Shown: piece after piece, positions 1 to 64,000 of the stretch
Position numbering within the stretch: the first letter of the stretch is position 1
How the letters are laid out: every line of letters starts with the position of its first letter
Assembly: GCA_017457045.1 (NCBI GenBank)
Contig: JAFTIF010000003.1
Location: 124,001 to 188,000 of the forward strand
Direction of reading: 5' to 3'
Source: Bacilli bacterium
GTDB lineage: Bacteria > Bacillota_I > Bacilli_A > RFN20 > UBA1709
DNA length: 64,000 nt
Made by a program: the position numbers and the translations under genes
Notes under the pieces: model-generated
Seen by the model: the letters and a program-made list of their open reading frames with translations, nothing else
Told to the model about the DNA's origin: nothing
Database searches by the model: none

Positions 1-152
1 CATGTCAAAATGATAAAGATTATAACGAAGTTAAAAATTTACCTTACTTTGTTGGATCTGTTGGTACTTCTATTCAAGAAGAAAGACGTAGTACATATGA
101 AATGACAAAATATTATCTTCAATTAATGTGTGAACGTGGAGTTAAAAAATAA
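1..152 (+). CDS. 3' end of an unidentified gene (partial)
   Basis: An open frame runs from the left edge (frame beginning at base 3) to a TAA at 150-152 and encodes about 49 C-terminal residues ending MCERGVKK. The codon use looks like that of the neighbours, so it is probably the end of a real gene whose start lies outside the window. Its stop shares bases with the next start (TAATG), so the two genes are translationally coupled and probably in one operon. I do not recognise the family from this short tail. Confidence 0.6.
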   Translation, partial: CQNDKDYNEVKNLPYFVGSVGTSIQEERRSTYEMTKYYLQLMCERGVKK

Positions 153-889
153 TGGCTAAGTATTCAATTGAATTTTATTCAAAAAGTTTACTAAGAAAAG
201 TTGAAATTAAAGCATTAATTCCTTCACTTAACCTTCATGGAACATTAGCAAATAAAGATATTAATTATTACCAAAATAGGGATGTCACTTATCCATTAGT
301 GATATTCCTATGTGGATTTGGTGACAATGAATATGCTTGGCAATCAAATACTGCAGTTGAAAGATTATGTGAACAAAATGGTGTTGCAGCAGTATTTATT
401 AACGGTGAAAATAGATGGTATTTAAATCATGGAACAATGGATGATTGGTATGATTTCATTGAAAATGATGTATTAGATTATATGTATGGTAATTTTAAAA
501 ACTTATCTAAAGAAAGACCATTAATTATTGCCGGTGTATCAATGGGTGGATATGGAGCAATGCATCATTATTTAAGAAATTTAGATCGATATAGTGCATG
601 TATTGCATTGTCACCAGCAACAAAACCAGATTTCTTAGATGAATCAAAATATGGTTATTTAAAAGATTATTTCTTAAATGCAAGGGGAAATAAATTAAAC
701 GTTTATTTAAGCATTGGAGAAAATGATTTTATAATCGATGCAAGCAGAAACTTAGATAAATTCTTAATAGAAAATAATATTGGAGTTTCATATAAGTATG
801 TTCCAGGATATGGTCATACTTGGGATTTATGGGAAAAAGAAATATATGAAGTATTTGATTACTTCAAAAAGTTAGGTTTTATAGGCTAA
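152..889 (+). CDS. Alpha/beta hydrolase, esterase D / tributyrin esterase family
   Basis: This 245-residue protein has the nucleophile elbow GVSMGG with Ser130, a likely acid Asp192 in the SIGENDF segment, and a likely catalytic His222 in GYGHTWDLW. These, the size and the absence of a signal peptide fit the cytosolic esterase D / S-formylglutathione hydrolase / tributyrin esterase fold. Such enzymes hydrolyse short acyl or aryl esters, often acetyl or feruloyl groups released from plant polysaccharides. That substrate is an inference from the polysaccharide genes elsewhere in the window. The start overlaps the previous stop (TAATG), which fixes it. A short AGGCT/AGCCT hairpin follows the stop at 883-896. 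Confidence 0.8.
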   Translation: MAKYSIEFYSKSLLRKVEIKALIPSLNLHGTLANKDINYYQNRDVTYPLVIFLCGFGDNEYAWQSNTAVERLCEQNGVAAVFINGENRWYLNHGTMDDWYDFIENDVLDYMYGNFKNLSKERPLIIAGVSMGGYGAMHHYLRNLDRYSACIALSPATKPDFLDESKYGYLKDYFLNARGNKLNVYLSIGENDFIIDASRNLDKFLIENNIGVSYKYVPGYGHTWDLWEKEIYEVFDYFKKLGFIG

Positions 890-930
890 TAAGCCTTTAA
901 ATAAAATAATAAAAGAAAGGGAGAAAAAGT

Positions 931-2682
931 ATGAAAAGAACTAGTAAAGCAATTGTTGCAGCATTATTATTAGCATCAGTTGCAGCAGGATGTACACCTA
1001 CAGATAAAGCTATTAATCGTGAAAAAGCTGATGAATTAGTTGCTACATTCGAAGAAAAAGTTAATGGTACAGTATCATTAACATACACAGCTGATTACAA
1101 ATTAGACGTTGTATCAGAAAGCGCAAGTGCAAAAGCATTCGCAAGAACAATTAAAGATGTAACTACAATCGAAGCAGATTTTACTGCAGGTAGTTTATAT
1201 CTACATGCTAAAAGAGTTGGCCGTAATACTTTAACTGAAACAGAAGACAAGACAGTTGAAGCATTAGTTTGGAAAGACGGCGAAGCTTACAAGTATTTAG
1301 AATCAACAATGGGTAGTGAAGCTACTTTAGAAAACGAAGCAGCTGCATTAACAAAAATCGCTGAATTAATGAAGAAAGTTTCAAATAGAGAAGCAGGATT
1401 CATTACTCCAGATTCATTAGTTTATGGTGGAATTAATGAATATGAACATTCAGAATTCTTATTAAATTCAAAAACAGTTACAGTTGAAGAATACTTTGAT
1501 GATCCAGTTGAAATGATCAAAAAAGTTGATGGTGGATTAAAAGTTAACAGTGAATTAGAATATGTTGCTTACCAAACAGATGGTGGCGTTAGTGAATTAA
1601 GTGGTGAACCAGGTGCTAACGTTACAGTTGAAACAAACGAAAAAGGTTATGTTACAGATTTCAATATTACATATAATGATGCTCAATTATCAATGCCTAT
1701 TATGACACCAGCTCCTGTATTACACTTAACAGGTTCAAGAGTATTAGATGCAGAATATGGTGCAACAATTAATAAATTAAATACAATTGAACACCATGCT
1801 ACAAGTGGTACAATTGTTATCCCAGCAAACGAAAAAGGTTTAGTTGAAGTTTATACATGTGTTCCAGGTGGATTCACATCAATGTCAAAATTAGCTTCAG
1901 GTGATGAAGCTCCAGTAGGAAACTGGTTATGCGTTAAAGTTACACCAGCAGGAAACAATACAGTATTAAACGTTTCTTATGGTGGTAAATCAGAAACATT
2001 AGTTCCTCCAGCACAAGCAGGCGGATATTACTGCTTCACAGTTGCTGAAGGTGAAAAATCAGTAGTAGTTAACTTCGAAGGAAGCGATGTATTAGCACAA
2101 GTTGCTAAAATTTCAGTTTCAGTTGAAGGTTCACAAGCAACATCTAAAGGCGTTGTTTGGTTCCCATTAAATGGTGGACAACCAGGTACATTCACACCTG
2201 TTACAAATGGTGAAGCTCCTATCGGAGAAAATAACTGGTTCGCAGTTTCTTTATCAGTTGCTGAAGGTTATGAAATTGATAAAGTAACATGTAATGGTCA
2301 AAATGCATTCGTTATGAGTGGTTATTATTGTTTCAAAATTGCTACTCCTGGTGATTATGCAGTTACAGTTACAACTAAAGTAGCTGGAGCAGCATCACAA
2401 GATGCAGCAACAATTGTTGTTACAGAAAATGCTAACTGTGAATCAATCGTAGTTAAATCATTTGATGTAAGTGCACCAACAAATCAAACAGTTGTTGAAA
2501 ATGGCGAAGCTCCATTTGGCGATACAAAATGGATTGCAGTAGTAGTTACTCCAAAAGCAGGATACAAAGTAGAATCAATTACAGTTAATGGTGTTGCTAC
2601 ACAAACATTCGGTGGAATGCAATGTGCTAAAATTGCTACAAAAGATACATATACAGTAGTAGTTACAGTAGTTGCTGAATAA
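931..2682 (+). CDS. Secreted lipoprotein with three tandem C-terminal repeats
   Basis: The 583-residue product begins with a lipoprotein signal (basic MKR, hydrophobic stretch, lipobox VAAGC with Cys21), so it should be anchored on the outer face of the membrane. Residues about 22-290 form a region I do not recognise. Residues about 295-583 hold three related modules of about 95 residues. Each has the pattern GEAP-G-x-x-W, a V/T-rich strand, then GYYCF or GMQCAK and a final xVxV strand, and looks like a small all-beta domain. It is preceded by GAAAGGGAG and probably transcribed on its own. Many GCA, GTT and GAA codons suggest high expression. A role as adhesin or binding protein is possible, but no function can be assigned. 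Confidence 0.8.
   Translation: MKRTSKAIVAALLLASVAAGCTPTDKAINREKADELVATFEEKVNGTVSLTYTADYKLDVVSESASAKAFARTIKDVTTIEADFTAGSLYLHAKRVGRNTLTETEDKTVEALVWKDGEAYKYLESTMGSEATLENEAAALTKIAELMKKVSNREAGFITPDSLVYGGINEYEHSEFLLNSKTVTVEEYFDDPVEMIKKVDGGLKVNSELEYVAYQTDGGVSELSGEPGANVTVETNEKGYVTDFNITYNDAQLSMPIMTPAPVLHLTGSRVLDAEYGATINKLNTIEHHATSGTIVIPANEKGLVEVYTCVPGGFTSMSKLASGDEAPVGNWLCVKVTPAGNNTVLNVSYGGKSETLVPPAQAGGYYCFTVAEGEKSVVVNFEGSDVLAQVAKISVSVEGSQATSKGVVWFPLNGGQPGTFTPVTNGEAPIGENNWFAVSLSVAEGYEIDKVTCNGQNAFVMSGYYCFKIATPGDYAVTVTTKVAGAASQDAATIVVTENANCESIVVKSFDVSAPTNQTVVENGEAPFGDTKWIAVVVTPKAGYKVESITVNGVATQTFGGMQCAKIATKDTYTVVVTVVAE
1813..2679 (+). repeat. Three tandem protein-coding repeats (about 290 bp each)
   Basis: The 3' half of the lipoprotein gene encodes three diverged copies of one module, at residues about 295-385, 393-485 and 492-583. 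Shared landmarks are GDEAPVGNW / GEAPIGENNW / GEAPFGDTKW, and GGYYCF / SGYYCF / GGMQCAK. The DNA copies have diverged, so this is an old duplication and not a recent unstable repeat. Confidence 0.75.
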
Positions 2683-2696
2683 TTATTAATTAATTT

Positions 2697-2726
2697 ATCT
2701 AAGGCCTAATAAGGCCTTGGATTTAA
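2697..2726 (+). terminator. Hairpin after the repeat lipoprotein gene
   Basis: The arms 2697-2706 and 2713-2722 (core AAGGCC / GGCCTT, one G-U pair, loop TAATAA) form a 10-bp stem followed by only a short T-rich stretch. It lies between two plus-strand genes. It may be a weak terminator or an mRNA-end protecting stem. Confidence 0.5.
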
Positions 2727-2745
2727 GTCGAAAGGGATATTAGTT

Positions 2746-4764
2746 ATGAAATTATTAGAACCCATTAAATTGGGGAATTTAACTTTGAAAAATAGAGTAA
2801 TGTTCCCACCTCTAACAACAGGATATGAAGAAAGAGATGGATCAATCGGCGAACATTCTTTAAATTTCTATAAAAGATTAGCTCAAGGTGGAGTAAGTTA
2901 TGTTGTTATCGGTGACGTTGCACCTGTAAGAACAGTTTCTCCAACACCTAAATTATTTGATGATTCTCAAATTCCAACATTTAAAAAATTAGCTGATGCT
3001 TTACATGAATATGATTGTAAAGTTGCATTACAATTGTTCCATCCTGAATATGATGTTCCAGGAGTAGGAAGATTAATTGGAATGTCAATGATGCTAAATA
3101 AAGAAGCTCAAATGGCTAAAGCAGCTGGAAATGAAGAATTATTTGCTGCTAAAAGTGCAGAAGCTCAAAAAGTAACAAGAGATGCATATGCAAAATTACA
3201 TCATGATATGTTACATTTTGTTAGTGAAGCTACAAAAGAACAATTAGATTCTATTAAGAACTTATTAGCTCAATCAGCAAGACGCGCTATGGAAGCTGGT
3301 ATTGATGCTATTGAAGTTCACGGTGATAGATTATTAGGTTCATTATGTTCAACTATCTTAAACCATAGAACAGATGAATATGGTGGAGCTTTTGAAAACA
3401 GAATTAGATACGCTTTAGAAGTAGTAACAGCTATTAAAGAAGCCGCTCCATCATTAATGATTGAATACAAATTACCAATCGTTACAGTTCAAGAAGATGG
3501 CTCATTAATGGGTAAAGGTGGAATTATTTTAGAAGAAGCAATTGAATTTGCAAAAATCTTAGAACAACATGGTGTAGATACAATCCACGTTGCACAAGCT
3601 AACCACACAGGCAACATGAATGATACAATTCCGGCAATGGGAACAAGACCTTATGCATTTATGAAAGAACATGCAAAAGCAATTAAAGACGTAGTATCAA
3701 TTCCAGTTTCAATCGTTGGTCGTGTTTTAGATGTAAATATGGCTGAAGAATTAATTAACGAAGGCATTTGTGACTTTGTTGCATTTGGTAGACCATTATT
3801 ATGTGATCCTGACATCGTTAATAAATTAGAAGCAGGACAAGCTCATTTAATTAGAAATTGTATTATGTGTAATAAAGGATGTACAGATAACATCCAAAAT
3901 AGAAAATTCTTAGCATGCGTATTGAATCCAGAAAACGGCTATGAATATAAACGTATTATTACTCCTGCAAATGAAAGTAAGAACATTGCTATTATTGGTG
4001 GTGGAGTAGCTGGTTTAGAAGCTGCAAGAGTTGCTGCTATTAAAGGACATAAGGTTACAGTATTTGAAAAAACTGACAAATTATATGGACAAATTAACAT
4101 TGCTTCAGTTCCTCCTAGAAAAGATGAAATGTTAAGAATTTGTAAATATTATGACGAAATTATTAACGAGTATAATATTAATGTTGTATTGAATCATGAA
4201 TTTGTCAAAGAAGAAGCAAATAATTATGATGATGTAATCGTTGCAGTTGGTGCAGTAAATGCTCATCCAAGAATTCCTGGAATCGAAAATGCTATTGATT
4301 CATGGGATATTTTAGCTGAAAAAGCAAAAGTAAATGGTAACGTAATTGTTGCCGGTGGTGGTTTAGTAGGTGTTGAAACATCAGAATATCTACTAAAACA
4401 AGGTTGCAATATTACTATTGTAGAAATGACAGACAAGATTGCTAGAGAAGAATCATCAACAATTCTTCCAACTATCTTAAAAGAATTCAAATTACACAAT
4501 GTTGTTACATTAACAAATCATAAAATTTTAGAAATCGGTTCTAACTTTGTAAAAGTTGCTGTTTTAGATAAAGATGGCAATACTACAGAAATTAAAACTG
4601 TTGAAGGTGACTATGTAGTAAATGCGCTTGCAAGTAGCAAAGTAAGAATTGATTTAGAAGGTGTTAAAGCTAACGTTCACTATGTTGGTGACTGTAAAGA
4701 TGGAGCACCATGTAATTTAGATAACGCTACTAAATCAGCATATGATGTAGCTAACTCTATTTAG
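2746..4764 (+). CDS. Fe-S flavoenzyme of the 2,4-dienoyl-CoA / 2-enoate reductase family
   Basis: The 672-residue protein has an N-terminal Old Yellow Enzyme TIM barrel (about 1-365), a 4Fe-4S site (Cys372, Cys375, Cys379, Cys391 in the CxxCxxxC-x11-C pattern), then an FAD/NAD(P) disulfide-reductase-type half with two dinucleotide motifs (GGGVAG at 418 and GGGLVG near 537). This is the layout of FadH, 2-enoate reductase and BaiCD-type enzymes, which reduce activated C=C bonds. Two things are odd. There is an insertion-like stretch at about 100-165, and the usual HGAHGYL segment reads VHGDRLLG, so the normal acid residues of the barrel are changed. The substrate is unknown. Two hairpins follow the gene. 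Confidence 0.85.
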   Translation: MKLLEPIKLGNLTLKNRVMFPPLTTGYEERDGSIGEHSLNFYKRLAQGGVSYVVIGDVAPVRTVSPTPKLFDDSQIPTFKKLADALHEYDCKVALQLFHPEYDVPGVGRLIGMSMMLNKEAQMAKAAGNEELFAAKSAEAQKVTRDAYAKLHHDMLHFVSEATKEQLDSIKNLLAQSARRAMEAGIDAIEVHGDRLLGSLCSTILNHRTDEYGGAFENRIRYALEVVTAIKEAAPSLMIEYKLPIVTVQEDGSLMGKGGIILEEAIEFAKILEQHGVDTIHVAQANHTGNMNDTIPAMGTRPYAFMKEHAKAIKDVVSIPVSIVGRVLDVNMAEELINEGICDFVAFGRPLLCDPDIVNKLEAGQAHLIRNCIMCNKGCTDNIQNRKFLACVLNPENGYEYKRIITPANESKNIAIIGGGVAGLEAARVAAIKGHKVTVFEKTDKLYGQINIASVPPRKDEMLRICKYYDEIINEYNINVVLNHEFVKEEANNYDDVIVAVGAVNAHPRIPGIENAIDSWDILAEKAKVNGNVIVAGGGLVGVETSEYLLKQGCNITIVEMTDKIAREESSTILPTILKEFKLHNVVTLTNHKILEIGSNFVKVAVLDKDGNTTEIKTVEGDYVVNALASSKVRIDLEGVKANVHYVGDCKDGAPCNLDNATKSAYDVANSI

Positions 4765-4769
4765 TTAAT

Positions 4770-4835
4770 AAAGATATAACCTAATCTCCTCGGTTATTAT
4801 CTTTTTTAGCCTAGGCTTATGCCTGGGCTTTTTTC
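4770..4835 (+). terminator. Two consecutive intrinsic terminators
   Basis: The first hairpin pairs 4770-4782 with 4792-4804 (AAAGAT...AACC with GGTT...ATCTTT, one bulge) and runs into a T tract. The second pairs AGCCTAGGC (4808-4816) with GCCTGGGCT (4821-4829) around TTAT and is followed by six T. Together they make a strong stop for the flavoenzyme transcript. Confidence 0.85.
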
Positions 4836-4918
4836 ATTATTAATATAAGATTAAGTTAGGACGCATTATTGTTATATCAATGTTAGAATTATATAGTAGT
4901 GATGAAAGTATAATCTAT

Positions 4919-4955
4919 TTGTTGTATTATGGTATAATTATGGTATAATAATACC
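4919..4955 (+). promoter_or_regulatory. Promoter and likely autoregulatory operator of the toxin-antitoxin pair
   Basis: TATAAT occurs at 4933-4938 and again at 4944-4949. TTGTTG at 4919-4924 is 19 bp from the second. The second -10 lies inside the palindrome GGTATaataATACC (4942-4955), which places an operator where a Phd/YefM antitoxin would be expected to repress its own promoter. The repressor link is inferred from the family. Confidence 0.6.
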
Positions 4956-4969
4956 AAGGAGGGTTGTAT

Positions 4970-5242
4970 ATGGAACGTTTACCAAAAATCATACCTGTTA
5001 ATGAACTAAAAAATACAGCTAATATTTTGAAAATGTGTAATGAGACAGATGGACCGATTGTAATTACAAAAAATGGTTATGGTGAAGCTGTAATTATGAG
5101 TTTAAAAGCATATGAAGAAATGATGGAAAAGAAACGTATTGCTGATTTAGTAAATCCTGCATTAGAGGAAATTAGAAATGGTGCTCCTTTAATGTCATAT
5201 GAAGACTTTATAAAAGAATTAAAAGATAAATATGGCATATAA
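4970..5242 (+). CDS. Antitoxin, Phd/YefM family
   Basis: This 90-residue protein has the Phd/YefM layout: an N-terminal DNA-binding part (PVNELKNTANIL, then PIVITKNGYGEAVIMS with the conserved ITxNGxxxAV core) and a charged C-terminal tail that normally wraps the toxin. The ATG at 4970 is 7 bases after AGGAGG. A TTG at 4964 would sit on the ribosome site and is unlikely. The next gene starts 11 bases before this stop, the classic antitoxin-first arrangement. It should neutralise the toxin and repress the palindromic promoter. Confidence 0.85.
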   Translation: MERLPKIIPVNELKNTANILKMCNETDGPIVITKNGYGEAVIMSLKAYEEMMEKKRIADLVNPALEEIRNGAPLMSYEDFIKELKDKYGI

Positions 5243-5570
5243 ATATGAGCTTTTCTTAACTACATTAGCAAGAGAAGATATTATAAAAATTTATAATTAT
5301 ATCTGTTACAATTTATTTAATCAAACGGCTGCTAATAGTTTTAAGAAAAGTATCTTTAAAGCTTTGGATACGATACGTTATTTTCCTAATAGTTTTCCTA
5401 TTTTTAATAATGAATATTTTAAAGAAGACTCATTAAGAAAAATAAAAGTTAATAATTATTTAATAATATATGTTTTTGAGGAAAATGTAATAAAAGTTTT
5501 AAGAATAGTATACGGTGCAAGAGATTATGAAAATATAGTAAAAAAGATTGATAAAGTAATCAATCTTTAG
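5232..5570 (+). CDS. Toxin, RelE/ParE superfamily
   Basis: The 112-residue product has the RelE/ParE pattern: LTTLAREDIIKIYNYI near the start (helices), LRKIKVNNYLIIYVF in the middle, and VLRIVYGARDYENI near the end, where ParE/RelE toxins have RIxxxRRD-type strands. Members either cleave ribosome-bound mRNA (RelE) or poison gyrase (ParE). The sequence alone does not decide which. It overlaps the antitoxin gene by 11 bp. Its 3' end contains the arms of a two-way terminator and overlaps the convergent radical SAM gene by 11 bp. Confidence 0.85.
   Translation: MAYKYELFLTTLAREDIIKIYNYICYNLFNQTAANSFKKSIFKALDTIRYFPNSFPIFNNEYFKEDSLRKIKVNNYLIIYVFEENVIKVLRIVYGARDYENIVKKIDKVINL
5543..5568. terminator. 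Bidirectional terminator inside two convergent gene ends
   Basis: AAAGATTGAT (5543-5552) and ATCAATCTTT (5559-5568) form a perfect 10-bp stem. It lies within the last codons of the toxin gene and the last codons of the oppositely oriented radical SAM gene. Its A/T flanks allow it to work in both directions. Confidence 0.7.
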
Positions 5571-6999
5571 TTATTATAAATATTCTTTCATCATTATGAA
5601 TTGTTAACGAGTATAGATAATTTAGTTTATCAAACTCGTTTTTTATATGTTCAAATTCATATCCTTCATCATGTTTAGTATAAGAAACAATAATGATTTT
5701 TCCATTTTTATTTAATAAAGGATATACATTATTTAAAGATTCAATAACTTCTTTATAATTAGTCTTTATTTTATGATCACTTCCAGGTAAGAAACCTAGA
5801 TTATAAAGTACACAGTCAACAGGTTCTGAAATATGTTTATCTATATTAATAAAGTTATCGTGAATTAGGGTAATGTTATTAATGTTTACAAACTTTTTTT
5901 GACATCTTCTTATTGCTAATTCTTGAATATCGAACGCATAAACCTTATCAAAATAATCTTTTAAAAATAAGGTATCATGACCATTTCCACATGTAGCATC
6001 AATCGCTACGTTTTTGTTTTGAATTTCTAGTATTTTATCATGTGAATAGGTGACTGCATTTGACTCATATTTATCACCTTGATAGACATCTTCTTTATGC
6101 ATTAATTTATCTAAATCATTTGCAATAACAGTCTTTTTTAACCCCCATAAAGGAGCAATTAAATCACTGCGTTTTGCATCACCTGTGATACGCTCAATTA
6201 TGACCTCTGGCGCGAAGTATCTTATTTGCTCTTTCATAATCTCAATATACTCATCTTTTTCAAGAATTGGAAATGGAGATTCTTCGTAAATTTTCGCTAG
6301 TTTTGTGTTTTTTAATAAACATAAAGAGTGAAGCTTTACACCATGCAATTTATATTTAGAAATAACCTTCGCAGATTCAATCATCATATCCTTGTTTTCA
6401 TTAGGTAAACCATTGATTAAATGGACTACTACAGGGATGTTTCTTTTGTTTAATTCTTTAACTGCTTTGTCAAATACAATGAAAGGATATCCTCGGTTAA
6501 TAAATAGAGCTGTTTCATCGTGAATTGTTTGTAATCCTAACTCTACAACAACTGGTATTCTTTTATTTAAATCTTGAAGATAATCTAAGACATCTTTTGG
6601 TAAACAATCTGGTCTAGTTCCAAGGGCAATTGCAACAACTCCATCTTTATTAACAAAGCGCTCGAAACATTCTTTTAAATAACTTACTGGAGCATATGTA
6701 TTTGTATATGATTGAAAGTATGCAATATACTTGGCAACAGGCCATTTATTATGCATAATTTCTTTTTGCTTTTCGAATTGTAAATCTAAATTTAAACCTC
6801 TTCCGCCTGTGAATTCGCCACTTCCAAGCTCACTACAAAAAATACATCCACCTTTACTTACTTTTCCATCTCTATTAGGACAAGAAAATCCTCCATCTAA
6901 AGCAACTTTAAATACTTTACAACCATATTTATTCTTTAAGTAGTAATCGAATGTATGATATCTTTTATTTGTGTTAGAGTACTTAAATTTATTAATCAT
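5560..6999 (-). CDS. Radical SAM protein (YtqA / TIGR01212 type) fused to a YtqB/MnmM-like methyltransferase
   Basis: Residues about 1-310 are a radical SAM domain of the YtqA family, with a widely spaced cluster motif (Cys40, Cys52, Cys55). Residues about 320-479 are a class I methyltransferase with the SAM loop IDATCGNGHDT. In Bacillus these are two neighbouring genes, ytqA and ytqB. YtqB is known as MnmM, which methylates aminomethyl-thiouridine in the tRNA wobble position. Here they form one polypeptide, suggesting consecutive steps in tRNA wobble modification, although the role of the radical SAM half is inferred. I chose the ATG at 6999 (GGTGAT just upstream) over an upstream ATT at 7032. 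The gene is monocistronic and convergent with the toxin. Confidence 0.85.
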   Translation of the reverse strand: MINKFKYSNTNKRYHTFDYYLKNKYGCKVFKVALDGGFSCPNRDGKVSKGGCIFCSELGSGEFTGGRGLNLDLQFEKQKEIMHNKWPVAKYIAYFQSYTNTYAPVSYLKECFERFVNKDGVVAIALGTRPDCLPKDVLDYLQDLNKRIPVVVELGLQTIHDETALFINRGYPFIVFDKAVKELNKRNIPVVVHLINGLPNENKDMMIESAKVISKYKLHGVKLHSLCLLKNTKLAKIYEESPFPILEKDEYIEIMKEQIRYFAPEVIIERITGDAKRSDLIAPLWGLKKTVIANDLDKLMHKEDVYQGDKYESNAVTYSHDKILEIQNKNVAIDATCGNGHDTLFLKDYFDKVYAFDIQELAIRRCQKKFVNINNITLIHDNFINIDKHISEPVDCVLYNLGFLPGSDHKIKTNYKEVIESLNNVYPLLNKNGKIIIVSYTKHDEGYEFEHIKNEFDKLNYLYSLTIHNDERIFIITKD

Positions 7000-7079
7000 C
7001 AAATCACCATAATAAATTATATCATAAATCAAAAAAAATATTGAAAATATGTTATAATTATTTAAAGGATGTGAATAAA

Positions 7080-8195
7080 ATGAAAAAAAGAATAGTATTA
7101 GTATTATATTTTATATTATTTTCTTTGTCATCGTGTTCAAAGTCTTGCAAATATAATTCTTGGTCTTTATTACTAGAACCTACTTTAAATTCTGCTGGAA
7201 AAATAAGTAGAGAGTGTGAAATACACACGGATCATACTGAAATCCTAGATTTACCTATTATTAATAATGCTGATTATAAAGAAGAAATTATAAAAAAAGC
7301 TACTTGTGAAAGTTTTGGCTTAAGTAAATTTACATATAAGATTGACGGTCAATCTTTTGCTTTTATTATAGAAACACCTTATTACCATGCAGAAAAAGTT
7401 TATTTATATAATAATGATTATCATTATGATTATTGTTTAAAGTGTACAAAATCATTTAATTATAGTAATCATGATATGGTGAATGGCTATTGTAATTGTG
7501 GATATCATGAATCAATGCAATACTTATCTGTATATGACACATATTACATTAATGAATGTATAGGTGTTCGATACAAAGATTTTGAATCTTTACAAATTGT
7601 TATTCCTAATTTTTGGGAAAATCAATATGTATATTCTTTTGGTGGAATCCTTAATGCAAATGAATTATTAAACGTTGAAATCCCTGATAATATTTTAGTC
7701 ATAGAAGATAACGCGTTTTATAATTGTGAAAAATTAGAGTCAGTTGTGATTGGTAAAAATGTGGAATATATTAAAGGAAATCTTTTCTCTAATTGTCCTA
7801 ACATAAAAAATATTGATGTATCTGAAGATAATGATGTTTTTGATTCTCGTAATGATTGTAATGCGATAATTCATACCAATACTGGAGTTCTTTTGGCTGG
7901 TTGTAATACTACTATAATTCCTGATGATATAGTTAGTATTTCATACAACGCATTTGATTCTGCAAAACTAATTGAATATATTGAAATCCCTGCTAGTGTT
8001 ACTCATATACATGAAAGCGCATTTTTAAATTGTGATAATCTTAAATATTTGTATTATAAGGGAACACAAGATGAATGGAATAAAGTGAATTACGTTTCTA
8101 ATGGATTGACAGTATATTTTTATAGTGAAAGTGAACCTTTTTCTAACGGAAATTATTGGCATTATGATGAGAATAAAAAACCTATAAAATGGTAG
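7080..8195 (+). CDS. BspA-like leucine-rich-repeat lipoprotein
   Basis: The 371-residue protein has a lipoprotein signal (MKKR, hydrophobic core, FSLSSC). Its second half has LRR_5/BspA-type repeats such as IPDNILVIEDNAFYNCEKL, VVIGKNVEYIKGNLF and IPASVTHIHESAFLNCDNL. The end has the YYKGTQDEWNKV segment that often closes such proteins. The middle contains several Cys pairs (CLKC, CNCG) that may form a small metal or disulfide module. BspA-like proteins mediate surface contact. ATG 7080 is chosen because AAAGGATGTG precedes it and the lipobox then sits correctly. It begins a three-gene unit with 15-16 bp gaps. Confidence 0.8.
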   Translation: MKKRIVLVLYFILFSLSSCSKSCKYNSWSLLLEPTLNSAGKISRECEIHTDHTEILDLPIINNADYKEEIIKKATCESFGLSKFTYKIDGQSFAFIIETPYYHAEKVYLYNNDYHYDYCLKCTKSFNYSNHDMVNGYCNCGYHESMQYLSVYDTYYINECIGVRYKDFESLQIVIPNFWENQYVYSFGGILNANELLNVEIPDNILVIEDNAFYNCEKLESVVIGKNVEYIKGNLFSNCPNIKNIDVSEDNDVFDSRNDCNAIIHTNTGVLLAGCNTTIIPDDIVSISYNAFDSAKLIEYIEIPASVTHIHESAFLNCDNLKYLYYKGTQDEWNKVNYVSNGLTVYFYSESEPFSNGNYWHYDENKKPIKW

Positions 8196-8210
8196 AAAGG
8201 AGCTTGTAAT

Positions 8211-8783
8211 ATGAAAAAACTAATGTGTCTATTAAGTGTTATCTTACTTTGCTCTTGTAATAATATTATTTCTTCTTCCTCTTCATCTACTATTGATTCT
8301 TCAACTTCTATGAAAACGATTTCAATAACATATGAAAGAGAAATACATATATCGGAAATGTTTTGCACGTTGGATTTTGAATTTGGAGTTAAAAATGCAA
8401 AATATAATGAAGGAAAGTATTATGCATCTTGTTCTTTGTGCAGTTTTAAAATAGAAGATGAAAGATATGATTTTTTACCGAAATTTCATGTTGCGGGGGA
8501 TTACCGAAAATTGGAATATACTGGAGAATTTGTTTCTACAGCCGAACATGAATTTGGAAAACCAACATTATATGTTCTTGATGGAGCAGTAATAGATTTG
8601 GAATATAATCGAATAAATATAAAAAAGATTGATGATGTATCTAATATTAATATTGAATATATAATCATTAATACAAAAAACGAATTTATACCTATAGATG
8701 AATATAAAGGAAATGAATTTTATATAAGCTATAAAGATGAAACTATTTATGGTATTTATTCATTTGATCCACTAATTATTTAG
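8211..8783 (+). CDS. Small lipoprotein of unknown function
   Basis: The 190-residue product has a lipobox (LLCSC near residue 16) followed by a serine-rich linker of about 20 residues, as in other lipoproteins of this window. The rest is rich in strand-forming residues, with no motif I recognise. It has its own ribosome site (AAAGGAG) 15 bp after the leucine-rich-repeat gene, so both are probably co-expressed at the cell surface. Confidence 0.65.
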   Translation: MKKLMCLLSVILLCSCNNIISSSSSSTIDSSTSMKTISITYEREIHISEMFCTLDFEFGVKNAKYNEGKYYASCSLCSFKIEDERYDFLPKFHVAGDYRKLEYTGEFVSTAEHEFGKPTLYVLDGAVIDLEYNRINIKKIDDVSNINIEYIIINTKNEFIPIDEYKGNEFYISYKDETIYGIYSFDPLII

Positions 8784-8799
8784 AAAGGAAATAATAATC

Positions 8800-9642
8800 A
8801 TGAAATCCATTTTAAAAAAAGTTTTAATAGGACTATTATCTTTTGTTGTAGCTGTAGGTTTAACAGTATTTTTCCTTTATGGAGGAATTGGTGAAAGATA
8901 TGATAGTATAAAATCAATTGCCCATAGAGGTTATTCAATTGGTGCACCTGAAAATACATTACCTGCATATAGAATGGCTAAAGAAAAGGGATTTGATTAT
9001 GCAGAATGTGATGTATCTTTTACAAAAGATGGTGTAGCAGTGTTGCTTCATGATTCGACAATTGATAGAACAAGTGATGGAACAGGAAATATTTCTGATT
9101 TAACTTATGAAGAACTATTACAATATGATTTCGGTAGTTGGTTTAGCGATGAATATAAAGGAACTAAAATACCAACATTTATGGAGTTTATAGATTTATG
9201 TATTGAAATAGATCTTCATCCATATATTGAATTAAAAGCAAATGGAAATTATACAAAAGAGCAAATCACAACATTAGTTGATTATATAGATGAAAAAGGG
9301 CTTAGAACAAAATCAACTTGGATATCTTTTGAGTATAATTATCTTGTTTATGCAAACGAAAGTAACGATTATTTAAGACTTGGATATTTATCAAGTAAGT
9401 TTAAAGATGAAGATTTGGAAAAAGCGTTAAGTTTGAAAAAGAAAAATAATCAAGTATTTTTAGATTTAGGATTTATGTATACATTTAGTAGTTGTATAAA
9501 TAAGTGTAAAAAAGCAAAAATACCAGTTGAAGTATGGACAGTAAATGATGAGATATTGATTCATATTATGCATCCATATATTTCAGGAGTTACAAGTGAC
9601 AAATTAATTGCAAATAGAGTATTAGGAAAGGAAAAGGAGTAG
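8800..9642 (+). CDS. Membrane-anchored glycerophosphodiester phosphodiesterase
   Basis: An N-terminal membrane segment (about 7-28) is followed by a GDPD domain. It has the diagnostic HRG at 42-44, Glu51 in the APENT motif, Glu69 and Asp71 in AECDV, and His84 in LLHD. The active site would face outside. The enzyme splits glycerophosphodiesters into an alcohol and glycerol-3-phosphate, and could act on deacylated lipids or teichoic-acid-type polymers. At 280 residues it is of normal family length. It is the last gene of a three-gene unit, and its stop lies inside the terminator stem. Confidence 0.85.
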   Translation: MKSILKKVLIGLLSFVVAVGLTVFFLYGGIGERYDSIKSIAHRGYSIGAPENTLPAYRMAKEKGFDYAECDVSFTKDGVAVLLHDSTIDRTSDGTGNISDLTYEELLQYDFGSWFSDEYKGTKIPTFMEFIDLCIEIDLHPYIELKANGNYTKEQITTLVDYIDEKGLRTKSTWISFEYNYLVYANESNDYLRLGYLSSKFKDEDLEKALSLKKKNNQVFLDLGFMYTFSSCINKCKKAKIPVEVWTVNDEILIHIMHPYISGVTSDKLIANRVLGKEKE

Positions 9643-9663
9643 CGTGTGCTTACTCCTTTTTTA
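9632..9663. terminator. Bidirectional terminator between GDPD and TetR genes
   Basis: AAAAGGAGTAGC and GCTTACTCCTTTT pair with one bulge around GTGT, with T and A tracts on either side. It ends the plus-strand unit at 9642 and the minus-strand TetR gene at 9661. Confidence 0.8.
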
Positions 9664-10260
9664 TTTAAATAATCCGTTTTTAAGTATCTTCATGATGTCA
9701 TCAGCCATCTTTTCGATTTCATCTGGTTCAAGCTTGCGATCATTTTCAAGCATTGATTTTAATCCTAAGAAAGATGAAATGCCCATTAATGCTAATGCAA
9801 GTGTTTTAAAATCTACATCAATTAATTGATCTTTATCATTTGTTAAGCCTCTTTCATAACTTCTAGAGAATTTAGAGTAGTAGTCAACAAATAAGCTTTT
9901 ATCAACAATAAGTGATTGCCAAATTATAGTATAAGTTCTTGGGTTATCATTAGTAAATTCTAACCATGCAATAAGACCTATTCTTTCTTTTTCATATCTA
10001 TCATTGCAATTTCCAATCTTTGCTTGAATGTATCTTCTTAATCGATCTTGATAATCGGATAGGATATAGTGATACAAGGATATTTTATCTTTAAAATACA
10101 AATAGAAAGTACCTACAGCCATGCCTGCAGCAGAAGTGATATTGGCAATTGTAGTGTTTTCATAGCCATGAAGATAAAACTCATTATCAGCAGCTTCAAT
10201 AATACGTGCAAACTTTTCTTTTGCATTTTTAGTTTTTGGTAAAATTATTTCCATATTCAT
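9661..10260 (-). CDS. TetR/AcrR-family regulator of the divergent acyl-CoA operon
   Basis: The 199-residue protein has an N-terminal TetR helix-turn-helix (ARIIEAADNEFYLHGYENTT, then ANITSAAGMAVGTFYLYFKDK) and a C-terminal ligand domain of normal size. The ATG at 10260 follows AAGG by 5 bases. The ATG at 10254 is an alternative, and longer versions would lie in the promoter. It is divergent from the MaoC-to-LivK operon, with two palindromes in the shared region. By analogy with TetR regulators of fatty-acid degradation, it probably senses an acyl-CoA or the imported acid and releases repression. Ligand and target are inferred. Confidence 0.85.
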   Translation of the reverse strand: MNMEIILPKTKNAKEKFARIIEAADNEFYLHGYENTTIANITSAAGMAVGTFYLYFKDKISLYHYILSDYQDRLRRYIQAKIGNCNDRYEKERIGLIAWLEFTNDNPRTYTIIWQSLIVDKSLFVDYYSKFSRSYERGLTNDKDQLIDVDFKTLALALMGISSFLGLKSMLENDRKLEPDEIEKMADDIMKILKNGLFK

Positions 10261-10276
10261 CCCAACCTTCGTAATT

Positions 10277-10305
10277 ATTTTATCGATTTTAAGGCATATT
10301 GTCAA
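10277..10305 (-). promoter_or_regulatory. Promoter of the TetR gene
   Basis: On the minus strand, TTGACA (10305-10300) and TAAAAT (10282-10277) are separated by exactly 17 bp, 17 bases before the chosen ATG. This is an almost consensus housekeeping promoter with a very short leader. Confidence 0.75.
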
Positions 10306-10343
10306 TTTTTTAGCCAAAATATTAGACTATGTAATCAATATTG

Positions 10344-10375
10344 TTGACAAAAGCTGATATTTTTTTTAATATAAT
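10344..10375 (+). promoter_or_regulatory. Candidate promoter of the acyl-CoA/ABC operon
   Basis: TTGACA at 10344-10349 is followed after 17 bp by TAATAT (10367-10372), and after 20 bp by TATAAT (10370-10375). Transcription from here would give a leader of about 250 nt that covers both operators, so the operators would act as roadblocks, or a second promoter nearer the gene exists. I saw no clearly better promoter downstream. Confidence 0.5.
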
Positions 10376-10445
10376 AATATATTAAAGAAAATTTTTAACA
10401 TATTTATAGTTCATTTATCAAAAATTTTATATTTTTTTACCAAAA

Positions 10446-10465
10446 AAATGAACGACCATTCAGTT
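10446..10465. promoter_or_regulatory. TetR-type operator, copy 1
   Basis: The core TGAACGACCATTCA (10449-10462) is an imperfect palindrome. It matches copy 2 at 13 of 14 core positions. Half-sites of the TGAAyG/CATTCA type resemble those bound by TetR-family fatty-acid regulators. Assignment to the adjacent TetR gene is inferred. Confidence 0.65.
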
Positions 10466-10525
10466 TTTTAGAAATTCATAATTTATTTAGTACTTCGGTG
10501 GTAGAAGTTGTGCATAAAAAATAAG

Positions 10526-10544
10526 GATTGTAATTGTTACAATC
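10526..10544. promoter_or_regulatory. Perfect inverted repeat between the two operators
   Basis: GATTGTAA and TTACAATC are exact inverted copies separated by TTG. The motif does not match the two TetR operators, so a second regulator or a small RNA hairpin in the leader is possible. It does not match the Rex consensus I know from clostridial butyrate operons. Confidence 0.5.
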
Positions 10545-10560
10545 TATTTGCACGAAATAA

Positions 10561-10580
10561 AAATGAATGACCATTCATTT
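10561..10580. promoter_or_regulatory. TetR-type operator, copy 2
   Basis: AAATGAATG-AC-CATTCATTT is a palindrome with perfect 9-bp arms and a 2-bp centre. It lies 52 bp upstream of the first operon gene and shares its core with copy 1. This symmetry and its place make it the strongest operator candidate in the window. Confidence 0.75.
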
Positions 10581-10632
10581 TTTAGGAAAATCAAAGAGTT
10601 AAAAATTTTTAAACATATAGGAGGATAAAAAT

Positions 10633-11040
10633 ATGGCTTTTAGTGATTTCCAATTAGGTATGAAGGCATCAACTAGTAAAACAATTACAGAAACTGACGT
10701 AATTTTATTTGCCGGCGTATCAACAGACATCAATCCAGTTCACTTGGATGAAGAAACAGCAAAGAAAGGAATCTTTGGTAAAAGAGTAGCTCACGGTATT
10801 TTAGTAAGTGGTCTTATCTCAGCAGTATTAGGAAATAAACTTCCTGGTCCAGGTTCAATTTATATGGGACAAGAATTAAAGTTCTTAGCACCAGTATTCA
10901 TTGGTGACACAATTACTGCAGAAGTAGAAATTATCGAATTAATTCCTGAAAAATGTCGTATTAAATTAAATACTGTATGTAGAAATCAAGACGGTAAAGT
11001 TGTTATTTCTGGTACAGCATTAATCATGAATAGAGGTTAA
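10633..11040 (+). CDS. MaoC/PhaJ-type (R)-specific enoyl-CoA hydratase
   Basis: The 135-residue hot-dog-fold protein has the hydratase motif with Asp32 and His37 (TDINPVH) and the following GKRVAHG segment, as in PhaJ. These enzymes interconvert trans-2-enoyl-CoA and (R)-3-hydroxyacyl-CoA. This is the first gene of the operon (AGGAGG just upstream) and stops 5 bp before the acyl-CoA dehydrogenase. With the FabG/PhaB-type reductase further down, it would give an R-specific pair in place of the usual S-specific crotonase and Hbd. The chain length accepted is unknown. Confidence 0.88.
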   Translation: MAFSDFQLGMKASTSKTITETDVILFAGVSTDINPVHLDEETAKKGIFGKRVAHGILVSGLISAVLGNKLPGPGSIYMGQELKFLAPVFIGDTITAEVEIIELIPEKCRIKLNTVCRNQDGKVVISGTALIMNRG

Positions 11041-11045
11041 TAAAT

Positions 11046-12185
11046 ATGGAAGATTTAAGCTTACGTTATGAATTGTTCAATGATTTAATTAAAGACTTTG
11101 CTTTAAACCAAGTAAAACCTTTAGCTAAAGAAGTTGATGAAGAAGAAAGATTCCCAGCAGAAACAGTTAAGAAAATGGCTGAAATCGGTTTATTAGGTAT
11201 CAATGTACCTAAAGAATTAGGCGGTGCTGGTGGTGACATGAAAATGTATATCACAGCTGTAGAAGAATTATCAAAAGTTTGTGCTACAACAGGTGTTATC
11301 GTTTCAGCTCATACATCTTTATGTATTGCTCCAATTATGGAAAATGGTACTCCAGCACAAAAATCAAAATATGTTCCTAAACTTGCAAGCGGTGAATGGT
11401 TAGGTGCTTTTGGTTTAACAGAACCTAACGCTGGTACTGATGCATCATATCAACAAACAACTGCTCAAAAAGTTGAAGGCGGTTATGTATTAAATGGTAC
11501 AAAAATCTTTATTACAAACGCTGGTTATGCAGATTTATATGTAATCTTTGCAATGACAGATAAATCACAAGGTACAAGAGGTATCACAGCATTCTTAGTT
11601 GAATCAACATATGAAGGATTCAGAGTTGGTAAAAAAGAAGCTAAGATGGGTATTAGAGGATCATCAACTTGTGAATTAATCTTCACAAACTGCTTCGTTC
11701 CTGAAGAAAACGTTTTAGGTAAAATTGGCGAAGGTTTCAAAATTGCTATGAGAACACTTGATGGTGGTAGAATTGGTATCGCAGCTCAAGCATTAGGTAT
11801 TGCTGAAGGCGCTTTACAAGAAACAGTAGCATATGTAAAAGAAAGAAAACAATTTGGTCGTCCAATTTCAGCTTTCCAAAACACACAATTCGTTTTAGCT
11901 GATTTGAAAGCAAGAATTGAAGCTGCTAAATTATTAGTTTTTGCAGCAGCAGATAAAAAACAAAATAAAGCAAAAGATGTTTCTGTAGCAGCAGCTATGG
12001 CAAAATTATTTGCAGCTGAAACAGCTATGGAAGTTACAACTAAATGTGTCCAATTATTTGGTGGATACGGATACACTAGAGATTATCCAGTTGAACGTAT
12101 GATGAGAGATGCTAAGATTACTGAAATCTATGAAGGTACATCAGAAGTACAAAGAATGGTAATCTCAGGAGCATTACTTCGTTAA
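11046..12185 (+). CDS. Acyl-CoA dehydrogenase, short-chain (butyryl-CoA dehydrogenase-like)
   Basis: The 379-residue length is typical. Seen motifs are GLTEPNAGTD near 121 (substrate/FAD binding), MRTLDGGRIGIAAQALGIA, FGGYGYTRDYPVERMMRD, and the C-terminal IYEGTSEVQR, whose Glu363 is the expected catalytic base of short-chain enzymes. It reduces or oxidises the alpha-beta bond of an acyl-CoA, passing electrons to or from Etf. The etfB and etfA genes follow directly, as in the Bcd-EtfAB units of butyrate formers. Direction (crotonyl-CoA reduction or acyl-CoA oxidation) is not decided by sequence. Confidence 0.9.
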   Translation: MEDLSLRYELFNDLIKDFALNQVKPLAKEVDEEERFPAETVKKMAEIGLLGINVPKELGGAGGDMKMYITAVEELSKVCATTGVIVSAHTSLCIAPIMENGTPAQKSKYVPKLASGEWLGAFGLTEPNAGTDASYQQTTAQKVEGGYVLNGTKIFITNAGYADLYVIFAMTDKSQGTRGITAFLVESTYEGFRVGKKEAKMGIRGSSTCELIFTNCFVPEENVLGKIGEGFKIAMRTLDGGRIGIAAQALGIAEGALQETVAYVKERKQFGRPISAFQNTQFVLADLKARIEAAKLLVFAAADKKQNKAKDVSVAAAMAKLFAAETAMEVTTKCVQLFGGYGYTRDYPVERMMRDAKITEIYEGTSEVQRMVISGALLR

Positions 12186-12204
12186 TTAGGGAGGGTAAAA
12201 GAGT

Positions 12205-12996
12205 ATGAAAATAGTAGTATGTATTAAACAAGTACCTAATACTTCAGAAGTAAAAATTAATCCAGATGGTACTTTAAAAAGAGATGGCGTTCCTAGCATT
12301 ATGAACCCAGATGATAAAGCTGGTTTAGAATTTGCTATTCGCTTAAAAGAAGAATATGGTGCACATATCACAGTTATTACAATGGGCCCATTACAAGCTA
12401 AGAAAGTCTTAGCAGAAGCAGTTGCTATGGGAGCAGACACAGGTGTTTTATTAACAGACCGTGCATTTGCTGGTGCTGATACACTTGCAACATCTAAAGC
12501 TTTAGCAACAGCTATTAGACAATTTGACTATGATTTAATTATCACAGGTCGTCAAGCTATCGATGGCGATACAGCACAAGTTGGTCCACAAATTGCAGAA
12601 CACTTAGACTTACCACAAGTTTCTTATGTTACAAGTGTTACTAAATTAGAAGATGGATTCAAAGTAACTCGTCAATTCGAAGATGCTTACCAAGTATTAA
12701 AAGTTCCTTCACCAGCATTAATTACAGTTTTAGCAAGTGCTGTTGAAGCTCGTTATATGAGAGTTAGAGGTATTATTGATGTAACAAGTAATATGGACTT
12801 AGGAACAATCGTTACAATGACAGCAGCAGATATCGAAGCTGATTTAAGCGAATTAGGCTTAAAAGGTTCTCCAACTAAAGTTGCTGCAACAAGAAATAAA
12901 GAATACAGCGCTAACCATGACGTAAGAGATGGATTAGATGCTCACGAAGCTGCTAAATTAATCGTAGAAAAACTACAAGAAAGACACATTATATAG
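12205..12996 (+). CDS. etfB: Electron transfer flavoprotein beta subunit
   Basis: The 263-residue protein begins KIVVCIKQVPNT and has the segments VITMGP, DRAFAGADTLATS and GRQAIDGDTAQVGPQIAEHL. I recall closely similar segments in the electron-bifurcating EtfB of anaerobes such as Acidaminococcus. That makes it plausible that this Etf couples crotonyl-CoA reduction to ferredoxin reduction. This inference needs residue-level comparison. It forms a dimer with EtfA, encoded 9 bp downstream, and serves the acyl-CoA dehydrogenase just upstream. Confidence 0.92.
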   Translation: MKIVVCIKQVPNTSEVKINPDGTLKRDGVPSIMNPDDKAGLEFAIRLKEEYGAHITVITMGPLQAKKVLAEAVAMGADTGVLLTDRAFAGADTLATSKALATAIRQFDYDLIITGRQAIDGDTAQVGPQIAEHLDLPQVSYVTSVTKLEDGFKVTRQFEDAYQVLKVPSPALITVLASAVEARYMRVRGIIDVTSNMDLGTIVTMTAADIEADLSELGLKGSPTKVAATRNKEYSANHDVRDGLDAHEAAKLIVEKLQERHII

Positions 12997-13005
12997 GTGA
13001 TAAAT

Positions 13006-13989
13006 ATGAGTAAAGATATTTTAGTATTCGTAGAACAACGCGATGGCGTTATTCAAAACGTAGGTTATGAATTATGCGGAGCAGCAAGAGAATTAGCTTC
13101 AAAAGTAGAAGGCGCTAAAGTAGTAGCAGCAATTATCGGTGATAGCGCTTCAAAATTAGCTAATGAATTAAAAGATTCAGGTGCAGATGTTGTATGTTAT
13201 GTTGAACATAAATGTTTAAAACACTATTTAAATGAAACATATACAAATGCATTCGCAGAAATCGTCAAAGTTGTTGATCCAAATGTGGTATTAATAGGAG
13301 CATCAAGTATTGGTAGAGATTTAGCTCCAAGATTATCAGCAAGAATTAATACTGGTTTAACAGCTGACTGTACAAAATTAGAAATCAACGAAGATGGTCA
13401 ATTATTCTCAACAAGACCTGCATTTGGTGGAAACTTATTTGCAACAATTATTTGTCCAGATCACCGTCCACAAATGTCTACAGTTAGACCTGGCGTTATG
13501 AAACGTGCAGAAAAAGGTCAAGAAGTAGTTGAAATTAGAGAAGTTAAAGTTAAATTCGATTCACCAAAAGTTGAAGTTTTAGAATACGTTAAAACTAAAC
13601 AAGAAGTAGGAAAAATTGAAGATGCAAAAGCATTAGTAGCAGTTGGTAGAGGCTGTGGATGTGATGAATCATTAGCAATAGCTAATGAATTAGCAAATCT
13701 TTTAGGTGGTACAACAGCTACATCAAGATCATTAGTAGATGAAGGAAAAATGCCATCTTCTAAACAAGTTGGTCAAACAGGTAAAACAGTTAGACCTGAT
13801 TTATATTTAGCATTCGGTATCAGTGGTGCTGTACAACATATCGCTGGTATGGAAGATTCAGATTATATTATCGCAGTAAATAAAGATAAAACAGCTTCTA
13901 TCTTCAACGTAGCTGATTTAGGTATCGTTGGTGATGGAAATGTTATCTTACCATTAGTTGTTGAAGAAATTAAAAAGGTTAAAAAGTAA
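13006..13989 (+). CDS. etfA: Electron transfer flavoprotein alpha subunit
   Basis: The 327-residue protein starts DILVFVEQRDGVI and carries the C-terminal FAD domain with GQTGKTVRPDLYLAFGISGAVQH and NKDKTASIFNVADLGIVGD, which are hallmark EtfA motifs. The ATG at 13006 follows AGGTGAT with correct spacing. A GTG at 12997 is within that ribosome site. It pairs with EtfB and binds the FAD that exchanges electrons with the acyl-CoA dehydrogenase. The next gene is 51 bp away with its own ribosome site. Confidence 0.92.
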   Translation: MSKDILVFVEQRDGVIQNVGYELCGAARELASKVEGAKVVAAIIGDSASKLANELKDSGADVVCYVEHKCLKHYLNETYTNAFAEIVKVVDPNVVLIGASSIGRDLAPRLSARINTGLTADCTKLEINEDGQLFSTRPAFGGNLFATIICPDHRPQMSTVRPGVMKRAEKGQEVVEIREVKVKFDSPKVEVLEYVKTKQEVGKIEDAKALVAVGRGCGCDESLAIANELANLLGGTTATSRSLVDEGKMPSSKQVGQTGKTVRPDLYLAFGISGAVQHIAGMEDSDYIIAVNKDKTASIFNVADLGIVGDGNVILPLVVEEIKKVKK

Positions 13990-14040
13990 AAAAAATAAAA
14001 CATTTTTACTACATAAATAATATAGAAAGGGAAATTAGAG

Positions 14041-15252
14041 ATGAATAAAGTATTTATTTGTGCAGCAAAAAGAACTCCAATTGGCTCTATGCTTGGAACA
14101 CTTAAAGGTGTACATCCAGCAGATTTAGGTGCAGTTGTAGTAAAAAACATTTTAGAGGAAACTAAGTTAGATCCTAAACATGTTGATGAATTAATTTGCG
14201 GTAATGTTTTACCAGCAGGTAGAGGACAAGGAGTCGGTAGACAAGTAGCTATTAAAGCAGGTTTACCAATTGAAGTTCCAGCTTATAGCTTGAACATGGT
14301 TTGTGGTAGTGGTATGAAAGCAGTTATTAACGCTTATACATCTATCCAAGCAGGATTTAGCAAAGTAGTTATCGCTGGTGGTACAGAAAACATGTCATCA
14401 GCACCATATTTAATTCCTGAATCAACTAGATCTGGTGTTAAGATGGGCGGATTTAAAGTAGTAGACCACATGGTATATGATGCATTAACAGATGCATATT
14501 CAAATGTACATATGGGTATTACAGCTGAAAATATCGCTAAAAGATATGAAATTACTAGAGAAGAACAAGATAAATTTGCAATCAATTCTCAACTAAAAGC
14601 TATTAGAGCAGTTGATGAAGGTGCATTTAAGGAAGAAATTGTTCCTGTAGTAGTTAAAGAAAGAAAAAAAGAAATTGTATTCGATACAGATGAATATCCA
14701 AATCGTAGTACATCATTCGAAAAACTTGGAACATTACGCCCAGCATTTGATCCTCAAGGAACAGTAACAGCTGGTAATGCAAGTGGTATTAATGACGGAG
14801 CAGCATTCTTCTTAGTAGCAAGTGAAGAAGCAGTTAAAGAATTTGATTTACCAGTTCTTGCAGAAATTGTTGGTGTTGGTCAAGGTGGAGTTGATCCTCA
14901 AGTTATGGGACTAGGTCCTGTAGCAGCAGTTAATGATGTATTACATAGAACAGGATTAAATCTTGTTGACTTAGATGTCTTAGAACTAAATGAAGCCTTT
15001 GCAGCTCAATCAATTGGTGTTGTTAAAGAATTATCTAAACAACATAACGTTACTGAAGATAGTATCTATGCAAAAACAAACCTTAATGGTGGTGCAATTG
15101 CTTTAGGTCACCCAGTCGGTGCAAGTGGAGCAAGAATCTTAGTAACATTAACATATTTATTAAAACATCATGAAGAATTCAACGTAGGTCTCGCATCATT
15201 ATGTATTGGTGGCGGTATGGGAACTGCAGTTGTTATTAAAAAGGTTAAATAA
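14041..15252 (+). CDS. atoB: Acetyl-CoA C-acetyltransferase (thiolase)
   Basis: The 403-residue protein has all thiolase signatures: nucleophile Cys88 in NMVCGSGM, NEAFAAQS, the GGAIALGHPVGASGAR motif with His357, and the second catalytic Cys388 in CIGGGMG. It condenses two acetyl-CoA to acetoacetyl-CoA, or cleaves 3-ketoacyl-CoA. Length and motifs fit the biosynthetic/short-chain type. It lies between Etf and the ketoacyl reductase, so it can supply the C4 unit of butyrate or carry out the final cleavage of a degradative cycle. Confidence 0.92.
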   Translation: MNKVFICAAKRTPIGSMLGTLKGVHPADLGAVVVKNILEETKLDPKHVDELICGNVLPAGRGQGVGRQVAIKAGLPIEVPAYSLNMVCGSGMKAVINAYTSIQAGFSKVVIAGGTENMSSAPYLIPESTRSGVKMGGFKVVDHMVYDALTDAYSNVHMGITAENIAKRYEITREEQDKFAINSQLKAIRAVDEGAFKEEIVPVVVKERKKEIVFDTDEYPNRSTSFEKLGTLRPAFDPQGTVTAGNASGINDGAAFFLVASEEAVKEFDLPVLAEIVGVGQGGVDPQVMGLGPVAAVNDVLHRTGLNLVDLDVLELNEAFAAQSIGVVKELSKQHNVTEDSIYAKTNLNGGAIALGHPVGASGARILVTLTYLLKHHEEFNVGLASLCIGGGMGTAVVIKKVK

Positions 15253-15273
15253 TATATATAGGAGGAAATTGAA

Positions 15274-15993
15274 ATGAGATTAGAAGGTAAAGTAGCAGTA
15301 GTAACTGGTGGCGCAAGAGGATTAGGCGCAGCAATGTGTGAACTTTTTGCTAAAGAAGGTGCAAAAGTAGTAGCAGTTGATATGGGAGATGGAACATTTG
15401 AAAATCCTAATATCGAATTATACAAATTAAATATTACAGACACAGTAGCATGTAAAGAATTCTTTGACTATGTTGTAGAAAAATATGGTCGTTGTGATGT
15501 ATTAGTAAACAATGCTGGTATCACTAAAGATGCTATGACAAGAAAAATGACAGACGATATGTTTGATGCAGTTATCGCTGTTAACTTAAAAGGTGTATTT
15601 AATTTAACACGTCATTTTGGGCCTTTAATGGAAACAAATAACTATGGATCAATTATCAATATTTCATCAGTAGTTGGTGTATTTGGTAATATTGGTCAAG
15701 CAAACTATGCAGCTTCTAAAGCTGGTGTTATTGGTATGACAAAAACATGGGCAAAAGAATTTGCAAGAAAAGGTGCAAACGTTAGATGTAACGCAATTGC
15801 TCCTGGATATATCATGACTGATATGTTAAAAACAGTTCCTCAAAACTTATTAGATGATTTTGCTAAATTAACAATGTTAAAGAGATTAGGACAACCTCAT
15901 GAAATTGCTAATGCAGCATTATTCTTAGCTTGTGATGAATCATCTTATGTAACTGGTCAAGTATTAGAAGTTAACGGTGGCATGAGATTATAA
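15274..15993 (+). CDS. SDR-family 3-ketoacyl-CoA reductase (PhaB/FabG type)
   Basis: The 239-residue short-chain dehydrogenase has the cofactor loop TGGARGLG (11-18), NNAG (79-82), Asn104 and the catalytic Ser132, Tyr145 and Lys149. Members of this FabG/PhaB group give (R)-3-hydroxyacyl products, which matches the (R)-specific MaoC hydratase at the head of the operon. Between thiolase and an acyl-CoA enzyme set, the likely substrate is acetoacetyl-CoA rather than an acyl-ACP. The AGGAGG ribosome site is 21 bp after the thiolase gene. Confidence 0.88.
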   Translation: MRLEGKVAVVTGGARGLGAAMCELFAKEGAKVVAVDMGDGTFENPNIELYKLNITDTVACKEFFDYVVEKYGRCDVLVNNAGITKDAMTRKMTDDMFDAVIAVNLKGVFNLTRHFGPLMETNNYGSIINISSVVGVFGNIGQANYAASKAGVIGMTKTWAKEFARKGANVRCNAIAPGYIMTDMLKTVPQNLLDDFAKLTMLKRLGQPHEIANAALFLACDESSYVTGQVLEVNGGMRL

Positions 15994-16034
15994 TAAAAAA
16001 CAAATAAAAATATATAATAAGGAGGTTATTTAAA

Positions 16035-17054
16035 ATGAAAGACGTAACTGTCGGTATTGTTGGCGTTGGTACTTATTTACCTAGCAAAATGATGACTGCT
16101 AAAGAAATTTCTGACGCAACAAACGGAATTTGGAGTGAGGATGCAGTAAGACTAAAACTTGGTATCAATCAAAAACCAGTACCTGGTGATGATGATGGTA
16201 CTCAAGAAATGGGCGTTAGAGCAGCTAAAGCTTGTTTAGAAAATACTGGAATCGATCCAAAAGAAATTGATGTTATCCTATGTATTGGTGAAGAATGGAA
16301 AGAATATCCATTAACAACTTCAGCTATTTACATTCAAGACCAAATTGGTGCTGTAAATGCATGGGGAATTGATGTACAAAACAGATGCTGTACATGTGTT
16401 GCAGCTATGGAAATTGCAAAAGATATGCTTATCGCAGATGATGAAATCAACACAATCATGGTAGTTGGTGGATACCGTAATGGTGACTTCGTTGATTATG
16501 CAGATACAAACATGTCAATGATGTTCAATCTTGCTGCAGGTGGCGGTGCAATTATCTTAAAGAAAAACTATGGTAAAAACTTATTGTTAGGTACTAAATT
16601 AATGTCAGATGGTTCTATCTCAAGAACTGCTGGTGTTGAAATCGGTGGTATCAATAATCCTATCACTCATGAAAACTTAGAAGAATCTAGAAAATCATTA
16701 AGATTAATGGAACCTAAGAAAATGAAAGATAGATTAAACGAAGTATCAATGCCTAACTGGTATCATTGTATTGATGAAGCTTGTAGAAAAGCTGGCTTAA
16801 CAAGAGCAGACATCGATTATTTAGATGTATTACATATGAAACGCTCTGGTCACTATGCAATGTTAAAAGAATTAGGTTTAAGAGAAGATCAATCAATTTA
16901 TTTAGAAGATTACGGTCATGTAGGTCAAATTGACCAAATCTTATCATTAGAATTAGCATTAAAACAAGGAAAAGTTAAAGATGGCTCAGTAGTTTGTATG
17001 ATCGCAGCAGGTATTGGCTATGCTTGGGCAGCTAATATCATTAGATGGGGATAA
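16035..17054 (+). CDS. KAS III / HMG-CoA-synthase-like condensing enzyme, atypical
   Basis: The 339-residue protein aligns by eye to FabH: IVGVGTYLPSKMMT at the start, candidate nucleophile Cys118 in DVQNRCCTC, His267 in LHMKRSGHYAM, and EDYGHVGQID where FabH has YGNTSA. Thus the usual catalytic Asn is replaced by His295, and two further cysteines (119, 121) flank the nucleophile. It is not an ordinary FabH, because no acyl-carrier-protein genes are nearby. It may condense, transfer or hydrolyse acyl-CoA units in the pathway of this operon. It sits between the reductase and the ABC permease (3-bp gap). Confidence 0.8.
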   Translation: MKDVTVGIVGVGTYLPSKMMTAKEISDATNGIWSEDAVRLKLGINQKPVPGDDDGTQEMGVRAAKACLENTGIDPKEIDVILCIGEEWKEYPLTTSAIYIQDQIGAVNAWGIDVQNRCCTCVAAMEIAKDMLIADDEINTIMVVGGYRNGDFVDYADTNMSMMFNLAAGGGAIILKKNYGKNLLLGTKLMSDGSISRTAGVEIGGINNPITHENLEESRKSLRLMEPKKMKDRLNEVSMPNWYHCIDEACRKAGLTRADIDYLDVLHMKRSGHYAMLKELGLREDQSIYLEDYGHVGQIDQILSLELALKQGKVKDGSVVCMIAAGIGYAWAANIIRWG

Positions 17055-17057
17055 TAT

Positions 17058-17993
17058 ATGGGTATTGTTCCATTTTTACAACCATTTATATCATCTATAA
17101 CTTATATATGTGTATTATTACTTGCAACATTTGCAGTTACATTAATCTTCAAAACTAGTGCAACAACAAACTTTGCTCAAGGTACAATTGCAGCTTTAGG
17201 ATGTTATGTTACTTCTTACTTTGTAGTTGAAACAGTTTCATCATTTGGTTGGAATATTTGGGCAGGTTTAGCAATTGGTGTTCCAGTAGGTATCTTATGC
17301 GGATTGTTTGTTGATATAGTAATCTTTAGAAATGGTAGAAATGTTAACTTAGTTGGTAAACAAATTATCACAATGGGTTTAGTTTCATTATTAGGTAATA
17401 TTATTCCAATGATTTTCAATTATTTGGAACCACCTAAAATGCCACCTCTAACAGATGCAGAATATATTGTATTAAATATCGGCGGAGATACTTTAACAAT
17501 TACACCTCACTCATTATTATGTTTAGGAATTACAGTTGTTATCTTAACAGTTGTATTCTTACTATTAAAATTTAGTAAATGGGGATTAGGTGTTAGAACA
17601 ACTGCATCAAATGAATATGTAGCTCAAATGATGGGTGTTAATACATATGCTATTACAGCTATTTCTTGGGGAATTGCTGGTGGACTTGGTACATTAGCTG
17701 CTGTTATGTTTACAGGAGAAAATGGAGTTATGGCCAGCCCATTCTTTATGACAGAATTCCAAGTAAATGCCTTCCTTGCAGGTATTTTAGGAGGATTCAC
17801 AGGTTTTATTGGACCATTAGTCGGTGCTGTTATTATTCCACTTTTAAGAATGGTTTTAGGTTATTTTGCTTATGTAGATGGCCTAGAATTTATTACACAA
17901 TGGGATATGGTAATCGTTTATGTCATTGTAATGATTATTATTTATATTAAGCCAAATGGTATTATTGGCAAAAAGATAGCAAAGAAGGTGTAA
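17058..17993 (+). CDS. livH: ABC transporter permease, LivH family
   Basis: This 311-residue hydrophobic protein has about eight membrane segments and the LivH-type stretch GLGVRTTASNEYVAQMMGVN (coupling loop), followed by ISWGIAGGLGTLAA. It is one of the two channel subunits of a hydrophobic-amino-acid-type importer. LivHMGFK systems also import organic acids and aromatic acids in many bacteria. Being in one operon with acyl-CoA enzymes, it more likely feeds that pathway than imports leucine. The gene begins 3 bp after the KAS III-like gene. Confidence 0.88.
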   Translation: MGIVPFLQPFISSITYICVLLLATFAVTLIFKTSATTNFAQGTIAALGCYVTSYFVVETVSSFGWNIWAGLAIGVPVGILCGLFVDIVIFRNGRNVNLVGKQIITMGLVSLLGNIIPMIFNYLEPPKMPPLTDAEYIVLNIGGDTLTITPHSLLCLGITVVILTVVFLLLKFSKWGLGVRTTASNEYVAQMMGVNTYAITAISWGIAGGLGTLAAVMFTGENGVMASPFFMTEFQVNAFLAGILGGFTGFIGPLVGAVIIPLLRMVLGYFAYVDGLEFITQWDMVIVYVIVMIIIYIKPNGIIGKKIAKKV

Positions 17994-17996
17994 ATT

Positions 17997-19082
17997 ATGA
18001 AGAAGAGTTTAATTTTGCCTTCTAAAAGAAGCGTATATAAAGATTTATCAAATAAAACTTTAAAAGATCGTTTAAAATTATTAGTTGCTCACCCAATTGG
18101 ACAATATGCATTATTAGGTGTTATATTATGCTTAGTAAACTTCTTGGCTCAATTTGGTATTCTTCCTAAATCATTAACAACAGCTATCTCATCAGTAATT
18201 GTTTATGCAATTATTTCGATTGGTTTCTGTTTGTTACTTGGTTATTCAGGTCTTGCATCATTAGGAACTGCAGGATTTGCTGGAATTGGTGCATACTGTG
18301 CATATTATGCATTCCAAGTTATGGGAATGTCATTCTTTACAGCTTTAATCTTATCAGTAGTAGTTGCTGCTGGTATAGGATTATTTGTTGGATTTATTTC
18401 ATTAAGAATTGAAGGTATGTATTTGGCGATTTTAACTTTAGGGTTAGCTGAAATCTTATTTAAAGTTTTCAAAAACTTAAATCAAATGCCAAAGATTAAC
18501 ATTTCAAACATTACTTTCTTATTTATTAAATTAGATAATAATATGAAATTTATCTTAATTACAGCAATGTTTGTCTTCCTATTATGGTTAACTAATAATT
18601 TAATTAATAGTCCAACTGGACGTGCTATGCTTGCAATGAAAAACTCTACATCTGCTGCTCAAGCGATGGGAATTAGCTTGATTAAGTATCGTTTATTAGC
18701 ATTTGTTATTTCAACAATTTATGCTTCAATTGGCGGTATGTTATATATCATGGTTACTAGAGCAATTGCAACATCATCATCAACATTCTTGTCACTTACT
18801 ATGTCGCTTAACATACTTGGCGCGGTTATTGTTGGTGGATCTAGATCGTTATGGGGTACTTCAATTGGTGTTCTATTAATCTTCGGAATTCAATCAATAT
18901 TCTTGATTAACGTTCCATTCTTTGTTGAACACCCAGAATTTATGGGTATTGTAACAGGGGTATTATTAATTGTTATCGTTATGTTCTATCCTGGTGGTCT
19001 TGCACAACTATTCTTAGAACTTAAGGTAAAATATTATAAATTTATACAAAAAAGGAGGATAAAAAAATATGGCACACATTAG
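17997..19082 (+). CDS. livM: ABC transporter permease, LivM family
   Basis: The 361-residue permease starts with a charged cytoplasmic arm of about 35 residues and then has eight to ten membrane segments. The conserved LivM pieces are GYSGLASLGTAGFAGIGAY, RIEGMYLAILTLGLAEI and GRAMLAMKNSTSAAQAMGI. It pairs with the LivH-like permease 3 bp upstream. Its last 14 bp overlap the start of the ATPase gene, so translation of the two is probably coupled. The C-terminal tail is strongly basic. Confidence 0.88.
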   Translation: MKKSLILPSKRSVYKDLSNKTLKDRLKLLVAHPIGQYALLGVILCLVNFLAQFGILPKSLTTAISSVIVYAIISIGFCLLLGYSGLASLGTAGFAGIGAYCAYYAFQVMGMSFFTALILSVVVAAGIGLFVGFISLRIEGMYLAILTLGLAEILFKVFKNLNQMPKINISNITFLFIKLDNNMKFILITAMFVFLLWLTNNLINSPTGRAMLAMKNSTSAAQAMGISLIKYRLLAFVISTIYASIGGMLYIMVTRAIATSSSTFLSLTMSLNILGAVIVGGSRSLWGTSIGVLLIFGIQSIFLINVPFFVEHPEFMGIVTGVLLIVIVMFYPGGLAQLFLELKVKYYKFIQKRRIKKYGTH

Positions 19083-20490
19083 TGATTATAGAAAATTATC
19101 CTCAAAGGTTGAATCATTAAAAGAAAAAATCACTTTCCAAAATGAACTTTATGAATTAGATAAAGTCTTAATTCACGAAAAGTATTTGAAGAAAGTTGAT
19201 AAGATTCAAGAAAAAGAAAATGAAAAATTAACAATTAAAGCATTTGCATTTGCTAATTTAGAAGAAGAAGTAAATAAAAGAATTGTTAATAGAATGCTAA
19301 AGTTCAATACTAAAGATTATTGGTTTAGAAGAGAAGCAATCCAAAATTACAGATTAAATAAAGAATCTGGATGGGATGCTTATCAAGCAAGACTAAATGA
19401 ATTAGATGAACTTAAAAAGCAAAAAGAAAAAGAAGAAAAAGAGAAAATTCGTAATGAGTTATCTAAATACATTGTTACTGATGCTGATGAATTAGAACAA
19501 GTTAAAGCTGATTTCCAATTAGCAGTAAAAGAATCAGAAGAATTTGTAAAAAATGAAGCTGAAAAATTATTTGCTAAGGAAAAAGATGAATTAGCAAAAA
19601 GAGAAGTTAAGTTTAATAAAACAATCGAAAAACTTCATGCTTTATTAGATGAAACTACAAAAGCATTAGAAAATTGTAACAATGAATCTTATTCTTTACC
19701 TGAAGGAGTAGTATTGAAAGTTGAAAACTTAACAATGCAATTTGGTGGACTTAAAGCCGTAGATAATTTATCTTTTGAAGTAAAAGATGGAGAAATATTC
19801 GGATTAATTGGACCAAATGGTGCAGGTAAAACAACTGTATTTAACTGTATTACTCAATTCTATAAACCTACAGCAGGTGAACTACATTTCTTAGAAAAAA
19901 GTGGAGCTACAATTTCACTTAATGATTACGCAGTTCATGATGTAATTAAAAAAGGAATCGTAAGAACTTTCCAAAATGTTGAGTTGGTTAAAGAAATTTC
20001 TGTAATGGATAACTTATTAGTCGCAGCACATTCTCAATATCACTCTAATTTATTCGAACAATTCTTACATTTACCAATTTTACAAAAAGAAGAAATTGCT
20101 ATGCGTAAGAAAGTAGAAGAAGTATTAGATTTCTTAGATTTAAATAATTACAAGAATATGTTATGTTGGGGACTTCCATATGGCATTTTAAAAAGAATTG
20201 AAATTGCTAGAACTTTAATGAATAATCCTCAATTAATTATCTTGGATGAACCAGCAGCTGGTTTAAATGATACTGAAACTGCTGAATTAACTAAATTAAT
20301 TCGTAAGATTCAAGAAAAATATAAATGTACAATTTTACTTGTTGAACATGATATGGGATTAGTTATGGATGTATGTAATACAGTTTGTGCTATTTCCTTT
20401 GGTAAATTATTAGGAATTGGTACTCCTGAAGAAATTCAAGCTAATAAAGATGTTCAAGCAGCTTATTTAGGATCAGTTGAGGAGGAATAA
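19069..20490 (+). CDS. livG: ABC transporter ATPase, LivG family, with a coiled-coil N-terminal extension
   Basis: Residues about 214-473 are a LivG-type ATPase with Walker [10 protein letters not shown] (248-256), Walker B LIILDEP (389-395) and H-loop His426. The signature motif reads [13 protein letters not shown], where LivG proteins normally have a YGQQRRLEIAR form, so the Gln is lost. Residues about 1-205 are an added, highly charged, mostly helical region (runs such as [17 protein letters not shown]) that looks like coiled coil. LivG is usually about 255 residues, so this extension is unexpected. The ATG at 19069 has AAGGAGGAT directly upstream, and no good ribosome site was seen near residue 214, so the long form is real. 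Confidence 0.88.
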
Positions 20491-20492
20491 TT

Positions 20493-21251
20493 ATGGAACT
20501 ATTAAAGATTTCAAATTTACAAGTTAACTATGGTCCTATCCAAGCAGTTAAGGGAATTAATTTATCAATCGAAGAAGGAAAAATTGTTGCATTATTAGGT
20601 GCTAATGGTGCTGGAAAAACTACAACTTTAAGAACTATCAGTGGAATTATTAAAGCTAGCGGTGGTGAAGTAGTTTTCAATAATGAAAATATTACTAATA
20701 AAAAAGCATTTACAATTGCATCTAAAGGTATTACTCAATCTCCAGAAGGAAGATTAGTATTCTATGGATTAAATGTTGAAGATAATCTTAAAGCAGGAGC
20801 TTATTCTTTGAAAACTAAAGTAGTTGAAAAAGATGGTAAAAAAGTTAAGATAAGTGCTTCTAAACAATTAAAGGAAAATTTAGAACGTGTCTATAGATTG
20901 TTCCCTATCTTAAAAGATAGAAGAAAACAACAAGCTTCAACACTATCTGGTGGTGAACAACAAATGCTAGCTATTGCTAGAGCATTAATGGCAAGTCCTA
21001 AAGTATTATTACTTGATGAACCATCACTAGGTTTAGCACCACTTATTATTAAAGATATCTTTAATACATTAAAAGAAATCCAAAAAGAAGGTACAACAAT
21101 CTTAATTGTTGAACAAAATGCATTAGCAACTTTAAAAATTGCTGACTATGCATACGTATTAGAGCTAGGATCTATTTCTATTGAAGGTCCAGCTAGTGAA
21201 TTAATCCATGATAAACGCTTAGTTGAAGCTTATCTTGGTGGTTCAAAGTAA
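20493..21251 (+). CDS. livF: ABC transporter ATPase, LivF family
   Basis: The 252-residue ATPase has Walker A GANGAGKTT, an intact signature LSGGEQQMLAIARAL, Walker B VLLLDEPSLGLAP and the H-loop region IVEQNALATLKIA, all typical of LivF. It is about 15 residues longer than usual because of a Lys-rich insertion after GAYSLKTK. It begins 2 bp after the LivG-like gene. With a normal signature here and a degenerate one in its partner, the two ATP sites of the dimer are probably unequal. Confidence 0.9.
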   Translation: MELLKISNLQVNYGPIQAVKGINLSIEEGKIVALLGANGAGKTTTLRTISGIIKASGGEVVFNNENITNKKAFTIASKGITQSPEGRLVFYGLNVEDNLKAGAYSLKTKVVEKDGKKVKISASKQLKENLERVYRLFPILKDRRKQQASTLSGGEQQMLAIARALMASPKVLLLDEPSLGLAPLIIKDIFNTLKEIQKEGTTILIVEQNALATLKIADYAYVLELGSISIEGPASELIHDKRLVEAYLGGSK

Positions 21252-21323
21252 AATTAATTATTGCATTGCAATATTAATTATAAAAATTTCATCAAAAAAT
21301 ATATAATAAAGGAGAAGAAAAAG

Positions 21324-22742
21324 ATGAAGGCAAAAAACATTTTATTTGCTAGTTTACTAGCAGCAGTAGCAATCACAGCTACAGGTTGTGATGGAGCTAC
21401 AGACAGTAAGCAAGGTATTACTGAAGATAAAATCTATATTGGTAATACAGCAGCTACATCTGGTGCATTCGCAGCAGTTGGTGAACCATTTAACATTGGT
21501 TTAAACGCAGCATTAAAAGTTTATAATGATGCAGGCGGCTTCGGCGGCAAAAAAGTTGAATTAAAACACTACGATGATAACTTCAACGCAGAACAAGGTT
21601 TAACTTACACAGAAAAATTAGTAGAAGAAGATCAAGTATTCGCATTAGTTGGTCACTTCGGTACACCTACAGTTGGTGCTACAGTTGACTACATCGTTGA
21701 CAAAGGTATCCCTATGGTTTACGCAGCAACTGGTGTTTCAGCATTATACAATCCTGAAGCTAAAGGTAACGAAAAAGCAGTTATGTCAGTTCAACCTATC
21801 TATAACGCAGAAGGTGCTGTATTATTAGCAAGAGCAGCTGCTACAACAGAAGGTAACTTAGGTTTAGGCGGTAAGAAAATTGGTGTTATTTCTACAACAG
21901 ATGAAGCAGGTACTGGTTTATTATTAGGTATCCAAGAACAAGCAGCAAAATTACCAAAAGAATTAAGAGACAACATGAAATTTGTTACTACAGATGCAAC
22001 AACAGGTACTAACCACTCTACAGCTGTTACAGCATTAAAGAACCACGGTTGTGACGTTGTAATCATCGCAGCTAACCAAGCACCATTTGAAGAAATCTTA
22101 AATTACTTCAAAACAACAGGTTATGACAATGTTAAAACTATCACTTCATATGTAAGTGCTAACACAGCATTAGCAGCTAAATTATATGCTTCAGAAACAT
22201 TAACAGCTACAAGAACAGCTTATACAACAGCATGGTTAGATATCACATCATCTACATATGTTTATAAACCAGCTGAAACAAACGCAATCGGTACATTATT
22301 ATGGCAATCATACAAAAACTTAGCACCATTAGTATACGATAATGGCGTTCCTGGATTCTCAGAAGAATACTGGGTAGCAGCAGAAGCTATCTATGCTTAC
22401 GCATTAAATCCAGCAGATGTTACATCATATGTTACAGCTTTCCAAATGTCATACAACTCATATGCATTAGCAGGTTATATCGCTGGTGAAACATTCTTAA
22501 CAGGTTTAAGAAGAGTAGCAGCAGATGAAAAAGACTTATCATGGAAAACATTCATCAAAGCTATGGAACAAGAAGAAGTAGACATCCCTATGGGTGGTGG
22601 CGTTGATTTCTCAGATGGTAAACGTGTTGGTATCCAAGACTTAGCATTAAATAAAATGGGTCCTGGTTTATTAGGCACAGGTGAATTAGAAGTTTACAGC
22701 CCAATTACAAAAATTGACACTGTTATGGAAGGCGTTAAATAG
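21324..22742 (+). CDS. ABC transporter substrate-binding lipoprotein, LivK/Peripla_BP_6 family
   Basis: The 472-residue protein has a lipoprotein signal (MKAKN, hydrophobic core, TATGC with Cys22) and a two-lobed type I binding fold. Landmarks are IYIGNTAATSGAFAAVGEPF, KVELKHYDDNFNAEQGLTYTEKLV and FALVGHFGTPTVGATVDYI. The ligand cannot be read from sequence; operon context suggests an organic acid or acyl compound. ATG 21324 is chosen because GGAGAAG precedes it and it starts a proper signal peptide. Codon use is that of a highly expressed gene. A strong hairpin follows. Confidence 0.88.
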   Translation: MKAKNILFASLLAAVAITATGCDGATDSKQGITEDKIYIGNTAATSGAFAAVGEPFNIGLNAALKVYNDAGGFGGKKVELKHYDDNFNAEQGLTYTEKLVEEDQVFALVGHFGTPTVGATVDYIVDKGIPMVYAATGVSALYNPEAKGNEKAVMSVQPIYNAEGAVLLARAAATTEGNLGLGGKKIGVISTTDEAGTGLLLGIQEQAAKLPKELRDNMKFVTTDATTGTNHSTAVTALKNHGCDVVIIAANQAPFEEILNYFKTTGYDNVKTITSYVSANTALAAKLYASETLTATRTAYTTAWLDITSSTYVYKPAETNAIGTLLWQSYKNLAPLVYDNGVPGFSEEYWVAAEAIYAYALNPADVTSYVTAFQMSYNSYALAGYIAGETFLTGLRRVAADEKDLSWKTFIKAMEQEEVDIPMGGGVDFSDGKRVGIQDLALNKMGPGLLGTGELEVYSPITKIDTVMEGVK

Positions 22743-22790
22743 TTGATACTATTTACAAATTAATTTCTTAGCAATAATTAAGTAATACTT

Positions 22791-22836
22791 ATCCAGTGGG
22801 TAACCACTCCCACTGGATTTCTAAAAATTTTTAAAA
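22791..22836 (+). terminator. Strong hairpin separating the importer operon from the CoA-transferase unit
   Basis: ATCCAGTGGG (22791-22800) and CCCACTGGAT (22809-22818) form a perfect 10-bp stem with an 8-nt loop, followed by a T/A-rich stretch. The T run is interrupted, so it may end transcription only partly and let some mRNA continue into the next three genes. Confidence 0.7.
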
Positions 22837-22854
22837 AAATAAAATAAAGATGAC

Positions 22855-22864
22855 CGTTTAAACG
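22855..22864. promoter_or_regulatory. Palindrome upstream of the CoA-transferase gene
   Basis: CGTTTAAACG is a perfect 10-bp palindrome 32 bp before the start codon. The surrounding TGACCGTTTA resembles the right half of the TetR operators (TGACCATTCA, 8 of 10 positions). It may be a degenerate operator that links this unit to the same regulator. Confidence 0.3.
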
Positions 22865-22896
22865 CAAGAGTAATATTACTCAAGGAGAATAAAATT

Positions 22897-24219
22897 ATGG
22901 TAGATTATAAATCAAAAATTATTACAATTGAAGAAGCATTAAAATTAGTTAAGAGTAATGATCATATCGTTACAGGTTTAGGCTCTTCTGAAGCAAAAGC
23001 ATTTTTAAAACAATTACACACTATCGCTGATAGAGTAGAAAATGTAACAGTTAACAACTGTTTACCTATGGATAACTATGAATTCTTTACTAACCCTGCA
23101 TATGTTAAAAACTTTGGTGTAGATGGTTGGTTTTACAATCCTGGCTTAAGAAAAGCTCATAAGCAAGGTAATATATCTTTTATTCCAAACAACTTACACT
23201 TTGCAGCAAGTAAACGCTTAGATCATATTCATCCAAATATTTACGTTGGTAATGGTACATATCCAGATGAACATGGATTTATCTCATTATCATTAGGTAA
23301 TGTATATGAAAAAGCTGCTATTGAAGCTGCAGATATCGTTATTATCGAATGTAATAAAAACTGCCCAAGAACATTTGGTGATGTTGAATTACATATCGAT
23401 GATGTAAATTACATTATTGAAACAGATTATGCAATTCCTGAAATCCCAGATGCAGAACCAAATGAAAAAGACTTAGCAATCGGTAGATATATTGCAGAGT
23501 ATATTCAAGATGGTGACTGTATTCAATTAGGTATTGGTGGTATTCCTAATGCTGTTGCAAAATCATTATATGGTAAGAAAAACTTAGGTGTTCATACAGA
23601 AATGTTAACATCTGAAATGGTTAAACTTGCTAAAGCAGGCGTAATCAATGGTAAATGCAAACAATTGCATAAAGGTAAAATGGTTGCAGCATTTGCTATG
23701 GGTACAAGAGAAATGTATGATTATTTAGATAACAACCCATCAATTCAAATCTTAAACGGTGGTTATGTAAATGATCCATATACAATTATGCAAAATGATA
23801 ACCAAGTATCAATTAATACTACATTAGAAGTAGATGTAACTGGTCAATGTTGTAGTGAATCTTTAGGTTCAGTTCAATTCTCAGGAACTGGTGGTCAATC
23901 AGATACAGCTATTGGTGCTCAAAAGAGTAAAAATGGTCGTTCATTTATCGCTTTATATTCAACAGCTATGGTTAGAAATCCTGAAACTGGTATTAAAGAA
24001 GAAGTTTCTAAAATTGTTTGCCAATTAAAACCTGGTGCTGCAGTATCATTATCAAGAAATGATTTACATTATTTAGTTACTGAATATGGTGTAGTTAACT
24101 TAAAGGGTACTACAATCCGTGAAAGAGTTGAAAAAATTATCTCAGTTGCTCACCCTAAATTTAGAGATCAATTAATGGAAGAAGCAATTAAATTAGGTAT
24201 TATCTATCCAAGAGGATAA
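22897..24219 (+). CDS. CoA-transferase, butyryl-CoA:acetate / 4-hydroxybutyrate CoA-transferase family
   Basis: The 440-residue length and the motifs LGIGGIPNAVAKSL, GVHTEML and FSGTGGQSDTA match the single-chain Cat1/AbfT/But family. Glu235 in GVHTEM is the likely nucleophile that forms the glutamyl-CoA thioester. These enzymes swap CoA between an acyl-CoA and a free acid such as acetate. It could release butyrate as the last step of the upstream pathway, or activate an imported acid. No CoA ligase gene is present in the cluster, which favours this enzyme as the activation or release step. It starts a three-gene unit. Confidence 0.88.
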   Translation: MVDYKSKIITIEEALKLVKSNDHIVTGLGSSEAKAFLKQLHTIADRVENVTVNNCLPMDNYEFFTNPAYVKNFGVDGWFYNPGLRKAHKQGNISFIPNNLHFAASKRLDHIHPNIYVGNGTYPDEHGFISLSLGNVYEKAAIEAADIVIIECNKNCPRTFGDVELHIDDVNYIIETDYAIPEIPDAEPNEKDLAIGRYIAEYIQDGDCIQLGIGGIPNAVAKSLYGKKNLGVHTEMLTSEMVKLAKAGVINGKCKQLHKGKMVAAFAMGTREMYDYLDNNPSIQILNGGYVNDPYTIMQNDNQVSINTTLEVDVTGQCCSESLGSVQFSGTGGQSDTAIGAQKSKNGRSFIALYSTAMVRNPETGIKEEVSKIVCQLKPGAAVSLSRNDLHYLVTEYGVVNLKGTTIRERVEKIISVAHPKFRDQLMEEAIKLGIIYPRG

Positions 24220-24223
24220 TCTT

Positions 24224-25045
24224 ATGGGAGAATTCTTATATCAAGGAAAAAAAGTCTTTTATGATGTAAAAGGTGAAGGAAAACCTATTATTCTATTAAA
24301 TGGTATTATGATGTCTACAGGTAGTTACAATACATTTGTTAATTCAGTAAGTGCATCAAATATGTTAGTAAGAGTAGATTTCTTTGATCAAGGAAATAGT
24401 GAAAGACTTAAAGGAGTAGAATATACTCAAGATTTACAAGTAGAAGTATTACATGCTTTAATCGAGCATTTAAAATTAAAAAACGCTGTTACTGTTGGTG
24501 TTTCTTATGGTGGCGAAGTTGCAATGAAACATGCTATTAAATATCCTAATGATATTGAAAGACTTGTTTTAGCAAATACAGCTGCATGGACATCTAACTG
24601 GTTAAGAGATATTGGACATGCATGGAATAAAGTTGGTGAAACTTTAGATGGTGATGCATATTATGACTTAGCAATTCCTGTTATTTATTCTTCAATGTTC
24701 TATCAAGAAAAAGAAGAATGGATGAATAATAGAAGAAAAGTTTTAGTTCCATTATTCTCTACAAAAGAGTTCCAAGAACGTATGAAACGTTTAGTAGATA
24801 GTGCAGAATCACATGATTGTAGAAAAGATGTGCACAAGATTTCTTGTCCAACACTTGTAATTTCTTCAAAATATGATTGTTTGACACCTATGCACGAACA
24901 AGAATTATTAGTTAAAGAGATTCCAAATTCTCATCATGTTATTTTACCTAACTGTGGTCATGCATCAATGTATGAAGACCCACTAGTATTTATGGCTTTA
25001 GTATTAGGTTTTGCTAATGCTAAAGATACAAACTATATTATTTAA
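24224..25045 (+). CDS. Alpha/beta hydrolase (first of two)
   Basis: This 273-residue alpha/beta hydrolase has nucleophile Ser94 in GVSYGG, Asp218 in SSKYDCLTP and His246 in NCGHASMY, a complete triad. It begins 4 bp after the CoA-transferase. Where many hydrolases have HG for the oxyanion hole, this one has LNGIMMSTGS. It could be a thioesterase, ester hydrolase or ring/C-C hydrolase for the compound handled by this cluster. The exact reaction cannot be told. Confidence 0.82.
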   Translation: MGEFLYQGKKVFYDVKGEGKPIILLNGIMMSTGSYNTFVNSVSASNMLVRVDFFDQGNSERLKGVEYTQDLQVEVLHALIEHLKLKNAVTVGVSYGGEVAMKHAIKYPNDIERLVLANTAAWTSNWLRDIGHAWNKVGETLDGDAYYDLAIPVIYSSMFYQEKEEWMNNRRKVLVPLFSTKEFQERMKRLVDSAESHDCRKDVHKISCPTLVISSKYDCLTPMHEQELLVKEIPNSHHVILPNCGHASMYEDPLVFMALVLGFANAKDTNYII

Positions 25046-25059
25046 AGGAGAGATTTATT

Positions 25060-25962
25060 ATGTTTCTTAATTTAGAAAAGAAATATGTCAATTTACCAAA
25101 TGGTGAAAGATATGCTTATATTGAAAAAGGCGAAGGAGATAAAGTAGTTTTATTAATTCATGGTAATAATGCTTCATCTATTCACTATGAACCTTTATAT
25201 CGTGATTTCCCTGAAGGATATCGTGTAGTAGCACCAGATTTAAGAGGATTTGGTGATTCAAGCTACAATAAATCATTTGATACAATCCATGAAGTTGCTG
25301 ATGATGTTGCATTATTTATGAAAGAATTAGGCATTACTAGCGCATATGTAGTAGGTTGGTCATTTGGTGGCTGTGTTTCACAATCATTGTCAGCTAGATA
25401 TCCAGCATTAGTTGAAAAATTAGTATTATTAAGTTCTGGTTCTGTAAAAGGATATCCTATCTTTAAAAAGGATGCTTATGGTCAAGTTAAAGTAGGAGAA
25501 ATCTATGAAAGTAAAGAAGAATTAGCTTTAGATCCAGTTACAGTTGTACCATTACTTGATATAGAAAGAAAAAATGATACAAAAATGATGGGAGTTATTT
25601 GGAACTATACAATTTATACTTCTAAATCACAAAAACGTCCTGACGAAGATGCAAGCGAAATCTTCTTATTAGAATCATGTAAAGAAAGATGTTTAGTAGA
25701 TGCTGACTGGGCATTAATGCGTTATAACATTACAGATACTACTTCTTTCTATGCTCCTGGTGAAGATTTAGCAAAAGATATTAAATGTCCTGTATTAGCA
25801 GTAAATGGTGAAGATGACTTGGTTGTTCCTGAAATCATGACAAGTGAAAACAGACAAGCAATTCCTTCATTAAAACAAATTTATTATGCAGATTGCGGTC
25901 ACTCAGTTATGGTAGACCAACCTGCACAATTCTTAAAAGATTTAATTGAGTTCATTGGGTAA
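25060..25962 (+). CDS. Alpha/beta hydrolase (second of two)
   Basis: The 300-residue protein has the oxyanion motif LLIHGNNASS, the DLRGFGDS segment, nucleophile Ser101 in GWSFGG, an acid in NGEDDLVVP and His in DCGHSVMVD. It belongs to the same superfamily as its neighbour but is clearly diverged, so the two probably act on different intermediates or form a pair. It has its own AAAGGAG site 15 bp after the previous stop. A perfect terminator ends the unit. Confidence 0.82.
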   Translation: MFLNLEKKYVNLPNGERYAYIEKGEGDKVVLLIHGNNASSIHYEPLYRDFPEGYRVVAPDLRGFGDSSYNKSFDTIHEVADDVALFMKELGITSAYVVGWSFGGCVSQSLSARYPALVEKLVLLSSGSVKGYPIFKKDAYGQVKVGEIYESKEELALDPVTVVPLLDIERKNDTKMMGVIWNYTIYTSKSQKRPDEDASEIFLLESCKERCLVDADWALMRYNITDTTSFYAPGEDLAKDIKCPVLAVNGEDDLVVPEIMTSENRQAIPSLKQIYYADCGHSVMVDQPAQFLKDLIEFIG

Positions 25963-25987
25963 TTTTCCTTTATTTTATTTGTTTTGG

Positions 25988-26027
25988 GTGGCCTCGGATT
26001 TCTCCTCCGAGGTCACAATTTTTTTTG
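25988..26027 (+). terminator. Intrinsic terminator of the CoA-transferase unit
   Basis: GTGGCCTCGGA (25988-25998) pairs with TCCGAGGTCAC (26006-26016, one G-U), followed by AATTTTTTTT. This is one of the strongest terminators in the window and marks the right end of the acyl-CoA cluster. Confidence 0.9.
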
Positions 26028-26069
26028 TAACGAAATTATTATATTTACGTAACATATATCGAGGATGAT

Positions 26070-26990
26070 ATGATGTATATATGTAAATTTGGTGGATTAT
26101 TATTAGATGATAAGAAAGAATATGCGAAAATTTTTAGATTGATAAAACGTAAAACAAAAAAAGATTTAGTAATTATTGTTGTAAGTGCAATTGGAAGAGA
26201 TAAACCTTATTCTACGAATACTTTATTGAATAATAGTGAGTACTTATTCGATAAAGAAAAGGATGCATTTATAAGTATTGGTGAGCAATATTCTAGTTTA
26301 AAATTATCGAATTATTTAAAACAAAAAGGGATTAAATCTAGAGCAGTTTTGCTTAATGAATTATCTTTAAATATTGATAAAGATTTTGAAATAGATATTA
26401 CAAAATATAATGCCATATTAAATGAACACGAATGCTTAATTGTACCGGGATTTCTTGGGAAATTTGAATTCGACTATATCAAAACATTAGGCCGTGGAGG
26501 TAGCGATTTAAGTGCTGTTTTATTAGCTAAATATTATGAGGAAAAAGATGTTTATTTATATAAAGATACAATAGGTGTTTATTCTTCTATTGATAGATGT
26601 ATTATTAATAAAGAGACAATTAGAAATTTATCATATGATCAAGCAATAACATTTTTTTCTTATACTGGAGATGTAGTCCAACAAAAAGCAATCGAAGTTG
26701 CAAAAGAAAATAAAATTAGAATTCATATATGTAATTTAGATTCGAAATTAGAAACAATAATAAGCGATGAAGAACATCCATGGTGCATATATGGTTTAGT
26801 AAATATAGAAAATAAAATATACATCTTTGGTAAAACAGATGATTATACATTAATGGTTATAAAAGATTTTTTGAAAGAATTTAAAAATATTAAATATAAA
26901 GTACGAGTTGGTTTTACTGAATTAAGTATAGATAAAGATTATATTGAAAATATTTTTTTAGAGTTACATAAAAGATTTATAGAATCATAA
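26070..26990 (+). CDS. Aspartokinase-like amino acid kinase, short form
   Basis: The protein (306 residues) has the aspartokinase N-terminal KFGG, the GRGGSDLSAVLLA substrate motif and YKDTIGVYS, so the kinase fold is clear. Aspartokinases are usually 400 residues or more, with two ACT domains. Here only about 80 poorly conserved residues follow the kinase core, so lysine or threonine feedback control may be lost or altered. dapF follows, which supports a role in diaminopimelate/lysine synthesis. Another ATG 3 bases on is an equal start candidate. The gene is rich in AT and ATA codons. Confidence 0.72.
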   Translation: MMYICKFGGLLLDDKKEYAKIFRLIKRKTKKDLVIIVVSAIGRDKPYSTNTLLNNSEYLFDKEKDAFISIGEQYSSLKLSNYLKQKGIKSRAVLLNELSLNIDKDFEIDITKYNAILNEHECLIVPGFLGKFEFDYIKTLGRGGSDLSAVLLAKYYEEKDVYLYKDTIGVYSSIDRCIINKETIRNLSYDQAITFFSYTGDVVQQKAIEVAKENKIRIHICNLDSKLETIISDEEHPWCIYGLVNIENKIYIFGKTDDYTLMVIKDFLKEFKNIKYKVRVGFTELSIDKDYIENIFLELHKRFIES

Positions 26991-27017
26991 CACTTGGTCT
27001 TAAGTGTTATTTTTTTT
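26988..27017 (+). terminator. Terminator between the aspartokinase-like gene and dapF
   Basis: TAACACTT (26988-26995) and AAGTGTTA (27002-27009) form an 8-bp stem followed by eight T. It overlaps the stop codon. TATAAT at 27020-27025 just after it may start dapF transcription. Confidence 0.75.
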
Positions 27018-27041
27018 CATATAATTTCTTGGTGATTTTTT

Positions 27042-27752
27042 ATGAAATTTATTAAAATGCAAAATTTAGGAAATGATTTTATTTTTATCAATAAAATGCT
27101 TTCCAAAGAAGATATTAAAATAATTTGTGATAGATATTTTGGAGTTGGAGCTGATGGTGTCATTGTAATTTCTAAGGATAAAACATTTATCAAAATCTTT
27201 AATAGTGATGGAAGTGAGGCAAATACTTGTGGAAATGCTTTATTGTGCTTAGGAAAACTGTATCCAGAAATAAATGAGATTAAAACTAATTCGGGTATTA
27301 AAAAAATCGAAAAAGAAGATGGAAATATTACTATTAATATGGGTGTTCCGATGATTATGAAAGGATTTCCTAAAAAGTTTCAAGGAATTCCTATTAATGT
27401 GGTAAACATAGGAAATATTCATGTAATAGCTTTAGTAGACAATGTTGATACTTTTGATTTGGAATACTTTGCAAGATCAATACAACAATATCTGAATGCA
27501 AATATTAATATTGTAAGTAATGTATGTAAAACATCTTTTAAGATTAGAACATTTGAGTTTGGTGCAGATGAAACAAATGCTTGTGGAAGTGGAATTAGTT
27601 CATCGTTTTTTGTTCTAAATAAATTAGGATTAGTTGAGTCTAATTGTGAAGCGTATGCTTTAGGTGGTACAATGCAAGTATTTAAAAAGGAAAATGAAAT
27701 ATTTATTAAAAGTAGGCCTAAATTAGTTTATAAAGGTGTAATAAATATTTAA
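27042..27752 (+). CDS. dapF: Diaminopimelate epimerase, compact variant
   Basis: The 236-residue protein has the N-terminal MQNLGNDFIFI and the two active-site cysteine motifs: Cys63 in GSEANTCGNA and Cys181 in ADETNACGSG. These interconvert LL- and meso-diaminopimelate for peptidoglycan and lysine. It is about 35-40 residues shorter than typical DapF. The usual CGNGxRC reads CGNALLC and GAGET reads GADET, so it is a diverged member, although both cysteines remain. GGTGAT precedes the ATG. Together with the kinase and the aminotransferase at 32.5 kb it supplies the cell-wall precursor. Confidence 0.85.
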   Translation: MKFIKMQNLGNDFIFINKMLSKEDIKIICDRYFGVGADGVIVISKDKTFIKIFNSDGSEANTCGNALLCLGKLYPEINEIKTNSGIKKIEKEDGNITINMGVPMIMKGFPKKFQGIPINVVNIGNIHVIALVDNVDTFDLEYFARSIQQYLNANINIVSNVCKTSFKIRTFEFGADETNACGSGISSSFFVLNKLGLVESNCEAYALGGTMQVFKKENEIFIKSRPKLVYKGVINI

Positions 27753-27789
27753 TTATGATATAATTTATTTGATTTACGGAGGTAAATTT

Positions 27790-30189
27790 ATGTTTAATGG
27801 ACTACGAAGATTAAAGTATAAAATTATTAATACGATTGTCGAAAGTGTAACACAAAATAGTGTTGCTGAAATTGATGATGGAATTGATACAAATGAAGAT
27901 TTTAAGAAACTATGTCGCAAAGTAGCAGCAGATAGCTGTGTTCTTTTAAAAAATGACAGTATTCTTCCTTTAAGTAATGAAAATGTTGCTTTATTTGGTA
28001 GATGTCAAATAAATTATTTTTATGTTGGCTATGGAAGTGGTGGAGATGTTAAAGCTCCATATAAAGTTTCTTTGTTGCAAGGTTTACAAAACAATGGATT
28101 TAATCTTAATAATGAAGTAGTCGAAATGTATGAAAAATGGTGTAAAAAGAATCCACCATATGATGGTTATTGGGGTGCATGGCCAATGTGTTATGACGAA
28201 ATGCCATTAAAAGAATTAGATGTAGAAAGATTTGCTAAAACTTCAGAGGTAGCTATTTATGTAGTCGGTAGATCATCAGGTGAAGATAGAGAAAATAAAC
28301 TTGATAAAGGGAGTTTATATTTAACTAAAATAGAAGAAAAGAACTTAGAGATTATTTCTAAATATTTTAAGAAAACAGTTGTTCTTATAAATGCAGGATG
28401 CATAATTGATATGAGTTTTGTAGAAAAATATAATATAGGTTCAGTTATGTATGTATGGCAAGGCGGACAAGAAAGTGGAAATGGTATTGCAGATGTTTTA
28501 AACGGAACAGTTAATCCAAGTGGTAAGCTTTCTAACACAGTCGCCCCAATTATTGATTATCCATCAACTAAAAACTTTGGAGATAAAGTGTTTAATAATT
28601 ATGAGGAAGACATTTATGTAGGATATCGCGCATTTGAAACTTTTAATAGTTTGAAAAATAAAGTTATTTATCCATTTGGATATGGATTATCATATACTAG
28701 TTTCAATTTTGACAATGTTAAAGTTTCTTTTGATAAAGAGATTGAATTTAATGTTGAAGTGAAAAACACAGGAAAAGTAGCTGGAAGAGAAACAGTTCAA
28801 TTATATTTAGAGGCTCCAAATGGTAAATTAGGTAAACCAAGTAGAGTTTTACTTGCATATAAGAAAACTAAATTACTAGATTCTAATGAAAGTGAATTAG
28901 TTACTTTAAAAATAAAAAAAGAAGACTTAGCTTCTTTTGATGATTCAGGAATTACTGGCTTTAAAAATTCTTACGTGATTGAGAAAGGAACTTATAAGTT
29001 CTATTTAGGAAATAATGTAAGAAGTTCAAAAGTTATTTATGAAAGAAATTTAGATTTTGAAGTAATCAAAACAGTCGAAGAAATATGCCCTCCTGAAATT
29101 TCTTTTAAACGTTTAGTAAATAAAGATGGTGTAATGGATTATGAAGATACTCCAACTAGAAGCATTAATCTAAAAGAAAAAATCATTAATAGATTACCTA
29201 AAACTTATGAATATACAGGTGATTTAGGTTATAAACTAATAGATGTAAAAAATGGAGTAGTTTCATTGGAACAATTCGTGGCACAACTAAATGATGATGA
29301 ACTAGAAACTATTACTCGTGGGGGCTTAGAAGGAATGTATAGCCCTAGAGGTGCCGCTGGAAATGCAGGTGTCTTCGGTGCAACTAGTGATTCATTAATA
29401 AGTAAAGGAATCCCATCCGTATGTACAAATGATGGACCAAGTGGAATTAGACTTCAATCTCACTCAACATTACTTCCAATTGGAATTGCATTAGCATGTA
29501 CTTTTGATGATGAGTTAGTAGAGGAATTATTATTCAACTTATCAAAAGAAATGATTGAAAGAAAATCTAATGTATTGTTAGCTCCAGGTATGAATATTCA
29601 TCGTAATCCTTTATGTGGTAGAAACTTTGAATATTTTTCTGAAGATCCTTATTTAACAGGCAAGATTGGCGCGGCATATATTAAAGGTGTACAAAAGACT
29701 GGAATCTTTGCTACTCCTAAACATTTTTGCTGCAATAACCAAGAGACTGCTAGACTTGTACATGATTCAAGAGTTAGTTGTAGAGCTTTAAGAGAAATAT
29801 ATTGGAAAGGTTTTGAAATTGCATTAAAAGAGGCAAAACCACAATGTTTAATGATGTCTTATAATAAAGTAAATGGAGTATACAGTTATTATAATTATGA
29901 TCTAGGAACAACACTTCTTCGTGATGAATGGAATTATGAAGGTGTAATAATGACTGACTGGTGGATGAGAGATGGTGTGTCACCTGACTTTGAAAATATA
30001 TCAAATCAAGCTTATAGAGTAAGAGCACAAGTCGATGTGTTTATGCCAGGAAGCGCTAGAGTTGGTAAGCTTAAAGGTAAAACCGATGGAAGTATTATCA
30101 ATTCTTTAAATAAAGAAAATGGTATTACAAGAGGAGAACTTCAAAGAAGTGCAATGAATGTTTTACGCACTTGTTTAAAGTTATTATAA
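27790..30189 (+). CDS. Glycoside hydrolase family 3 beta-glucosidase with swapped domain order
   Basis: The 799-residue protein starts with what is normally the C-terminal part of GH3: ADSCVLLKNDSILPLS, the VGRSSGEDREN stretch that may hold the acid/base Glu, then a fibronectin-III-like part after YPFGYGLSYTSFNF. The TIM barrel follows, with TNDGPSGIRL, LLAPGMNIHRNPLCGRNFEY, ATPKHF and the nucleophile Asp723 in GVIMTDWW. This inverted arrangement is known for some rumen enzymes such as Ruminococcus albus and Butyrivibrio beta-glucosidases. It lacks a signal peptide, so it acts on imported oligosaccharides. ATG 27790 follows GGAGG; TATAAT lies at 27759. Confidence 0.88.
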   Translation: MFNGLRRLKYKIINTIVESVTQNSVAEIDDGIDTNEDFKKLCRKVAADSCVLLKNDSILPLSNENVALFGRCQINYFYVGYGSGGDVKAPYKVSLLQGLQNNGFNLNNEVVEMYEKWCKKNPPYDGYWGAWPMCYDEMPLKELDVERFAKTSEVAIYVVGRSSGEDRENKLDKGSLYLTKIEEKNLEIISKYFKKTVVLINAGCIIDMSFVEKYNIGSVMYVWQGGQESGNGIADVLNGTVNPSGKLSNTVAPIIDYPSTKNFGDKVFNNYEEDIYVGYRAFETFNSLKNKVIYPFGYGLSYTSFNFDNVKVSFDKEIEFNVEVKNTGKVAGRETVQLYLEAPNGKLGKPSRVLLAYKKTKLLDSNESELVTLKIKKEDLASFDDSGITGFKNSYVIEKGTYKFYLGNNVRSSKVIYERNLDFEVIKTVEEICPPEISFKRLVNKDGVMDYEDTPTRSINLKEKIINRLPKTYEYTGDLGYKLIDVKNGVVSLEQFVAQLNDDELETITRGGLEGMYSPRGAAGNAGVFGATSDSLISKGIPSVCTNDGPSGIRLQSHSTLLPIGIALACTFDDELVEELLFNLSKEMIERKSNVLLAPGMNIHRNPLCGRNFEYFSEDPYLTGKIGAAYIKGVQKTGIFATPKHFCCNNQETARLVHDSRVSCRALREIYWKGFEIALKEAKPQCLMMSYNKVNGVYSYYNYDLGTTLLRDEWNYEGVIMTDWWMRDGVSPDFENISNQAYRVRAQVDVFMPGSARVGKLKGKTDGSIINSLNKENGITRGELQRSAMNVLRTCLKLL

Positions 30190-30191
30190 AA

Positions 30192-30226
30192 TAAAAAAAC
30201 TATATGAAATTCATATAGTTTTTTAA
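30192..30226. terminator. Bidirectional terminator between GH3 and nucleotidyltransferase genes
   Basis: A run of A, then ACTATATGAA and TTCATATAGT pairing around a single A, then a T run. It serves both convergent genes, which stop at 30189 (plus) and 30232 (minus). Confidence 0.85.
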
Positions 30227-30231
30227 TTTGT

Positions 30232-31143
30232 TTATTTGTTCCAAAGACTATCTGGGTATTGACCTTCTTCTTTCATTTTTTGAATTGCGTTTACAACTGA
30301 ATCTCTGTCTTCTTTGTATGTTACACCATACCAAGTTGCTTCAGTATGTAATACATCAACACCAACTAAACCATCTTGTACTAAATCAGAAACTACTGTT
30401 GGAATCAAATATTCACATTTCATTAAATTGTCTTGATTTGCATCTAAGAATGCTTTGAAATTATTATCTAAATGTTCCATGATATCTTTTGTGAATGCGA
30501 ACATATTCATTGAAACTAAAGTTGTTTCTTGAATTTCAAATGGTACATGATTTGGATCTAGTGGAGTAGCAATGATTTTTCCATCTTTTCTTTCGATTGA
30601 TGATTCTTCGAGTTTTTCTAATACACCTTGTTCATCTGCAAATAATACACCACGTTTAACAGAACCATTTTCTGTCATAGTGTTTGCAACTCTATATGCG
30701 ATATTTGCATATTTTCCTTTTGAATCTTTTGGTAGAGACTTTAAGAAGTTTGCTGCAACTTCAAATGATTCTTTCCCATAAAAATCGTCTGCATTTAAAA
30801 TGATAAATGAATCTCCAACTACATCTTTTGCACATAAAATAGCTTGAGCTGTTCCTAGAGGTTTTTCTCTTCCTTCAGGTAAAGTATATCCTTCAGGTAA
30901 GTAGTCTAATTTTTGGAAAGCATATGCTACTTCAATTCTTTCTTCAACTCTTTTACCAATTGTTTCTTTAAATACATCATAAATTTCTTCTTTAATAATG
31001 AAAACGACTCTATCAAATCCGCTTCTTACAGCGTCAAATACAGAATAGTCAATAATATAGTTTCCTTCTTCATCTATTTTTTCTATTTGTTTCAATCCAC
31101 CAAAACGGCTACCCATACCGGCAGCTAAAATAAGTAAATCCAT
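30232..31143 (-). CDS. Sugar-nucleotide/NTP transferase family protein
   Basis: The 303-residue protein begins LILAAGMGSRFGGLKQ, the nucleotide-binding signature of nucleotidyltransferases, and has REKPLGTAQAIL and the metal-binding LNADDFYG. It is therefore expected to join an NTP to a phosphorylated sugar or alcohol. The C-terminal region (about 220-303) with ATWYGVTYKEDRDSV is of the type seen in LicC/GalU-like proteins. The specific substrate is unknown. It is a single gene, divergent from the MFS transporter. Confidence 0.8.
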   Translation of the reverse strand: MDLLILAAGMGSRFGGLKQIEKIDEEGNYIIDYSVFDAVRSGFDRVVFIIKEEIYDVFKETIGKRVEERIEVAYAFQKLDYLPEGYTLPEGREKPLGTAQAILCAKDVVGDSFIILNADDFYGKESFEVAANFLKSLPKDSKGKYANIAYRVANTMTENGSVKRGVLFADEQGVLEKLEESSIERKDGKIIATPLDPNHVPFEIQETTLVSMNMFAFTKDIMEHLDNNFKAFLDANQDNLMKCEYLIPTVVSDLVQDGLVGVDVLHTEATWYGVTYKEDRDSVVNAIQKMKEEGQYPDSLWNK

Positions 31144-31263
31144 ATATTATATTCCTTTCTTTTGTTATCAATTTTATTATACAACTTTTAAATTTTTAAT
31201 CAATAAATTATATGTTTTTATTGTTTAAAATGATATAATGCAGTTGTTTAAGAGGGTGAAGTA

Positions 31264-32421
31264 ATGTTTAGTTTTTTACTATTACTAATATATTTAGTAT
31301 TTATTAGTTTAGGACTACCTGATACTGCTTTAGGTTCTGCATGGCCATCAATCTATCCGGATTTAGATGTTCCGGTTTCATATGCAAGCATTCTTACAGT
31401 CATTGTTCCTTTATGTACAATCATTTCTAGTCTGAATAGTGATAGATTAACAAGAAAGTTTGGAACCGCTAAAGTCGTTGCTTTCAGTGTTTTATTATCT
31501 GCGTTGGGATTAATAGGATATTCAATAAGTAGTAAGTTTTGGATGCTATGTGTTTTTGCTGTTCCTTATGGATTAGGAGCAGGAGGAATTGATTCGGCTG
31601 TAAATAATTATGCTGCTTCAAATTATTCTAGTAAACATATGAACTGGCTTCATGCTATGTGGGGAATAGGAGCTACAGTTGGTCCATTAATTATGGGATG
31701 TACTTTATCAAGTGGCAGCACTTGGAATACTGGGTATCTAATTCTAGGAATTATTCAATCACTCTTATTAATTGTTTTATTTATCACTCTTCCTCTTTGG
31801 AAAAATACTTCAAGTAAGGAAGACAACATAAATAATAAATCATTAACCATTAAGCAAACTTTAATGTTAAAAGGAGCATTTACTTTACTTTTATGTTTCT
31901 TTTGTTATAGTGCAGTTGAGCAAACTATTATGCTTTGGTGTGGATCTTATTTAGTTTTACACTTAAGTATCAGTGAAGAAATAGCGGCATCTTTTTCAAG
32001 TTTATTTGTTATCGGAATGACTATTGGAAGAATAATAAGCGGGTTTGTTTCTACTAAATTGAATGAAAAACAAATGATTAGACTAGGTTCAATCTTTATG
32101 ATCATAGGATTAATAATGATGATAATTAATCTAGGAACTATAGTTTCATTTGTTGGTATATGTTTGTTAGGATTAGGTTGTGCACCTATTTATCCATCTA
32201 TTGTTCATTCTATTCCTGTTTATTTTGGGAAAGATAAATCACAAGGAATTATTGGAATCCAAATGGCTTTTGCATATCTAGGGATTGTACTTATGCCATC
32301 ATTATTTGGATTAATTGTTGAGTTTGTAGGAATTTATTTTTTATCAATTTATTTATTAATATTTACTGTGTTAATGATTGTATTACATGAAATACTTGTA
32401 AAACAAATTAAAGTCTCTTAA
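31264..32421 (+). CDS. MFS transporter
   Basis: The 385-residue protein has about twelve hydrophobic segments, the loop SDRLTRKFGTAKV between segments 2 and 3 (the MFS motif A position), and FISLGLPDTALGSAWP near the start. The beginning and the GLGAGGIDSAVNNYAA segment suggest the sugar-permease (FucP/YfkF-like) subgroup. The substrate is unknown. A TATAAT at 31234-31239 and the AGAGGGTGA ribosome site precede it, and a terminator overlaps its stop. Confidence 0.82.
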   Translation: MFSFLLLLIYLVFISLGLPDTALGSAWPSIYPDLDVPVSYASILTVIVPLCTIISSLNSDRLTRKFGTAKVVAFSVLLSALGLIGYSISSKFWMLCVFAVPYGLGAGGIDSAVNNYAASNYSSKHMNWLHAMWGIGATVGPLIMGCTLSSGSTWNTGYLILGIIQSLLLIVLFITLPLWKNTSSKEDNINNKSLTIKQTLMLKGAFTLLLCFFCYSAVEQTIMLWCGSYLVLHLSISEEIAASFSSLFVIGMTIGRIISGFVSTKLNEKQMIRLGSIFMIIGLIMMIINLGTIVSFVGICLLGLGCAPIYPSIVHSIPVYFGKDKSQGIIGIQMAFAYLGIVLMPSLFGLIVEFVGIYFLSIYLLIFTVLMIVLHEILVKQIKVS

Positions 32422-32436
32422 CTGAGACTTTTTTTA
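32410..32436 (+). terminator. Terminator of the MFS gene
   Basis: AAAGTCTC (32410-32417) and GAGACTTT (32424-32431) form an 8-bp stem followed by T residues. The first arm is inside the last codons of the gene. Confidence 0.8.
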
Positions 32437-32550
32437 TGAATATTTTTTTTGATTTTTTCATAACTTTAAATAACACATCGACATCGATTTACAAATTATT
32501 TTTTGTATTTTGATATATGATTTAGATGTATGCTTAAAGGAGAATGTCTG

Positions 32551-33759
32551 ATGGATGAATTAGTTGCATATAGAATAGGTGGAAAAGATTTTTTTACTCA
32601 TCCTAATATTTATCGTTTTACGGAGCTTATTAAACTTAAAAAAGAAAAACTATCTAAAAATGAGGGACTTTTAGATTTTGGGATAGGAGAGCCTTTAGAT
32701 ATGCCAAGTGATTCTACGCTTATTAGTTTGATTAATAATTCGTTAAAACAAGGTAGTAATTATTATTCGGATAATGGGATGGAATTCTTTAATCAAGGAA
32801 TAATTAAATATATGAATGAGGAATATAATATTTCTTTAAATGATGATGAAGTAGTTCATTGTATTGGTGCAAAATCTGCATTATCTATTTTACCAATTGG
32901 TTTTATTAATGAAGGCGATTATGTTTTATCAACTTCTCCAGGTTATGTAGTTTTAGAAAATATGGCTAAATGGCTGAACGGTAAAATCTATCATCTTCCA
33001 TTAAAAAAGGAAAATAATTTTTATCCTGATTTTACTAAAATTGATGAAGAAATATTATATAAAACTAAAATCCTCTATATTAACTATCCTAACAACCCAA
33101 CAGGTCAAATAGCTACAAAACAATTTTATGAAGAGTGTATAAGATATGCAAAAAAATATAATTTCATCATTGTATCAGATGCTGCATATTTACCTTTAAC
33201 ATATAAAAAGGAAGACAGAATTTCATTTTTAAGTGTTGAAGGTGCAAAAGATGTTGGGGTAGAAATACATACGCTTTCTAAAGGATTCAATATGACAGGA
33301 TTTAGAATTGGTTTTGTTATAGGAAATTCAAAGATTATTAAAGTGTTTAGTTGTATTAAAGAGAATATGGATTCTGGTCAATATATTCCTATTCAACAAG
33401 CAGCAATTAATGCATTAAATGATAAGAAAAGAGTTGGAGAAATGATTGAAAAATATAAACGAAGACAGTATCTTTTACAAAACATATTGGCTAGATTTAA
33501 TTTAAGAACTATTGATGCTAAAGCAGGGTTTTATCAATATGTTGAAGTTCCTAAATATGTCGATGAAATGAAAATTGATTCAGCTGCTTCATTTGCTCAT
33601 TTTCTTTTAGATAAGGAAAATATTTTTAGTATACCTTATGATGATGCAGGATCTTATGTAAGGTTTTCATTAACCTTTAAAGGTGATTCATATGAAGAAG
33701 ATATGGAACATTTAGAAAGACTTTACAATAGACTTAAAAAGTATAAATTTACTTACTAG
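32551..33759 (+). CDS. dapL: PLP-dependent aminotransferase, probably LL-diaminopimelate aminotransferase
   Basis: The protein (402 residues) is a fold type I aminotransferase with the cofactor-binding YPNNPTGQ motif, SDAAYLPLTY and the PLP lysine in TLSKGFNMTGFRIGF. The FGIGEPLDMPSD start and the overall pattern resemble DapL, which makes LL-diaminopimelate in one step from tetrahydrodipicolinate. The dapF and aspartokinase-like genes 5 kb away support this, but an aspartate/aromatic aminotransferase is possible. ATG 32551 is spaced 9 bp from AAAGGAG; an upstream ATG at 32530 would cover that site. Confidence 0.72.
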   Translation: MDELVAYRIGGKDFFTHPNIYRFTELIKLKKEKLSKNEGLLDFGIGEPLDMPSDSTLISLINNSLKQGSNYYSDNGMEFFNQGIIKYMNEEYNISLNDDEVVHCIGAKSALSILPIGFINEGDYVLSTSPGYVVLENMAKWLNGKIYHLPLKKENNFYPDFTKIDEEILYKTKILYINYPNNPTGQIATKQFYEECIRYAKKYNFIIVSDAAYLPLTYKKEDRISFLSVEGAKDVGVEIHTLSKGFNMTGFRIGFVIGNSKIIKVFSCIKENMDSGQYIPIQQAAINALNDKKRVGEMIEKYKRRQYLLQNILARFNLRTIDAKAGFYQYVEVPKYVDEMKIDSAASFAHFLLDKENIFSIPYDDAGSYVRFSLTFKGDSYEEDMEHLERLYNRLKKYKFTY

Positions 33760-33810
33760 TCTAAGAAAACAAAAAATACTTTCTTTTAAATGTTCTTATA
33801 TAAATAAGAA

Positions 33811-33839
33811 TTGACTTGGTGATTTATAAAGACTATAAT
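33811..33839 (+). promoter_or_regulatory. Promoter of the leuS T-box transcript
   Basis: TTGACT (33811-33816) and TATAAT (33834-33839) are separated by 17 bp. An inverted repeat TTCTTAT / ATAAGAA (33794-33811) lies just upstream and touches the -35. Transcription would begin near 33846, so the whole T-box lies in the leader. Confidence 0.8.
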
Positions 33840-33859
33840 ATTTGTTGTAAATGTTGATT

Positions 33860-34049
33860 TAGACTAAGTAGCAAGAAAGTTTTTTAGAGAGTCATTGTTT
33901 GGTGTAAAATGATAAATGGAATTGTGAACCTCACCTAAGGAGTTTATCGTATATCTGCGTTAAAGAGTAATTAAGGTGCGTAGAATTATCTACGAATCAG
34001 GATGGTACCGCGAATTAATCGTTCCTGTTTTTTTCAGGGACGTTTTTTA
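33860..34049 (+). promoter_or_regulatory. T-box riboswitch controlling leuS
   Basis: The conserved T-box AGGATGGTACCGCG spans about 33999-34012. A stem III-like hairpin CGTAG / CTACG (33979-33994) precedes it. The terminator CGTTCCTG / CAGGGACG (34020-34027 / 34035-34042) with its T run follows. The specifier is probably CUC (Leu) at 33930-33932 within GAACCTCACC. Uncharged tRNA-Leu should stabilise the antiterminator and allow leuS expression. Confidence 0.9.
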
Positions 34050-34069
34050 TTTATAAAGGAGTGTTAATT

Positions 34070-36481
34070 ATGGAAGCAATGGACTTTAGAAAAGTTGAAA
34101 AGAAATGGCAAGATTATTGGTATTCTCATGATTGTTTTAAGGCAATAGATTTTGATCCTAGACCAAAATTCTATGGACTTATTGAATTCCCATATCCAAG
34201 TGGAGCAGGAATGCACGTAGGTCATATTAGAGCATATACATCATTAGATGTTGTTTCTAGAAAAAGAAGAATGGAAGGTTATAACGTATTATTCCCGATT
34301 GGATTTGATGCATTTGGTCTTCCAACAGAAAACTATGCAATTAAAAACAATATCCACCCAAGAATTGTTACAGATAAGAATATTGCAACATTCTTGAAAC
34401 AATTAAAGATGGCTGGATTCTCATTTGATTATGATAGAGTAATTGATACAACAGATGAAAACTATTATAAATGGACTCAATTAATCTTTAAAAAATTATT
34501 CGACAATGGTTTAGCATATAAATCAAAAACATATGTAAACTATTGCCCTGAATGTAAAGTAGTATTAGCTAATGAAGAATCACAAGGTGGAAAATGTGAC
34601 AGATGTGGTAGTGATGTTATTCAAAAAGAAAAAGATGTTTGGTTCTTAAAGATTACTGCATATTGTGAATCATTATTAAATGGAATCGAAGAAGTTAACT
34701 ATTTACCTAGAATTAAAACAGAACAAATTAACTGGATTGGTAAATCAGAAGGTGCAGAAGTTAACTTTGGCGTAACAAACTGTGATGAAAAATTAAGAAT
34801 CTTTACAACTAGACCTGATACATTATATGGTGCAACATTTATGGTTATAGCACCTGAACATCCATTAATTGAAAACAATAAAGATAAGATTGCTAACATG
34901 GATGAAATCAATGCATACATTGAACAAACTCATAAAAAATCTGAATTTGAACGTGTTCAAATGAATAAAGATAAAACAGGTATTTGCATTGATGGATTAA
35001 GAGGTATTAACCCAATCACTAATAAAGAAATTCCAATCTTCGTAGCAGATTATGTTATGATGGGTTATGGAACTGGTGCTATTATGGCTGTTCCTGCACA
35101 TGATACAAGAGACTATGAATTTGCTAAGAAATTTGGTTGTGATATCATTCCAGTTATTGAAGGTGGAGATATCGAAAAAGAAGCATATACAGATACTGAA
35201 GTTGGCACAATGATTAACTCAGGAATCTTAAATGGATTAAGTGTAGCAGAAGCTAAAAAGAAAATTATTGCTTATTTAGAAGAAGAAAAAATTGGTGAAA
35301 GAATGGTTAACTTTAAAATGAAGGACTGGGCTTTCAATAGACAAAGATATTGGGGAGAACCAATTCCTGTAATCACATGTCCTCATTGTGGACAAGTATG
35401 TGAAAAAGAAGAAAATCTACCTGTAAAATTGCCTGATTTAGAAAAATTCGAACCAGGAAAAGACGGTGAATCACCATTAGCAACATTAGATTCATTTATT
35501 AATACAACATGTCCTATCTGTGGTGCTCCTGCAAGAAGAGAAACAGATACAATGCCTCAATGGGCAGGATCAAGCTGGTATTTCTTAAGATATTGTGATC
35601 CACATAATGATAAAGAAATTGCTAACTATGAAAAGTTAAAATATTGGATGCCAGTTGACTGGTATAATGGTGGTATGGAACACGTTACTCGTCATATGAT
35701 TTATTCAAGATTCTGGAACCATTTCTTATATGATCAAGGAATCGTACCTGTTAAAGAACCATATGCAAAACGTACTGCTCAAGGATTAATTTTAGGTGAA
35801 GATGGAAGCAAGATGTCTAAATCATTAGGTAATACTGTTGACCCATTAGAAGTTATCAATGAGTATGGTGCAGATACATTAAGAACATTTATTATGTTTA
35901 TTGGTGATTATGAACAACCAACACCATGGAACTCAAATGGTACAAGCGGATGTAAACGTTTCTTAGATAGAGTTTATAAATTATTAGAAAAAGTTGTTCC
36001 TGGCGATGATTATAGTAAACCTTTAGTTTCTATTATGCATAGAAGCGTTAGAGATGTAAGTGCAGATATCGAAGCTGGAAAATATAACACTGCTATCTCA
36101 AAATTAATGATTTTAAGCAATGAAATGGGTAAACTTGAAAAGATTACTAAAAAAGATTTAGAAACTATGATTTGCTTATTAAATCCATTTGCTCCACATA
36201 TGTGTGAAGAAATGAACGAAATGTTAGGTAATCCTAATTCATTAGTAACAACACCATGGCCAACATATAAAGAAGAATTAACAGTTGATACAGAAATTCA
36301 AATTGCAGTTCAAGTAAATGGTAAACTAAGAGGAACATTTATGACTGCTAAAGATACAGCAAAAGAGGAAATGGAAGCAAAAGCATTAGCACTTCCTTCT
36401 GTTCAAAATCATACTGAAGGAAAAACAATTAAAAAGATTATTGTAGTTCCTAATAAAATTGTTAATATTGTCGCAATTTAA
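34070..36481 (+). CDS. leuS: Leucyl-tRNA synthetase
   Basis: This 803-residue class I synthetase has the HIGH-type motif MHVGH near residue 47, the KMSKS loop in GSKMSKS near 582, two zinc-type Cys clusters (CPECKVVLANEE...CDRCG and CPHCGQVC...CPICG), an editing domain (TTRPDTLYGATF) and a C-terminal anticodon domain ending IVVPNKIVNIV. It charges tRNA-Leu. Length is normal for bacterial LeuS. ATG 34070 has AAAGGAG 9 bp upstream. Expression is set by the T-box leader. Confidence 0.97.
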   Translation: MEAMDFRKVEKKWQDYWYSHDCFKAIDFDPRPKFYGLIEFPYPSGAGMHVGHIRAYTSLDVVSRKRRMEGYNVLFPIGFDAFGLPTENYAIKNNIHPRIVTDKNIATFLKQLKMAGFSFDYDRVIDTTDENYYKWTQLIFKKLFDNGLAYKSKTYVNYCPECKVVLANEESQGGKCDRCGSDVIQKEKDVWFLKITAYCESLLNGIEEVNYLPRIKTEQINWIGKSEGAEVNFGVTNCDEKLRIFTTRPDTLYGATFMVIAPEHPLIENNKDKIANMDEINAYIEQTHKKSEFERVQMNKDKTGICIDGLRGINPITNKEIPIFVADYVMMGYGTGAIMAVPAHDTRDYEFAKKFGCDIIPVIEGGDIEKEAYTDTEVGTMINSGILNGLSVAEAKKKIIAYLEEEKIGERMVNFKMKDWAFNRQRYWGEPIPVITCPHCGQVCEKEENLPVKLPDLEKFEPGKDGESPLATLDSFINTTCPICGAPARRETDTMPQWAGSSWYFLRYCDPHNDKEIANYEKLKYWMPVDWYNGGMEHVTRHMIYSRFWNHFLYDQGIVPVKEPYAKRTAQGLILGEDGSKMSKSLGNTVDPLEVINEYGADTLRTFIMFIGDYEQPTPWNSNGTSGCKRFLDRVYKLLEKVVPGDDYSKPLVSIMHRSVRDVSADIEAGKYNTAISKLMILSNEMGKLEKITKKDLETMICLLNPFAPHMCEEMNEMLGNPNSLVTTPWPTYKEELTVDTEIQIAVQVNGKLRGTFMTAKDTAKEEMEAKALALPSVQNHTEGKTIKKIIVVPNKIVNIVAI

Positions 36482-36487
36482 TAAAAT

Positions 36488-36515
36488 AATCGTCGAGAAA
36501 TCGGCGATTTTTTTT
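36488..36515 (+). terminator. Terminator of leuS
   Basis: AATCGTCGA (36488-36496) and TCGGCGATT (36501-36509) pair around a GAAA tetraloop with one G-U pair, followed by eight T. TTGACA at 36514-36519 directly after it may be part of the next promoter. Confidence 0.88.
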
Positions 36516-36563
36516 GACAATTTTTTATATAATTAAGATTTATAATCTTGCTTGGGTGAAATA

Positions 36564-36794
36564 ATGAAATTACAAGTAAGAGTAATAGATGAAGAACATG
36601 AAATAGATTTAGAAGACCAAGTAAATGAATTTTTAAAAGAAATCGAACCTCATGCTTTTATTGATATTAAGTATGATGTTCATGCATTTTTATCATCAAC
36701 TGGAGAACAGATTTATCTTTATAGTGCATTAATAATTTATCGAGATGATGAAGAAAATAAAAATGATTTTAGAAAGAAATTATTTAAAAAATAA
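36564..36794 (+). CDS. Cse60-like small protein
   Basis: This 76-residue acidic protein (QVRVIDEEHEIDLEDQVNEFL, then IDIKYDVHAF and QIYLYSALIIY) has the pattern I associate with the Cse60/DUF2758 family. In Bacillus the family's namesake is expressed during sporulation, but its function is unknown. The ATG at 36564 follows GGTGA, so the TTG at 36552 is not needed. Family membership is from memory of the consensus and should be seen as probable. Confidence 0.6.
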   Translation: MKLQVRVIDEEHEIDLEDQVNEFLKEIEPHAFIDIKYDVHAFLSSTGEQIYLYSALIIYRDDEENKNDFRKKLFKK

Positions 36795-36828
36795 TTTTAT
36801 GTGGTATAATAGCATTTAGGTGATAGAA

Positions 36829-37308
36829 ATGAAGAAAACTAATCTTATTGTATCGATAATCGTTTCGATTGTGTGCGTTATTTCAGGTGTATTTATTTTT
36901 ATGCCTAATAATAATGTGGCATTTGAAAGTTATTATAAAGAAATTAAAAAAGTTGAAGAATATCAAGATAGCTCTGCTTATTTAACTATTGAAGTCACTA
37001 GAGAAAATGAACATGTTGACTTTAAATTTTTTGAACCTAAAGAAGATTTATTTAAAGTTAAACTTGTAGTTATACCAGAAGATGCATCATTAAGATTTAG
37101 TAAAACTTTTTTATCAGTTGGTGTGTTAGAAGAATATTCAATTAATATAACTAAAAATGTTAAACCTACAGATGAAAATGGTATTTATAGAGCAGGTCTA
37201 GCAGCATCGATGAAAAACAAAGAAAATGAATATTTGATTTATTTAGAATTTGAATTAGCAAGTGGAACTGAAGTAAAAGAATACATAAAAGTTGAAGTGG
37301 AAGACTAA
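36829..37308 (+). CDS. Single-pass membrane or secreted protein, unknown
   Basis: The 159-residue product has an N-terminal hydrophobic segment (about 6-25) with basic residues before it, i.e. a signal anchor or signal peptide without lipobox. The outside part is a compact, strand-rich domain of about 130 residues that looks Ig-like (LTIEVTRENEHVDFKFF, YLIYLEFELASGTEVKEYIKVEV). No family recognised. TATAAT at 36805-36810 gives a very short leader with AGGTGAT before the ATG. Confidence 0.6.
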   Translation: MKKTNLIVSIIVSIVCVISGVFIFMPNNNVAFESYYKEIKKVEEYQDSSAYLTIEVTRENEHVDFKFFEPKEDLFKVKLVVIPEDASLRFSKTFLSVGVLEEYSINITKNVKPTDENGIYRAGLAASMKNKENEYLIYLEFELASGTEVKEYIKVEVED

Positions 37309-37324
37309 TAATTCCACTTTTTTT
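37295..37324 (+). terminator. Terminator before the coaX promoter
   Basis: AAGTGGAA (37295-37302) and TTCCACTT (37312-37319) form an 8-bp stem followed by a T run. The first arm lies in the last codons of the membrane protein gene. Confidence 0.85.
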
Positions 37325-37335
37325 ATTGTAAAAGT

Positions 37336-37384
37336 AGTCTTTATTCAAAGAATAATAGACTAAATTAAAATAAATTGCTATAAT
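37336..37384 (+). promoter_or_regulatory. coaX promoter with an inverted repeat over its -35 box
   Basis: TAGACT (37356-37361) and TATAAT (37379-37384) are 17 bp apart. The inverted repeat AGTCTTTATTC-aaa-GAATAAtAGACT (37336-37361, one bulge) ends exactly on the -35 box. It could be an operator for a repressor of pantothenate supply. Confidence 0.55.
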
Positions 37385-37433
37385 TAGTTTGTCCTGTACC
37401 AAATTATTGGATGGGAACGAGGAGGGAATTAGA

Positions 37434-38207
37434 ATGATTCTAACATTTGATTTAGGTAATTCTGATTTAGTAGTAGGCGCTTTTAAAGATAATGAATTAG
37501 TCGCGATTGTGCGACAAAACACTGACATCTATAGAAGCGTAGATGAATACTATTACACAATTGAGAAATTACTTGTATCTAAAAAAGTGGATTTAGGTGA
37601 AATTAGTGGCGCAATTATTTCATCTGTTGTTCCACAACTAACAAGGGTTATGCAGGCGGTAGCTAGACGTTTTCTTAAAGGAAATGAGGCACTAGTATTG
37701 GCACCGGGTGTAAAAACTGGGCTAAAAATAAGAACTGATAATCCAAGTGAGGTAGGCGCTGATTTAATTGCAGATTGCGTAGGCGCAATGGCAAAGTATT
37801 CTTTACCTTTGATTGTAGTAGATTTAGGTACTGCATCAAAAATTCTTGCCGTTGATAAGAATGGAGCATTCATTGGCTGTGCAATTATGCCAGGAGTAAA
37901 AATTGCTACTGAGGCATTAGTAAGAGCCGCAGCTCAACTTCCATTTGTCAATTATCAACTACCAAAAAAAGTTATTGGTACAAATACTATGGATTGTATG
38001 AACTCCGGGATTGTTAATGGTTTTGCATCTTTAGTAGATGGCATGATTACAAGATTTGAAAAAGAAATTGGACAAAAATGTAGTCATATTATTACAGGTG
38101 GATTTGCAACTACAATTGCACCAGCATGTAATGAAGAAGTCATCATTGATAGAGATGTATTACTATATGGACTTAATGAAATCTATAATAGGAATTTGAA
38201 AGGATAA
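37434..38207 (+). CDS. coaX: Type III pantothenate kinase
   Basis: The 257-residue protein has the CoaX motifs: phosphate loop TFDLGNSD (4-11), EVGADLIAD (106-114) and VVDLGTASK (128-136). It phosphorylates pantothenate, the first step of CoA synthesis, and unlike type I kinase it is not feedback inhibited by CoA. The ATG at 37434 has GGAGGG upstream; a longer start would lie in the leader. The next gene, 8 bp on, encodes an ECF substrate-binding component, so vitamin uptake and phosphorylation are expressed together. Confidence 0.92.
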   Translation: MILTFDLGNSDLVVGAFKDNELVAIVRQNTDIYRSVDEYYYTIEKLLVSKKVDLGEISGAIISSVVPQLTRVMQAVARRFLKGNEALVLAPGVKTGLKIRTDNPSEVGADLIADCVGAMAKYSLPLIVVDLGTASKILAVDKNGAFIGCAIMPGVKIATEALVRAAAQLPFVNYQLPKKVIGTNTMDCMNSGIVNGFASLVDGMITRFEKEIGQKCSHIITGGFATTIAPACNEEVIIDRDVLLYGLNEIYNRNLKG

Positions 38208-38215
38208 GAATATTA

Positions 38216-38815
38216 ATGAGAAATGAAAAAGTAAGAGATATGGCATATTATGCCATTTTTGTCGCGATTATTGTAATTATGAGTTTTACACCGCTAGGAT
38301 ATATTAGTTTTGGTGGTGTTTCAATTACACTAGTTCACATTCCAGTATTAATTGCTGCATTTACAATGGGAAGAAAAGGCGGTTTAGTTGCTGGTGTTAC
38401 AATGGGTATTATTAGTATGATAGTAGCTTGGACTATGCCAAAAAGTTTTGGGGATTTCCCATTTAGAAATCCTTTATGCTCTCTTTTACCTAGAGCAGTA
38501 TTTGGTTTTGTTTCTGGTTTAGTCGCTGAATTAGTTTTTAAAAAGTTTAAAAATAAAGCTGTATCAACTACTATAGTTGGTGGTTCAAGTATCGCTTTAA
38601 CAGCATTACATACAGTTATGGTTTTACCACTTATGTACGTTTGTGCAGGATGGGTTCCTGAATTATCAGATTGGGTAGCTGATAATAAAGTTATGTCTAT
38701 TATTGGTGCAGTATTTGTTTCTAATGGTATCATTGAAATGATTTTAGCTGGCATTATAACAGCACCAATCGTTTTAGTATTAAGACCAGTTTATATAAAA
38801 GGAAGAAAAAAATAA
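38216..38815 (+). CDS. ECF transporter S component, probably for pantothenate
   Basis: This 199-residue protein has five to six membrane segments and the ECF S-component look: MAYYAIFVAIIVIMSFTPLGYI, then VHIPVLIAAFTMGRKGGLVAGVTMGIISM and LLPRAVFGFVSGLVAELV. Such proteins bind a vitamin and use a shared energising module encoded elsewhere. Co-transcription with coaX, 8 bp upstream, makes pantothenate the most likely ligand (PanT-like). That ligand assignment is inference from context. Confidence 0.8.
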   Translation: MRNEKVRDMAYYAIFVAIIVIMSFTPLGYISFGGVSITLVHIPVLIAAFTMGRKGGLVAGVTMGIISMIVAWTMPKSFGDFPFRNPLCSLLPRAVFGFVSGLVAELVFKKFKNKAVSTTIVGGSSIALTALHTVMVLPLMYVCAGWVPELSDWVADNKVMSIIGAVFVSNGIIEMILAGIITAPIVLVLRPVYIKGRKK

Positions 38816-38836
38816 TTTGAAAGTGAGGTAAATCAT

Positions 38837-40210
38837 ATGCGTGATTTTTCAAAGGAAATAGAAGTAAGAAAGAGTAAGATTATAAGTGATCTTCAAGGAT
38901 GGATTAGATGTGGTTCTGTTTATGATGCGTCAACAGTAGCAGAAGGCAAACCATTCGGTGAAGGTGTTTATAATGCGTTACAATATATTGCAAATCTAGC
39001 AAAAGAAGATGGATTTGCTGTTGATACATGTGATGGATATTGTACAGAAATTTCATATGGTGAAGGTGAAGAAAGAATCGTTGTTTTAGGTCATGCTGAT
39101 GTAGTTCCAGTAGGTAAAGGCTGGGATTATGATCCGTTTGGTGCTGAAATTAAAGATGGAATTATGTACGGAAGAGGTACAAGTGATGATAAAGGTGCAA
39201 CACTTGCATCTTATTATGCATTAAAAATTATCAAAGATTTAAATATTCCTTTGAAAAGAAAGATTGTAATCGTCGCAGGTGGTAATGAGGAAAATGGTTC
39301 GAGATGTATGGATTATTATTTCAACAAACTAAAACGTCCTCAACCAACATATGGATTTACTCCTGATGCCAATTTCCCATTGATTTATGGTGAAAAAGGT
39401 GGATATAACTACATGTACTATGGTGAATATGTAGATGAAGATTTAGAAAGTATTGATGCAGGTGTAGTTGTAAATGCAGTTGCACAAGAAGCTAACTTTG
39501 TATTAAAGAAAACTTATCCTGGTTTAGAAGATAAGTTTAATACTTTCTTAGAAAAATTCGAGTTAAAAGGAGCTTTCAAAGTTGAAGATTCTAAAACATA
39601 TTTAACTTTTATCGGTGTGGCAGCTCACGCATCAACACCATGGCTTGGAAAAAATGCTTTAGCATATGGATTAAAGTTTTTAAGTGATCAAAACATTTCA
39701 TTATTGGCAAAGCATTTCAATGAAAAATTCGTTAATTATTATGGTGAAGGATTAGGTGTAGAACATGAATCTTCTCCTATGGGTAAATTAACAATGAACA
39801 TTGGTATTGGTAAATATGATGGAAAAGAATATCAATTAATTATTGATATTAGATACCCACATGATTTAAATGGTGAAGTAATTACTAAAAAGTTAGATGA
39901 ACACATCTTACATCATGGTAAGATGCTTAGAGATTCAGTTCCTTTATATGTAGATCCAACATCAGATTTTATTCAAACTTTATTAAAAGTATATCAAGAA
40001 TGCACAGGTGATTATGAATCTAAACCTATGACAATAGGTGGAGGAACATATGCAAGAAGTGCTAAGAATGTTGTAGCTTTTGGTATGGAATTTGATAATG
40101 GTTCAGGAAGTGGAAATATTCATAATGCTAATGAGGCTTTATGTTTAGAAGATTTATATAAAGGAATCGAAATTTATTGCAATACATTAATTGAGTTAGG
40201 AAACATGTAG
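38837..40210 (+). CDS. pepV: Dipeptidase PepV (M20 family)
   Basis: The 457-residue protein has the M20 metal-site sequence GHADVVPVGKGW, then YGRGTSDDKG and NEENGSRCMDYYF, and the C-terminal GGGTYARSAKN, in the pattern of PepV/Sapep dinuclear zinc dipeptidases. It splits dipeptides taken up by the cell. It is cytosolic and followed 1 bp later by trmB. A ytjP (pepV-like), trmB, ytoP, ytpR neighbourhood is also what I recall from Bacillus. Confidence 0.88.
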   Translation: MRDFSKEIEVRKSKIISDLQGWIRCGSVYDASTVAEGKPFGEGVYNALQYIANLAKEDGFAVDTCDGYCTEISYGEGEERIVVLGHADVVPVGKGWDYDPFGAEIKDGIMYGRGTSDDKGATLASYYALKIIKDLNIPLKRKIVIVAGGNEENGSRCMDYYFNKLKRPQPTYGFTPDANFPLIYGEKGGYNYMYYGEYVDEDLESIDAGVVVNAVAQEANFVLKKTYPGLEDKFNTFLEKFELKGAFKVEDSKTYLTFIGVAAHASTPWLGKNALAYGLKFLSDQNISLLAKHFNEKFVNYYGEGLGVEHESSPMGKLTMNIGIGKYDGKEYQLIIDIRYPHDLNGEVITKKLDEHILHHGKMLRDSVPLYVDPTSDFIQTLLKVYQECTGDYESKPMTIGGGTYARSAKNVVAFGMEFDNGSGSGNIHNANEALCLEDLYKGIEIYCNTLIELGNM

Positions 40211-40211
40211 T

Positions 40212-40835
40212 ATGAGACAAAGAAATAGAAAATGGGCACAGCCTTATTTAGATGCAAATCTAAAATATATGATTAGAGATTTTCCAGTTACAGAAAACTT
40301 ATTCTTAGATAAGAAACCAATTCATATCGAAATTGGAACTGGAAAAGGTGATTTTATTGTCGAAATGGCAAAGAAAAATCCAAATGTTAACTTTATTGGA
40401 ATTGAAATGCAAACAAGTGTTATTGCATTAGCAGTTCAGAAAGCAGAAAAAGAGGGTTTAGAAAACATCAAATTCTTAGTAATGGATGCTAGACTTTTAA
40501 CGGAAAAATTTACAGGTATTAGATTTGATAGAATTTATTTAAATTTCTCAGATCCATGGCCTAAAGCAAGACATGAAAAAAGAAGATTAACTTCACCAAA
40601 ATTCTTGTTAACATATAAAACATTCTTAACGGGTGATGGTGAAATTTGGTTTAAAACAGATAACAAAGGTTTGTATGAATATTCATACGTTACTTTCGGA
40701 GAAAATCGTTGGAGTATTATTGAAAATGATAAAGATTATCAATTAAGTGAAGAAGACGCAATGAGTGAATATGAAAAGAAATTCCGCGCATTGAGTCAAC
40801 CAATTTATAGAATTAAGGTTAAAAAAGGTGATTAA
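40212..40835 (+). CDS. trmB: tRNA (guanine-N7-)-methyltransferase
   Basis: The 207-residue protein has the SAM-binding EIGTGKGDF, the acidic FIGIEMQTS, and the TrmB signature NFSDPWPKARHEKRR. It methylates G46 in the variable loop of tRNAs. It sits between pepV and the M42 peptidase with an 1-bp gap on either side, so it is an operon member. Confidence 0.95.
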   Translation: MRQRNRKWAQPYLDANLKYMIRDFPVTENLFLDKKPIHIEIGTGKGDFIVEMAKKNPNVNFIGIEMQTSVIALAVQKAEKEGLENIKFLVMDARLLTEKFTGIRFDRIYLNFSDPWPKARHEKRRLTSPKFLLTYKTFLTGDGEIWFKTDNKGLYEYSYVTFGENRWSIIENDKDYQLSEEDAMSEYEKKFRALSQPIYRIKVKKGD

Positions 40836-40836
40836 T

Positions 40837-41928
40837 ATGAGATTAAGTGAAGAAAGAAGAAAGTTATTTAAAGAAATGTGTGAAACAGTTGCTGTTTCAG
40901 GTAAAGAAAGAATGATGGCAAGACTTTTAAAGAAATATTATGAGCCATTATGTGATGAAATTCTTTATGATAATTTAGGTTCAATTATTGCTCATAAAAA
41001 GAGTAAAAATCCAAATGCACCTAAAGTTTTAGTTTTAGCTCATATGGATGAAGTTGGATTTAGAATTGGAGATATCTTAGTTGATGGTACTTTAAGATTT
41101 GCTCCAACAAGAAGTAGTGTTTGGGATCAAACACTTATGGCTCAAAGAGTTTATATTCAAACTCAAGATTATAAATTAATTCCTGGAGTTATTGATACAA
41201 TTCCGCCTCATCAATTAACTCCGACTTTAAGAAACACACCAATGACATTTGATAGAATGTATATTGATGTTGGTGCTAAATCACGTGAAGAAGTTGAAGC
41301 AATGGGTATCAAAAGATTTGATGCTTGTGTTGTAAGAGGAGACTTTGAAGAATTAGGTGATGGATCAAGATTATTAGCTAAAGCATTTGATGATAGAATT
41401 GGATGTATTTTAGGTGTTGAAGTCTTGCAAGAATTAGTAAATGAAGAATTAGATATAGACTTATATGTTGGTGCTTCAGTGCAAGAAGAAGTAGGTACAC
41501 GTGGTGCGCAAACAGTAACTCAAATGATTCATCCAGATTTTGCAATTATTGTAGATTGTTCTCCAGCAAGTGATATGGGCGGAGCTAAAGATCAATATGG
41601 TCAATTAGGCGGAGGCTTATTATTAAGATATGTTGATGCTTCAATGTTAGCTTTCCCTCAACTTATTAAATATCAAGAAGAAATGGCTAAAAAATGTGAT
41701 GTAAAAGCTCAATATTATTTATCACATGGAGGCACAGATGCAGGTGTAGTTCATAAATGTTTTGATGGAGTATTAACTTTAACTCAATGTTTATGCGCTA
41801 GAAACATTCACACAAATGCATCAATTATTGATTTAGATGACTATGAAGGAAGCAAGAAAGTCTTACTAGCTATGTTAAAAGATTTAAATGCTGAAAGAAT
41901 TCAATTCTTTAAAGAAGAGGCAAGATAG
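40837..41928 (+). CDS. M42-family metallo-aminopeptidase (YtoP-like)
   Basis: The 363-residue protein carries the M42 metal and catalytic motifs: LAHMDEVGF, AFDDRIGC, QEEVGTRGA, the VDCSPASDM segment and SHGGTDAG with the last metal His. Such enzymes act as large tetrahedral aminopeptidases on peptides. The ATG at 40837 follows AAAGGTGAT with good spacing; a GTG at 40828 would sit on that site. It stops 2 bp before the next gene's start. Confidence 0.9.
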   Translation: MRLSEERRKLFKEMCETVAVSGKERMMARLLKKYYEPLCDEILYDNLGSIIAHKKSKNPNAPKVLVLAHMDEVGFRIGDILVDGTLRFAPTRSSVWDQTLMAQRVYIQTQDYKLIPGVIDTIPPHQLTPTLRNTPMTFDRMYIDVGAKSREEVEAMGIKRFDACVVRGDFEELGDGSRLLAKAFDDRIGCILGVEVLQELVNEELDIDLYVGASVQEEVGTRGAQTVTQMIHPDFAIIVDCSPASDMGGAKDQYGQLGGGLLLRYVDASMLAFPQLIKYQEEMAKKCDVKAQYYLSHGGTDAGVVHKCFDGVLTLTQCLCARNIHTNASIIDLDDYEGSKKVLLAMLKDLNAERIQFFKEEAR

Positions 41929-41930
41929 TT

Positions 41931-42536
41931 ATGGGATATTTCTTTTATAATCAAAAAGGCATTGGAGATGTCTTATTAATCAAGAATTGTTTTGACAAAG
42001 AAGTAACTTCTACAAAAGATTATGAGGGAGTTACTGTGTTATTTAATAATGAAGAAGTGATTGGCTATAATGTTTTCAATTTAGAAGGTTTAGATTTAGC
42101 TAAATATGAAGGAAGAATTATGCCAGTTCCTGCTTCTTTAGTAGATAAAGTTAATGGTTTATTAACAAAATATGGTTTACCTATGGTAAATGCTGAAATT
42201 TCCGGTGGATTTAAAGTAGGTAAAGTATTAGAATGTGTTGATCATCCTGATAGTGATCATTTACATGTATTAAAAGTTGATGTTGGCAGTGAAGTATTAC
42301 AAATCGTATGTGGCGCTGCTAATGTTAGTAAAGATAAATTAGTTGTTGTAGCTTTAAACAATACAATGATGATGGATGGTAGTGTAATCCGTCCTGGTAG
42401 TTTAAGAGGTATTGTTTCAAATGGAATGTGTTGTTCAAAACGTGAATTAGGTCTTACTAAAGACCAAGCTCGTGTTGGTATTATTTTATTAGATGAAAGT
42501 TATAAAGTAGGAGAAGACTTTGATTTTAAAGGATAG
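41931..42536 (+). CDS. ytpR: YtpR-type tRNA-binding domain protein
   Basis: The protein (201 residues) has an N-terminal DUF4479-like part (to about 90) and a C-terminal tRNA-binding OB fold: VLECVDHPDSDHLHVLKVDVG, IVCGAANV, and SNGMCCSKRELGL, as in the extra domain of phenylalanyl-tRNA synthetase beta. This matches YtpR. Its precise role is not known to me. It is co-transcribed with the M42 peptidase and the nicotinate phosphoribosyltransferase (9-bp gap). Confidence 0.88.
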   Translation: MGYFFYNQKGIGDVLLIKNCFDKEVTSTKDYEGVTVLFNNEEVIGYNVFNLEGLDLAKYEGRIMPVPASLVDKVNGLLTKYGLPMVNAEISGGFKVGKVLECVDHPDSDHLHVLKVDVGSEVLQIVCGAANVSKDKLVVVALNNTMMMDGSVIRPGSLRGIVSNGMCCSKRELGLTKDQARVGIILLDESYKVGEDFDFKG

Positions 42537-42545
42537 GTGTAGGTT

Positions 42546-43988
42546 ATGACAAAAGAAAACTATACAATGCTATGTGATTTTTATGAATTAACTATGGCAA
42601 ATGGTTATTTTGAAAAAGGGATGCAAGATCAAATATGCTATTTTGATGTCTTTTTCAGAAAGATTCCAGATGGTGGAGGTTATGCAATTTGTTGTGGTTT
42701 AGATTCAATGATTGAATACATTGAAAATCTAAAATTCACAGATGAAGATATCGAGTATTTAAAAAGTAAAAATTATTTCAGTGAACAATTCTTGGAATAT
42801 TTAAGAAACTTTAAATTTACTGGAGATATTTATGCTGTTAAAGAAGGTAGTGTCGTATTTCCAAATGAACCATTAGTAACAGTAAGAGCAAAAGCAATCG
42901 AAGCTCAATTTATTGAAACTTATTTACTTTTAGCTTTTAACCATCAATCATTAATTGCCACAAAAACCAATAGAATCGTTAATGCTGCTAAAGGACATCC
43001 AATCATGGAATTTGGTGCACGTAGAGCTCAAGGTGAAAGTGGTGCTATTTTAGGTGCAAGAGCAGCATATATTGCTGGGGTTGTAGGTAGTGCAAATACA
43101 CTTACTGATATTCGTTATAAAGTACCTGCATTAGGCACAATGGCTCACTCTTGGATTCAAATGTTCGATACTGAATATGAAGCATTTAAGGCATATTGTG
43201 AAGTATATCCTAATAATGTTACATTATTAGTTGATACATATAATGTATTAAAAAGTGGTGTTCCAAATGCTATTAAAGTTATTAAAGAAGTATTATGGCC
43301 TAAAGGTATTAAAAAATGTGCTATTAGATTAGACTCAGGAGATATGACTTACTTATCTAAAAAAGCTCGTGTTATGTTAGATGAAGCAGGATTAACTGAT
43401 TGTAAAATTGTTGCTTCAAACTCTTTAGATGAATATATCATTACTGAACTTTTAAATGAGGGTGCTAAGATTGATACATTTGGTGTTGGTGAAAGATTAA
43501 TCACAGCTAAATCAGATCCTGTATTTGGTGGTGTATATAAGTTAACAGCAGTTGAAAAAAATGGTAAAATTGTTCCTAAAATTAAAATTAGTGAAAATAG
43601 TGCTAAAATTATTAACCCAGGACATAAGAAAATTGTTAGATTCTATGATAATGTTTCAGGAAAAGCACTTGCAGACCTTTTATGTTTAGCTCATGAAACT
43701 ATTGATACATCAAAAGATTACACAATCTTTGATCCAGTAGAAACATGGAAAACAAAAACTATTTATGATTATCATATTAAAGAATTACAAATCCCGATTT
43801 ATCAAGAAGGAAAACTAGTTTATGATAGACCTGACATTGAAGAAATTAGAGCATATTGTAAAAAAGAAGTTGATTCTTTCTGGGATGAAGTAAAACGTTT
43901 AGTAAATCCTCATAAATATTATGTTGACTTATCTCAAGAATTATGGGATTTAAAAGATTCATTATTGAAAGAATATTCAAAAAAATAA
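42546..43988 (+). CDS. pncB: Nicotinate phosphoribosyltransferase
   Basis: The 480-residue protein has the family features: FYELTMANGYFEKGM, the active-site region TMAHSWIQMF (His of HSW is the phosphorylated residue in this family), LLVDTYNVLKSGVPNA and AIRLDSGDM. It makes nicotinate mononucleotide in NAD salvage. The C-terminal domain with YVDLSQELWDLK is typical of Bacillota enzymes. It is the last gene of the pepV-to-pncB operon and has a clear terminator. Confidence 0.94.
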   Translation: MTKENYTMLCDFYELTMANGYFEKGMQDQICYFDVFFRKIPDGGGYAICCGLDSMIEYIENLKFTDEDIEYLKSKNYFSEQFLEYLRNFKFTGDIYAVKEGSVVFPNEPLVTVRAKAIEAQFIETYLLLAFNHQSLIATKTNRIVNAAKGHPIMEFGARRAQGESGAILGARAAYIAGVVGSANTLTDIRYKVPALGTMAHSWIQMFDTEYEAFKAYCEVYPNNVTLLVDTYNVLKSGVPNAIKVIKEVLWPKGIKKCAIRLDSGDMTYLSKKARVMLDEAGLTDCKIVASNSLDEYIITELLNEGAKIDTFGVGERLITAKSDPVFGGVYKLTAVEKNGKIVPKIKISENSAKIINPGHKKIVRFYDNVSGKALADLLCLAHETIDTSKDYTIFDPVETWKTKTIYDYHIKELQIPIYQEGKLVYDRPDIEEIRAYCKKEVDSFWDEVKRLVNPHKYYVDLSQELWDLKDSLLKEYSKK

Positions 43989-43994
43989 ATTAAT

Positions 43995-44028
43995 TAGAGT
44001 AAATACTATGTATTTGCTCTTTTTTTTG
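43995..44028 (+). terminator. Terminator of the pepV-pncB operon
   Basis: AGAGTAAATAC (43995-44005) and GTATTTGCTCT (44009-44019, one G-U) pair around TAT, followed by eight T. Confidence 0.9.
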
Positions 44029-44078
44029 GAAAATCAACTTGATATAATTAGATTAACGATATGAGAGGAGATAATAAA

Positions 44079-45578
44079 ATGGCAAAAAGAGTTAAATTAT
44101 TGGCAAAAGATTTAGCTAAAATTCGTGATGTTAATCCTGGTTTAATGTCATATAATGTCGAAATGACAGAAGTAACAGGCGGAACATTTTGGAAAGCTTA
44201 TACAAAAGCTCAAGTAGAAGGAAAAGAAGATTTTCCACCAATTAAAGGTATTCAAGGTATGCAAGATATTATGCAAGTATACCCACCAATCAATCTATAT
44301 GATGAAAAACTAAGAAAATTAGCAAAAGCATTTGGTCCAGTTTGGGTTAGAGTATCTGGTACATGGGCTACAAAAACATATTATGATTTAGAAGATAAAA
44401 CTAATGGAGTAGTTCCTGCAGGTTATCAAAGCGTATTAACAAGAAATCAATGGCAAGGTGTTTTAGATTTTTGTAATGCAATTGATGCAAAATTATTAGT
44501 CTCAGTTAATAACTGTGAAGGTTTACATAAAGCAAGTGAACCTTGGAATCCTTCTCAAGCAGAAGAGTTATTTAGATTTGCAAAAGAAAATGGACATCCA
44601 ATTGAAGCTGCAGAATTTATGAATGAACCAAATATGTTAGCATTTAGTGGTTCACCAGTTGGTTATACTGCAAAAGATTATAGAAGAGACCAAGATTTAT
44701 TCTTTAAATGGTTAAAAGAAAACTATCCTGAAGTATTAAGAGTAGGACCATGTACTGTTGCGGCAGAAATGGGACCTGACGTTGGTATGGATACATCAGG
44801 TTTAGGTGGATTATTTGGTGATAATGTTTCTACAGATGGACTAATGGAAGGCACAGTTGAACCAATTGATGTATATAGTTACCATTATTACAATGGTATT
44901 TCTGATAGATTAATGTCAGTTATGCCTCAAATGCACTGGTCACCAGACTCAACATTATCAGAAGCATATTTAAACGTTGCATTAAAATGTGCAATTGGTA
45001 ACGCTCCTTATAGAGATAAATATTGCCCAGGTGGCGAAATGTGGGTTACTGAATCAGGAGACGCTGGAGGCGGTGGTGACTCATGGGCATCAACATATAT
45101 GGAAGTATTCCGTACATTAAATGAATTGGGTGGATTTGCTAAAATTACAGATGGCGTTATTTTCCATAACACATTAGCATCCTCAGCATATGGCTTCTTA
45201 GAACATGGTTCATTTGATCCTCGTCCAAATTATTTTGCAGTCTTATTATGGACAAAATTAATGGGTAATGAAGTATATGAATCAGGTATTGAAGTTGAAG
45301 AAGGAGCACATATCTATGCTCATTCTAGAAAAGATGGAAAAGATGGATATGCATATTTAGCAATCAATAACTCAAAAGAAAACGAAACAGTTGTTGAATT
45401 ACCACATGAAGCAGAAGTTTATATGTTATCAGCAGATTTCTTACGTTGTGAAACAATGAAGTTAAATGGACATGATTTAGTATTAGGTGAAAATAACGAA
45501 TTACCTGATTTAAGTCCTGTAAAAGTTGATGGCGAATTAGTTTTACCTCCTGCTACAATCGCATTTATCGTTTTATAA
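44079..45578 (+). CDS. Glycoside hydrolase, GH79 (heparanase/beta-glucuronidase)-like
   Basis: The 499-residue protein has a (beta/alpha)8-type region with acid/base Glu183 in FMNEPNM and nucleophile Glu325 in MWVTESGDAGGGG, followed by TYMEVFRTLNELG. This pattern, NEP then WxxES/T plus a glycine-rich loop, resembles GH79 clan A enzymes. A C-terminal beta-sandwich (about 410-499) follows. No signal peptide, so imported glucuronide-type oligosaccharides are plausible substrates. ATG 44079 follows AGAGGAG; an upstream ATG at 44061 overlaps it. Family placement is by motif only; another clan A family is possible. Confidence 0.7.
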   Translation: MAKRVKLLAKDLAKIRDVNPGLMSYNVEMTEVTGGTFWKAYTKAQVEGKEDFPPIKGIQGMQDIMQVYPPINLYDEKLRKLAKAFGPVWVRVSGTWATKTYYDLEDKTNGVVPAGYQSVLTRNQWQGVLDFCNAIDAKLLVSVNNCEGLHKASEPWNPSQAEELFRFAKENGHPIEAAEFMNEPNMLAFSGSPVGYTAKDYRRDQDLFFKWLKENYPEVLRVGPCTVAAEMGPDVGMDTSGLGGLFGDNVSTDGLMEGTVEPIDVYSYHYYNGISDRLMSVMPQMHWSPDSTLSEAYLNVALKCAIGNAPYRDKYCPGGEMWVTESGDAGGGGDSWASTYMEVFRTLNELGGFAKITDGVIFHNTLASSAYGFLEHGSFDPRPNYFAVLLWTKLMGNEVYESGIEVEEGAHIYAHSRKDGKDGYAYLAINNSKENETVVELPHEAEVYMLSADFLRCETMKLNGHDLVLGENNELPDLSPVKVDGELVLPPATIAFIVL

Positions 45579-45585
45579 AATGAAA

Positions 45586-45615
45586 AAAAGTTCTCTTCGG
45601 AGAACTTTTCTTTTT
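45586..45615. terminator. UUCG-loop bidirectional terminator
   Basis: AAAAGTTCTC (45586-45595) and GAGAACTTTT (45600-45609) form a perfect 10-bp stem closed by a very stable TTCG tetraloop, with A and T tracts on the two sides. It ends both the GH79-like gene and the convergent flavoenzyme gene (stop at 45618). Confidence 0.92.
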
Positions 45616-45617
45616 GT

Positions 45618-46619
45618 CTATAATTTGTTAATTTCTTTAGTTATGAAGTGTGGATCTTGTAGGATTGATGTTGCAAATGATATACCATCTAAATAATTTT
45701 CTTTAATAAGTATTTCTAATCCTTGCAATGATCTAAATCCACCTGCGCTAATTACAGGAATATTAAGATGTTTTTTGATTTCTTTGGTGATATCTACAAA
45801 ATATCCATAAGGAAGTTCTTTTAAATGTGCTAATCCATATCCATTAACACCACCTGAAATGTCTAGTACATCTAATCCTGCTTTTTCAAACATGATTGAT
45901 GCTTTAATTGCATCATCAAGTGTGCTTCCACCTTCTTGATAGTCTAGTGCACCTAGTCTTAAGCTAATGATAAAATCATTAGGTAAAGCTTTTCTTATTG
46001 CTTCTATGATTCTTAAATGGATGCGGATTCTATTTTCTAAGCAACCTCCGTATTCATCTTTTCTTTTATTTCTTAATGGTGAATAGAATTGATTTAATAG
46101 ATAACCATGAGCTCCATGTATTTGAATTCCATCAAAACCGGCTTTTTTAGCTCGTAGAGCAGCGTTGACGAAAGAATCAATAACTTCTTCGATTTCATCT
46201 AAACTCATTTCTTTGGACATTTTTTGAGTTCTTGGGTGAAGGATTGGTGAAGGAGAAATTGAATATCCATCAAATGCATCTTCTTCGATATTCTTTTGGA
46301 AACCACAATGAGTGATTTGAATAATAACTACGTTATTGTATTTATGAAAGATATTAGCGAGTTTTGTTAATCCGAATAAGTCTTCATCTTTGCTTATAGA
46401 GATTTGACCAAATTTTGATCTTCCAAGTTGATGTACATAACTGTGTTCAATAATACTTAAGCCAATTGTAGAATCTTTAGCTCTTTCTTCATAATAGTTT
46501 AAAAGTTTTTCACTGATAATCCCGTTTCTATCACAACTTACTGTTGCAACTGGAACAAAGCAAGTACGATTTTTGATAAATGTTTTATTGATTGTGTAGG
46601 GTGTTAATATTTTATTCAT
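45618..46619 (-). CDS. NADH:flavin oxidoreductase / Old Yellow Enzyme
   Basis: The 333-residue single-domain flavoenzyme has the full active-site segment GIQIHGAHGYLLNQFYSPLRNKR and the FMN-phosphate-binding ISAGGF motif near the C-terminus. It reduces activated C=C bonds with NAD(P)H. It lacks the Fe-S and FAD modules of the larger relative at 2.7 kb and keeps the catalytic HGAHGYL that the other has lost, so they are distinct enzymes. Its start overlaps the stop of the DUF5662 gene, so the two are co-transcribed. Substrate unknown. Confidence 0.88.
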   Translation of the reverse strand: MNKILTPYTINKTFIKNRTCFVPVATVSCDRNGIISEKLLNYYEERAKDSTIGLSIIEHSYVHQLGRSKFGQISISKDEDLFGLTKLANIFHKYNNVVIIQITHCGFQKNIEEDAFDGYSISPSPILHPRTQKMSKEMSLDEIEEVIDSFVNAALRAKKAGFDGIQIHGAHGYLLNQFYSPLRNKRKDEYGGCLENRIRIHLRIIEAIRKALPNDFIISLRLGALDYQEGGSTLDDAIKASIMFEKAGLDVLDISGGVNGYGLAHLKELPYGYFVDITKEIKKHLNIPVISAGGFRSLQGLEILIKENYLDGISFATSILQDPHFITKEINKL

Positions 46620-47200
46620 TATAGTTCTCCTTTTAAGTCGATTTTATATTCTTCAACTGCTGGATACTTAGCGCATATTTCTTCATATTTAGCTTTAGTT
46701 ATTTTCTTTTTTAAACCATTCCAACCTTCATCAGCATAAGTTAATAATAACCAACTAATAAATTCTTTTGTAGCTTTAGTCATACAATAATTTTCAACTC
46801 TTGAAGTGAAGTGGTCATATACAGCTTTACCTGAAAAGTTTTTCTTATCATATGTTTTACCTGCTGCTAATGTGTCAGCACAATATTCTAAACAATATTT
46901 ATAAGGCATATTTTTAAGAATAATCTTTCCTTTAAAGAAGTCAACATAATATTCCCAATGGTGTTTGTTTCTATTTGTGTGATGAACTGCGATAGTAGAG
47001 TAGTTATTACTATCTTTTCTTTGTTCATAAACAGGTGATGAAGTTCCTTGATATCTTTTCGCAGATTCAGAAAATTCTAGATGAGTGTATTTACTTAAAT
47101 CATGAAATAATGATTGAAAAAAGATTCCTAAATGAGACGCATTTCTAATTACTTGATGACGATGTTTTGTTATTAAAACAAAATGTTTAAAAGCACTCAT
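46619..47200 (-). CDS. DUF5662-type protein, catalytic role unknown
   Basis: The 193-residue protein is rich in conserved-looking His: KHRHQVI, LFHDLSKYTHLEF and HHTNRNKHHWEYY. The HDLSK and HHxNRNKHHWEY segments are what I associate with the DUF5662 family. The HD pair suggests a metal-binding hydrolase-like site, but I cannot assign an activity. ATG 47200 follows AGGTGAT; a longer start lies on that site. It is first in a two-gene minus-strand unit with the Old Yellow Enzyme gene. Confidence 0.7.
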   Translation of the reverse strand: MSAFKHFVLITKHRHQVIRNASHLGIFFQSLFHDLSKYTHLEFSESAKRYQGTSSPVYEQRKDSNNYSTIAVHHTNRNKHHWEYYVDFFKGKIILKNMPYKYCLEYCADTLAAGKTYDKKNFSGKAVYDHFTSRVENYCMTKATKEFISWLLLTYADEGWNGLKKKITKAKYEEICAKYPAVEEYKIDLKGEL

Positions 47201-47251
47201 GTTTATCACCTCACATATAAGAATTATAGCATTATTATTTATTTATAATCA

Positions 47252-47281
47252 ATAAATAAAAAAGTGAGAAAACTCTCACTT
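47252..47281 (-). terminator. Terminator of the second GDPD gene
   Basis: On the minus strand the arms at 47281-47274 and 47269-47262 (AAGTGAGA / TCTCACTT) form an 8-bp stem followed by a T run. It overlaps the stop codon at 47280. Confidence 0.82.
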
Positions 47282-48269
47282 ATTTATATGAATCTAATAC
47301 TTTTCTTAATAAGTCAACTTCATCTGTCATGATAGCATCGCATCCACGGTCTATTAAAAAACGCATTTCTTCTTCGTCATTAATAGTCCAATATTGAACT
47401 GCCATATTACGACGATGAGCTCTGTTAATGTATGTTTTCCAAGTTAAATTGATGCCATATTGATTAGTTGGAAGTTGCAAACAAGTTACATCTGATGGGT
47501 CAAATAAATTAACACCTAATAATTGAGTGGCAACAAAACCAATTACGACATTAACTGAAGCGCCTCTCATAATGTAAGGGTAGTTTTCTTTTAGATGCGC
47601 TTCGATTTCATCATTGAATGTGCCTACAACAATTTGATCTTTATAATTTGGATATTTTTCTAGGATTTCTGCTAATTTTTTACAAGCTGTAAATCCTTCT
47701 TCACCTGAGTTTTTAATTTCAACAACAAATAATAAATCAGGGAATTCTTGGTAAAATGCACCTAAGAAAGCATCAAATGTAGTAACACCTAGATCATTTG
47801 CTTTAATTACTTGTTTTCTATCTGCTTGGTCAACAGTTACTAAATCTTTATATGGAGTTTCTCCACTTAATGATTTGAATTTATAACCAAAGTTGAAGTT
47901 TTCTAATTCTGCAAGAGTAAAATCTTTAACGTAATGTTTGTCTTTATTACCTAAAATTAATTCTGAATCACTTGTTCTATTGATACTTGAATCGTGATTT
48001 AAGATTAATTCTCCATCTTTAGTTAACCAAAGGTCTGTTTCTAAAACATCAGCTTTAACTTTATCGCTTACTGCATATTTATAAGCTTTTAAAGTGTTTT
48101 CTGGGTTATTGTATTTTCCGCCTCTATGAGCTACGAGCATTGGTAATTCGCCTTTTTCGACAATGAAAGGATTATCTTCAATTACTTTTTTAGGCGGGAT
48201 TATATTTAAAACGGCAAAAATAGCTAAAATAGTTGATAAAATAATAAGAAATCTTTTTGTCTTTTTCAT
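47280..48269 (-). CDS. Membrane-anchored glycerophosphodiester phosphodiesterase (second copy)
   Basis: The 329-residue protein has an N-terminal membrane segment (about 6-23), a short linker, and a GDPD domain with HRGG (His48), Glu57 in NPENT, Glu77 and Asp79 in LETDLW and His92 in LNHD. Like the paralogue at 8.8 kb it should act outside the cell on glycerophosphodiesters. It is 49 residues longer, with an extra stretch in the middle. The two are clearly diverged, so this is not a recent duplication. ATG 48269 follows AGGTGAAC. Confidence 0.86.
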   Translation of the reverse strand: MKKTKRFLIILSTILAIFAVLNIIPPKKVIEDNPFIVEKGELPMLVAHRGGKYNNPENTLKAYKYAVSDKVKADVLETDLWLTKDGELILNHDSSINRTSDSELILGNKDKHYVKDFTLAELENFNFGYKFKSLSGETPYKDLVTVDQADRKQVIKANDLGVTTFDAFLGAFYQEFPDLLFVVEIKNSGEEGFTACKKLAEILEKYPNYKDQIVVGTFNDEIEAHLKENYPYIMRGASVNVVIGFVATQLLGVNLFDPSDVTCLQLPTNQYGINLTWKTYINRAHRRNMAVQYWTINDEEEMRFLIDRGCDAIMTDEVDLLRKVLDSYK

Positions 48270-48312
48270 AAGTTCACCTCGTAAGTATTTTAACATAATT
48301 ATTTATAGATGT

Positions 48313-48343
48313 AAAAAAATAGTTCGATTATGTCGAACTATTT
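48313..48343 (-). terminator. Terminator of the GH5 gene
   Basis: AAATAGTTCGA (48317-48327) and TCGAACTATTT (48333-48343) are perfect 11-bp inverted copies. On the minus strand the stem is followed by a T run. It overlaps the gene's stop at 48338. Confidence 0.88.
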
Positions 48344-49714
48344 ATTGTTATAATCTTGTAAGACTGTGTAAAGAGTACCAGTTTTAGCATATTTACTACT
48401 TGTCTTTACTTCTTCACATGTTTTTAAGAATTTTTCATATGTACAATTTGTAATGTTGCATTTTCTATCATCACTATTACTATCACCTTTAAAGTCGAAT
48501 GAGATAGTGTAGACACCCCATGAGCTTTGCCAATGTCCAGGAACACAAGTTTTATAGTTCCAGATTGTCCATGAATAATTTCTTTGATCAAATAAATTTA
48601 ATTGTTTTTGCCATGCTTTTTTGTTTTCAAATAATGTAAATTCACCAATTAAGACAGGAACATCATAGTTTCTTCCAATGTTAGATAATTCATTAAACAT
48701 GTAATAAATATCATAAGGAACTGTTTTATCATTCCAGTTGTACCAGTGATATTCATATTGAACATTTTCCCAACCATATTTTTTAGGATTTGGAAGTTTA
48801 GAATAGTCCCAACAACCTTCTAAAGTAACAACGTGTTTATCGTTATTTTCTCTAATAGTATCATAAATTCTATCGAAAACTTCCCAACATTTTTCTGTAG
48901 TACAATTAGTTTCTACTTCTCTTGGCTCATTTAAAATATCATATGTACCAATATAAGCACCTAACTCAGGTTTTACGTTTGTATAGTATGTAGAAATTGT
49001 ATCCCAGATGCGAATTGTTGCATTAATATATTCTTCGTTGTCCCATAAATTTGCAACTCCATCGATAACGCCACTGTGATCGTATCCATTTTGGCTACCT
49101 GGAGCACCATGTAAATCTAAAATACAATAAATGTCATTTTCTTTACAGTTTTCTAAGAACCAGTCAAAGTAGTCAAATACTTCAGCTTGATCTTTTACTG
49201 TTAAGTCTTCATTTAAGATATCTAAATAGTAGAATGGTAAACGAATAGCGTTCATTTTTAAATCATTTTTAACAATTTTAAAGTCGTTTTCATTGAAGAA
49301 AGATTTAGCATATGTTTCAACAATATCATCAACAGAGTAGTCTTTAAAATTAGGATTATTTTTAATAGCTTCACGGAATTGTTTTTCTGCGAAATGTTCA
49401 TAAGTGAAATGTTTCCAGTCCATAACGTATTCGCCTTTTTCGTTTGTTACTTCACCCACTTGGAATGCTGTCATCCAGTCTTCTTGAACTAAAGCATTAC
49501 CAATATTAACACCTTTTAGTTGAATAGGATCACCATTTTTGTCGTATAATGCTTTTCCATGTGCTTGAATTAAACCAGTATTATTTTCTATTTTTGCTTC
49601 TTTTGGAGTAACTTTATAGTTTAGAGTATAGGCCCAAAAACCACCAAATACACCACCTATAACTGCAAGAGCACTTGCAACAGAGATTAAAGTAATTTTT
49701 AAACTTCTTTTCAT
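48338..49714 (-). CDS. Membrane-anchored glycoside hydrolase family 5 enzyme
   Basis: The 458-residue protein has an N-terminal membrane segment (about 8-30) and a GH5-type barrel. Landmarks are LKGVNIGNAL (strand 1), NAIRLPFYY, CILDLHGAPGSQNG, acid/base Glu263 in DILNEPRE and nucleophile Glu358 in VLIGEFTLF. It should cleave beta-glucans (endo- or exo-glucanase) at the cell surface. The LKGVNIGN beginning and HGAPGSQN loop are reminiscent of the exo-beta-1,3-glucanase side of GH5, though the subfamily is not certain. The next gene on its strand is the GDPD, after a terminator. Confidence 0.86.
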   Translation of the reverse strand: MKRSLKITLISVASALAVIGGVFGGFWAYTLNYKVTPKEAKIENNTGLIQAHGKALYDKNGDPIQLKGVNIGNALVQEDWMTAFQVGEVTNEKGEYVMDWKHFTYEHFAEKQFREAIKNNPNFKDYSVDDIVETYAKSFFNENDFKIVKNDLKMNAIRLPFYYLDILNEDLTVKDQAEVFDYFDWFLENCKENDIYCILDLHGAPGSQNGYDHSGVIDGVANLWDNEEYINATIRIWDTISTYYTNVKPELGAYIGTYDILNEPREVETNCTTEKCWEVFDRIYDTIRENNDKHVVTLEGCWDYSKLPNPKKYGWENVQYEYHWYNWNDKTVPYDIYYMFNELSNIGRNYDVPVLIGEFTLFENKKAWQKQLNLFDQRNYSWTIWNYKTCVPGHWQSSWGVYTISFDFKGDSNSDDRKCNITNCTYEKFLKTCEEVKTSSKYAKTGTLYTVLQDYNNK

Positions 49715-49734
49715 AAATTAACCTTCTTTCAAAT

Positions 49735-49772
49735 CTATGATAATTTTAACATAAAATTATTATTTATCATAG
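49735..49772. promoter_or_regulatory. Nested inverted repeats in the GH5 / flavodoxin divergent region
   Basis: The outer arms are CTATGATAA (49735-49743) and TTATCATAG (49764-49772). The inner arms are ATAATTTTA (49740-49748) and TAAAATTAT (49752-49760). All are exact 9-bp inverted copies. The inner ones are pure A/T and could be chance, but the outer ones are less so. The place, between two divergent start codons, suits an operator. Confidence 0.4.
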
Positions 49773-49832
49773 TTAATCTTTATTATTTAGTGATTATTTG
49801 TTAGAATGGTCATGTATAAGTGAGGTTGTTTT

Positions 49833-51170
49833 ATGAAGTTTTTAGTTTTAAATGGTTCTCCTAAAGGAAAGTATAGTATTACATTACATACATCTTTATA
49901 TTTAGAAAAACTATATCCAGAACATGAGTTTAAAGTATTGAATGTAGGCCAACAAATTAAGTCTTTAGAAAAAGATTTTTCAAAAGCTTTAGAGCTTATT
50001 AAAGAAGTAGATGTATTATTGTTTTCATATCCAGTATATACATTTATCGCTCCTTCTCAATTACATAGATTTATTGAACTATTAAAAGAGAATAATGTCG
50101 ATTTATCATCTAAATTTGCATCTCAAATTACTACTTCAAAACATTTCTATGATATGACAGCACATAAATATATCGAAGATAACTGTTATGATTTAGGACT
50201 TAAATATATCAAAGGTTTATCATTAGATATGGAAGATTTGTCTAAAAAAGAAGGACAAGAAGATATTAAAAAGTATTTTAATTATTTAGTGTATAGTGTG
50301 AATAATAATTTATATGAAATTAAGCCGATTATTAATTACAATCCTATCGAAAATTATGTTCCTACATTAGAAAAAGTTAATAAAAAAGAAGATAAAAAAG
50401 TTGTAATTGTTGCGGATTTAGCAGAAAATGACGAAAATTTAGCTAAAATGATCGAAGATTTTCAAAATGGATTGCCATATGAATCAAGAATTGTAAATAT
50501 TCGTGAATTCCCATTTGCAGGTGGATGTTTAGGTTGTTTTAATTGTGCTGGAGATGGAAAGTGTATCTATAAAGATGGATTTGATAAATTCTTAAGAGAA
50601 GAAATTCAAACAAATGATGCAATAGTAATTGCATTTACTATTAAAGATCACAGCATGGGTGCAAGATTTAAAATGTATGATGATAGACAATTCTGCAATG
50701 GTCATAGAACAGTTACTGAAGGCATGCCATTTATGTATATCATAAATGGAGATTATGAAAATGAACAAAATCTAAAGACAATTGTCGAAGCAAGAGCGGA
50801 AGTTGGTCATAATTTCTTAGCTGGTGTCGCAACCAATACAGAAACTATGAAAAAATCAATTGAAAGACTTGTTTATGCAATGAATTATGAATATGTTCAA
50901 CCACGTAATTTCTATGGTGTAGGTGGAATGAAAATCTTTAGAGATTTAATCTGGATTATGCGTGGAATTATGAAAGCAGACCATGAATATTATAAAAAAC
51001 ATGGAGTTTATGATTTTCCTCAAAAGAAACGTGGCCAAATGATGTTAATGTGTTTATTAGGATCAATGGTTAGAAACAAAAAGATTAAAGCAAAAATGGG
51101 CAACAAATTCAACGAAGGTATGGTTGCTCCTTATAAAAAAGTTATAGATAAATTAGATAAAAAAGACTAA
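49833..51170 (+). CDS. Tandem flavodoxin-fold protein with an iron-sulfur flavoprotein half
   Basis: Residues about 1-160 form an NAD(P)H-dependent FMN reductase-like domain (FLVLNGSPKGKYS start, FSYPVYTFIAPSQL). Residues about 188-400 form a second flavodoxin-type domain with Cys232, Cys235, Cys238 and Cys244 (CLGCFNCAGDGKC), the cluster pattern of iron-sulfur flavoproteins. Two flavin domains in one chain suggest internal electron transfer. The C-terminal 60 residues are basic. It is a single gene. Function beyond redox is unknown. Confidence 0.78.
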   Translation: MKFLVLNGSPKGKYSITLHTSLYLEKLYPEHEFKVLNVGQQIKSLEKDFSKALELIKEVDVLLFSYPVYTFIAPSQLHRFIELLKENNVDLSSKFASQITTSKHFYDMTAHKYIEDNCYDLGLKYIKGLSLDMEDLSKKEGQEDIKKYFNYLVYSVNNNLYEIKPIINYNPIENYVPTLEKVNKKEDKKVVIVADLAENDENLAKMIEDFQNGLPYESRIVNIREFPFAGGCLGCFNCAGDGKCIYKDGFDKFLREEIQTNDAIVIAFTIKDHSMGARFKMYDDRQFCNGHRTVTEGMPFMYIINGDYENEQNLKTIVEARAEVGHNFLAGVATNTETMKKSIERLVYAMNYEYVQPRNFYGVGGMKIFRDLIWIMRGIMKADHEYYKKHGVYDFPQKKRGQMMLMCLLGSMVRNKKIKAKMGNKFNEGMVAPYKKVIDKLDKKD

Positions 51171-51201
51171 AGCGATGAGAAAATTCATCGCTTTTAATTT
51201 T
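51169..51201 (+). terminator. Terminator of the tandem flavodoxin gene
   Basis: AAAGCGATGA (51169-51178) and TCATCGCTTT (51185-51194) form a perfect 10-bp stem followed by a T-rich tail. The 130 bp from here to the next terminator hold no gene that I can support. Confidence 0.85.
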
Positions 51202-51329
51202 TGAAAAAACAACAAAAAAGTTTGAAAAAGTGTGTGAAACAAATAAAATAAAAAGTTTCCCACATATATAAAATATAAGTAGTAAAAAGTATATGAAAAA
51301 AATGTGTTTTTTAGAACAAAAAAGCATAA

Positions 51330-51363
51330 TAAAAACCCTGACTAAGAGTTTTAATCAGGGTTT
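51330..51363 (-). terminator. Terminator of the pectinesterase gene
   Basis: On the minus strand AAACCCTGA and TCAGGGTTT (51333-51341 and 51355-51363) form a 9-bp stem followed by a T run. It lies 9 bp after the stop of the large gene. Confidence 0.88.
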
Positions 51364-51371
51364 GTTTTTGA

Positions 51372-52832
51372 TTAAGCAACAATAATTGCTTTTAAGTAAT
51401 CGTTACCTGTAGCAGTAATTGTAGCAACACCATCAACTACTTCGATAGTGAAGTTATCTGCGCTTGAATTAGCTGTTACAGAAACTTTTGCATTTTCAGC
51501 AACTTTTAATTTAATGATTGTTCCTTCATTAACTTGAACCCAACCACCATTATTGTCTGCGAATTTACCAGTTGTAGCATCAATTTCTAAACCTTCGTAA
51601 ATGCCTGTTGTACCTTCAATTTTAATTCCACCAGTTGCACTTAAATCGATTGTAGTATTTGAATAAATTACAGGATATGAAACAGTAACTGATTTTAAGT
51701 AATCGTTTCCAATTGCAGTAATTGTAACTTTACCATCAACGATTTCACTGATTGTGAATTTGTTTGCTGTATAAGCATTAATTGTAACTTTTGCGCCTTC
51801 TAAAACGCTTAATGTTAGAGTAGTAGTTTCGTTAACTTGAACCCAACCATTGCCACTATTATATTGGAATTTACCAGTTGTAGCATCGATAGCGATACCT
51901 TCATATTCGCCAGAATTGCCTTGGTAAGTTGCTTCACATTTTGTCAAATCTACAGTAGTAGTTTCAGTGAAAATATAAGGAATTGTAATTGTAATGTATC
52001 TAATATATCCACTTGCAGTTGCTTCAATTGTTGCGATTCCATCTGCCACATAAATATCACAGATTTCAGCATTTTGATATGTTGATACTTCTACTTCAGC
52101 ACCTTCAGCAACTTTGATAGTAATGATTGTACCTTCATTAAATTGAACCCAACCAGAACCATTATTTGCGAATTTACCAGCTGTAGCATCAATGTTTAAA
52201 TAGCCCCATTGACCTGTTGTTTTTTCGTATGCATCTTTACATTCAGTTGTATCAATTACCATTGATTTTGTAACTAATGTAGGATCAACACCAGCTGCAA
52301 CATAAGTAACTTTGTATGTAGATGTTTTTCCTTGGTAAGTAACTACTACTTCATATTCGCCAGCTACGTTGATATCACCAACTAATTCTACAGTATAATC
52401 AGTTACTGGAAGTAAAGAGAAGTCTGAGTATTCAGCTTTTACTACTAAGTCAGCATATGAGAATTCTTCACCAACTTCGAATGAAGTTTTTCCACCTTCA
52501 ACTTCTATATTTTCTAATGTAGGAGCTTCAGGAGCTTCTTGGTTAGGTTTAATAATAATTGAATGTAAGTATACTGTGCTATATGCTTCAAATACTACTG
52601 TTGTATCTTCAGCAAAATACATTTGGAAGTTATCTGAAGTAGTTTCTACACCATTTAAAGTGTATTTAGCATATCCACTATGATTAGTAATCATAACTAA
52701 TGAGCCAGCTTTAACATCAAATGTTAACTTAGCACCAGCATTAATTTGTGTATCACTATCTCTAGCTGTAACTTTACCAGCAGTTGCATCAATAGCGATA
52801 TCAGCAAACTCACCAGTTGTTCCGTTTAAGTT
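51372..52832 (-). repeat. Four copies of a C-terminal module in the pectinesterase gene
   Basis: The module (TTGxxxGLxIDATTGKF, then NGGWVQVNEGTxIxLxVAEGAxV, ending in xYLKxITV) occurs at about 52832-52530, 52255-51970, 51965-51670 and 51660-51372. The first copy is apart from the others because an Ig-like module lies between them. Copies 3 and 4 are the most alike, suggesting stepwise duplication. Confidence 0.75.
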
Positions 52833-55169
52833 TTGATCATATGTATAGCTTGTTCCTGTTTCAGAACTATTACCGTTGAAATAGTAATATGTATTTTTAT
52901 CTACTTGAATTTCACTTGATAATGGATCCCATGCGTTAACATAAGAAACTTTACCATTTGTTGTTCCATAAATAACTTTGAAGTCACTATAGTTTTTAGC
53001 TTCTTCTTCAGTTAACATCTTCATACCAGCAACTGCTTCTGAAATAGCACCAGCACCAGTATTGTTATATTCTACGAATTGAACTGTATCATCTGTTGGA
53101 TGGATACCATTCATAGAAATATAACGTTTATTTTTGTTATTGCTTGAATCATATGCATCTTTAGAAATGTGAGCACCTAATTCTGAGTTAATAACTGCGA
53201 CTGCAGCATATGCACCCCATGTACGACCGATTGCTGTTTTGCCTTCCATTACGCCTTCATCAGCGCTGAATTTACATCCATCAAAGATAGCACCATATTT
53301 AATATAGTCGCTTTCGCCTTTGTTAGATCCTTTGAAAGCAGTTAAGTAACCAGCTGTACCAGAGTTATCTTTAGATGTATCGATAGTATGAACAGTACAA
53401 TTTTTGAAATATGTTGTATTGTTTGTACCAAAGATAAAGTCTGTATAGCCTGAAATAAATACGTTTTCAAAATATTGACGGCCAGTGAATAATTCTAATG
53501 TATCTTGAACGCCTAATAATTTTGAATCTTTCATGATGAATTGGTCAGATTGAACAAGTAATGCTAAAGCTCTTTCAATACCTTTACCTCTTTCATCAAA
53601 TCTTGCTTGTGAGTTGTACCAGTTAGAAATTGTTAAACCTTCTATTCTACAGTTAATAGCACTTTCTCTTACAGCAACTGTTTGAGTTGAGTCTGTTGTG
53701 TGAGAGAAGCCACCACCATCATAAACGCCATATAAAGAATCCCATTCGATAGTAACGTCATCTTTACCAGCACCTTTAATTGTTAAGTTAGGAATTTCGA
53801 TTTCTAATTTTTCTTCATATAAACCATCATTAATATAAATTAATTTTTGATCATTTCCTGTAATTTCATCTCTTGATTCTAAATAGTCTAAAGCTTGTTG
53901 AACTGTTGAGAAAGTATTATAGTTGTTTACAACAGCACCAATTTCGCCTTTATAATCATCATCAACTTGAACTTGATATACATCATTTACTTTTGATGGA
54001 GCAGTAGCAACTACGTGAACATCAAATGTTTCTGTGTGTTTTAAGTTTTCACCATAGTTATATGTAACTGTGATTGTTTTTGTACCAGCTGTAGATGAAT
54101 CGAAACCAGAATATTCAACTTCAGAATCTAGTAAGAATTCTTTTGTTGTTTCTCCAAGTTTTCCTACAACTGTTACGTTTAAACCTGTTGTATCAAATGT
54201 ATCACCAATACCATAAACTTCTTGAACACTATGATTATAATAAACACCATTACCTGCAGATGTGTTAGAAAGTTTTTCGATTGCGTCGAAATCAAGTTTT
54301 AAACTATCAACAGAATAAACATTAACTTTATATGTTAATTCTTCATAATTTCCATATTTAACTTTAATGTCGTATGTACCTGAAACATTTTTGTTAAATG
54401 CAGATGAGTCAATTGTAACTTGGTCTAATGGTAATTCATCAGTTCTACCATTTCCAAATACTTTGTTAAGTGCTAAGTCACTTGAATCGAAACTTTCTCC
54501 TAATAAGTAATTAACTTTACCTGGAGTAACGATTTCGAATCCTGTCTCTTCAGCTTTTTCTACTTGGCAAGTCATTTCTAAATAGTAGACATCTACTGTT
54601 CCTGAAACTCTTTGAATTAAATAGTCACCTTCGACTACAGGAATTTCAAGTTTAACTAATGGGCTTCCTTCATCAGTACCAGCAAATTCGATTTCTTCGC
54701 TAGAACCATCAGGTTTAGTAATTTTAACTTTTTGAGTTTTTGCACTACTAGAACCATTTTGAACGATAAATGATAGTGTACCTTCGCCTGGAGCGCTAAC
54801 TTTAATAGCACTTGAGCTACTACCTAATTTAACAGACTTAGTGTATTCAACACCTTCGAATGTTTTTGTTCTGTTTCTTACTTCAGTACCGCCTACAACA
54901 GTGAATTTACCAGCTATTATGTCTGTTGCACTAGTTCCTGCCTCTAAAGAATCAGAAACGTTTAATGAATAAGATACTTCTTCAAATTCTACTGTAGATG
55001 TAGATGGTGCAGTCGAAACACTAGAACTACTTGAAGAAGCACTACTTTGTGGAGCAGATGAGCTGCTGCCTGGAGCAGATGATGATGTTGAAGGATTTTT
55101 ACATGCAACTAAAGATGTCATTAATCCTAAAACAAAACCAGCCGCTAAAACTTTAGTGATCTTTTTCAT
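51372..55169 (-). CDS. Secreted multidomain pectinesterase lipoprotein
   Basis: The 1265-residue protein has a lipobox (SLVAC, Cys23) and a Ser-rich linker to about residue 58. Next come a beta-rich module (about 60-200) and two Ig-like modules (about 205-390). The pectin methylesterase helix (about 400-750) has GVQDTLELFTGRQYF, GYTDFIFG (catalytic Asp in each) and AIGRTWG. A first C-terminal repeat (about 780-880), an Ig-like module (about 890-960) and three more repeats (about 970-1265) complete it. It should be tethered to the cell surface and remove methyl esters from pectin, with the repeats probably binding carbohydrate. It is monocistronic. Confidence 0.92.
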   Translation of the reverse strand: MKKITKVLAAGFVLGLMTSLVACKNPSTSSSAPGSSSSAPQSSASSSSSSVSTAPSTSTVEFEEVSYSLNVSDSLEAGTSATDIIAGKFTVVGGTEVRNRTKTFEGVEYTKSVKLGSSSSAIKVSAPGEGTLSFIVQNGSSSAKTQKVKITKPDGSSEEIEFAGTDEGSPLVKLEIPVVEGDYLIQRVSGTVDVYYLEMTCQVEKAEETGFEIVTPGKVNYLLGESFDSSDLALNKVFGNGRTDELPLDQVTIDSSAFNKNVSGTYDIKVKYGNYEELTYKVNVYSVDSLKLDFDAIEKLSNTSAGNGVYYNHSVQEVYGIGDTFDTTGLNVTVVGKLGETTKEFLLDSEVEYSGFDSSTAGTKTITVTYNYGENLKHTETFDVHVVATAPSKVNDVYQVQVDDDYKGEIGAVVNNYNTFSTVQQALDYLESRDEITGNDQKLIYINDGLYEEKLEIEIPNLTIKGAGKDDVTIEWDSLYGVYDGGGFSHTTDSTQTVAVRESAINCRIEGLTISNWYNSQARFDERGKGIERALALLVQSDQFIMKDSKLLGVQDTLELFTGRQYFENVFISGYTDFIFGTNNTTYFKNCTVHTIDTSKDNSGTAGYLTAFKGSNKGESDYIKYGAIFDGCKFSADEGVMEGKTAIGRTWGAYAAVAVINSELGAHISKDAYDSSNNKNKRYISMNGIHPTDDTVQFVEYNNTGAGAISEAVAGMKMLTEEEAKNYSDFKVIYGTTNGKVSYVNAWDPLSSEIQVDKNTYYYFNGNSSETGTSYTYDQNLNGTTGEFADIAIDATAGKVTARDSDTQINAGAKLTFDVKAGSLVMITNHSGYAKYTLNGVETTSDNFQMYFAEDTTVVFEAYSTVYLHSIIIKPNQEAPEAPTLENIEVEGGKTSFEVGEEFSYADLVVKAEYSDFSLLPVTDYTVELVGDINVAGEYEVVVTYQGKTSTYKVTYVAAGVDPTLVTKSMVIDTTECKDAYEKTTGQWGYLNIDATAGKFANNGSGWVQFNEGTIITIKVAEGAEVEVSTYQNAEICDIYVADGIATIEATASGYIRYITITIPYIFTETTTVDLTKCEATYQGNSGEYEGIAIDATTGKFQYNSGNGWVQVNETTTLTLSVLEGAKVTINAYTANKFTISEIVDGKVTITAIGNDYLKSVTVSYPVIYSNTTIDLSATGGIKIEGTTGIYEGLEIDATTGKFADNNGGWVQVNEGTIIKLKVAENAKVSVTANSSADNFTIEVVDGVATITATGNDYLKAIIVA

Positions 55170-55325
55170 ATTATTATAATTTTTCTCCTTTGTAATTTTA
55201 GTTTAACATAACTTTTTGATGTATACAAGATAGTTAAATAATATTTAAATAGTATTTAAAGTATAGATAAAGGTAGATTGTTTGTGTATAATTTTTAATA
55301 TAATTGCAAAGGAGCTTCTTGTTTT

Positions 55326-55805
55326 ATGATAGATAAAAGTGTATTTTTAGCTGATGGCAGCAAGGTAATTGGAGAAATAAAAATTAATAAAAATAGCAGT
55401 GTTTGGTTCAATGCTGTTATTAGAGGAGATTCTAATATTATTGAAATTGGAGAGAACACTAATGTTCAAGATAATGCCGTTATCCATACAAGTAAAGAAT
55501 ATGGAGTAGTTATTAAAGATAATGTTTCAATTGGACATGGTGCGATAATTCATGGTTGTAATATTGGAAATAATGTATTAATTGGTATGGGTGCAATTAT
55601 ATTAGATAATGTAAATATTGGAGATAATTGTATCATTGGTGCAGGAACATTAATTACCCAAAATAAGGTGATTCCCGAAGGTAGTTTGGTCTATGGAAAT
55701 CCTATGAAAATAGTTAGAAATCTAACTGAAGAAGAAAAGAAATCAATTTTAGAAAATGCTTTAGAATATGTTCATAAATCGAAAGCTTATAAAAACAATA
55801 AATAA
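55326..55805 (+). CDS. Gamma-carbonic anhydrase / PaaY-like left-handed beta-helix protein
   Basis: This 159-residue hexapeptide-repeat protein has the RGD-type start (AVIRGDSNIIEIGENTNVQDN), the metal-ligand segment SIGHGAIIHGC with its two His, and GMGAIILDN, as in gamma-class carbonic anhydrase-like proteins (YrdA, PaaY). The third usual His is supplied by HTSKE. It forms trimers. Whether it hydrates CO2 or splits thioesters as PaaY does is undecided. The gene has an AAGGAG site and TATAAT upstream (55299-55304). Confidence 0.86.
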   Translation: MIDKSVFLADGSKVIGEIKINKNSSVWFNAVIRGDSNIIEIGENTNVQDNAVIHTSKEYGVVIKDNVSIGHGAIIHGCNIGNNVLIGMGAIILDNVNIGDNCIIGAGTLITQNKVIPEGSLVYGNPMKIVRNLTEEEKKSILENALEYVHKSKAYKNNK

Positions 55806-55814
55806 ATATTAATT

Positions 55815-55849
55815 TCACCACTTACATATACTAATAGTGGTGATTTTTT
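55815..55849 (+). terminator. Hairpin that overlaps the murC ribosome-binding site
   Basis: TCACCACT (55815-55822) and AGTGGTGA (55836-55843) form an 8-bp stem followed by TTTTTTA. The 3' arm is also the only Shine-Dalgarno-like sequence of murC (GTGGTGA, 8 bases before the ATG). It can therefore act as terminator of the upstream gene and hide the murC ribosome site in read-through RNA. Confidence 0.7.
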
Positions 55850-55851
55850 AT

Positions 55852-57093
55852 ATGAAATATTTTTTAGTAGGAATTAAAGGAAGTGGTATGGCTGCATTAG
55901 CTCATATTCTTTTAGATAAAGGTCATGAAGTGTCGGGAAGTGATGTAGATCATTATGTATTTACACAAGATAGCTTGTTAGAAAGAAGCGTTAAGATTTA
56001 TAAGTTTGATGAGTATGATTTGAAGGATATTGATGTTGTAATTGTAGGACATAGTTTTTATCCTTTTTCTAGTGAAGTAACTAAGGCTTTGAATTTAGGA
56101 AAAAGTGTTATTGAATATCATATTTTTGTCTCTACTTTAGTTAATTCTAGATACTCAATCGCAGTTTCAGGAAGTCATGGAAAAACAACTTCAGTAGGAC
56201 TATTATGTGAACTTATGAAGGATTATAATCCTTCATTTTTAAGAGGTGATGGTGTAGGAAAATGGACGGATTCGAAGTATTTCATCTTCGAGGCATGTGA
56301 ATATAAAAATCATTTTCATGTTTATAAACCTGATGAAATTATTATCTTAAATATTGACTATGATCATAATGATTATTTCAAGACTTTTGATGAGTATAAG
56401 TCTTCATTTATTGAGTTTTCTAAAAGAGCAAAAAAAAGAGTTTATGTAAATGATGAATGCAAATATATCAAGCATAAATCAATTTATTTTGGTGATAATT
56501 CATTTAAATTAAATGAAGATAATTCACTTATCTTTAAGAATAAAAAAATACCTAATTTTAAGTTTAATGTAACTCAAAAAGAGTTAATAAAAAATCAATT
56601 AGGTTTGATTTTGTGTGCGCTTAATTTAGGTGTTAAGCCTATGAATATTAAGAAATATCTTAAACAGTTTAAAGGAGTAAAAAGAAGAAGTCAGGAAATA
56701 ATAATCAAGGATGATGTCTTTGTTGATGATTATGCTCATCACCCAAGTCAAATAAAGGTGATGTTAGAAGAATATAAAAATAAGTATCCTTCTAAACGCA
56801 TAATCGCAATCTTTCAACCTGATCGTTATTCAAGAATCTTACAATTTAAAAATGAATTAAACAAAACTTTAAGCACCGCGGATGAAGCATATGTTCTTCC
56901 TTTTCCTATGATGATGAAAAATGATACTTCAAAAGAGTTTGATGCATCTATAATAGGAATCGAAGTTTTAGATGAAAAAAAGCTTATAAGCAAGCTTAAA
57001 GATACCTCGAATTGTGTCTATTTATTTTTTTCGTCTAAAGACTTAAGTAGGATAAGAAATGAACTTATGTCTTTTAAATTTGACATAACCTAG
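55852..57093 (+). CDS. murC: UDP-N-acetylmuramate-L-alanine ligase
   Basis: The 413-residue protein has the Mur ligase layout: UDP-binding N-terminal GIKGSGMAALA, ATP-binding GSHGKTT (107-113), and VDDYAHHPSQIK in the C-terminal domain, which is characteristic of MurC. It adds L-Ala to UDP-MurNAc in the cytosol. It is a little shorter than usual (about 430-450). ATG 55852 gives the canonical MKYFLVGIKG start. A murC, ytxG/H, ccpA order is as I recall in Bacillus. Confidence 0.92.
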   Translation: MKYFLVGIKGSGMAALAHILLDKGHEVSGSDVDHYVFTQDSLLERSVKIYKFDEYDLKDIDVVIVGHSFYPFSSEVTKALNLGKSVIEYHIFVSTLVNSRYSIAVSGSHGKTTSVGLLCELMKDYNPSFLRGDGVGKWTDSKYFIFEACEYKNHFHVYKPDEIIILNIDYDHNDYFKTFDEYKSSFIEFSKRAKKRVYVNDECKYIKHKSIYFGDNSFKLNEDNSLIFKNKKIPNFKFNVTQKELIKNQLGLILCALNLGVKPMNIKKYLKQFKGVKRRSQEIIIKDDVFVDDYAHHPSQIKVMLEEYKNKYPSKRIIAIFQPDRYSRILQFKNELNKTLSTADEAYVLPFPMMMKNDTSKEFDASIIGIEVLDEKKLISKLKDTSNCVYLFFSSKDLSRIRNELMSFKFDIT

Positions 57094-57113
57094 ATATTAT
57101 TTTAAAATAATAT
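57080..57113 (+). promoter_or_regulatory. Promoter with a 20-bp perfect palindrome over the -10
   Basis: TTGACA (57080-57085, inside the end of murC) and TAAAAT (57103-57108) are 17 bp apart. The -10 lies in a perfect 20-bp palindrome (57094-57113, all A/T), whose reverse complement is itself. It would drive the YtxH-like gene and probably ccpA. Confidence 0.65.
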
Positions 57114-57141
57114 ATGGTGCTTATATCAAGGAGGAATTCTG

Positions 57142-57480
57142 ATGTATGGCGCTAAATGTATGTTAGTTGGTCTTCTTGCAGGATTAGCAATCGGAGCATC
57201 AAGTACTTTAGTTCAAAGACATATGAAAGCAATGTGTAACTGCTCAAAAGATTTGATGGAAAATGCTAATAGTAAAATGCAAGATATACGATGTAAAATC
57301 AATAATATTGATTCTTCATCAATAAGTAACGTAATAAATGATAAACTTGATCAATTAAAGAAAATGTTAGATGAATTAACAAGTTCTTTAACAAATGATG
57401 AAACTAAACAAAAAGTTAGTGAAGTAAAAGAACAAGTTGAAACATTATTTCAAGAATTAAAGCAAAACTTTAGTATTTAG
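57142..57480 (+). CDS. YtxH/YtxG-like small membrane-associated protein
   Basis: The 112-residue protein has a short hydrophobic, glycine-containing N-terminus (LVGLLAGLAIGASSTLV) and a helical, charged remainder (LDQLKKMLDELTSSL, VSEVKEQVETLFQELK) likely to form coiled coil. That is the layout of YtxH/YtxG-type general-stress proteins. Its place between murC and ccpA is the same as that of ytxG-ytxH in Bacillus. Family assignment rests on layout and position. Function unknown. Confidence 0.65.
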   Translation: MYGAKCMLVGLLAGLAIGASSTLVQRHMKAMCNCSKDLMENANSKMQDIRCKINNIDSSSISNVINDKLDQLKKMLDELTSSLTNDETKQKVSEVKEQVETLFQELKQNFSI

Positions 57481-57518
57481 AATATAACGATCAGGACATC
57501 ATCTAGGGGAGTGAGATT

Positions 57519-58535
57519 ATGAGTGTTAAGGCAAAAAAGAAAAATGGTAGAGCTACAATTTATGAAGTAGCAGCCGAAGCAAACGTTTCTTTAGCTACTG
57601 TATCAAGAGTTATTAATGGTACAGGAAATGTTATGGATGAAACAAGAATTTTAGTTGAAAATGCTATTAATAAATTAGGATATGTTCCTAGTAATATTGC
57701 AAGAGGATTGGCTAAAAGTAAGACAACTAACGTTGCAATAGTATTGCCTAGCCCTAACTATAACTACATCAATAACATCATGGCTGGTATGTTCGAAGTT
57801 TGTAAAATTTATGGTTACTCTCCAAGTGTGTTTACATATGAAGGGATCGAAGACGTATCATTTGTTTTAGATAATGTTATTTCAAGTAGAGTAGATGGTA
57901 TCGTTTTATTTAACTCTCAATTATCTAAAGAAGATTTAGAAAAGCTTTCTCGTAATTCTTTACCTATGGTAATTATTGGAAATGATGTTTTTGAAGAAAC
58001 AAATGGACTTGTTGATATTTATTGGTCAGAAACATTAAGAAAAGTATTGAAAAAAAGAATTGAAAATGGTTTGAAAGAAGTATATTTCTTAAAAGACCAT
58101 AATAAAGACTGGCATATGACAAATATGTTTGAAAAAGCATGTATTGACGCAACAGAAGGAACAGATTGCAAGTTTGAAACAATTTGGATTTCAGATTCAT
58201 ATGGCGTAATATATGAACACTTTAAAGACCAATTTAGTTTTGAAAAACCTAATCATGAGTTATATGTTACTGCACGTGACTCATTAGCTTGTGCAATTAA
58301 TAATGCTGCGATTGATTTAGGTTATAAAGTTCCTGATGATTTAGAAACTTTAGGTGTTGTAGGTACAAAGCAAGCATCTATGTCTCGTCCAACCATTTCT
58401 ACAATTGATGTTGATTTATTCGAAGTTGGATCCATTTCAATGCGTATGCTTACTAAACTTATCAAAGATAATCTTGATAAAAAAACATTCATTTTTAAAA
58501 CACATTATAAGAAAAGAAATTCAACAAAAATGTAA
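57519..58535 (+). CDS. ccpA: LacI-family regulator, probably catabolite control protein A
   Basis: The 338-residue protein has a LacI helix-turn-helix (ATIYEVAAEANVSLATVSRVINGTGNV) with hinge helix PSNIARGLAKSKT, then the periplasmic-binding-like sensor. Its position before rpsD and after the YtxH-like gene, and the early DEVAxEAxVSxATVSRVxN pattern, suggest CcpA, which with HPr-Ser-P controls carbon catabolite genes. The region that contacts HPr is not clearly conserved by eye, so a sugar-specific LacI repressor cannot be excluded. A terminator follows. Confidence 0.75.
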   Translation: MSVKAKKKNGRATIYEVAAEANVSLATVSRVINGTGNVMDETRILVENAINKLGYVPSNIARGLAKSKTTNVAIVLPSPNYNYINNIMAGMFEVCKIYGYSPSVFTYEGIEDVSFVLDNVISSRVDGIVLFNSQLSKEDLEKLSRNSLPMVIIGNDVFEETNGLVDIYWSETLRKVLKKRIENGLKEVYFLKDHNKDWHMTNMFEKACIDATEGTDCKFETIWISDSYGVIYEHFKDQFSFEKPNHELYVTARDSLACAINNAAIDLGYKVPDDLETLGVVGTKQASMSRPTISTIDVDLFEVGSISMRMLTKLIKDNLDKKTFIFKTHYKKRNSTKM

Positions 58536-58541
58536 TGATTC

Positions 58542-58570
58542 GCCTCTATTATTAGAGGCTTTTTATTTTT
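58542..58570 (+). terminator. Terminator of ccpA
   Basis: GCCTCTA (58542-58548) and TAGAGGC (58553-58559) pair around TTAT, followed by TTTTTATTTTT. Confidence 0.88.
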
Positions 58571-58636
58571 AAAACCTCTTATTTTATCTAGATATTTTAG
58601 AATTTTAAAAAGTTCTTATTATTAATAATAAAATTA

Positions 58637-58665
58637 TTGACAACAAAGGAAGTTTAGTGTATTAT
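58637..58665 (+). promoter_or_regulatory. rpsD promoter
   Basis: TTGACA (58637-58642) and TATTAT (58660-58665) are 17 bp apart. A further TATAAT overlaps at 58663-58668. Transcription would start near 58673 and give a leader of about 167 nt. Confidence 0.8.
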
Positions 58666-58674
58666 AATTAACGC

Positions 58675-58826
58675 GTGATTAATAGCAGCATGTAAATACG
58701 ATTCGTAAACCGTTTGTAACGTTGGACGATAGTAACCTAGCTGATAAAGGTGAAATCGATTGTACAAACAGAGCGGAGTTTGGAATTTATACCTATTAAG
58801 TCAAGCTAGATATAAGTGTGAATTAG
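58675..58826 (+). promoter_or_regulatory. Structured leader of rpsD, probable S4 autoregulatory element
   Basis: The leader has a hairpin-prone first part (58697-58722, CGTAAAC / GTAACG region). A second domain is closed by CTAGCTGA (58737-58744) with TCAAGCTAG (58801-58809, one bulge). Inside lie AAGGT/ACCT and ACAAAC/GTTTG stems. The RBS follows directly. In Bacillus, rpsD is known to be repressed by its own product S4 through its leader. That this leader does the same is inferred; there is no other gene in this 300-bp gap. Confidence 0.55.
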
Positions 58827-58839
58827 GAGGAAGAAAAAT

Positions 58840-59451
58840 ATGTCACGTTATACAGGACCATCTTGGAAAGTTTCACGTAGATTAGGTTTCTCAACATTAG
58901 AAACAGGTCGTGAAATTGCAAAAAGAAATTATGCACCTGGCCCACATGGACCAGAAAAGAAAAAGAAGTTAACTGGTTATGGTAAACAACTTCAAGAAAA
59001 ACAAAAAGTAAGAGTAATGTACGGAGTAAATGAAAGACAATTCGTTCGTTTATTCAAATTAGCTAAGAAAGAAAAAGGCGTTACAGGCGCAGAATTCTTA
59101 AAAATCTTAGAATCACGTTTAGATAACGTAGTTTACAGAATGGGCTTAGCAAGAACACGTAGAGGTGCTAGACAATTAGTTAACCACGGTCACGTTTTAG
59201 TAAATGGTAAGAAAGTTGATATCCCATCATTCTTAGTACCAGCTGGAGCAGAAATCTCATTAAGAGAAACTTCAAGAAACTTAAAAGCAGTTTTAGAATC
59301 ATTAGAAGTAGCACCAGCATTATTACCATTCGTAACATTCAACAAAGAAACAATGACAGGTACATTTGTTCGTAAACCAGAAAGAAGCGAATTAACATCT
59401 GAAATTGATGAAAGCCAAATCGTTGAATTCTACAACAGAAAAATTAACTAA
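58840..59451 (+). CDS. rpsD: Small ribosomal subunit protein S4
   Basis: The 203-residue protein has the S4 N-terminal domain and the S4 RNA-binding domain ([41 protein letters not shown]). S4 binds 16S rRNA early in 30S assembly and can repress its own mRNA. It lacks an N-terminal Cys zinc cluster, so it is the C-minus form. Length and start (AGGAGG) are standard. It is transcribed alone, as in Bacillus. Confidence 0.97.
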
Positions 59452-59460
59452 TAAAAACAA

Positions 59461-59487
59461 AAGAGGATGCCGAATGGTATCCTTTTT
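59461..59487 (+). terminator. Terminator of rpsD
   Basis: AGGATGCC (59464-59471) and GGTATCCT (59476-59483, one G-U) pair around GAAT, extended by AAG/TTT, then a T run. Confidence 0.88.
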
Positions 59488-59507
59488 AATTTAAATATAA
59501 AAATATA

Positions 59508-59536
59508 TTTAAAAGTTTCAAGGGTTTTGCTATAAT
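59508..59536 (+). promoter_or_regulatory. Candidate promoter of the ezrA operon
   Basis: TTTAAA (59508-59513) and TATAAT (59531-59536) are 17 bp apart. The -10 is perfect and the -35 has four of six consensus bases. Confidence 0.55.
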
Positions 59537-59582
59537 ATAAATTGATATAGAATGAATTGATTTTATAGAAAGGGTTGAGAAT

Positions 59583-61349
59583 ATGAGATTAACAGGAATT
59601 GTATTTAGTGCATTTTCAGATTTTCTTAAATCAGATATAGGAATTATTCTTTGTGTGGTGGTGGGCTTAATCATTGCTGTTTCAGTATTCTTATATGTTC
59701 GAGTTAAGACTAAAAAATCTCGTTTATTAAAGAGTATTCATGTTTTAAATAAAAGTTTTGTCGAAGTTCAATCACTTCCAATTCAAGCAAAACTTGTAAA
59801 AATTGAACAAATTGGTGATAAAAATGTTGTATTCGCTAGATTATGTGAAGAATATACAACTCTTTATGAACAAATCAGAAAAACTTATGAACCTGATCTT
59901 AAAAAAGAATTTGAATTAGCTAAGGAACAAGTTCATGCAGGGGATTATTTAAATCTTAATGAAACTATGAAAGGCTTGCATATTAAGCTTCAAGCATATA
60001 AAGATAAGATGTATGAAGTTGATAGATTAGTTTCTTCAGTTACTCAAGATGAAGAATCTATCATAGCAAAAGCAAAAAATATTAAGACAATTCTTTCTGA
60101 ATGTCGTGAAATATTTGTATTAAATCAAGAAGAATTAAAGATTTTTGCTGCTGAATATGAGGAAGTATTTGCTGAAATTCAAGCTAACTTCGATATTTAT
60201 GATGATCATTTAATTAGAGGAAATTATACAGATGCTAAAGAAGTATTAATTTCTTTAGAAAGAATCGTAGTTAATTTACATAAAAACATTACAATTGCAC
60301 CTAAATATGCAAATTTAGCAACAAAAGTTATTCCGTCAAAAATTAATTTAATTATTGATGAATATACAGAAATGCAAACAAAGGGTTATCCTTTATATCA
60401 TATCTTCGCTAATAGCACAGTAAGTACAGTAAAAGATTTATTAGGTCAAGTAATTTATTCAATTAAGATGTTCCAATTTGATGGATTAGAAAATTTAATT
60501 AACTCAATTATGGATAAGATTAATGAATTACGTGGAAAACTTGAAAAAGAAAAAGAAAATTGTCTTCAATTTGAATCTGAATGGATGGATATCTATAATA
60601 AAGCAGAAGATTTAGAAAGACTTTATATTAAAAATATGAAAGATATTACACGTTTATCAAAAGTATACGAAATTGGTGAACGTACTAATTCTTTGGCTAA
60701 TGCTGCGAAAGTGGAAGTTAATAAACTTTCAGTTATTCGCCGTACTTTAGACTCTTTAAACTATGGAAAACAACCATATTCAACACGTTTAGTTAAGATG
60801 CAAGAGTTAAAAGAACAAATTACTGTAGTTGAAGAAGCAATTAATACATATCGCAATAACTTTGAAGATATGCGTGACAATTCTGAAGATGCATATGATT
60901 TAGTAAATGAAGCAACTGTTAAACTTAAAAACTTACAATTAGCAGTTAGAAATACAAAAATTGAAAAGCTAAAACAAAATTTCAATGATGAATTCGCGTT
61001 AGGATATAACTTAATTGAAAAGTTAGGAAATATCATTTCATATCAACCAATTGATGTTGATAGAGTAAATAAGTATTATGGTGATTTAAAAGTTTTAGTA
61101 GAACGTATAGAAAAAGAAGCAACATTACAAATTAAGAAAGCTGAATATACAGAAAAATTAATTATGTTTGCAAATTCATATCGTTCACAATTTGCGGAAG
61201 TGGCAAGAAATTGTGCTAAAGCTGAACTATATTTCTTTGATGCCAGATTCGATGAAGCAATTGAAATGGTTAAAGAATCATTAAAACGTTATATCGATAT
61301 TTCGTTATTTGAATATAAAAACTCTGAATTAGAAGGTGTTATTGCATGA
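59583..61349 (+). CDS. ezrA: Septation ring formation regulator EzrA
   Basis: The 588-residue protein has one N-terminal membrane segment (about 20-40) and a long, almost wholly helical cytoplasmic part with spectrin-like repeats, as in EzrA, which restrains and positions FtsZ rings. Family length is about 560-570. No conserved catalytic motif is expected. Its place between rpsD and the cysteine desulfurase plus thiI genes is the same as I recall for ezrA in Bacillus, which strengthens the call. Its stop overlaps the next start (ATGA). Confidence 0.87.
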   Translation: MRLTGIVFSAFSDFLKSDIGIILCVVVGLIIAVSVFLYVRVKTKKSRLLKSIHVLNKSFVEVQSLPIQAKLVKIEQIGDKNVVFARLCEEYTTLYEQIRKTYEPDLKKEFELAKEQVHAGDYLNLNETMKGLHIKLQAYKDKMYEVDRLVSSVTQDEESIIAKAKNIKTILSECREIFVLNQEELKIFAAEYEEVFAEIQANFDIYDDHLIRGNYTDAKEVLISLERIVVNLHKNITIAPKYANLATKVIPSKINLIIDEYTEMQTKGYPLYHIFANSTVSTVKDLLGQVIYSIKMFQFDGLENLINSIMDKINELRGKLEKEKENCLQFESEWMDIYNKAEDLERLYIKNMKDITRLSKVYEIGERTNSLANAAKVEVNKLSVIRRTLDSLNYGKQPYSTRLVKMQELKEQITVVEEAINTYRNNFEDMRDNSEDAYDLVNEATVKLKNLQLAVRNTKIEKLKQNFNDEFALGYNLIEKLGNIISYQPIDVDRVNKYYGDLKVLVERIEKEATLQIKKAEYTEKLIMFANSYRSQFAEVARNCAKAELYFFDARFDEAIEMVKESLKRYIDISLFEYKNSELEGVIA

Positions 61350-62470
61350 TTTATTTAGATAATGCCTCAACAACTATTATTGAAAAAGAAGTGCTTGATT
61401 CTTATCAAGCGCTTTTGCTTGCTTATTATGCAAACCCAGCATCAAGTCATAAACTAGGGGCTCAAACAGCTTCTTTACAAAATAAGGCAAGGGAAATGAT
61501 CTTGAACTTATTAAAATTAAAAGACTATGAAGTGATTTTTACTTCAGGAGCAACTGAAGCTAATAATTTATTATTAAGAGGGTTAGCTTTTGCTTATCAA
61601 AATCGTGGTAAACACATTATTACAAGTAAAGTTGAACATCCTTCAATTATCAACACTTGTAAGCAACTTGAAGAATTATATGGATTTAAGGTTACATATC
61701 TAAATGTTAATAAAGAAGGTACTATTGATTTAGAAGAATTAAAGTCTTCGCTTCAAAAAGATACTATTTTGGTTTCTATAATGCATGTAAATAATGAAAC
61801 AGGTGCGGTAAATCCTTTAAAAGAAATAAAAGAAATTTTAAAAGATTATTCTCATGTCTATTTTCATAGTGATGCTGTTCAAGGATTTAGTAAAGTTCCA
61901 TTTGATTATAATAATGTTGATGCTTTTACTTTATCAGCTCATAAGATTCATGGCTTAAAGGGAAGTGGAGCATTAGTTAAGAAAAAATCTATTCGTCTTG
62001 TTAGCCAATTAACTGGTGGTAATCAAGAAGATGGATATAGATCAGGAACTAGTAATTTTCCTTGTAATGTAGCTTTAGCTAAAACTATTAGATTAGCTTT
62101 AGAAAAGCAAGAAAAGAACTATAAACATGTAAAAAAATTACATAATTATTTATTTGATGAATTAAGTAAAATAGATAATATTGTAATAAATTCAACAAGA
62201 AATGGATCTCCATATATCTTTAATTTCTCTTTTAAAGATAAAAAGGGTCCAGTTATTCAACAAGCATTAAATAGTGAAGATATATATGTTTCTACTGTTA
62301 GTGCTTGTTCTAATAAAAGTGAACCTATGAGTAAGGTAATTTATGCAATGTTTAATGATGAATCAAGAGCAAAATCATCATTAAGGATTAGTTTTTCAAA
62401 AGATACAACTATGGATGAAGTTGCTAAGTTCAAAAACACATTATTAAAGATTTTATGCTCAGTAAAGTGA
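61346..62470 (+). CDS. Cysteine desulfurase (NifS/IscS-like, partner of ThiI)
   Basis: The 374-residue PLP enzyme begins IYLDNASTT, has SGATEANNLLLRG, and carries the PLP Lys in TLSAHKIHGLKGSGAL with a mobile loop near SACSNKSEP that holds the sulfur-accepting Cys. It takes sulfur from cysteine. The thiI gene 7 bp downstream lacks a rhodanese domain, so this protein most likely hands persulfide sulfur directly to ThiI for tRNA 4-thiouridine, as NifZ does in Bacillus. Uses TGA as stop. Confidence 0.92.
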   Translation: MIYLDNASTTIIEKEVLDSYQALLLAYYANPASSHKLGAQTASLQNKAREMILNLLKLKDYEVIFTSGATEANNLLLRGLAFAYQNRGKHIITSKVEHPSIINTCKQLEELYGFKVTYLNVNKEGTIDLEELKSSLQKDTILVSIMHVNNETGAVNPLKEIKEILKDYSHVYFHSDAVQGFSKVPFDYNNVDAFTLSAHKIHGLKGSGALVKKKSIRLVSQLTGGNQEDGYRSGTSNFPCNVALAKTIRLALEKQEKNYKHVKKLHNYLFDELSKIDNIVINSTRNGSPYIFNFSFKDKKGPVIQQALNSEDIYVSTVSACSNKSEPMSKVIYAMFNDESRAKSSLRISFSKDTTMDEVAKFKNTLLKILCSVK

Positions 62471-62477
62471 GGTATTT

Positions 62478-63677
62478 ATGTTAAATTTTGATTCAATTTT
62501 AATTAGATTTGGAGAGTTAAGTACCAAAGGAAAGAATAAAAAAGATTTTGTTATTCAACTATATAAGAATGTCAAAACTGCTTTAGCAGATTTTGAAAAC
62601 TTAGGATATACAAGAAGTCATGATAGAATTTATGTTAAATTAAATGGACACGATCCTAAAGAAGTTAGTGAAATCTTGAAAGATGTTTCAGGTATTGCAA
62701 ATTTCTCATTTGTTTATAAAGTAAATGAATCTTTAGATGATATTAAGAAAGCTACTTTAGAACTTGTACAAGGAGAAGTAGGAAAGACATTTAAAGTGGA
62801 TACAAAAAGAGCTAATAAAGCATTTCCTATTCATTCAGATGATATGAATAGACATATCGCAGGTAATATTTTAGCTAATACTGAACTAAAAGTAGATGTT
62901 CATAAACCTGATATATTAGTTAAAGTAGAAATTCGTCAAGAAGGTAGTTTTGTTTATACTTCTCAAATTAAAGGAGCAGGTGGTTATCCATTAGGAGTTG
63001 GAGGAAAAGCAATGCTTCTTATGTCTGGAGGAATCGATTCACCTGTCGCAGCTTATTTAATGATGAAAAGAGGAGTTAAAATCGAAGCAATCCATTTTGC
63101 TTCACCTCCATATACTTCAGATATGGCAGTAGAAAAAGTTAAGGATTTATTATATGTTTTATCAAAACATAGATGTCCTATTAAACTACATATCGTACCT
63201 TTTACTAAATTACAAGAGAAGATTTATGAATGTTGCGATGAATCTTATGCGATTACAATTATGCGTCGTATGATGTATAGAATCGCTGAAAGAGTAGCTA
63301 AAAACCGTAATTGTAGTGCATTAGTAAGTGGAGAATCAGTAGGCCAAGTTGCAAGCCAAACATTAGAAAGTATGGCAACAATTAATGAAGTTATTAAAAT
63401 GCCAATGATTCGTCCAGTTGCAGTATTAGATAAATTAGAAATTATAGCAATCGCAGAAAAAATTAAGACATTTGATATCTCTATTAGACCATTTATTGAC
63501 TGTTGTACAATCTTTAATCCAGTTGCGCCAGTTACTAAACCTCGTGCTCATGTTGCTAGAGAAATGGAAGAAAGATTCGATTATGAACAATTGGTTTATG
63601 AATGTGTATCTAATATTGAAACAATCACTATTGATGCGAATATCAAGCAAGAAAGTGAAATTGACATTTTCTTCTAA
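62478..63677 (+). CDS. thiI: tRNA 4-thiouridine synthase ThiI, short form
   Basis: The 399-residue protein has an N-terminal ferredoxin-like part, a THUMP domain (to about 165), and a PP-loop ATP pyrophosphatase with LMSGGIDSPVAAYLMMKRG. It adenylates U8 of tRNA and replaces oxygen by sulfur. The rhodanese domain of the E. coli protein is absent, as in Bacillota. The upstream desulfurase supplies sulfur. It is the last gene of the ezrA operon. Confidence 0.93.
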   Translation: MLNFDSILIRFGELSTKGKNKKDFVIQLYKNVKTALADFENLGYTRSHDRIYVKLNGHDPKEVSEILKDVSGIANFSFVYKVNESLDDIKKATLELVQGEVGKTFKVDTKRANKAFPIHSDDMNRHIAGNILANTELKVDVHKPDILVKVEIRQEGSFVYTSQIKGAGGYPLGVGGKAMLLMSGGIDSPVAAYLMMKRGVKIEAIHFASPPYTSDMAVEKVKDLLYVLSKHRCPIKLHIVPFTKLQEKIYECCDESYAITIMRRMMYRIAERVAKNRNCSALVSGESVGQVASQTLESMATINEVIKMPMIRPVAVLDKLEIIAIAEKIKTFDISIRPFIDCCTIFNPVAPVTKPRAHVAREMEERFDYEQLVYECVSNIETITIDANIKQESEIDIFF

Positions 63678-63700
63678 TTAATTATTTGTTATAAATCTCT

Positions 63701-63729
63701 TACAATGGACAAACTAACATTGTAGGAGG
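63701..63729 (+). promoter_or_regulatory. Hairpin and candidate spore-type promoter before the SASP gene
   Basis: TACAATG (63701-63707) and CATTGTA (63718-63724) are inverted copies that end at the AGGAGGTG ribosome site. Within the loop, CAAACTA (63710-63716) resembles the CATnmTA -10 of forespore sigma-G promoters, but no good -35 was seen. Expression in the forespore is therefore only a suggestion. Confidence 0.35.
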
Positions 63730-63737
63730 TGAAAAGT

Positions 63738-63959
63738 ATGCCTAGAAAATCAACAAATAATAGTTCAAATACAACTAAAAATTCTAAACGTGGTCAAACT
63801 ACTACTCAAAGAATGAAATATGAAATTGCAAATGAATGTGGAGTAGAGTTAGGACCAAACACATCCAGCAAGCAAAACGGCACTGTTGGTGGTGAAGTTA
63901 CAAAAAGATTAGTTCAAAAAGGAAAAACCTCATCAAAACGTAGTTCTACAAGCCGTTAA
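63738..63959 (+). CDS. Alpha/beta-type small acid-soluble spore protein
   Basis: The 73-residue protein contains the SASP core: [19 protein letters not shown], then [15 protein letters not shown]. It is flanked by a Ser/Thr/Asn-rich N-terminal and a basic C-terminal tail. Such proteins coat and protect DNA in dormant spores and are degraded by the Gpr protease at a conserved Glu-Ile/Phe-Ala site (EIA here). In Bacillus, sspA also lies just after thiI. ATG 63738 follows AGGAGGTG. The presence of this gene implies that the organism or its close ancestor forms endospores. Confidence 0.9.
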
Positions 63960-63964
63960 GATAT

Positions 63965-63993
63965 AAAGCGATGTTAAAATGCATCGCTTTTTA
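63965..63993 (+). terminator. Terminator of the SASP gene
   Basis: AAAGCGATG (63965-63973) and CATCGCTTT (63982-63990) form a perfect 9-bp stem with an 8-nt loop and a T tail, close to the right edge of the window. Confidence 0.85.
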
Positions 63994-64000
63994 TTATCTA

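Follow-up and report, generated by a model that had tools for sequence, protein, structure and literature searches.

Described systems and the locus compared

It has been reported that Ilyobacter polytropus and I. delafieldii ferment 3-hydroxybutyrate to acetate and butyrate with a known stoichiometry (PMC10096456). The overall reaction proposed below for the operon is like that fermentation, a likeness by reaction alone, and the features of the operon here are a Liv-type importer, a PHA-depolymerase-type hydrolase and a KAS III-like protein (KASIII). The classical clostridial butyrate pathway (Thl-Hbd-Crt-Bcd-EtfAB) has thiolase and acyl-CoA dehydrogenase (ACAD) with EtfBA in common with the operon, which, however, carries an SDR and a MaoC protein for Hbd and Crt, an optional ACAD, an importer and hydrolases. 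The PHA cycle (PhaB, PhaJ, intracellular PhaZ) uses the same protein families, with R-stereochemistry by family and with the second hydrolase of the operon, ABH2, at the family cut-off; it differs in that no PHA synthase exceeds the cut-off in 39 of 40 carrier genomes and in that the SDR of the operon is apparently NAD-type and scores below the PhaB cut-off. FabH has the catalytic triad Cys-His-Asn, whereas the KASIII of the operon has His for Asn and is kept in 20 genomes with neither FabF nor FabH over cut-off. The E. coli LivJ/LivK-HMGF system is alike in subunit set and fold, but the LivK of the operon has Tyr for the ammonium-binding Glu and its LivG has an extra N-terminal region.

Genes and signals of the operon

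The window, i.e., the whole stretch of 64,000 nucleotides analysed, contains at 9661-25962 every gene that the initial annotation had listed, all intact and in the order it had given, and all on the plus strand except the regulator. The MaoC/PhaJ-type (R)-enoyl-CoA hydratase (10633..11040, PF01575) has as nearest solved structures the (R)-specific enoyl-CoA hydratases 5cpg (E 2.9e-31) and 1iq6; PhaJ enzymes use a catalytic Asp-His pair, which is present here as D32/H37 and kept in 20/20 relatives. In this and the following residue counts, including that for LivK, families were restricted by length and identity (33%; 30% for TetR), and weak or short rows were excluded before counting. The short-chain ACAD (11046..12185, profile matches) keeps E363 in 19/19; its top NCBIfam match is acryloyl-CoA reductase, at 489.7 and thus below the cut-off of 640. 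With EtfB (12205..12996) and EtfA (12997..13989), both recognised by profile match, the window holds an ACAD of butyryl-CoA dehydrogenase type together with EtfAB. The thiolase (14041..15252) exceeds the TIGR01930 cut-off of 240.55 at 471.8 and keeps C88/H357/C388 in 58/58.

The SDR (15274..15993) is, from profiles and residues, a probable NAD(H)-dependent (R)-3-hydroxyacyl-CoA dehydrogenase, with S132/Y145/K149 and D36 kept in 72/72; Asp at a position like 36 marks NAD(H)-type members, which suggests NAD(H) use. Among the best 25 of 206 families, it scores above the cut-off for one subfamily of FabG (NF009466, 230.9 vs. 222), and it falls below those for PhaB (NF042966, 198.6 vs. 436) and acetoacetyl-CoA reductase (TIGR01829, 240.5 vs. 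302.1). The wider claim of the initial annotation, an R-type C4 route in which MaoC and SDR replace Hbd and Crt and which is tied to a Liv-type importer, is supported.

KASIII (16035..17054) belongs to the PRK06840 family, scores 486.5 against the curated NF005308 cut-off of 315, and carries Cys118-His267-His295; His295 occurs in 35/35 aligned members, at a position that is Asn in FabH alignments. Immediately downstream, the importer comprises LivH-type (17058..17993) and LivM-type (17997..19082) permeases, both PF02653, a LivG-type ATPase (19069..20490, profiles) with a charged N-terminal extension of ~205 residues (52 of 65 relatives have at least 400 aa), a LivF-type ATPase (20493..21251, profiles) and a LivK-type solute-binding lipoprotein (21324..22742, PF13458). 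LivK starts at ATG 21324, with AAAGGAGAAG upstream and a lipobox-like signal, and not at TTG 21261. Its AlphaFold model has a pLDDT of 88.8. The ligands of structures near it include leucine and aromatic acids, among others, so the fold does not reveal the ligand class. In LivJ, Glu226 holds the alpha-ammonium of the bound amino acid; this position is Tyr in 60/60 LivK relatives, which makes a plain leucine/valine binder unlikely.

The CoA-transferase (22897..24219; solved relative 3eh7, E 6.1e-93) keeps Glu235 in 61/61 and belongs to the 4-hydroxybutyrate/butyryl-CoA:acetate family, as its earlier But/AbfT label implied, but it is not But by the curated cut-off (TIGR03948, 313.3 vs. 674.8). 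It is followed by two alpha/beta hydrolases. ABH1 (24224..25045; solved relative 4q3l MGS-M2, E 2.8e-81) is poorly characterised; S94/D218/H246 are kept in 57/57, and its weaker relatives include C-C hydrolases and enol-lactonases. ABH2 (25060..25962) is of the intracellular short-chain PHA depolymerase type, a borderline assignment at 300.1 against the NF050089 cut-off of 300, with eight of ten relatives over and two under it; NF050089 is nevertheless its sole NCBIfam match at 1e-40 in 21/21 proteins (the window and 20 of 48 relatives). Its near structure is PDB 8ynv (E 4.3e-63), and the Ser-Asp-His triad S101/D253/H281 is kept in 49/49.

The divergent TetR-family gene (9661..10317, minus strand, PF00440, 48.2 bits) probably starts at about 10260 or 10254, and a promoter-like site at 10305-10277 falls inside its long ORF. 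On the plus strand, the promoter-like site TTGACA-17-TAATAT (10344..10372) is a consensus match only; such sites are weak evidence, since the region contains 74 of them where 94 are expected. Two palindromes without strand, TGAACGACCATTCA (10449..10462) and TGAATGACCATTCA (10564..10577), are possible copies of a TetR operator, but of the 52 other loci that have a divergent TetR, only 3 contain the palindrome with at most one mismatch (0.1 expected in shuffles), and an operator conserved across loci was rejected. TetR control, asserted earlier, is no more than suggested by the divergent gene and the two palindromes. The operon probably ends at an intrinsic terminator-like hairpin (25988..26016, plus strand; 11 base pairs, 7 of them GC, followed by a run of T).

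Recurrence of the operon and gene content of its carriers

The gene order of the window recurs far above chance: the order (TetR)-[MaoC-ACAD-EtfBA]-thiolase-SDR-KASIII-LivHMGFK-CoA-transferase-ABH1-ABH2 is found again in GTDB genomes, in the 80 top-ranking KASIII loci that were retained. Genes in these loci were identified by an ORF script and BLAST against the window genes. The SDR lies immediately 5' of KASIII in 75/80 loci and LivH immediately 3' of it in 74/80; MaoC-ACAD-EtfBA was seen in 19/80, many loci ending early. In complete loci, almost no foreign ORF interrupts the operon, and the importer and the PHA-depolymerase-type hydrolase are regular members, although ABH matches of 22-30% identity may represent different hydrolases, so that the ABH counts over the 80 loci may be slightly too high. 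KASIII is the most conserved member. The cluster lacks a gene for a CoA ligase, in agreement with the initial annotation. The carriers include many uncultured gut and sediment bacteria; on plasmids, KASIII is absent at E 1e-60. Among the matches listed, the titles and abstract openings of open-licence PMC articles contain no description of the cluster, and no mention of PRK06840 was found in the open-licence PMC literature.

More distant loci are represented by 20 (L111-L130) out of a set of 30. Here, KASIII occurs with a CoA-transferase in 15 and with an AMP-forming ligase in 4, one locus (L119) showing neither a CoA-transferase nor a recognised ligase in the 15-20 kb read; Liv genes accompany it in 17 and a sodium symporter in 3, and the SDR was not seen in 7 of the 20 (15-20 kb read each). 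In Clostridium bovifaecis, a CoA-transferase subunit (PF01144) and a transporter for short-chain fatty acids (PF02667) are encoded next to KASIII-CoA-transferase-MaoC.

All statements at genome level refer to relatives of the window, namely 40 carrier genomes selected among the 80 loci, in most cases because their contigs were long. All carry KASIII by selection and are not a random sample; most are MAGs whose completeness is not stated, and some are related (L063 and L065 have the same identities). Hbd (PF00725) and crotonase (PF00378) are both missing from the operon; Hbd was not found in 35/40 carriers (found in 5) and crotonase not in 36/40 (found in 4), and most of them therefore have the R-type route as their sole C4 route. 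ACAD was found in 24/40 carriers, and the operon core stays in the 16 where it was not, which argues against butyrate as the core product. Lysine-fermentation-type BKACE occurs in 25/40, and BKACE and/or ACAD in 39/40 (10 both, 14 ACAD only, 15 BKACE only), a pattern confounded by kinship. A PHA synthase exceeds its cut-off in a single carrier, with weak matches only in four more; PHA storage is thus unlikely, and a stored polymer is probably not the usual target of ABH2. Esterases of the PF10503 type, as known from secreted PHB depolymerases, exceed the cut-off in only 2/40 (weak in two more), so degradation of PHB by such secreted enzymes was rejected and use of the polymer itself is unlikely.

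Neither FabF nor FabH exceeds its cut-off in 20/40 carriers, all of which keep KASIII; one of them (G034) encodes an additional KASIII, which at 240 bits stays below the FabH cut-off of 292.1. Together with the Asn-to-His change, this led to rejection of KASIII as FabH, and it argues for a role outside fatty-acid synthesis. Replacement of thiolase by KASIII is also unlikely, since 49 of 51 KASIII-carrying genomes (all but G445 and G447) keep a thiolase; for the same reason, a plain 3-hydroxybutyrate pathway offers KASIII no step to catalyse. Our guess is that it catalyses acyl transfer outside fatty-acid synthesis. A quite improbable extension is that PRK06840 KASIII forms a new catabolic class, a CoA-dependent acyltransferase for thiolytic cleavage of ester-linked (R)-3-hydroxy acid oligomers. 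It would thereby conserve the energy of the ester bond in hydroxyacyl-CoA, and many of the bacteria concerned would have lost fatty-acid synthesis.

Proposed function and competing readings

The operon may be an uptake and fermentation module for a short (R)-3-hydroxy acid, with (R)-3-hydroxybutyrate and short oligomers of it as the most likely substrates, a reading to which we give a probability of about 0.45; PHB is an all-R polymer. Its substrate, direction and every reaction, as we infer them, would be as follows. LivK-HMGF would import the (R)-3-hydroxy acid, ABH2 and perhaps ABH1 would split ester-linked oligomers, and the CoA-transferase would activate the acid with acetyl-CoA or butyryl-CoA as CoA donor, so that a ligase would be unneeded. 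The NAD-type SDR would oxidise (R)-3-hydroxybutyryl-CoA to acetoacetyl-CoA, and thiolase would convert this to two acetyl-CoA, with acetate as end product. Where MaoC-ACAD-EtfBA are present, as in the window, a second molecule would be dehydrated by MaoC and reduced to butyryl-CoA, with consumption of NADH; overall, two 3-hydroxybutyrate would give two acetate and one butyrate. In favour of this reading are the conserved gene order, the scarcity of Hbd, crotonase and PHA synthase in the carriers, the PHA-depolymerase match of ABH2, the PhaJ-like MaoC, Asp36 of the SDR, the core retained where ACAD was not found, Tyr for Glu226 in LivK, and the partners of KASIII in C. bovifaecis and the distant loci. 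Against it count the lack of a step for KASIII, the borderline score of ABH2, the FabG subfamily match of the SDR, the few PF10503 esterases, the poorly characterised ABH1, the varied ligands of structures near LivK, and the distant loci in which the SDR, or both CoA-transferase and ligase, were not seen.

The initial annotation had left two readings side by side. Import and breakdown of an organic acid agrees better with the data than does synthesis of butyrate from acetyl-CoA, given the 16 carriers without ACAD, the MaoC-ACAD-EtfBA block in 19 of 80 loci (many ending early) and the PHA-depolymerase-type hydrolase in the operon. Synthesis with an importer for an unrelated substrate is accordingly improbable, even though thiolase, SDR, MaoC, ACAD-EtfBA and a But/AbfT-family transferase are all in the window and Hbd and Crt were not found in most carriers: besides the missing ACAD, the MaoC-ACAD-EtfBA block lies elsewhere in the genome in 4/18 regions read, the SDR is NAD-type by the residue rule, the transferase misses the But cut-off, and importer and hydrolase are regular members. 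Very improbable is an amino-acid fermentation hub, in which the C4 enzymes would burn lysine-derived crotonyl-CoA and Liv would take up either lysine or a branched-chain amino acid. BKACE in 25 carriers and the position of MaoC beside lysine-fermentation genes in 13/18 regions read speak for it; however, BKACE was not seen in 15/40, including the closest relative G001, the LivK family has Tyr for LivJ Glu226, and the lysine genes are not part of the operon, since almost no foreign ORF intervenes in complete loci. In relatives, the metabolism of crotonyl-CoA derived from lysine probably also involves thiolase, SDR and an R-type MaoC.

Degradation of another imported hydroxy- or oxo-acid, e.g., a six-carbon polyketide-like or ring-cleavage acid, is somewhat unlikely. 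ABH1 would open or hydrolyse it, KASIII would split one C-C bond, and the C4 remainder would pass to SDR and thiolase, which would account for KASIII and thiolase both being kept and is consistent with the C-C hydrolases and enol-lactonases among the weaker ABH1 relatives and with aromatic-acid binders among the near structures of LivK; but ABH2 is specifically PHA-depolymerase-like, and the cluster's genes include none for an enzyme that reduces or opens rings in a known aromatic pathway. Pathways of the phloroglucinol and 4-hydroxybutyrate types were considered as well.

The operon brings to light a highly conserved KASIII family for which a known reaction was not found. If fermentation of (R)-3-hydroxybutyrate is the right reading, the operon would explain how numerous uncultured bacteria of gut and sediment could use a host ketone body and PHB monomer, and it would represent an R-stereospecific C4 metabolism that occurs in nature and runs without Hbd and crotonase. 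The annotation of butyrate and 3-hydroxybutyrate pathways would then change, because searches based on Hbd and Crt would miss the operon.

Architecture and conservation of the operon

The operon comprises 15 closely spaced genes on one strand (10633–25962), preceded by a divergently oriented TetR gene; a strong terminator-like hairpin (25988–26016) lies directly past it. Intergenic gaps range from -14 to 72 bases, the 72 bases separating LivF from the corrected LivK start at 21324; the single larger gap, of 154 bases between LivK and the CoA-transferase, holds a short hairpin (CCAGTGGG...CCCACTGG, 22793–22816) that is absent from the terminator scan's list and possibly uncouples the last three operon genes. 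With corrections to the LivK start, LivG, the CoA-transferase, the SDR and the second alpha/beta hydrolase (ABH2), the gene list of the initial annotation is right. Elsewhere, the window carries a T-box leader (33845–34029, 106.8 bits) and a glycoside hydrolase family 3 protein (27769–30189) whose C-terminal domain is placed before its N-terminal domain.

A search with the KASIII protein (PRK06840 family, NF005308) gave 5649 relatives, including FabH-like proteins, among 7998 candidates scored, and scanning GTDB genomes with an alignment of 20 sequences yielded at least 413 confirmed loci from 587 matched stretches, of which the best 80 were kept. The SDR lies immediately 5' of KASIII in 75 of these 80 loci and LivH immediately 3' in 74; the other members, whose counts are affected by contigs that are often cut, are LivK (62), CoA-transferase (61), thiolase (60), TetR (60), ABH1 (57) and ABH2 (53), together with the butyrate-half genes MaoC (19), ACAD (19), EtfB (19) and EtfA (20). 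From these member counts, the core comprises SDR–KASIII–importer–CoA-transferase–hydrolases together with thiolase, with the butyrate half as an optional addition. The cluster first noticed in the window is confirmed and is a widespread conserved module. Record names in the kept loci include Erysipelotrichaceae, Bacilli, Acholeplasmataceae, Izemoplasmatales, Christensenella, Oscillospiraceae, Lachnospiraceae, Proteiniclasticum, Clostridium bovifaecis and Peloplasma, among others; in the phylum of C. bovifaecis, 38 of 398 sampled genomes have a KASIII family member over the NF005308 cut-off. Cultured carriers include Proteiniclasticum ruminis DSM 24773 and Peloplasma aerotolerans M4Ah. Near the PRK06840 gene, a second KASIII-like gene 25–28% identical to that of the window occurs at eight loci (L026, L071, L112, L116, L125, L127, L128 and L130), and KASIII-like neighbours at 32% (L115) and 40% (L128) are also found.

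Importer and enzymes

The predicted LivK structure is confident (pLDDT 88.8), and its fold neighbours are leucine, aromatic acid and other binders, all within a few Z units. Tyr occupies the LivJ Glu226 position in 60/60 cluster LivK proteins (59 relatives and the window), a placement that rests on the MAFFT alignment, as the profile comparison with LivJ/LivK covered the first half only. About 205 residues at the N-terminus of LivG (1–205, 19069–19683) form an extension that is charged and coiled-coil-like; LivG reaches at least 400 aa in 52/65 relatives from L001–L080, with a median identity of 16% in the extension versus 63% in the core.

The catalytic residues of the enzymes are invariant in the alignments of all relatives kept. 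The second beta strand of the SDR ends with Asp36 in 72/72 sequences, which we take to indicate an NAD(H) type and hence a cofactor used in fermentation and not in biosynthesis; a point against this reading is that the SDR scores over one FabG subfamily cut-off. The sole NCBIfam match of ABH2 at E 1e-40 is the intracellular short-chain PHA depolymerase model (21/21); the window protein (300.1) and 8/10 others score above its cut-off, L003 (285.6) and L008 (299.4) below it, and among solved structures a poly(3-hydroxybutyrate) depolymerase comes nearest to ABH2. ABH1 most resembles MGS-M2, a metagenomic hydrolase for which no natural substrate was found in the open-licence PMC literature.

Gene content of carrier genomes

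Genome-wide profile searches covered 40 genomes carrying KASIII, taken from the 80 loci; named control genomes were positive with the same models, e.g., for Hbd and crotonase in E. coli and B. subtilis. The Hbd domain was found in 5/40 carriers, the crotonase family in 4/40, MaoC in 37/40 (36/40 over cut-off), ACAD in 24/40, BKACE in 25/40 and PHA synthase over cut-off in 1/40; thiolase was present in 49 of 51 carriers (the 40 and 11 added). FabH was over cut-off in 19/40 and FabF in 20/40, both being missing over cut-off in 20/40, among them G034, with an additional KASIII scoring 240 bits. The closest relative, G001 (KASIII 94% identical to that of the window), has one MaoC and one ACAD, both in the cluster, and its genome-wide search gave no Hbd, crotonase, BKACE, FabF or FabH over cut-off.

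Eighteen MaoC regions were examined, 13 in genomes without ACAD and five others. MaoC adjoins lysine-fermentation genes in 13/13 of the former (L131–L143), as read from the region in L131, L132 and L134–L143 and from a BKACE match on the same short contig in L133; in L132, the sole region with NCBIfam-confirmed names, KAL, KCE, KDD and lysine 2,3-aminomutase each score above their cut-offs. Among the others, MaoC heads a MaoC–ACAD–EtfBA block in L144, L145, L146 and L148, and in L147 (genome G008) it lies 5' of a class III PHA synthase, together with an uncharacterised 420-aa repeat-rich ORF.

Proposed function

The initial annotation offered two alternatives, butyrate synthesis from acetyl-CoA or breakdown of an imported organic acid. 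The former is not favoured, as the butyrate half is optional; the latter is, and it can be given a specific candidate substrate, (R)-3-hydroxybutyrate or its oligomers, to which we assign a probability of about 0.45. That LivK is a plain amino-acid binder is unlikely from its sequence, because Tyr stands at the LivJ Glu226 position throughout. For fermentation of the hydroxy acid, the overall Ilyobacter reaction is quoted in PMC10096456 as 2 3-hydroxybutyrate → 2 acetate + butyrate + H+ (-59.34 kJ/mol), and the operon supplies a candidate enzyme for each step but phosphotransacetylase and acetate kinase. Carriers without ACAD would run the oxidative half alone and would need another electron sink.

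In L131–L143, from carriers without ACAD or crotonase, the MaoC-type hydratase apparently stands in for Crt. Because of the MaoC contexts in the 18 regions, these bacteria seem to use R-type hydration for lysine-derived crotonyl-CoA as well, and the thiolase and SDR of the operon probably form a shared C4 hub.
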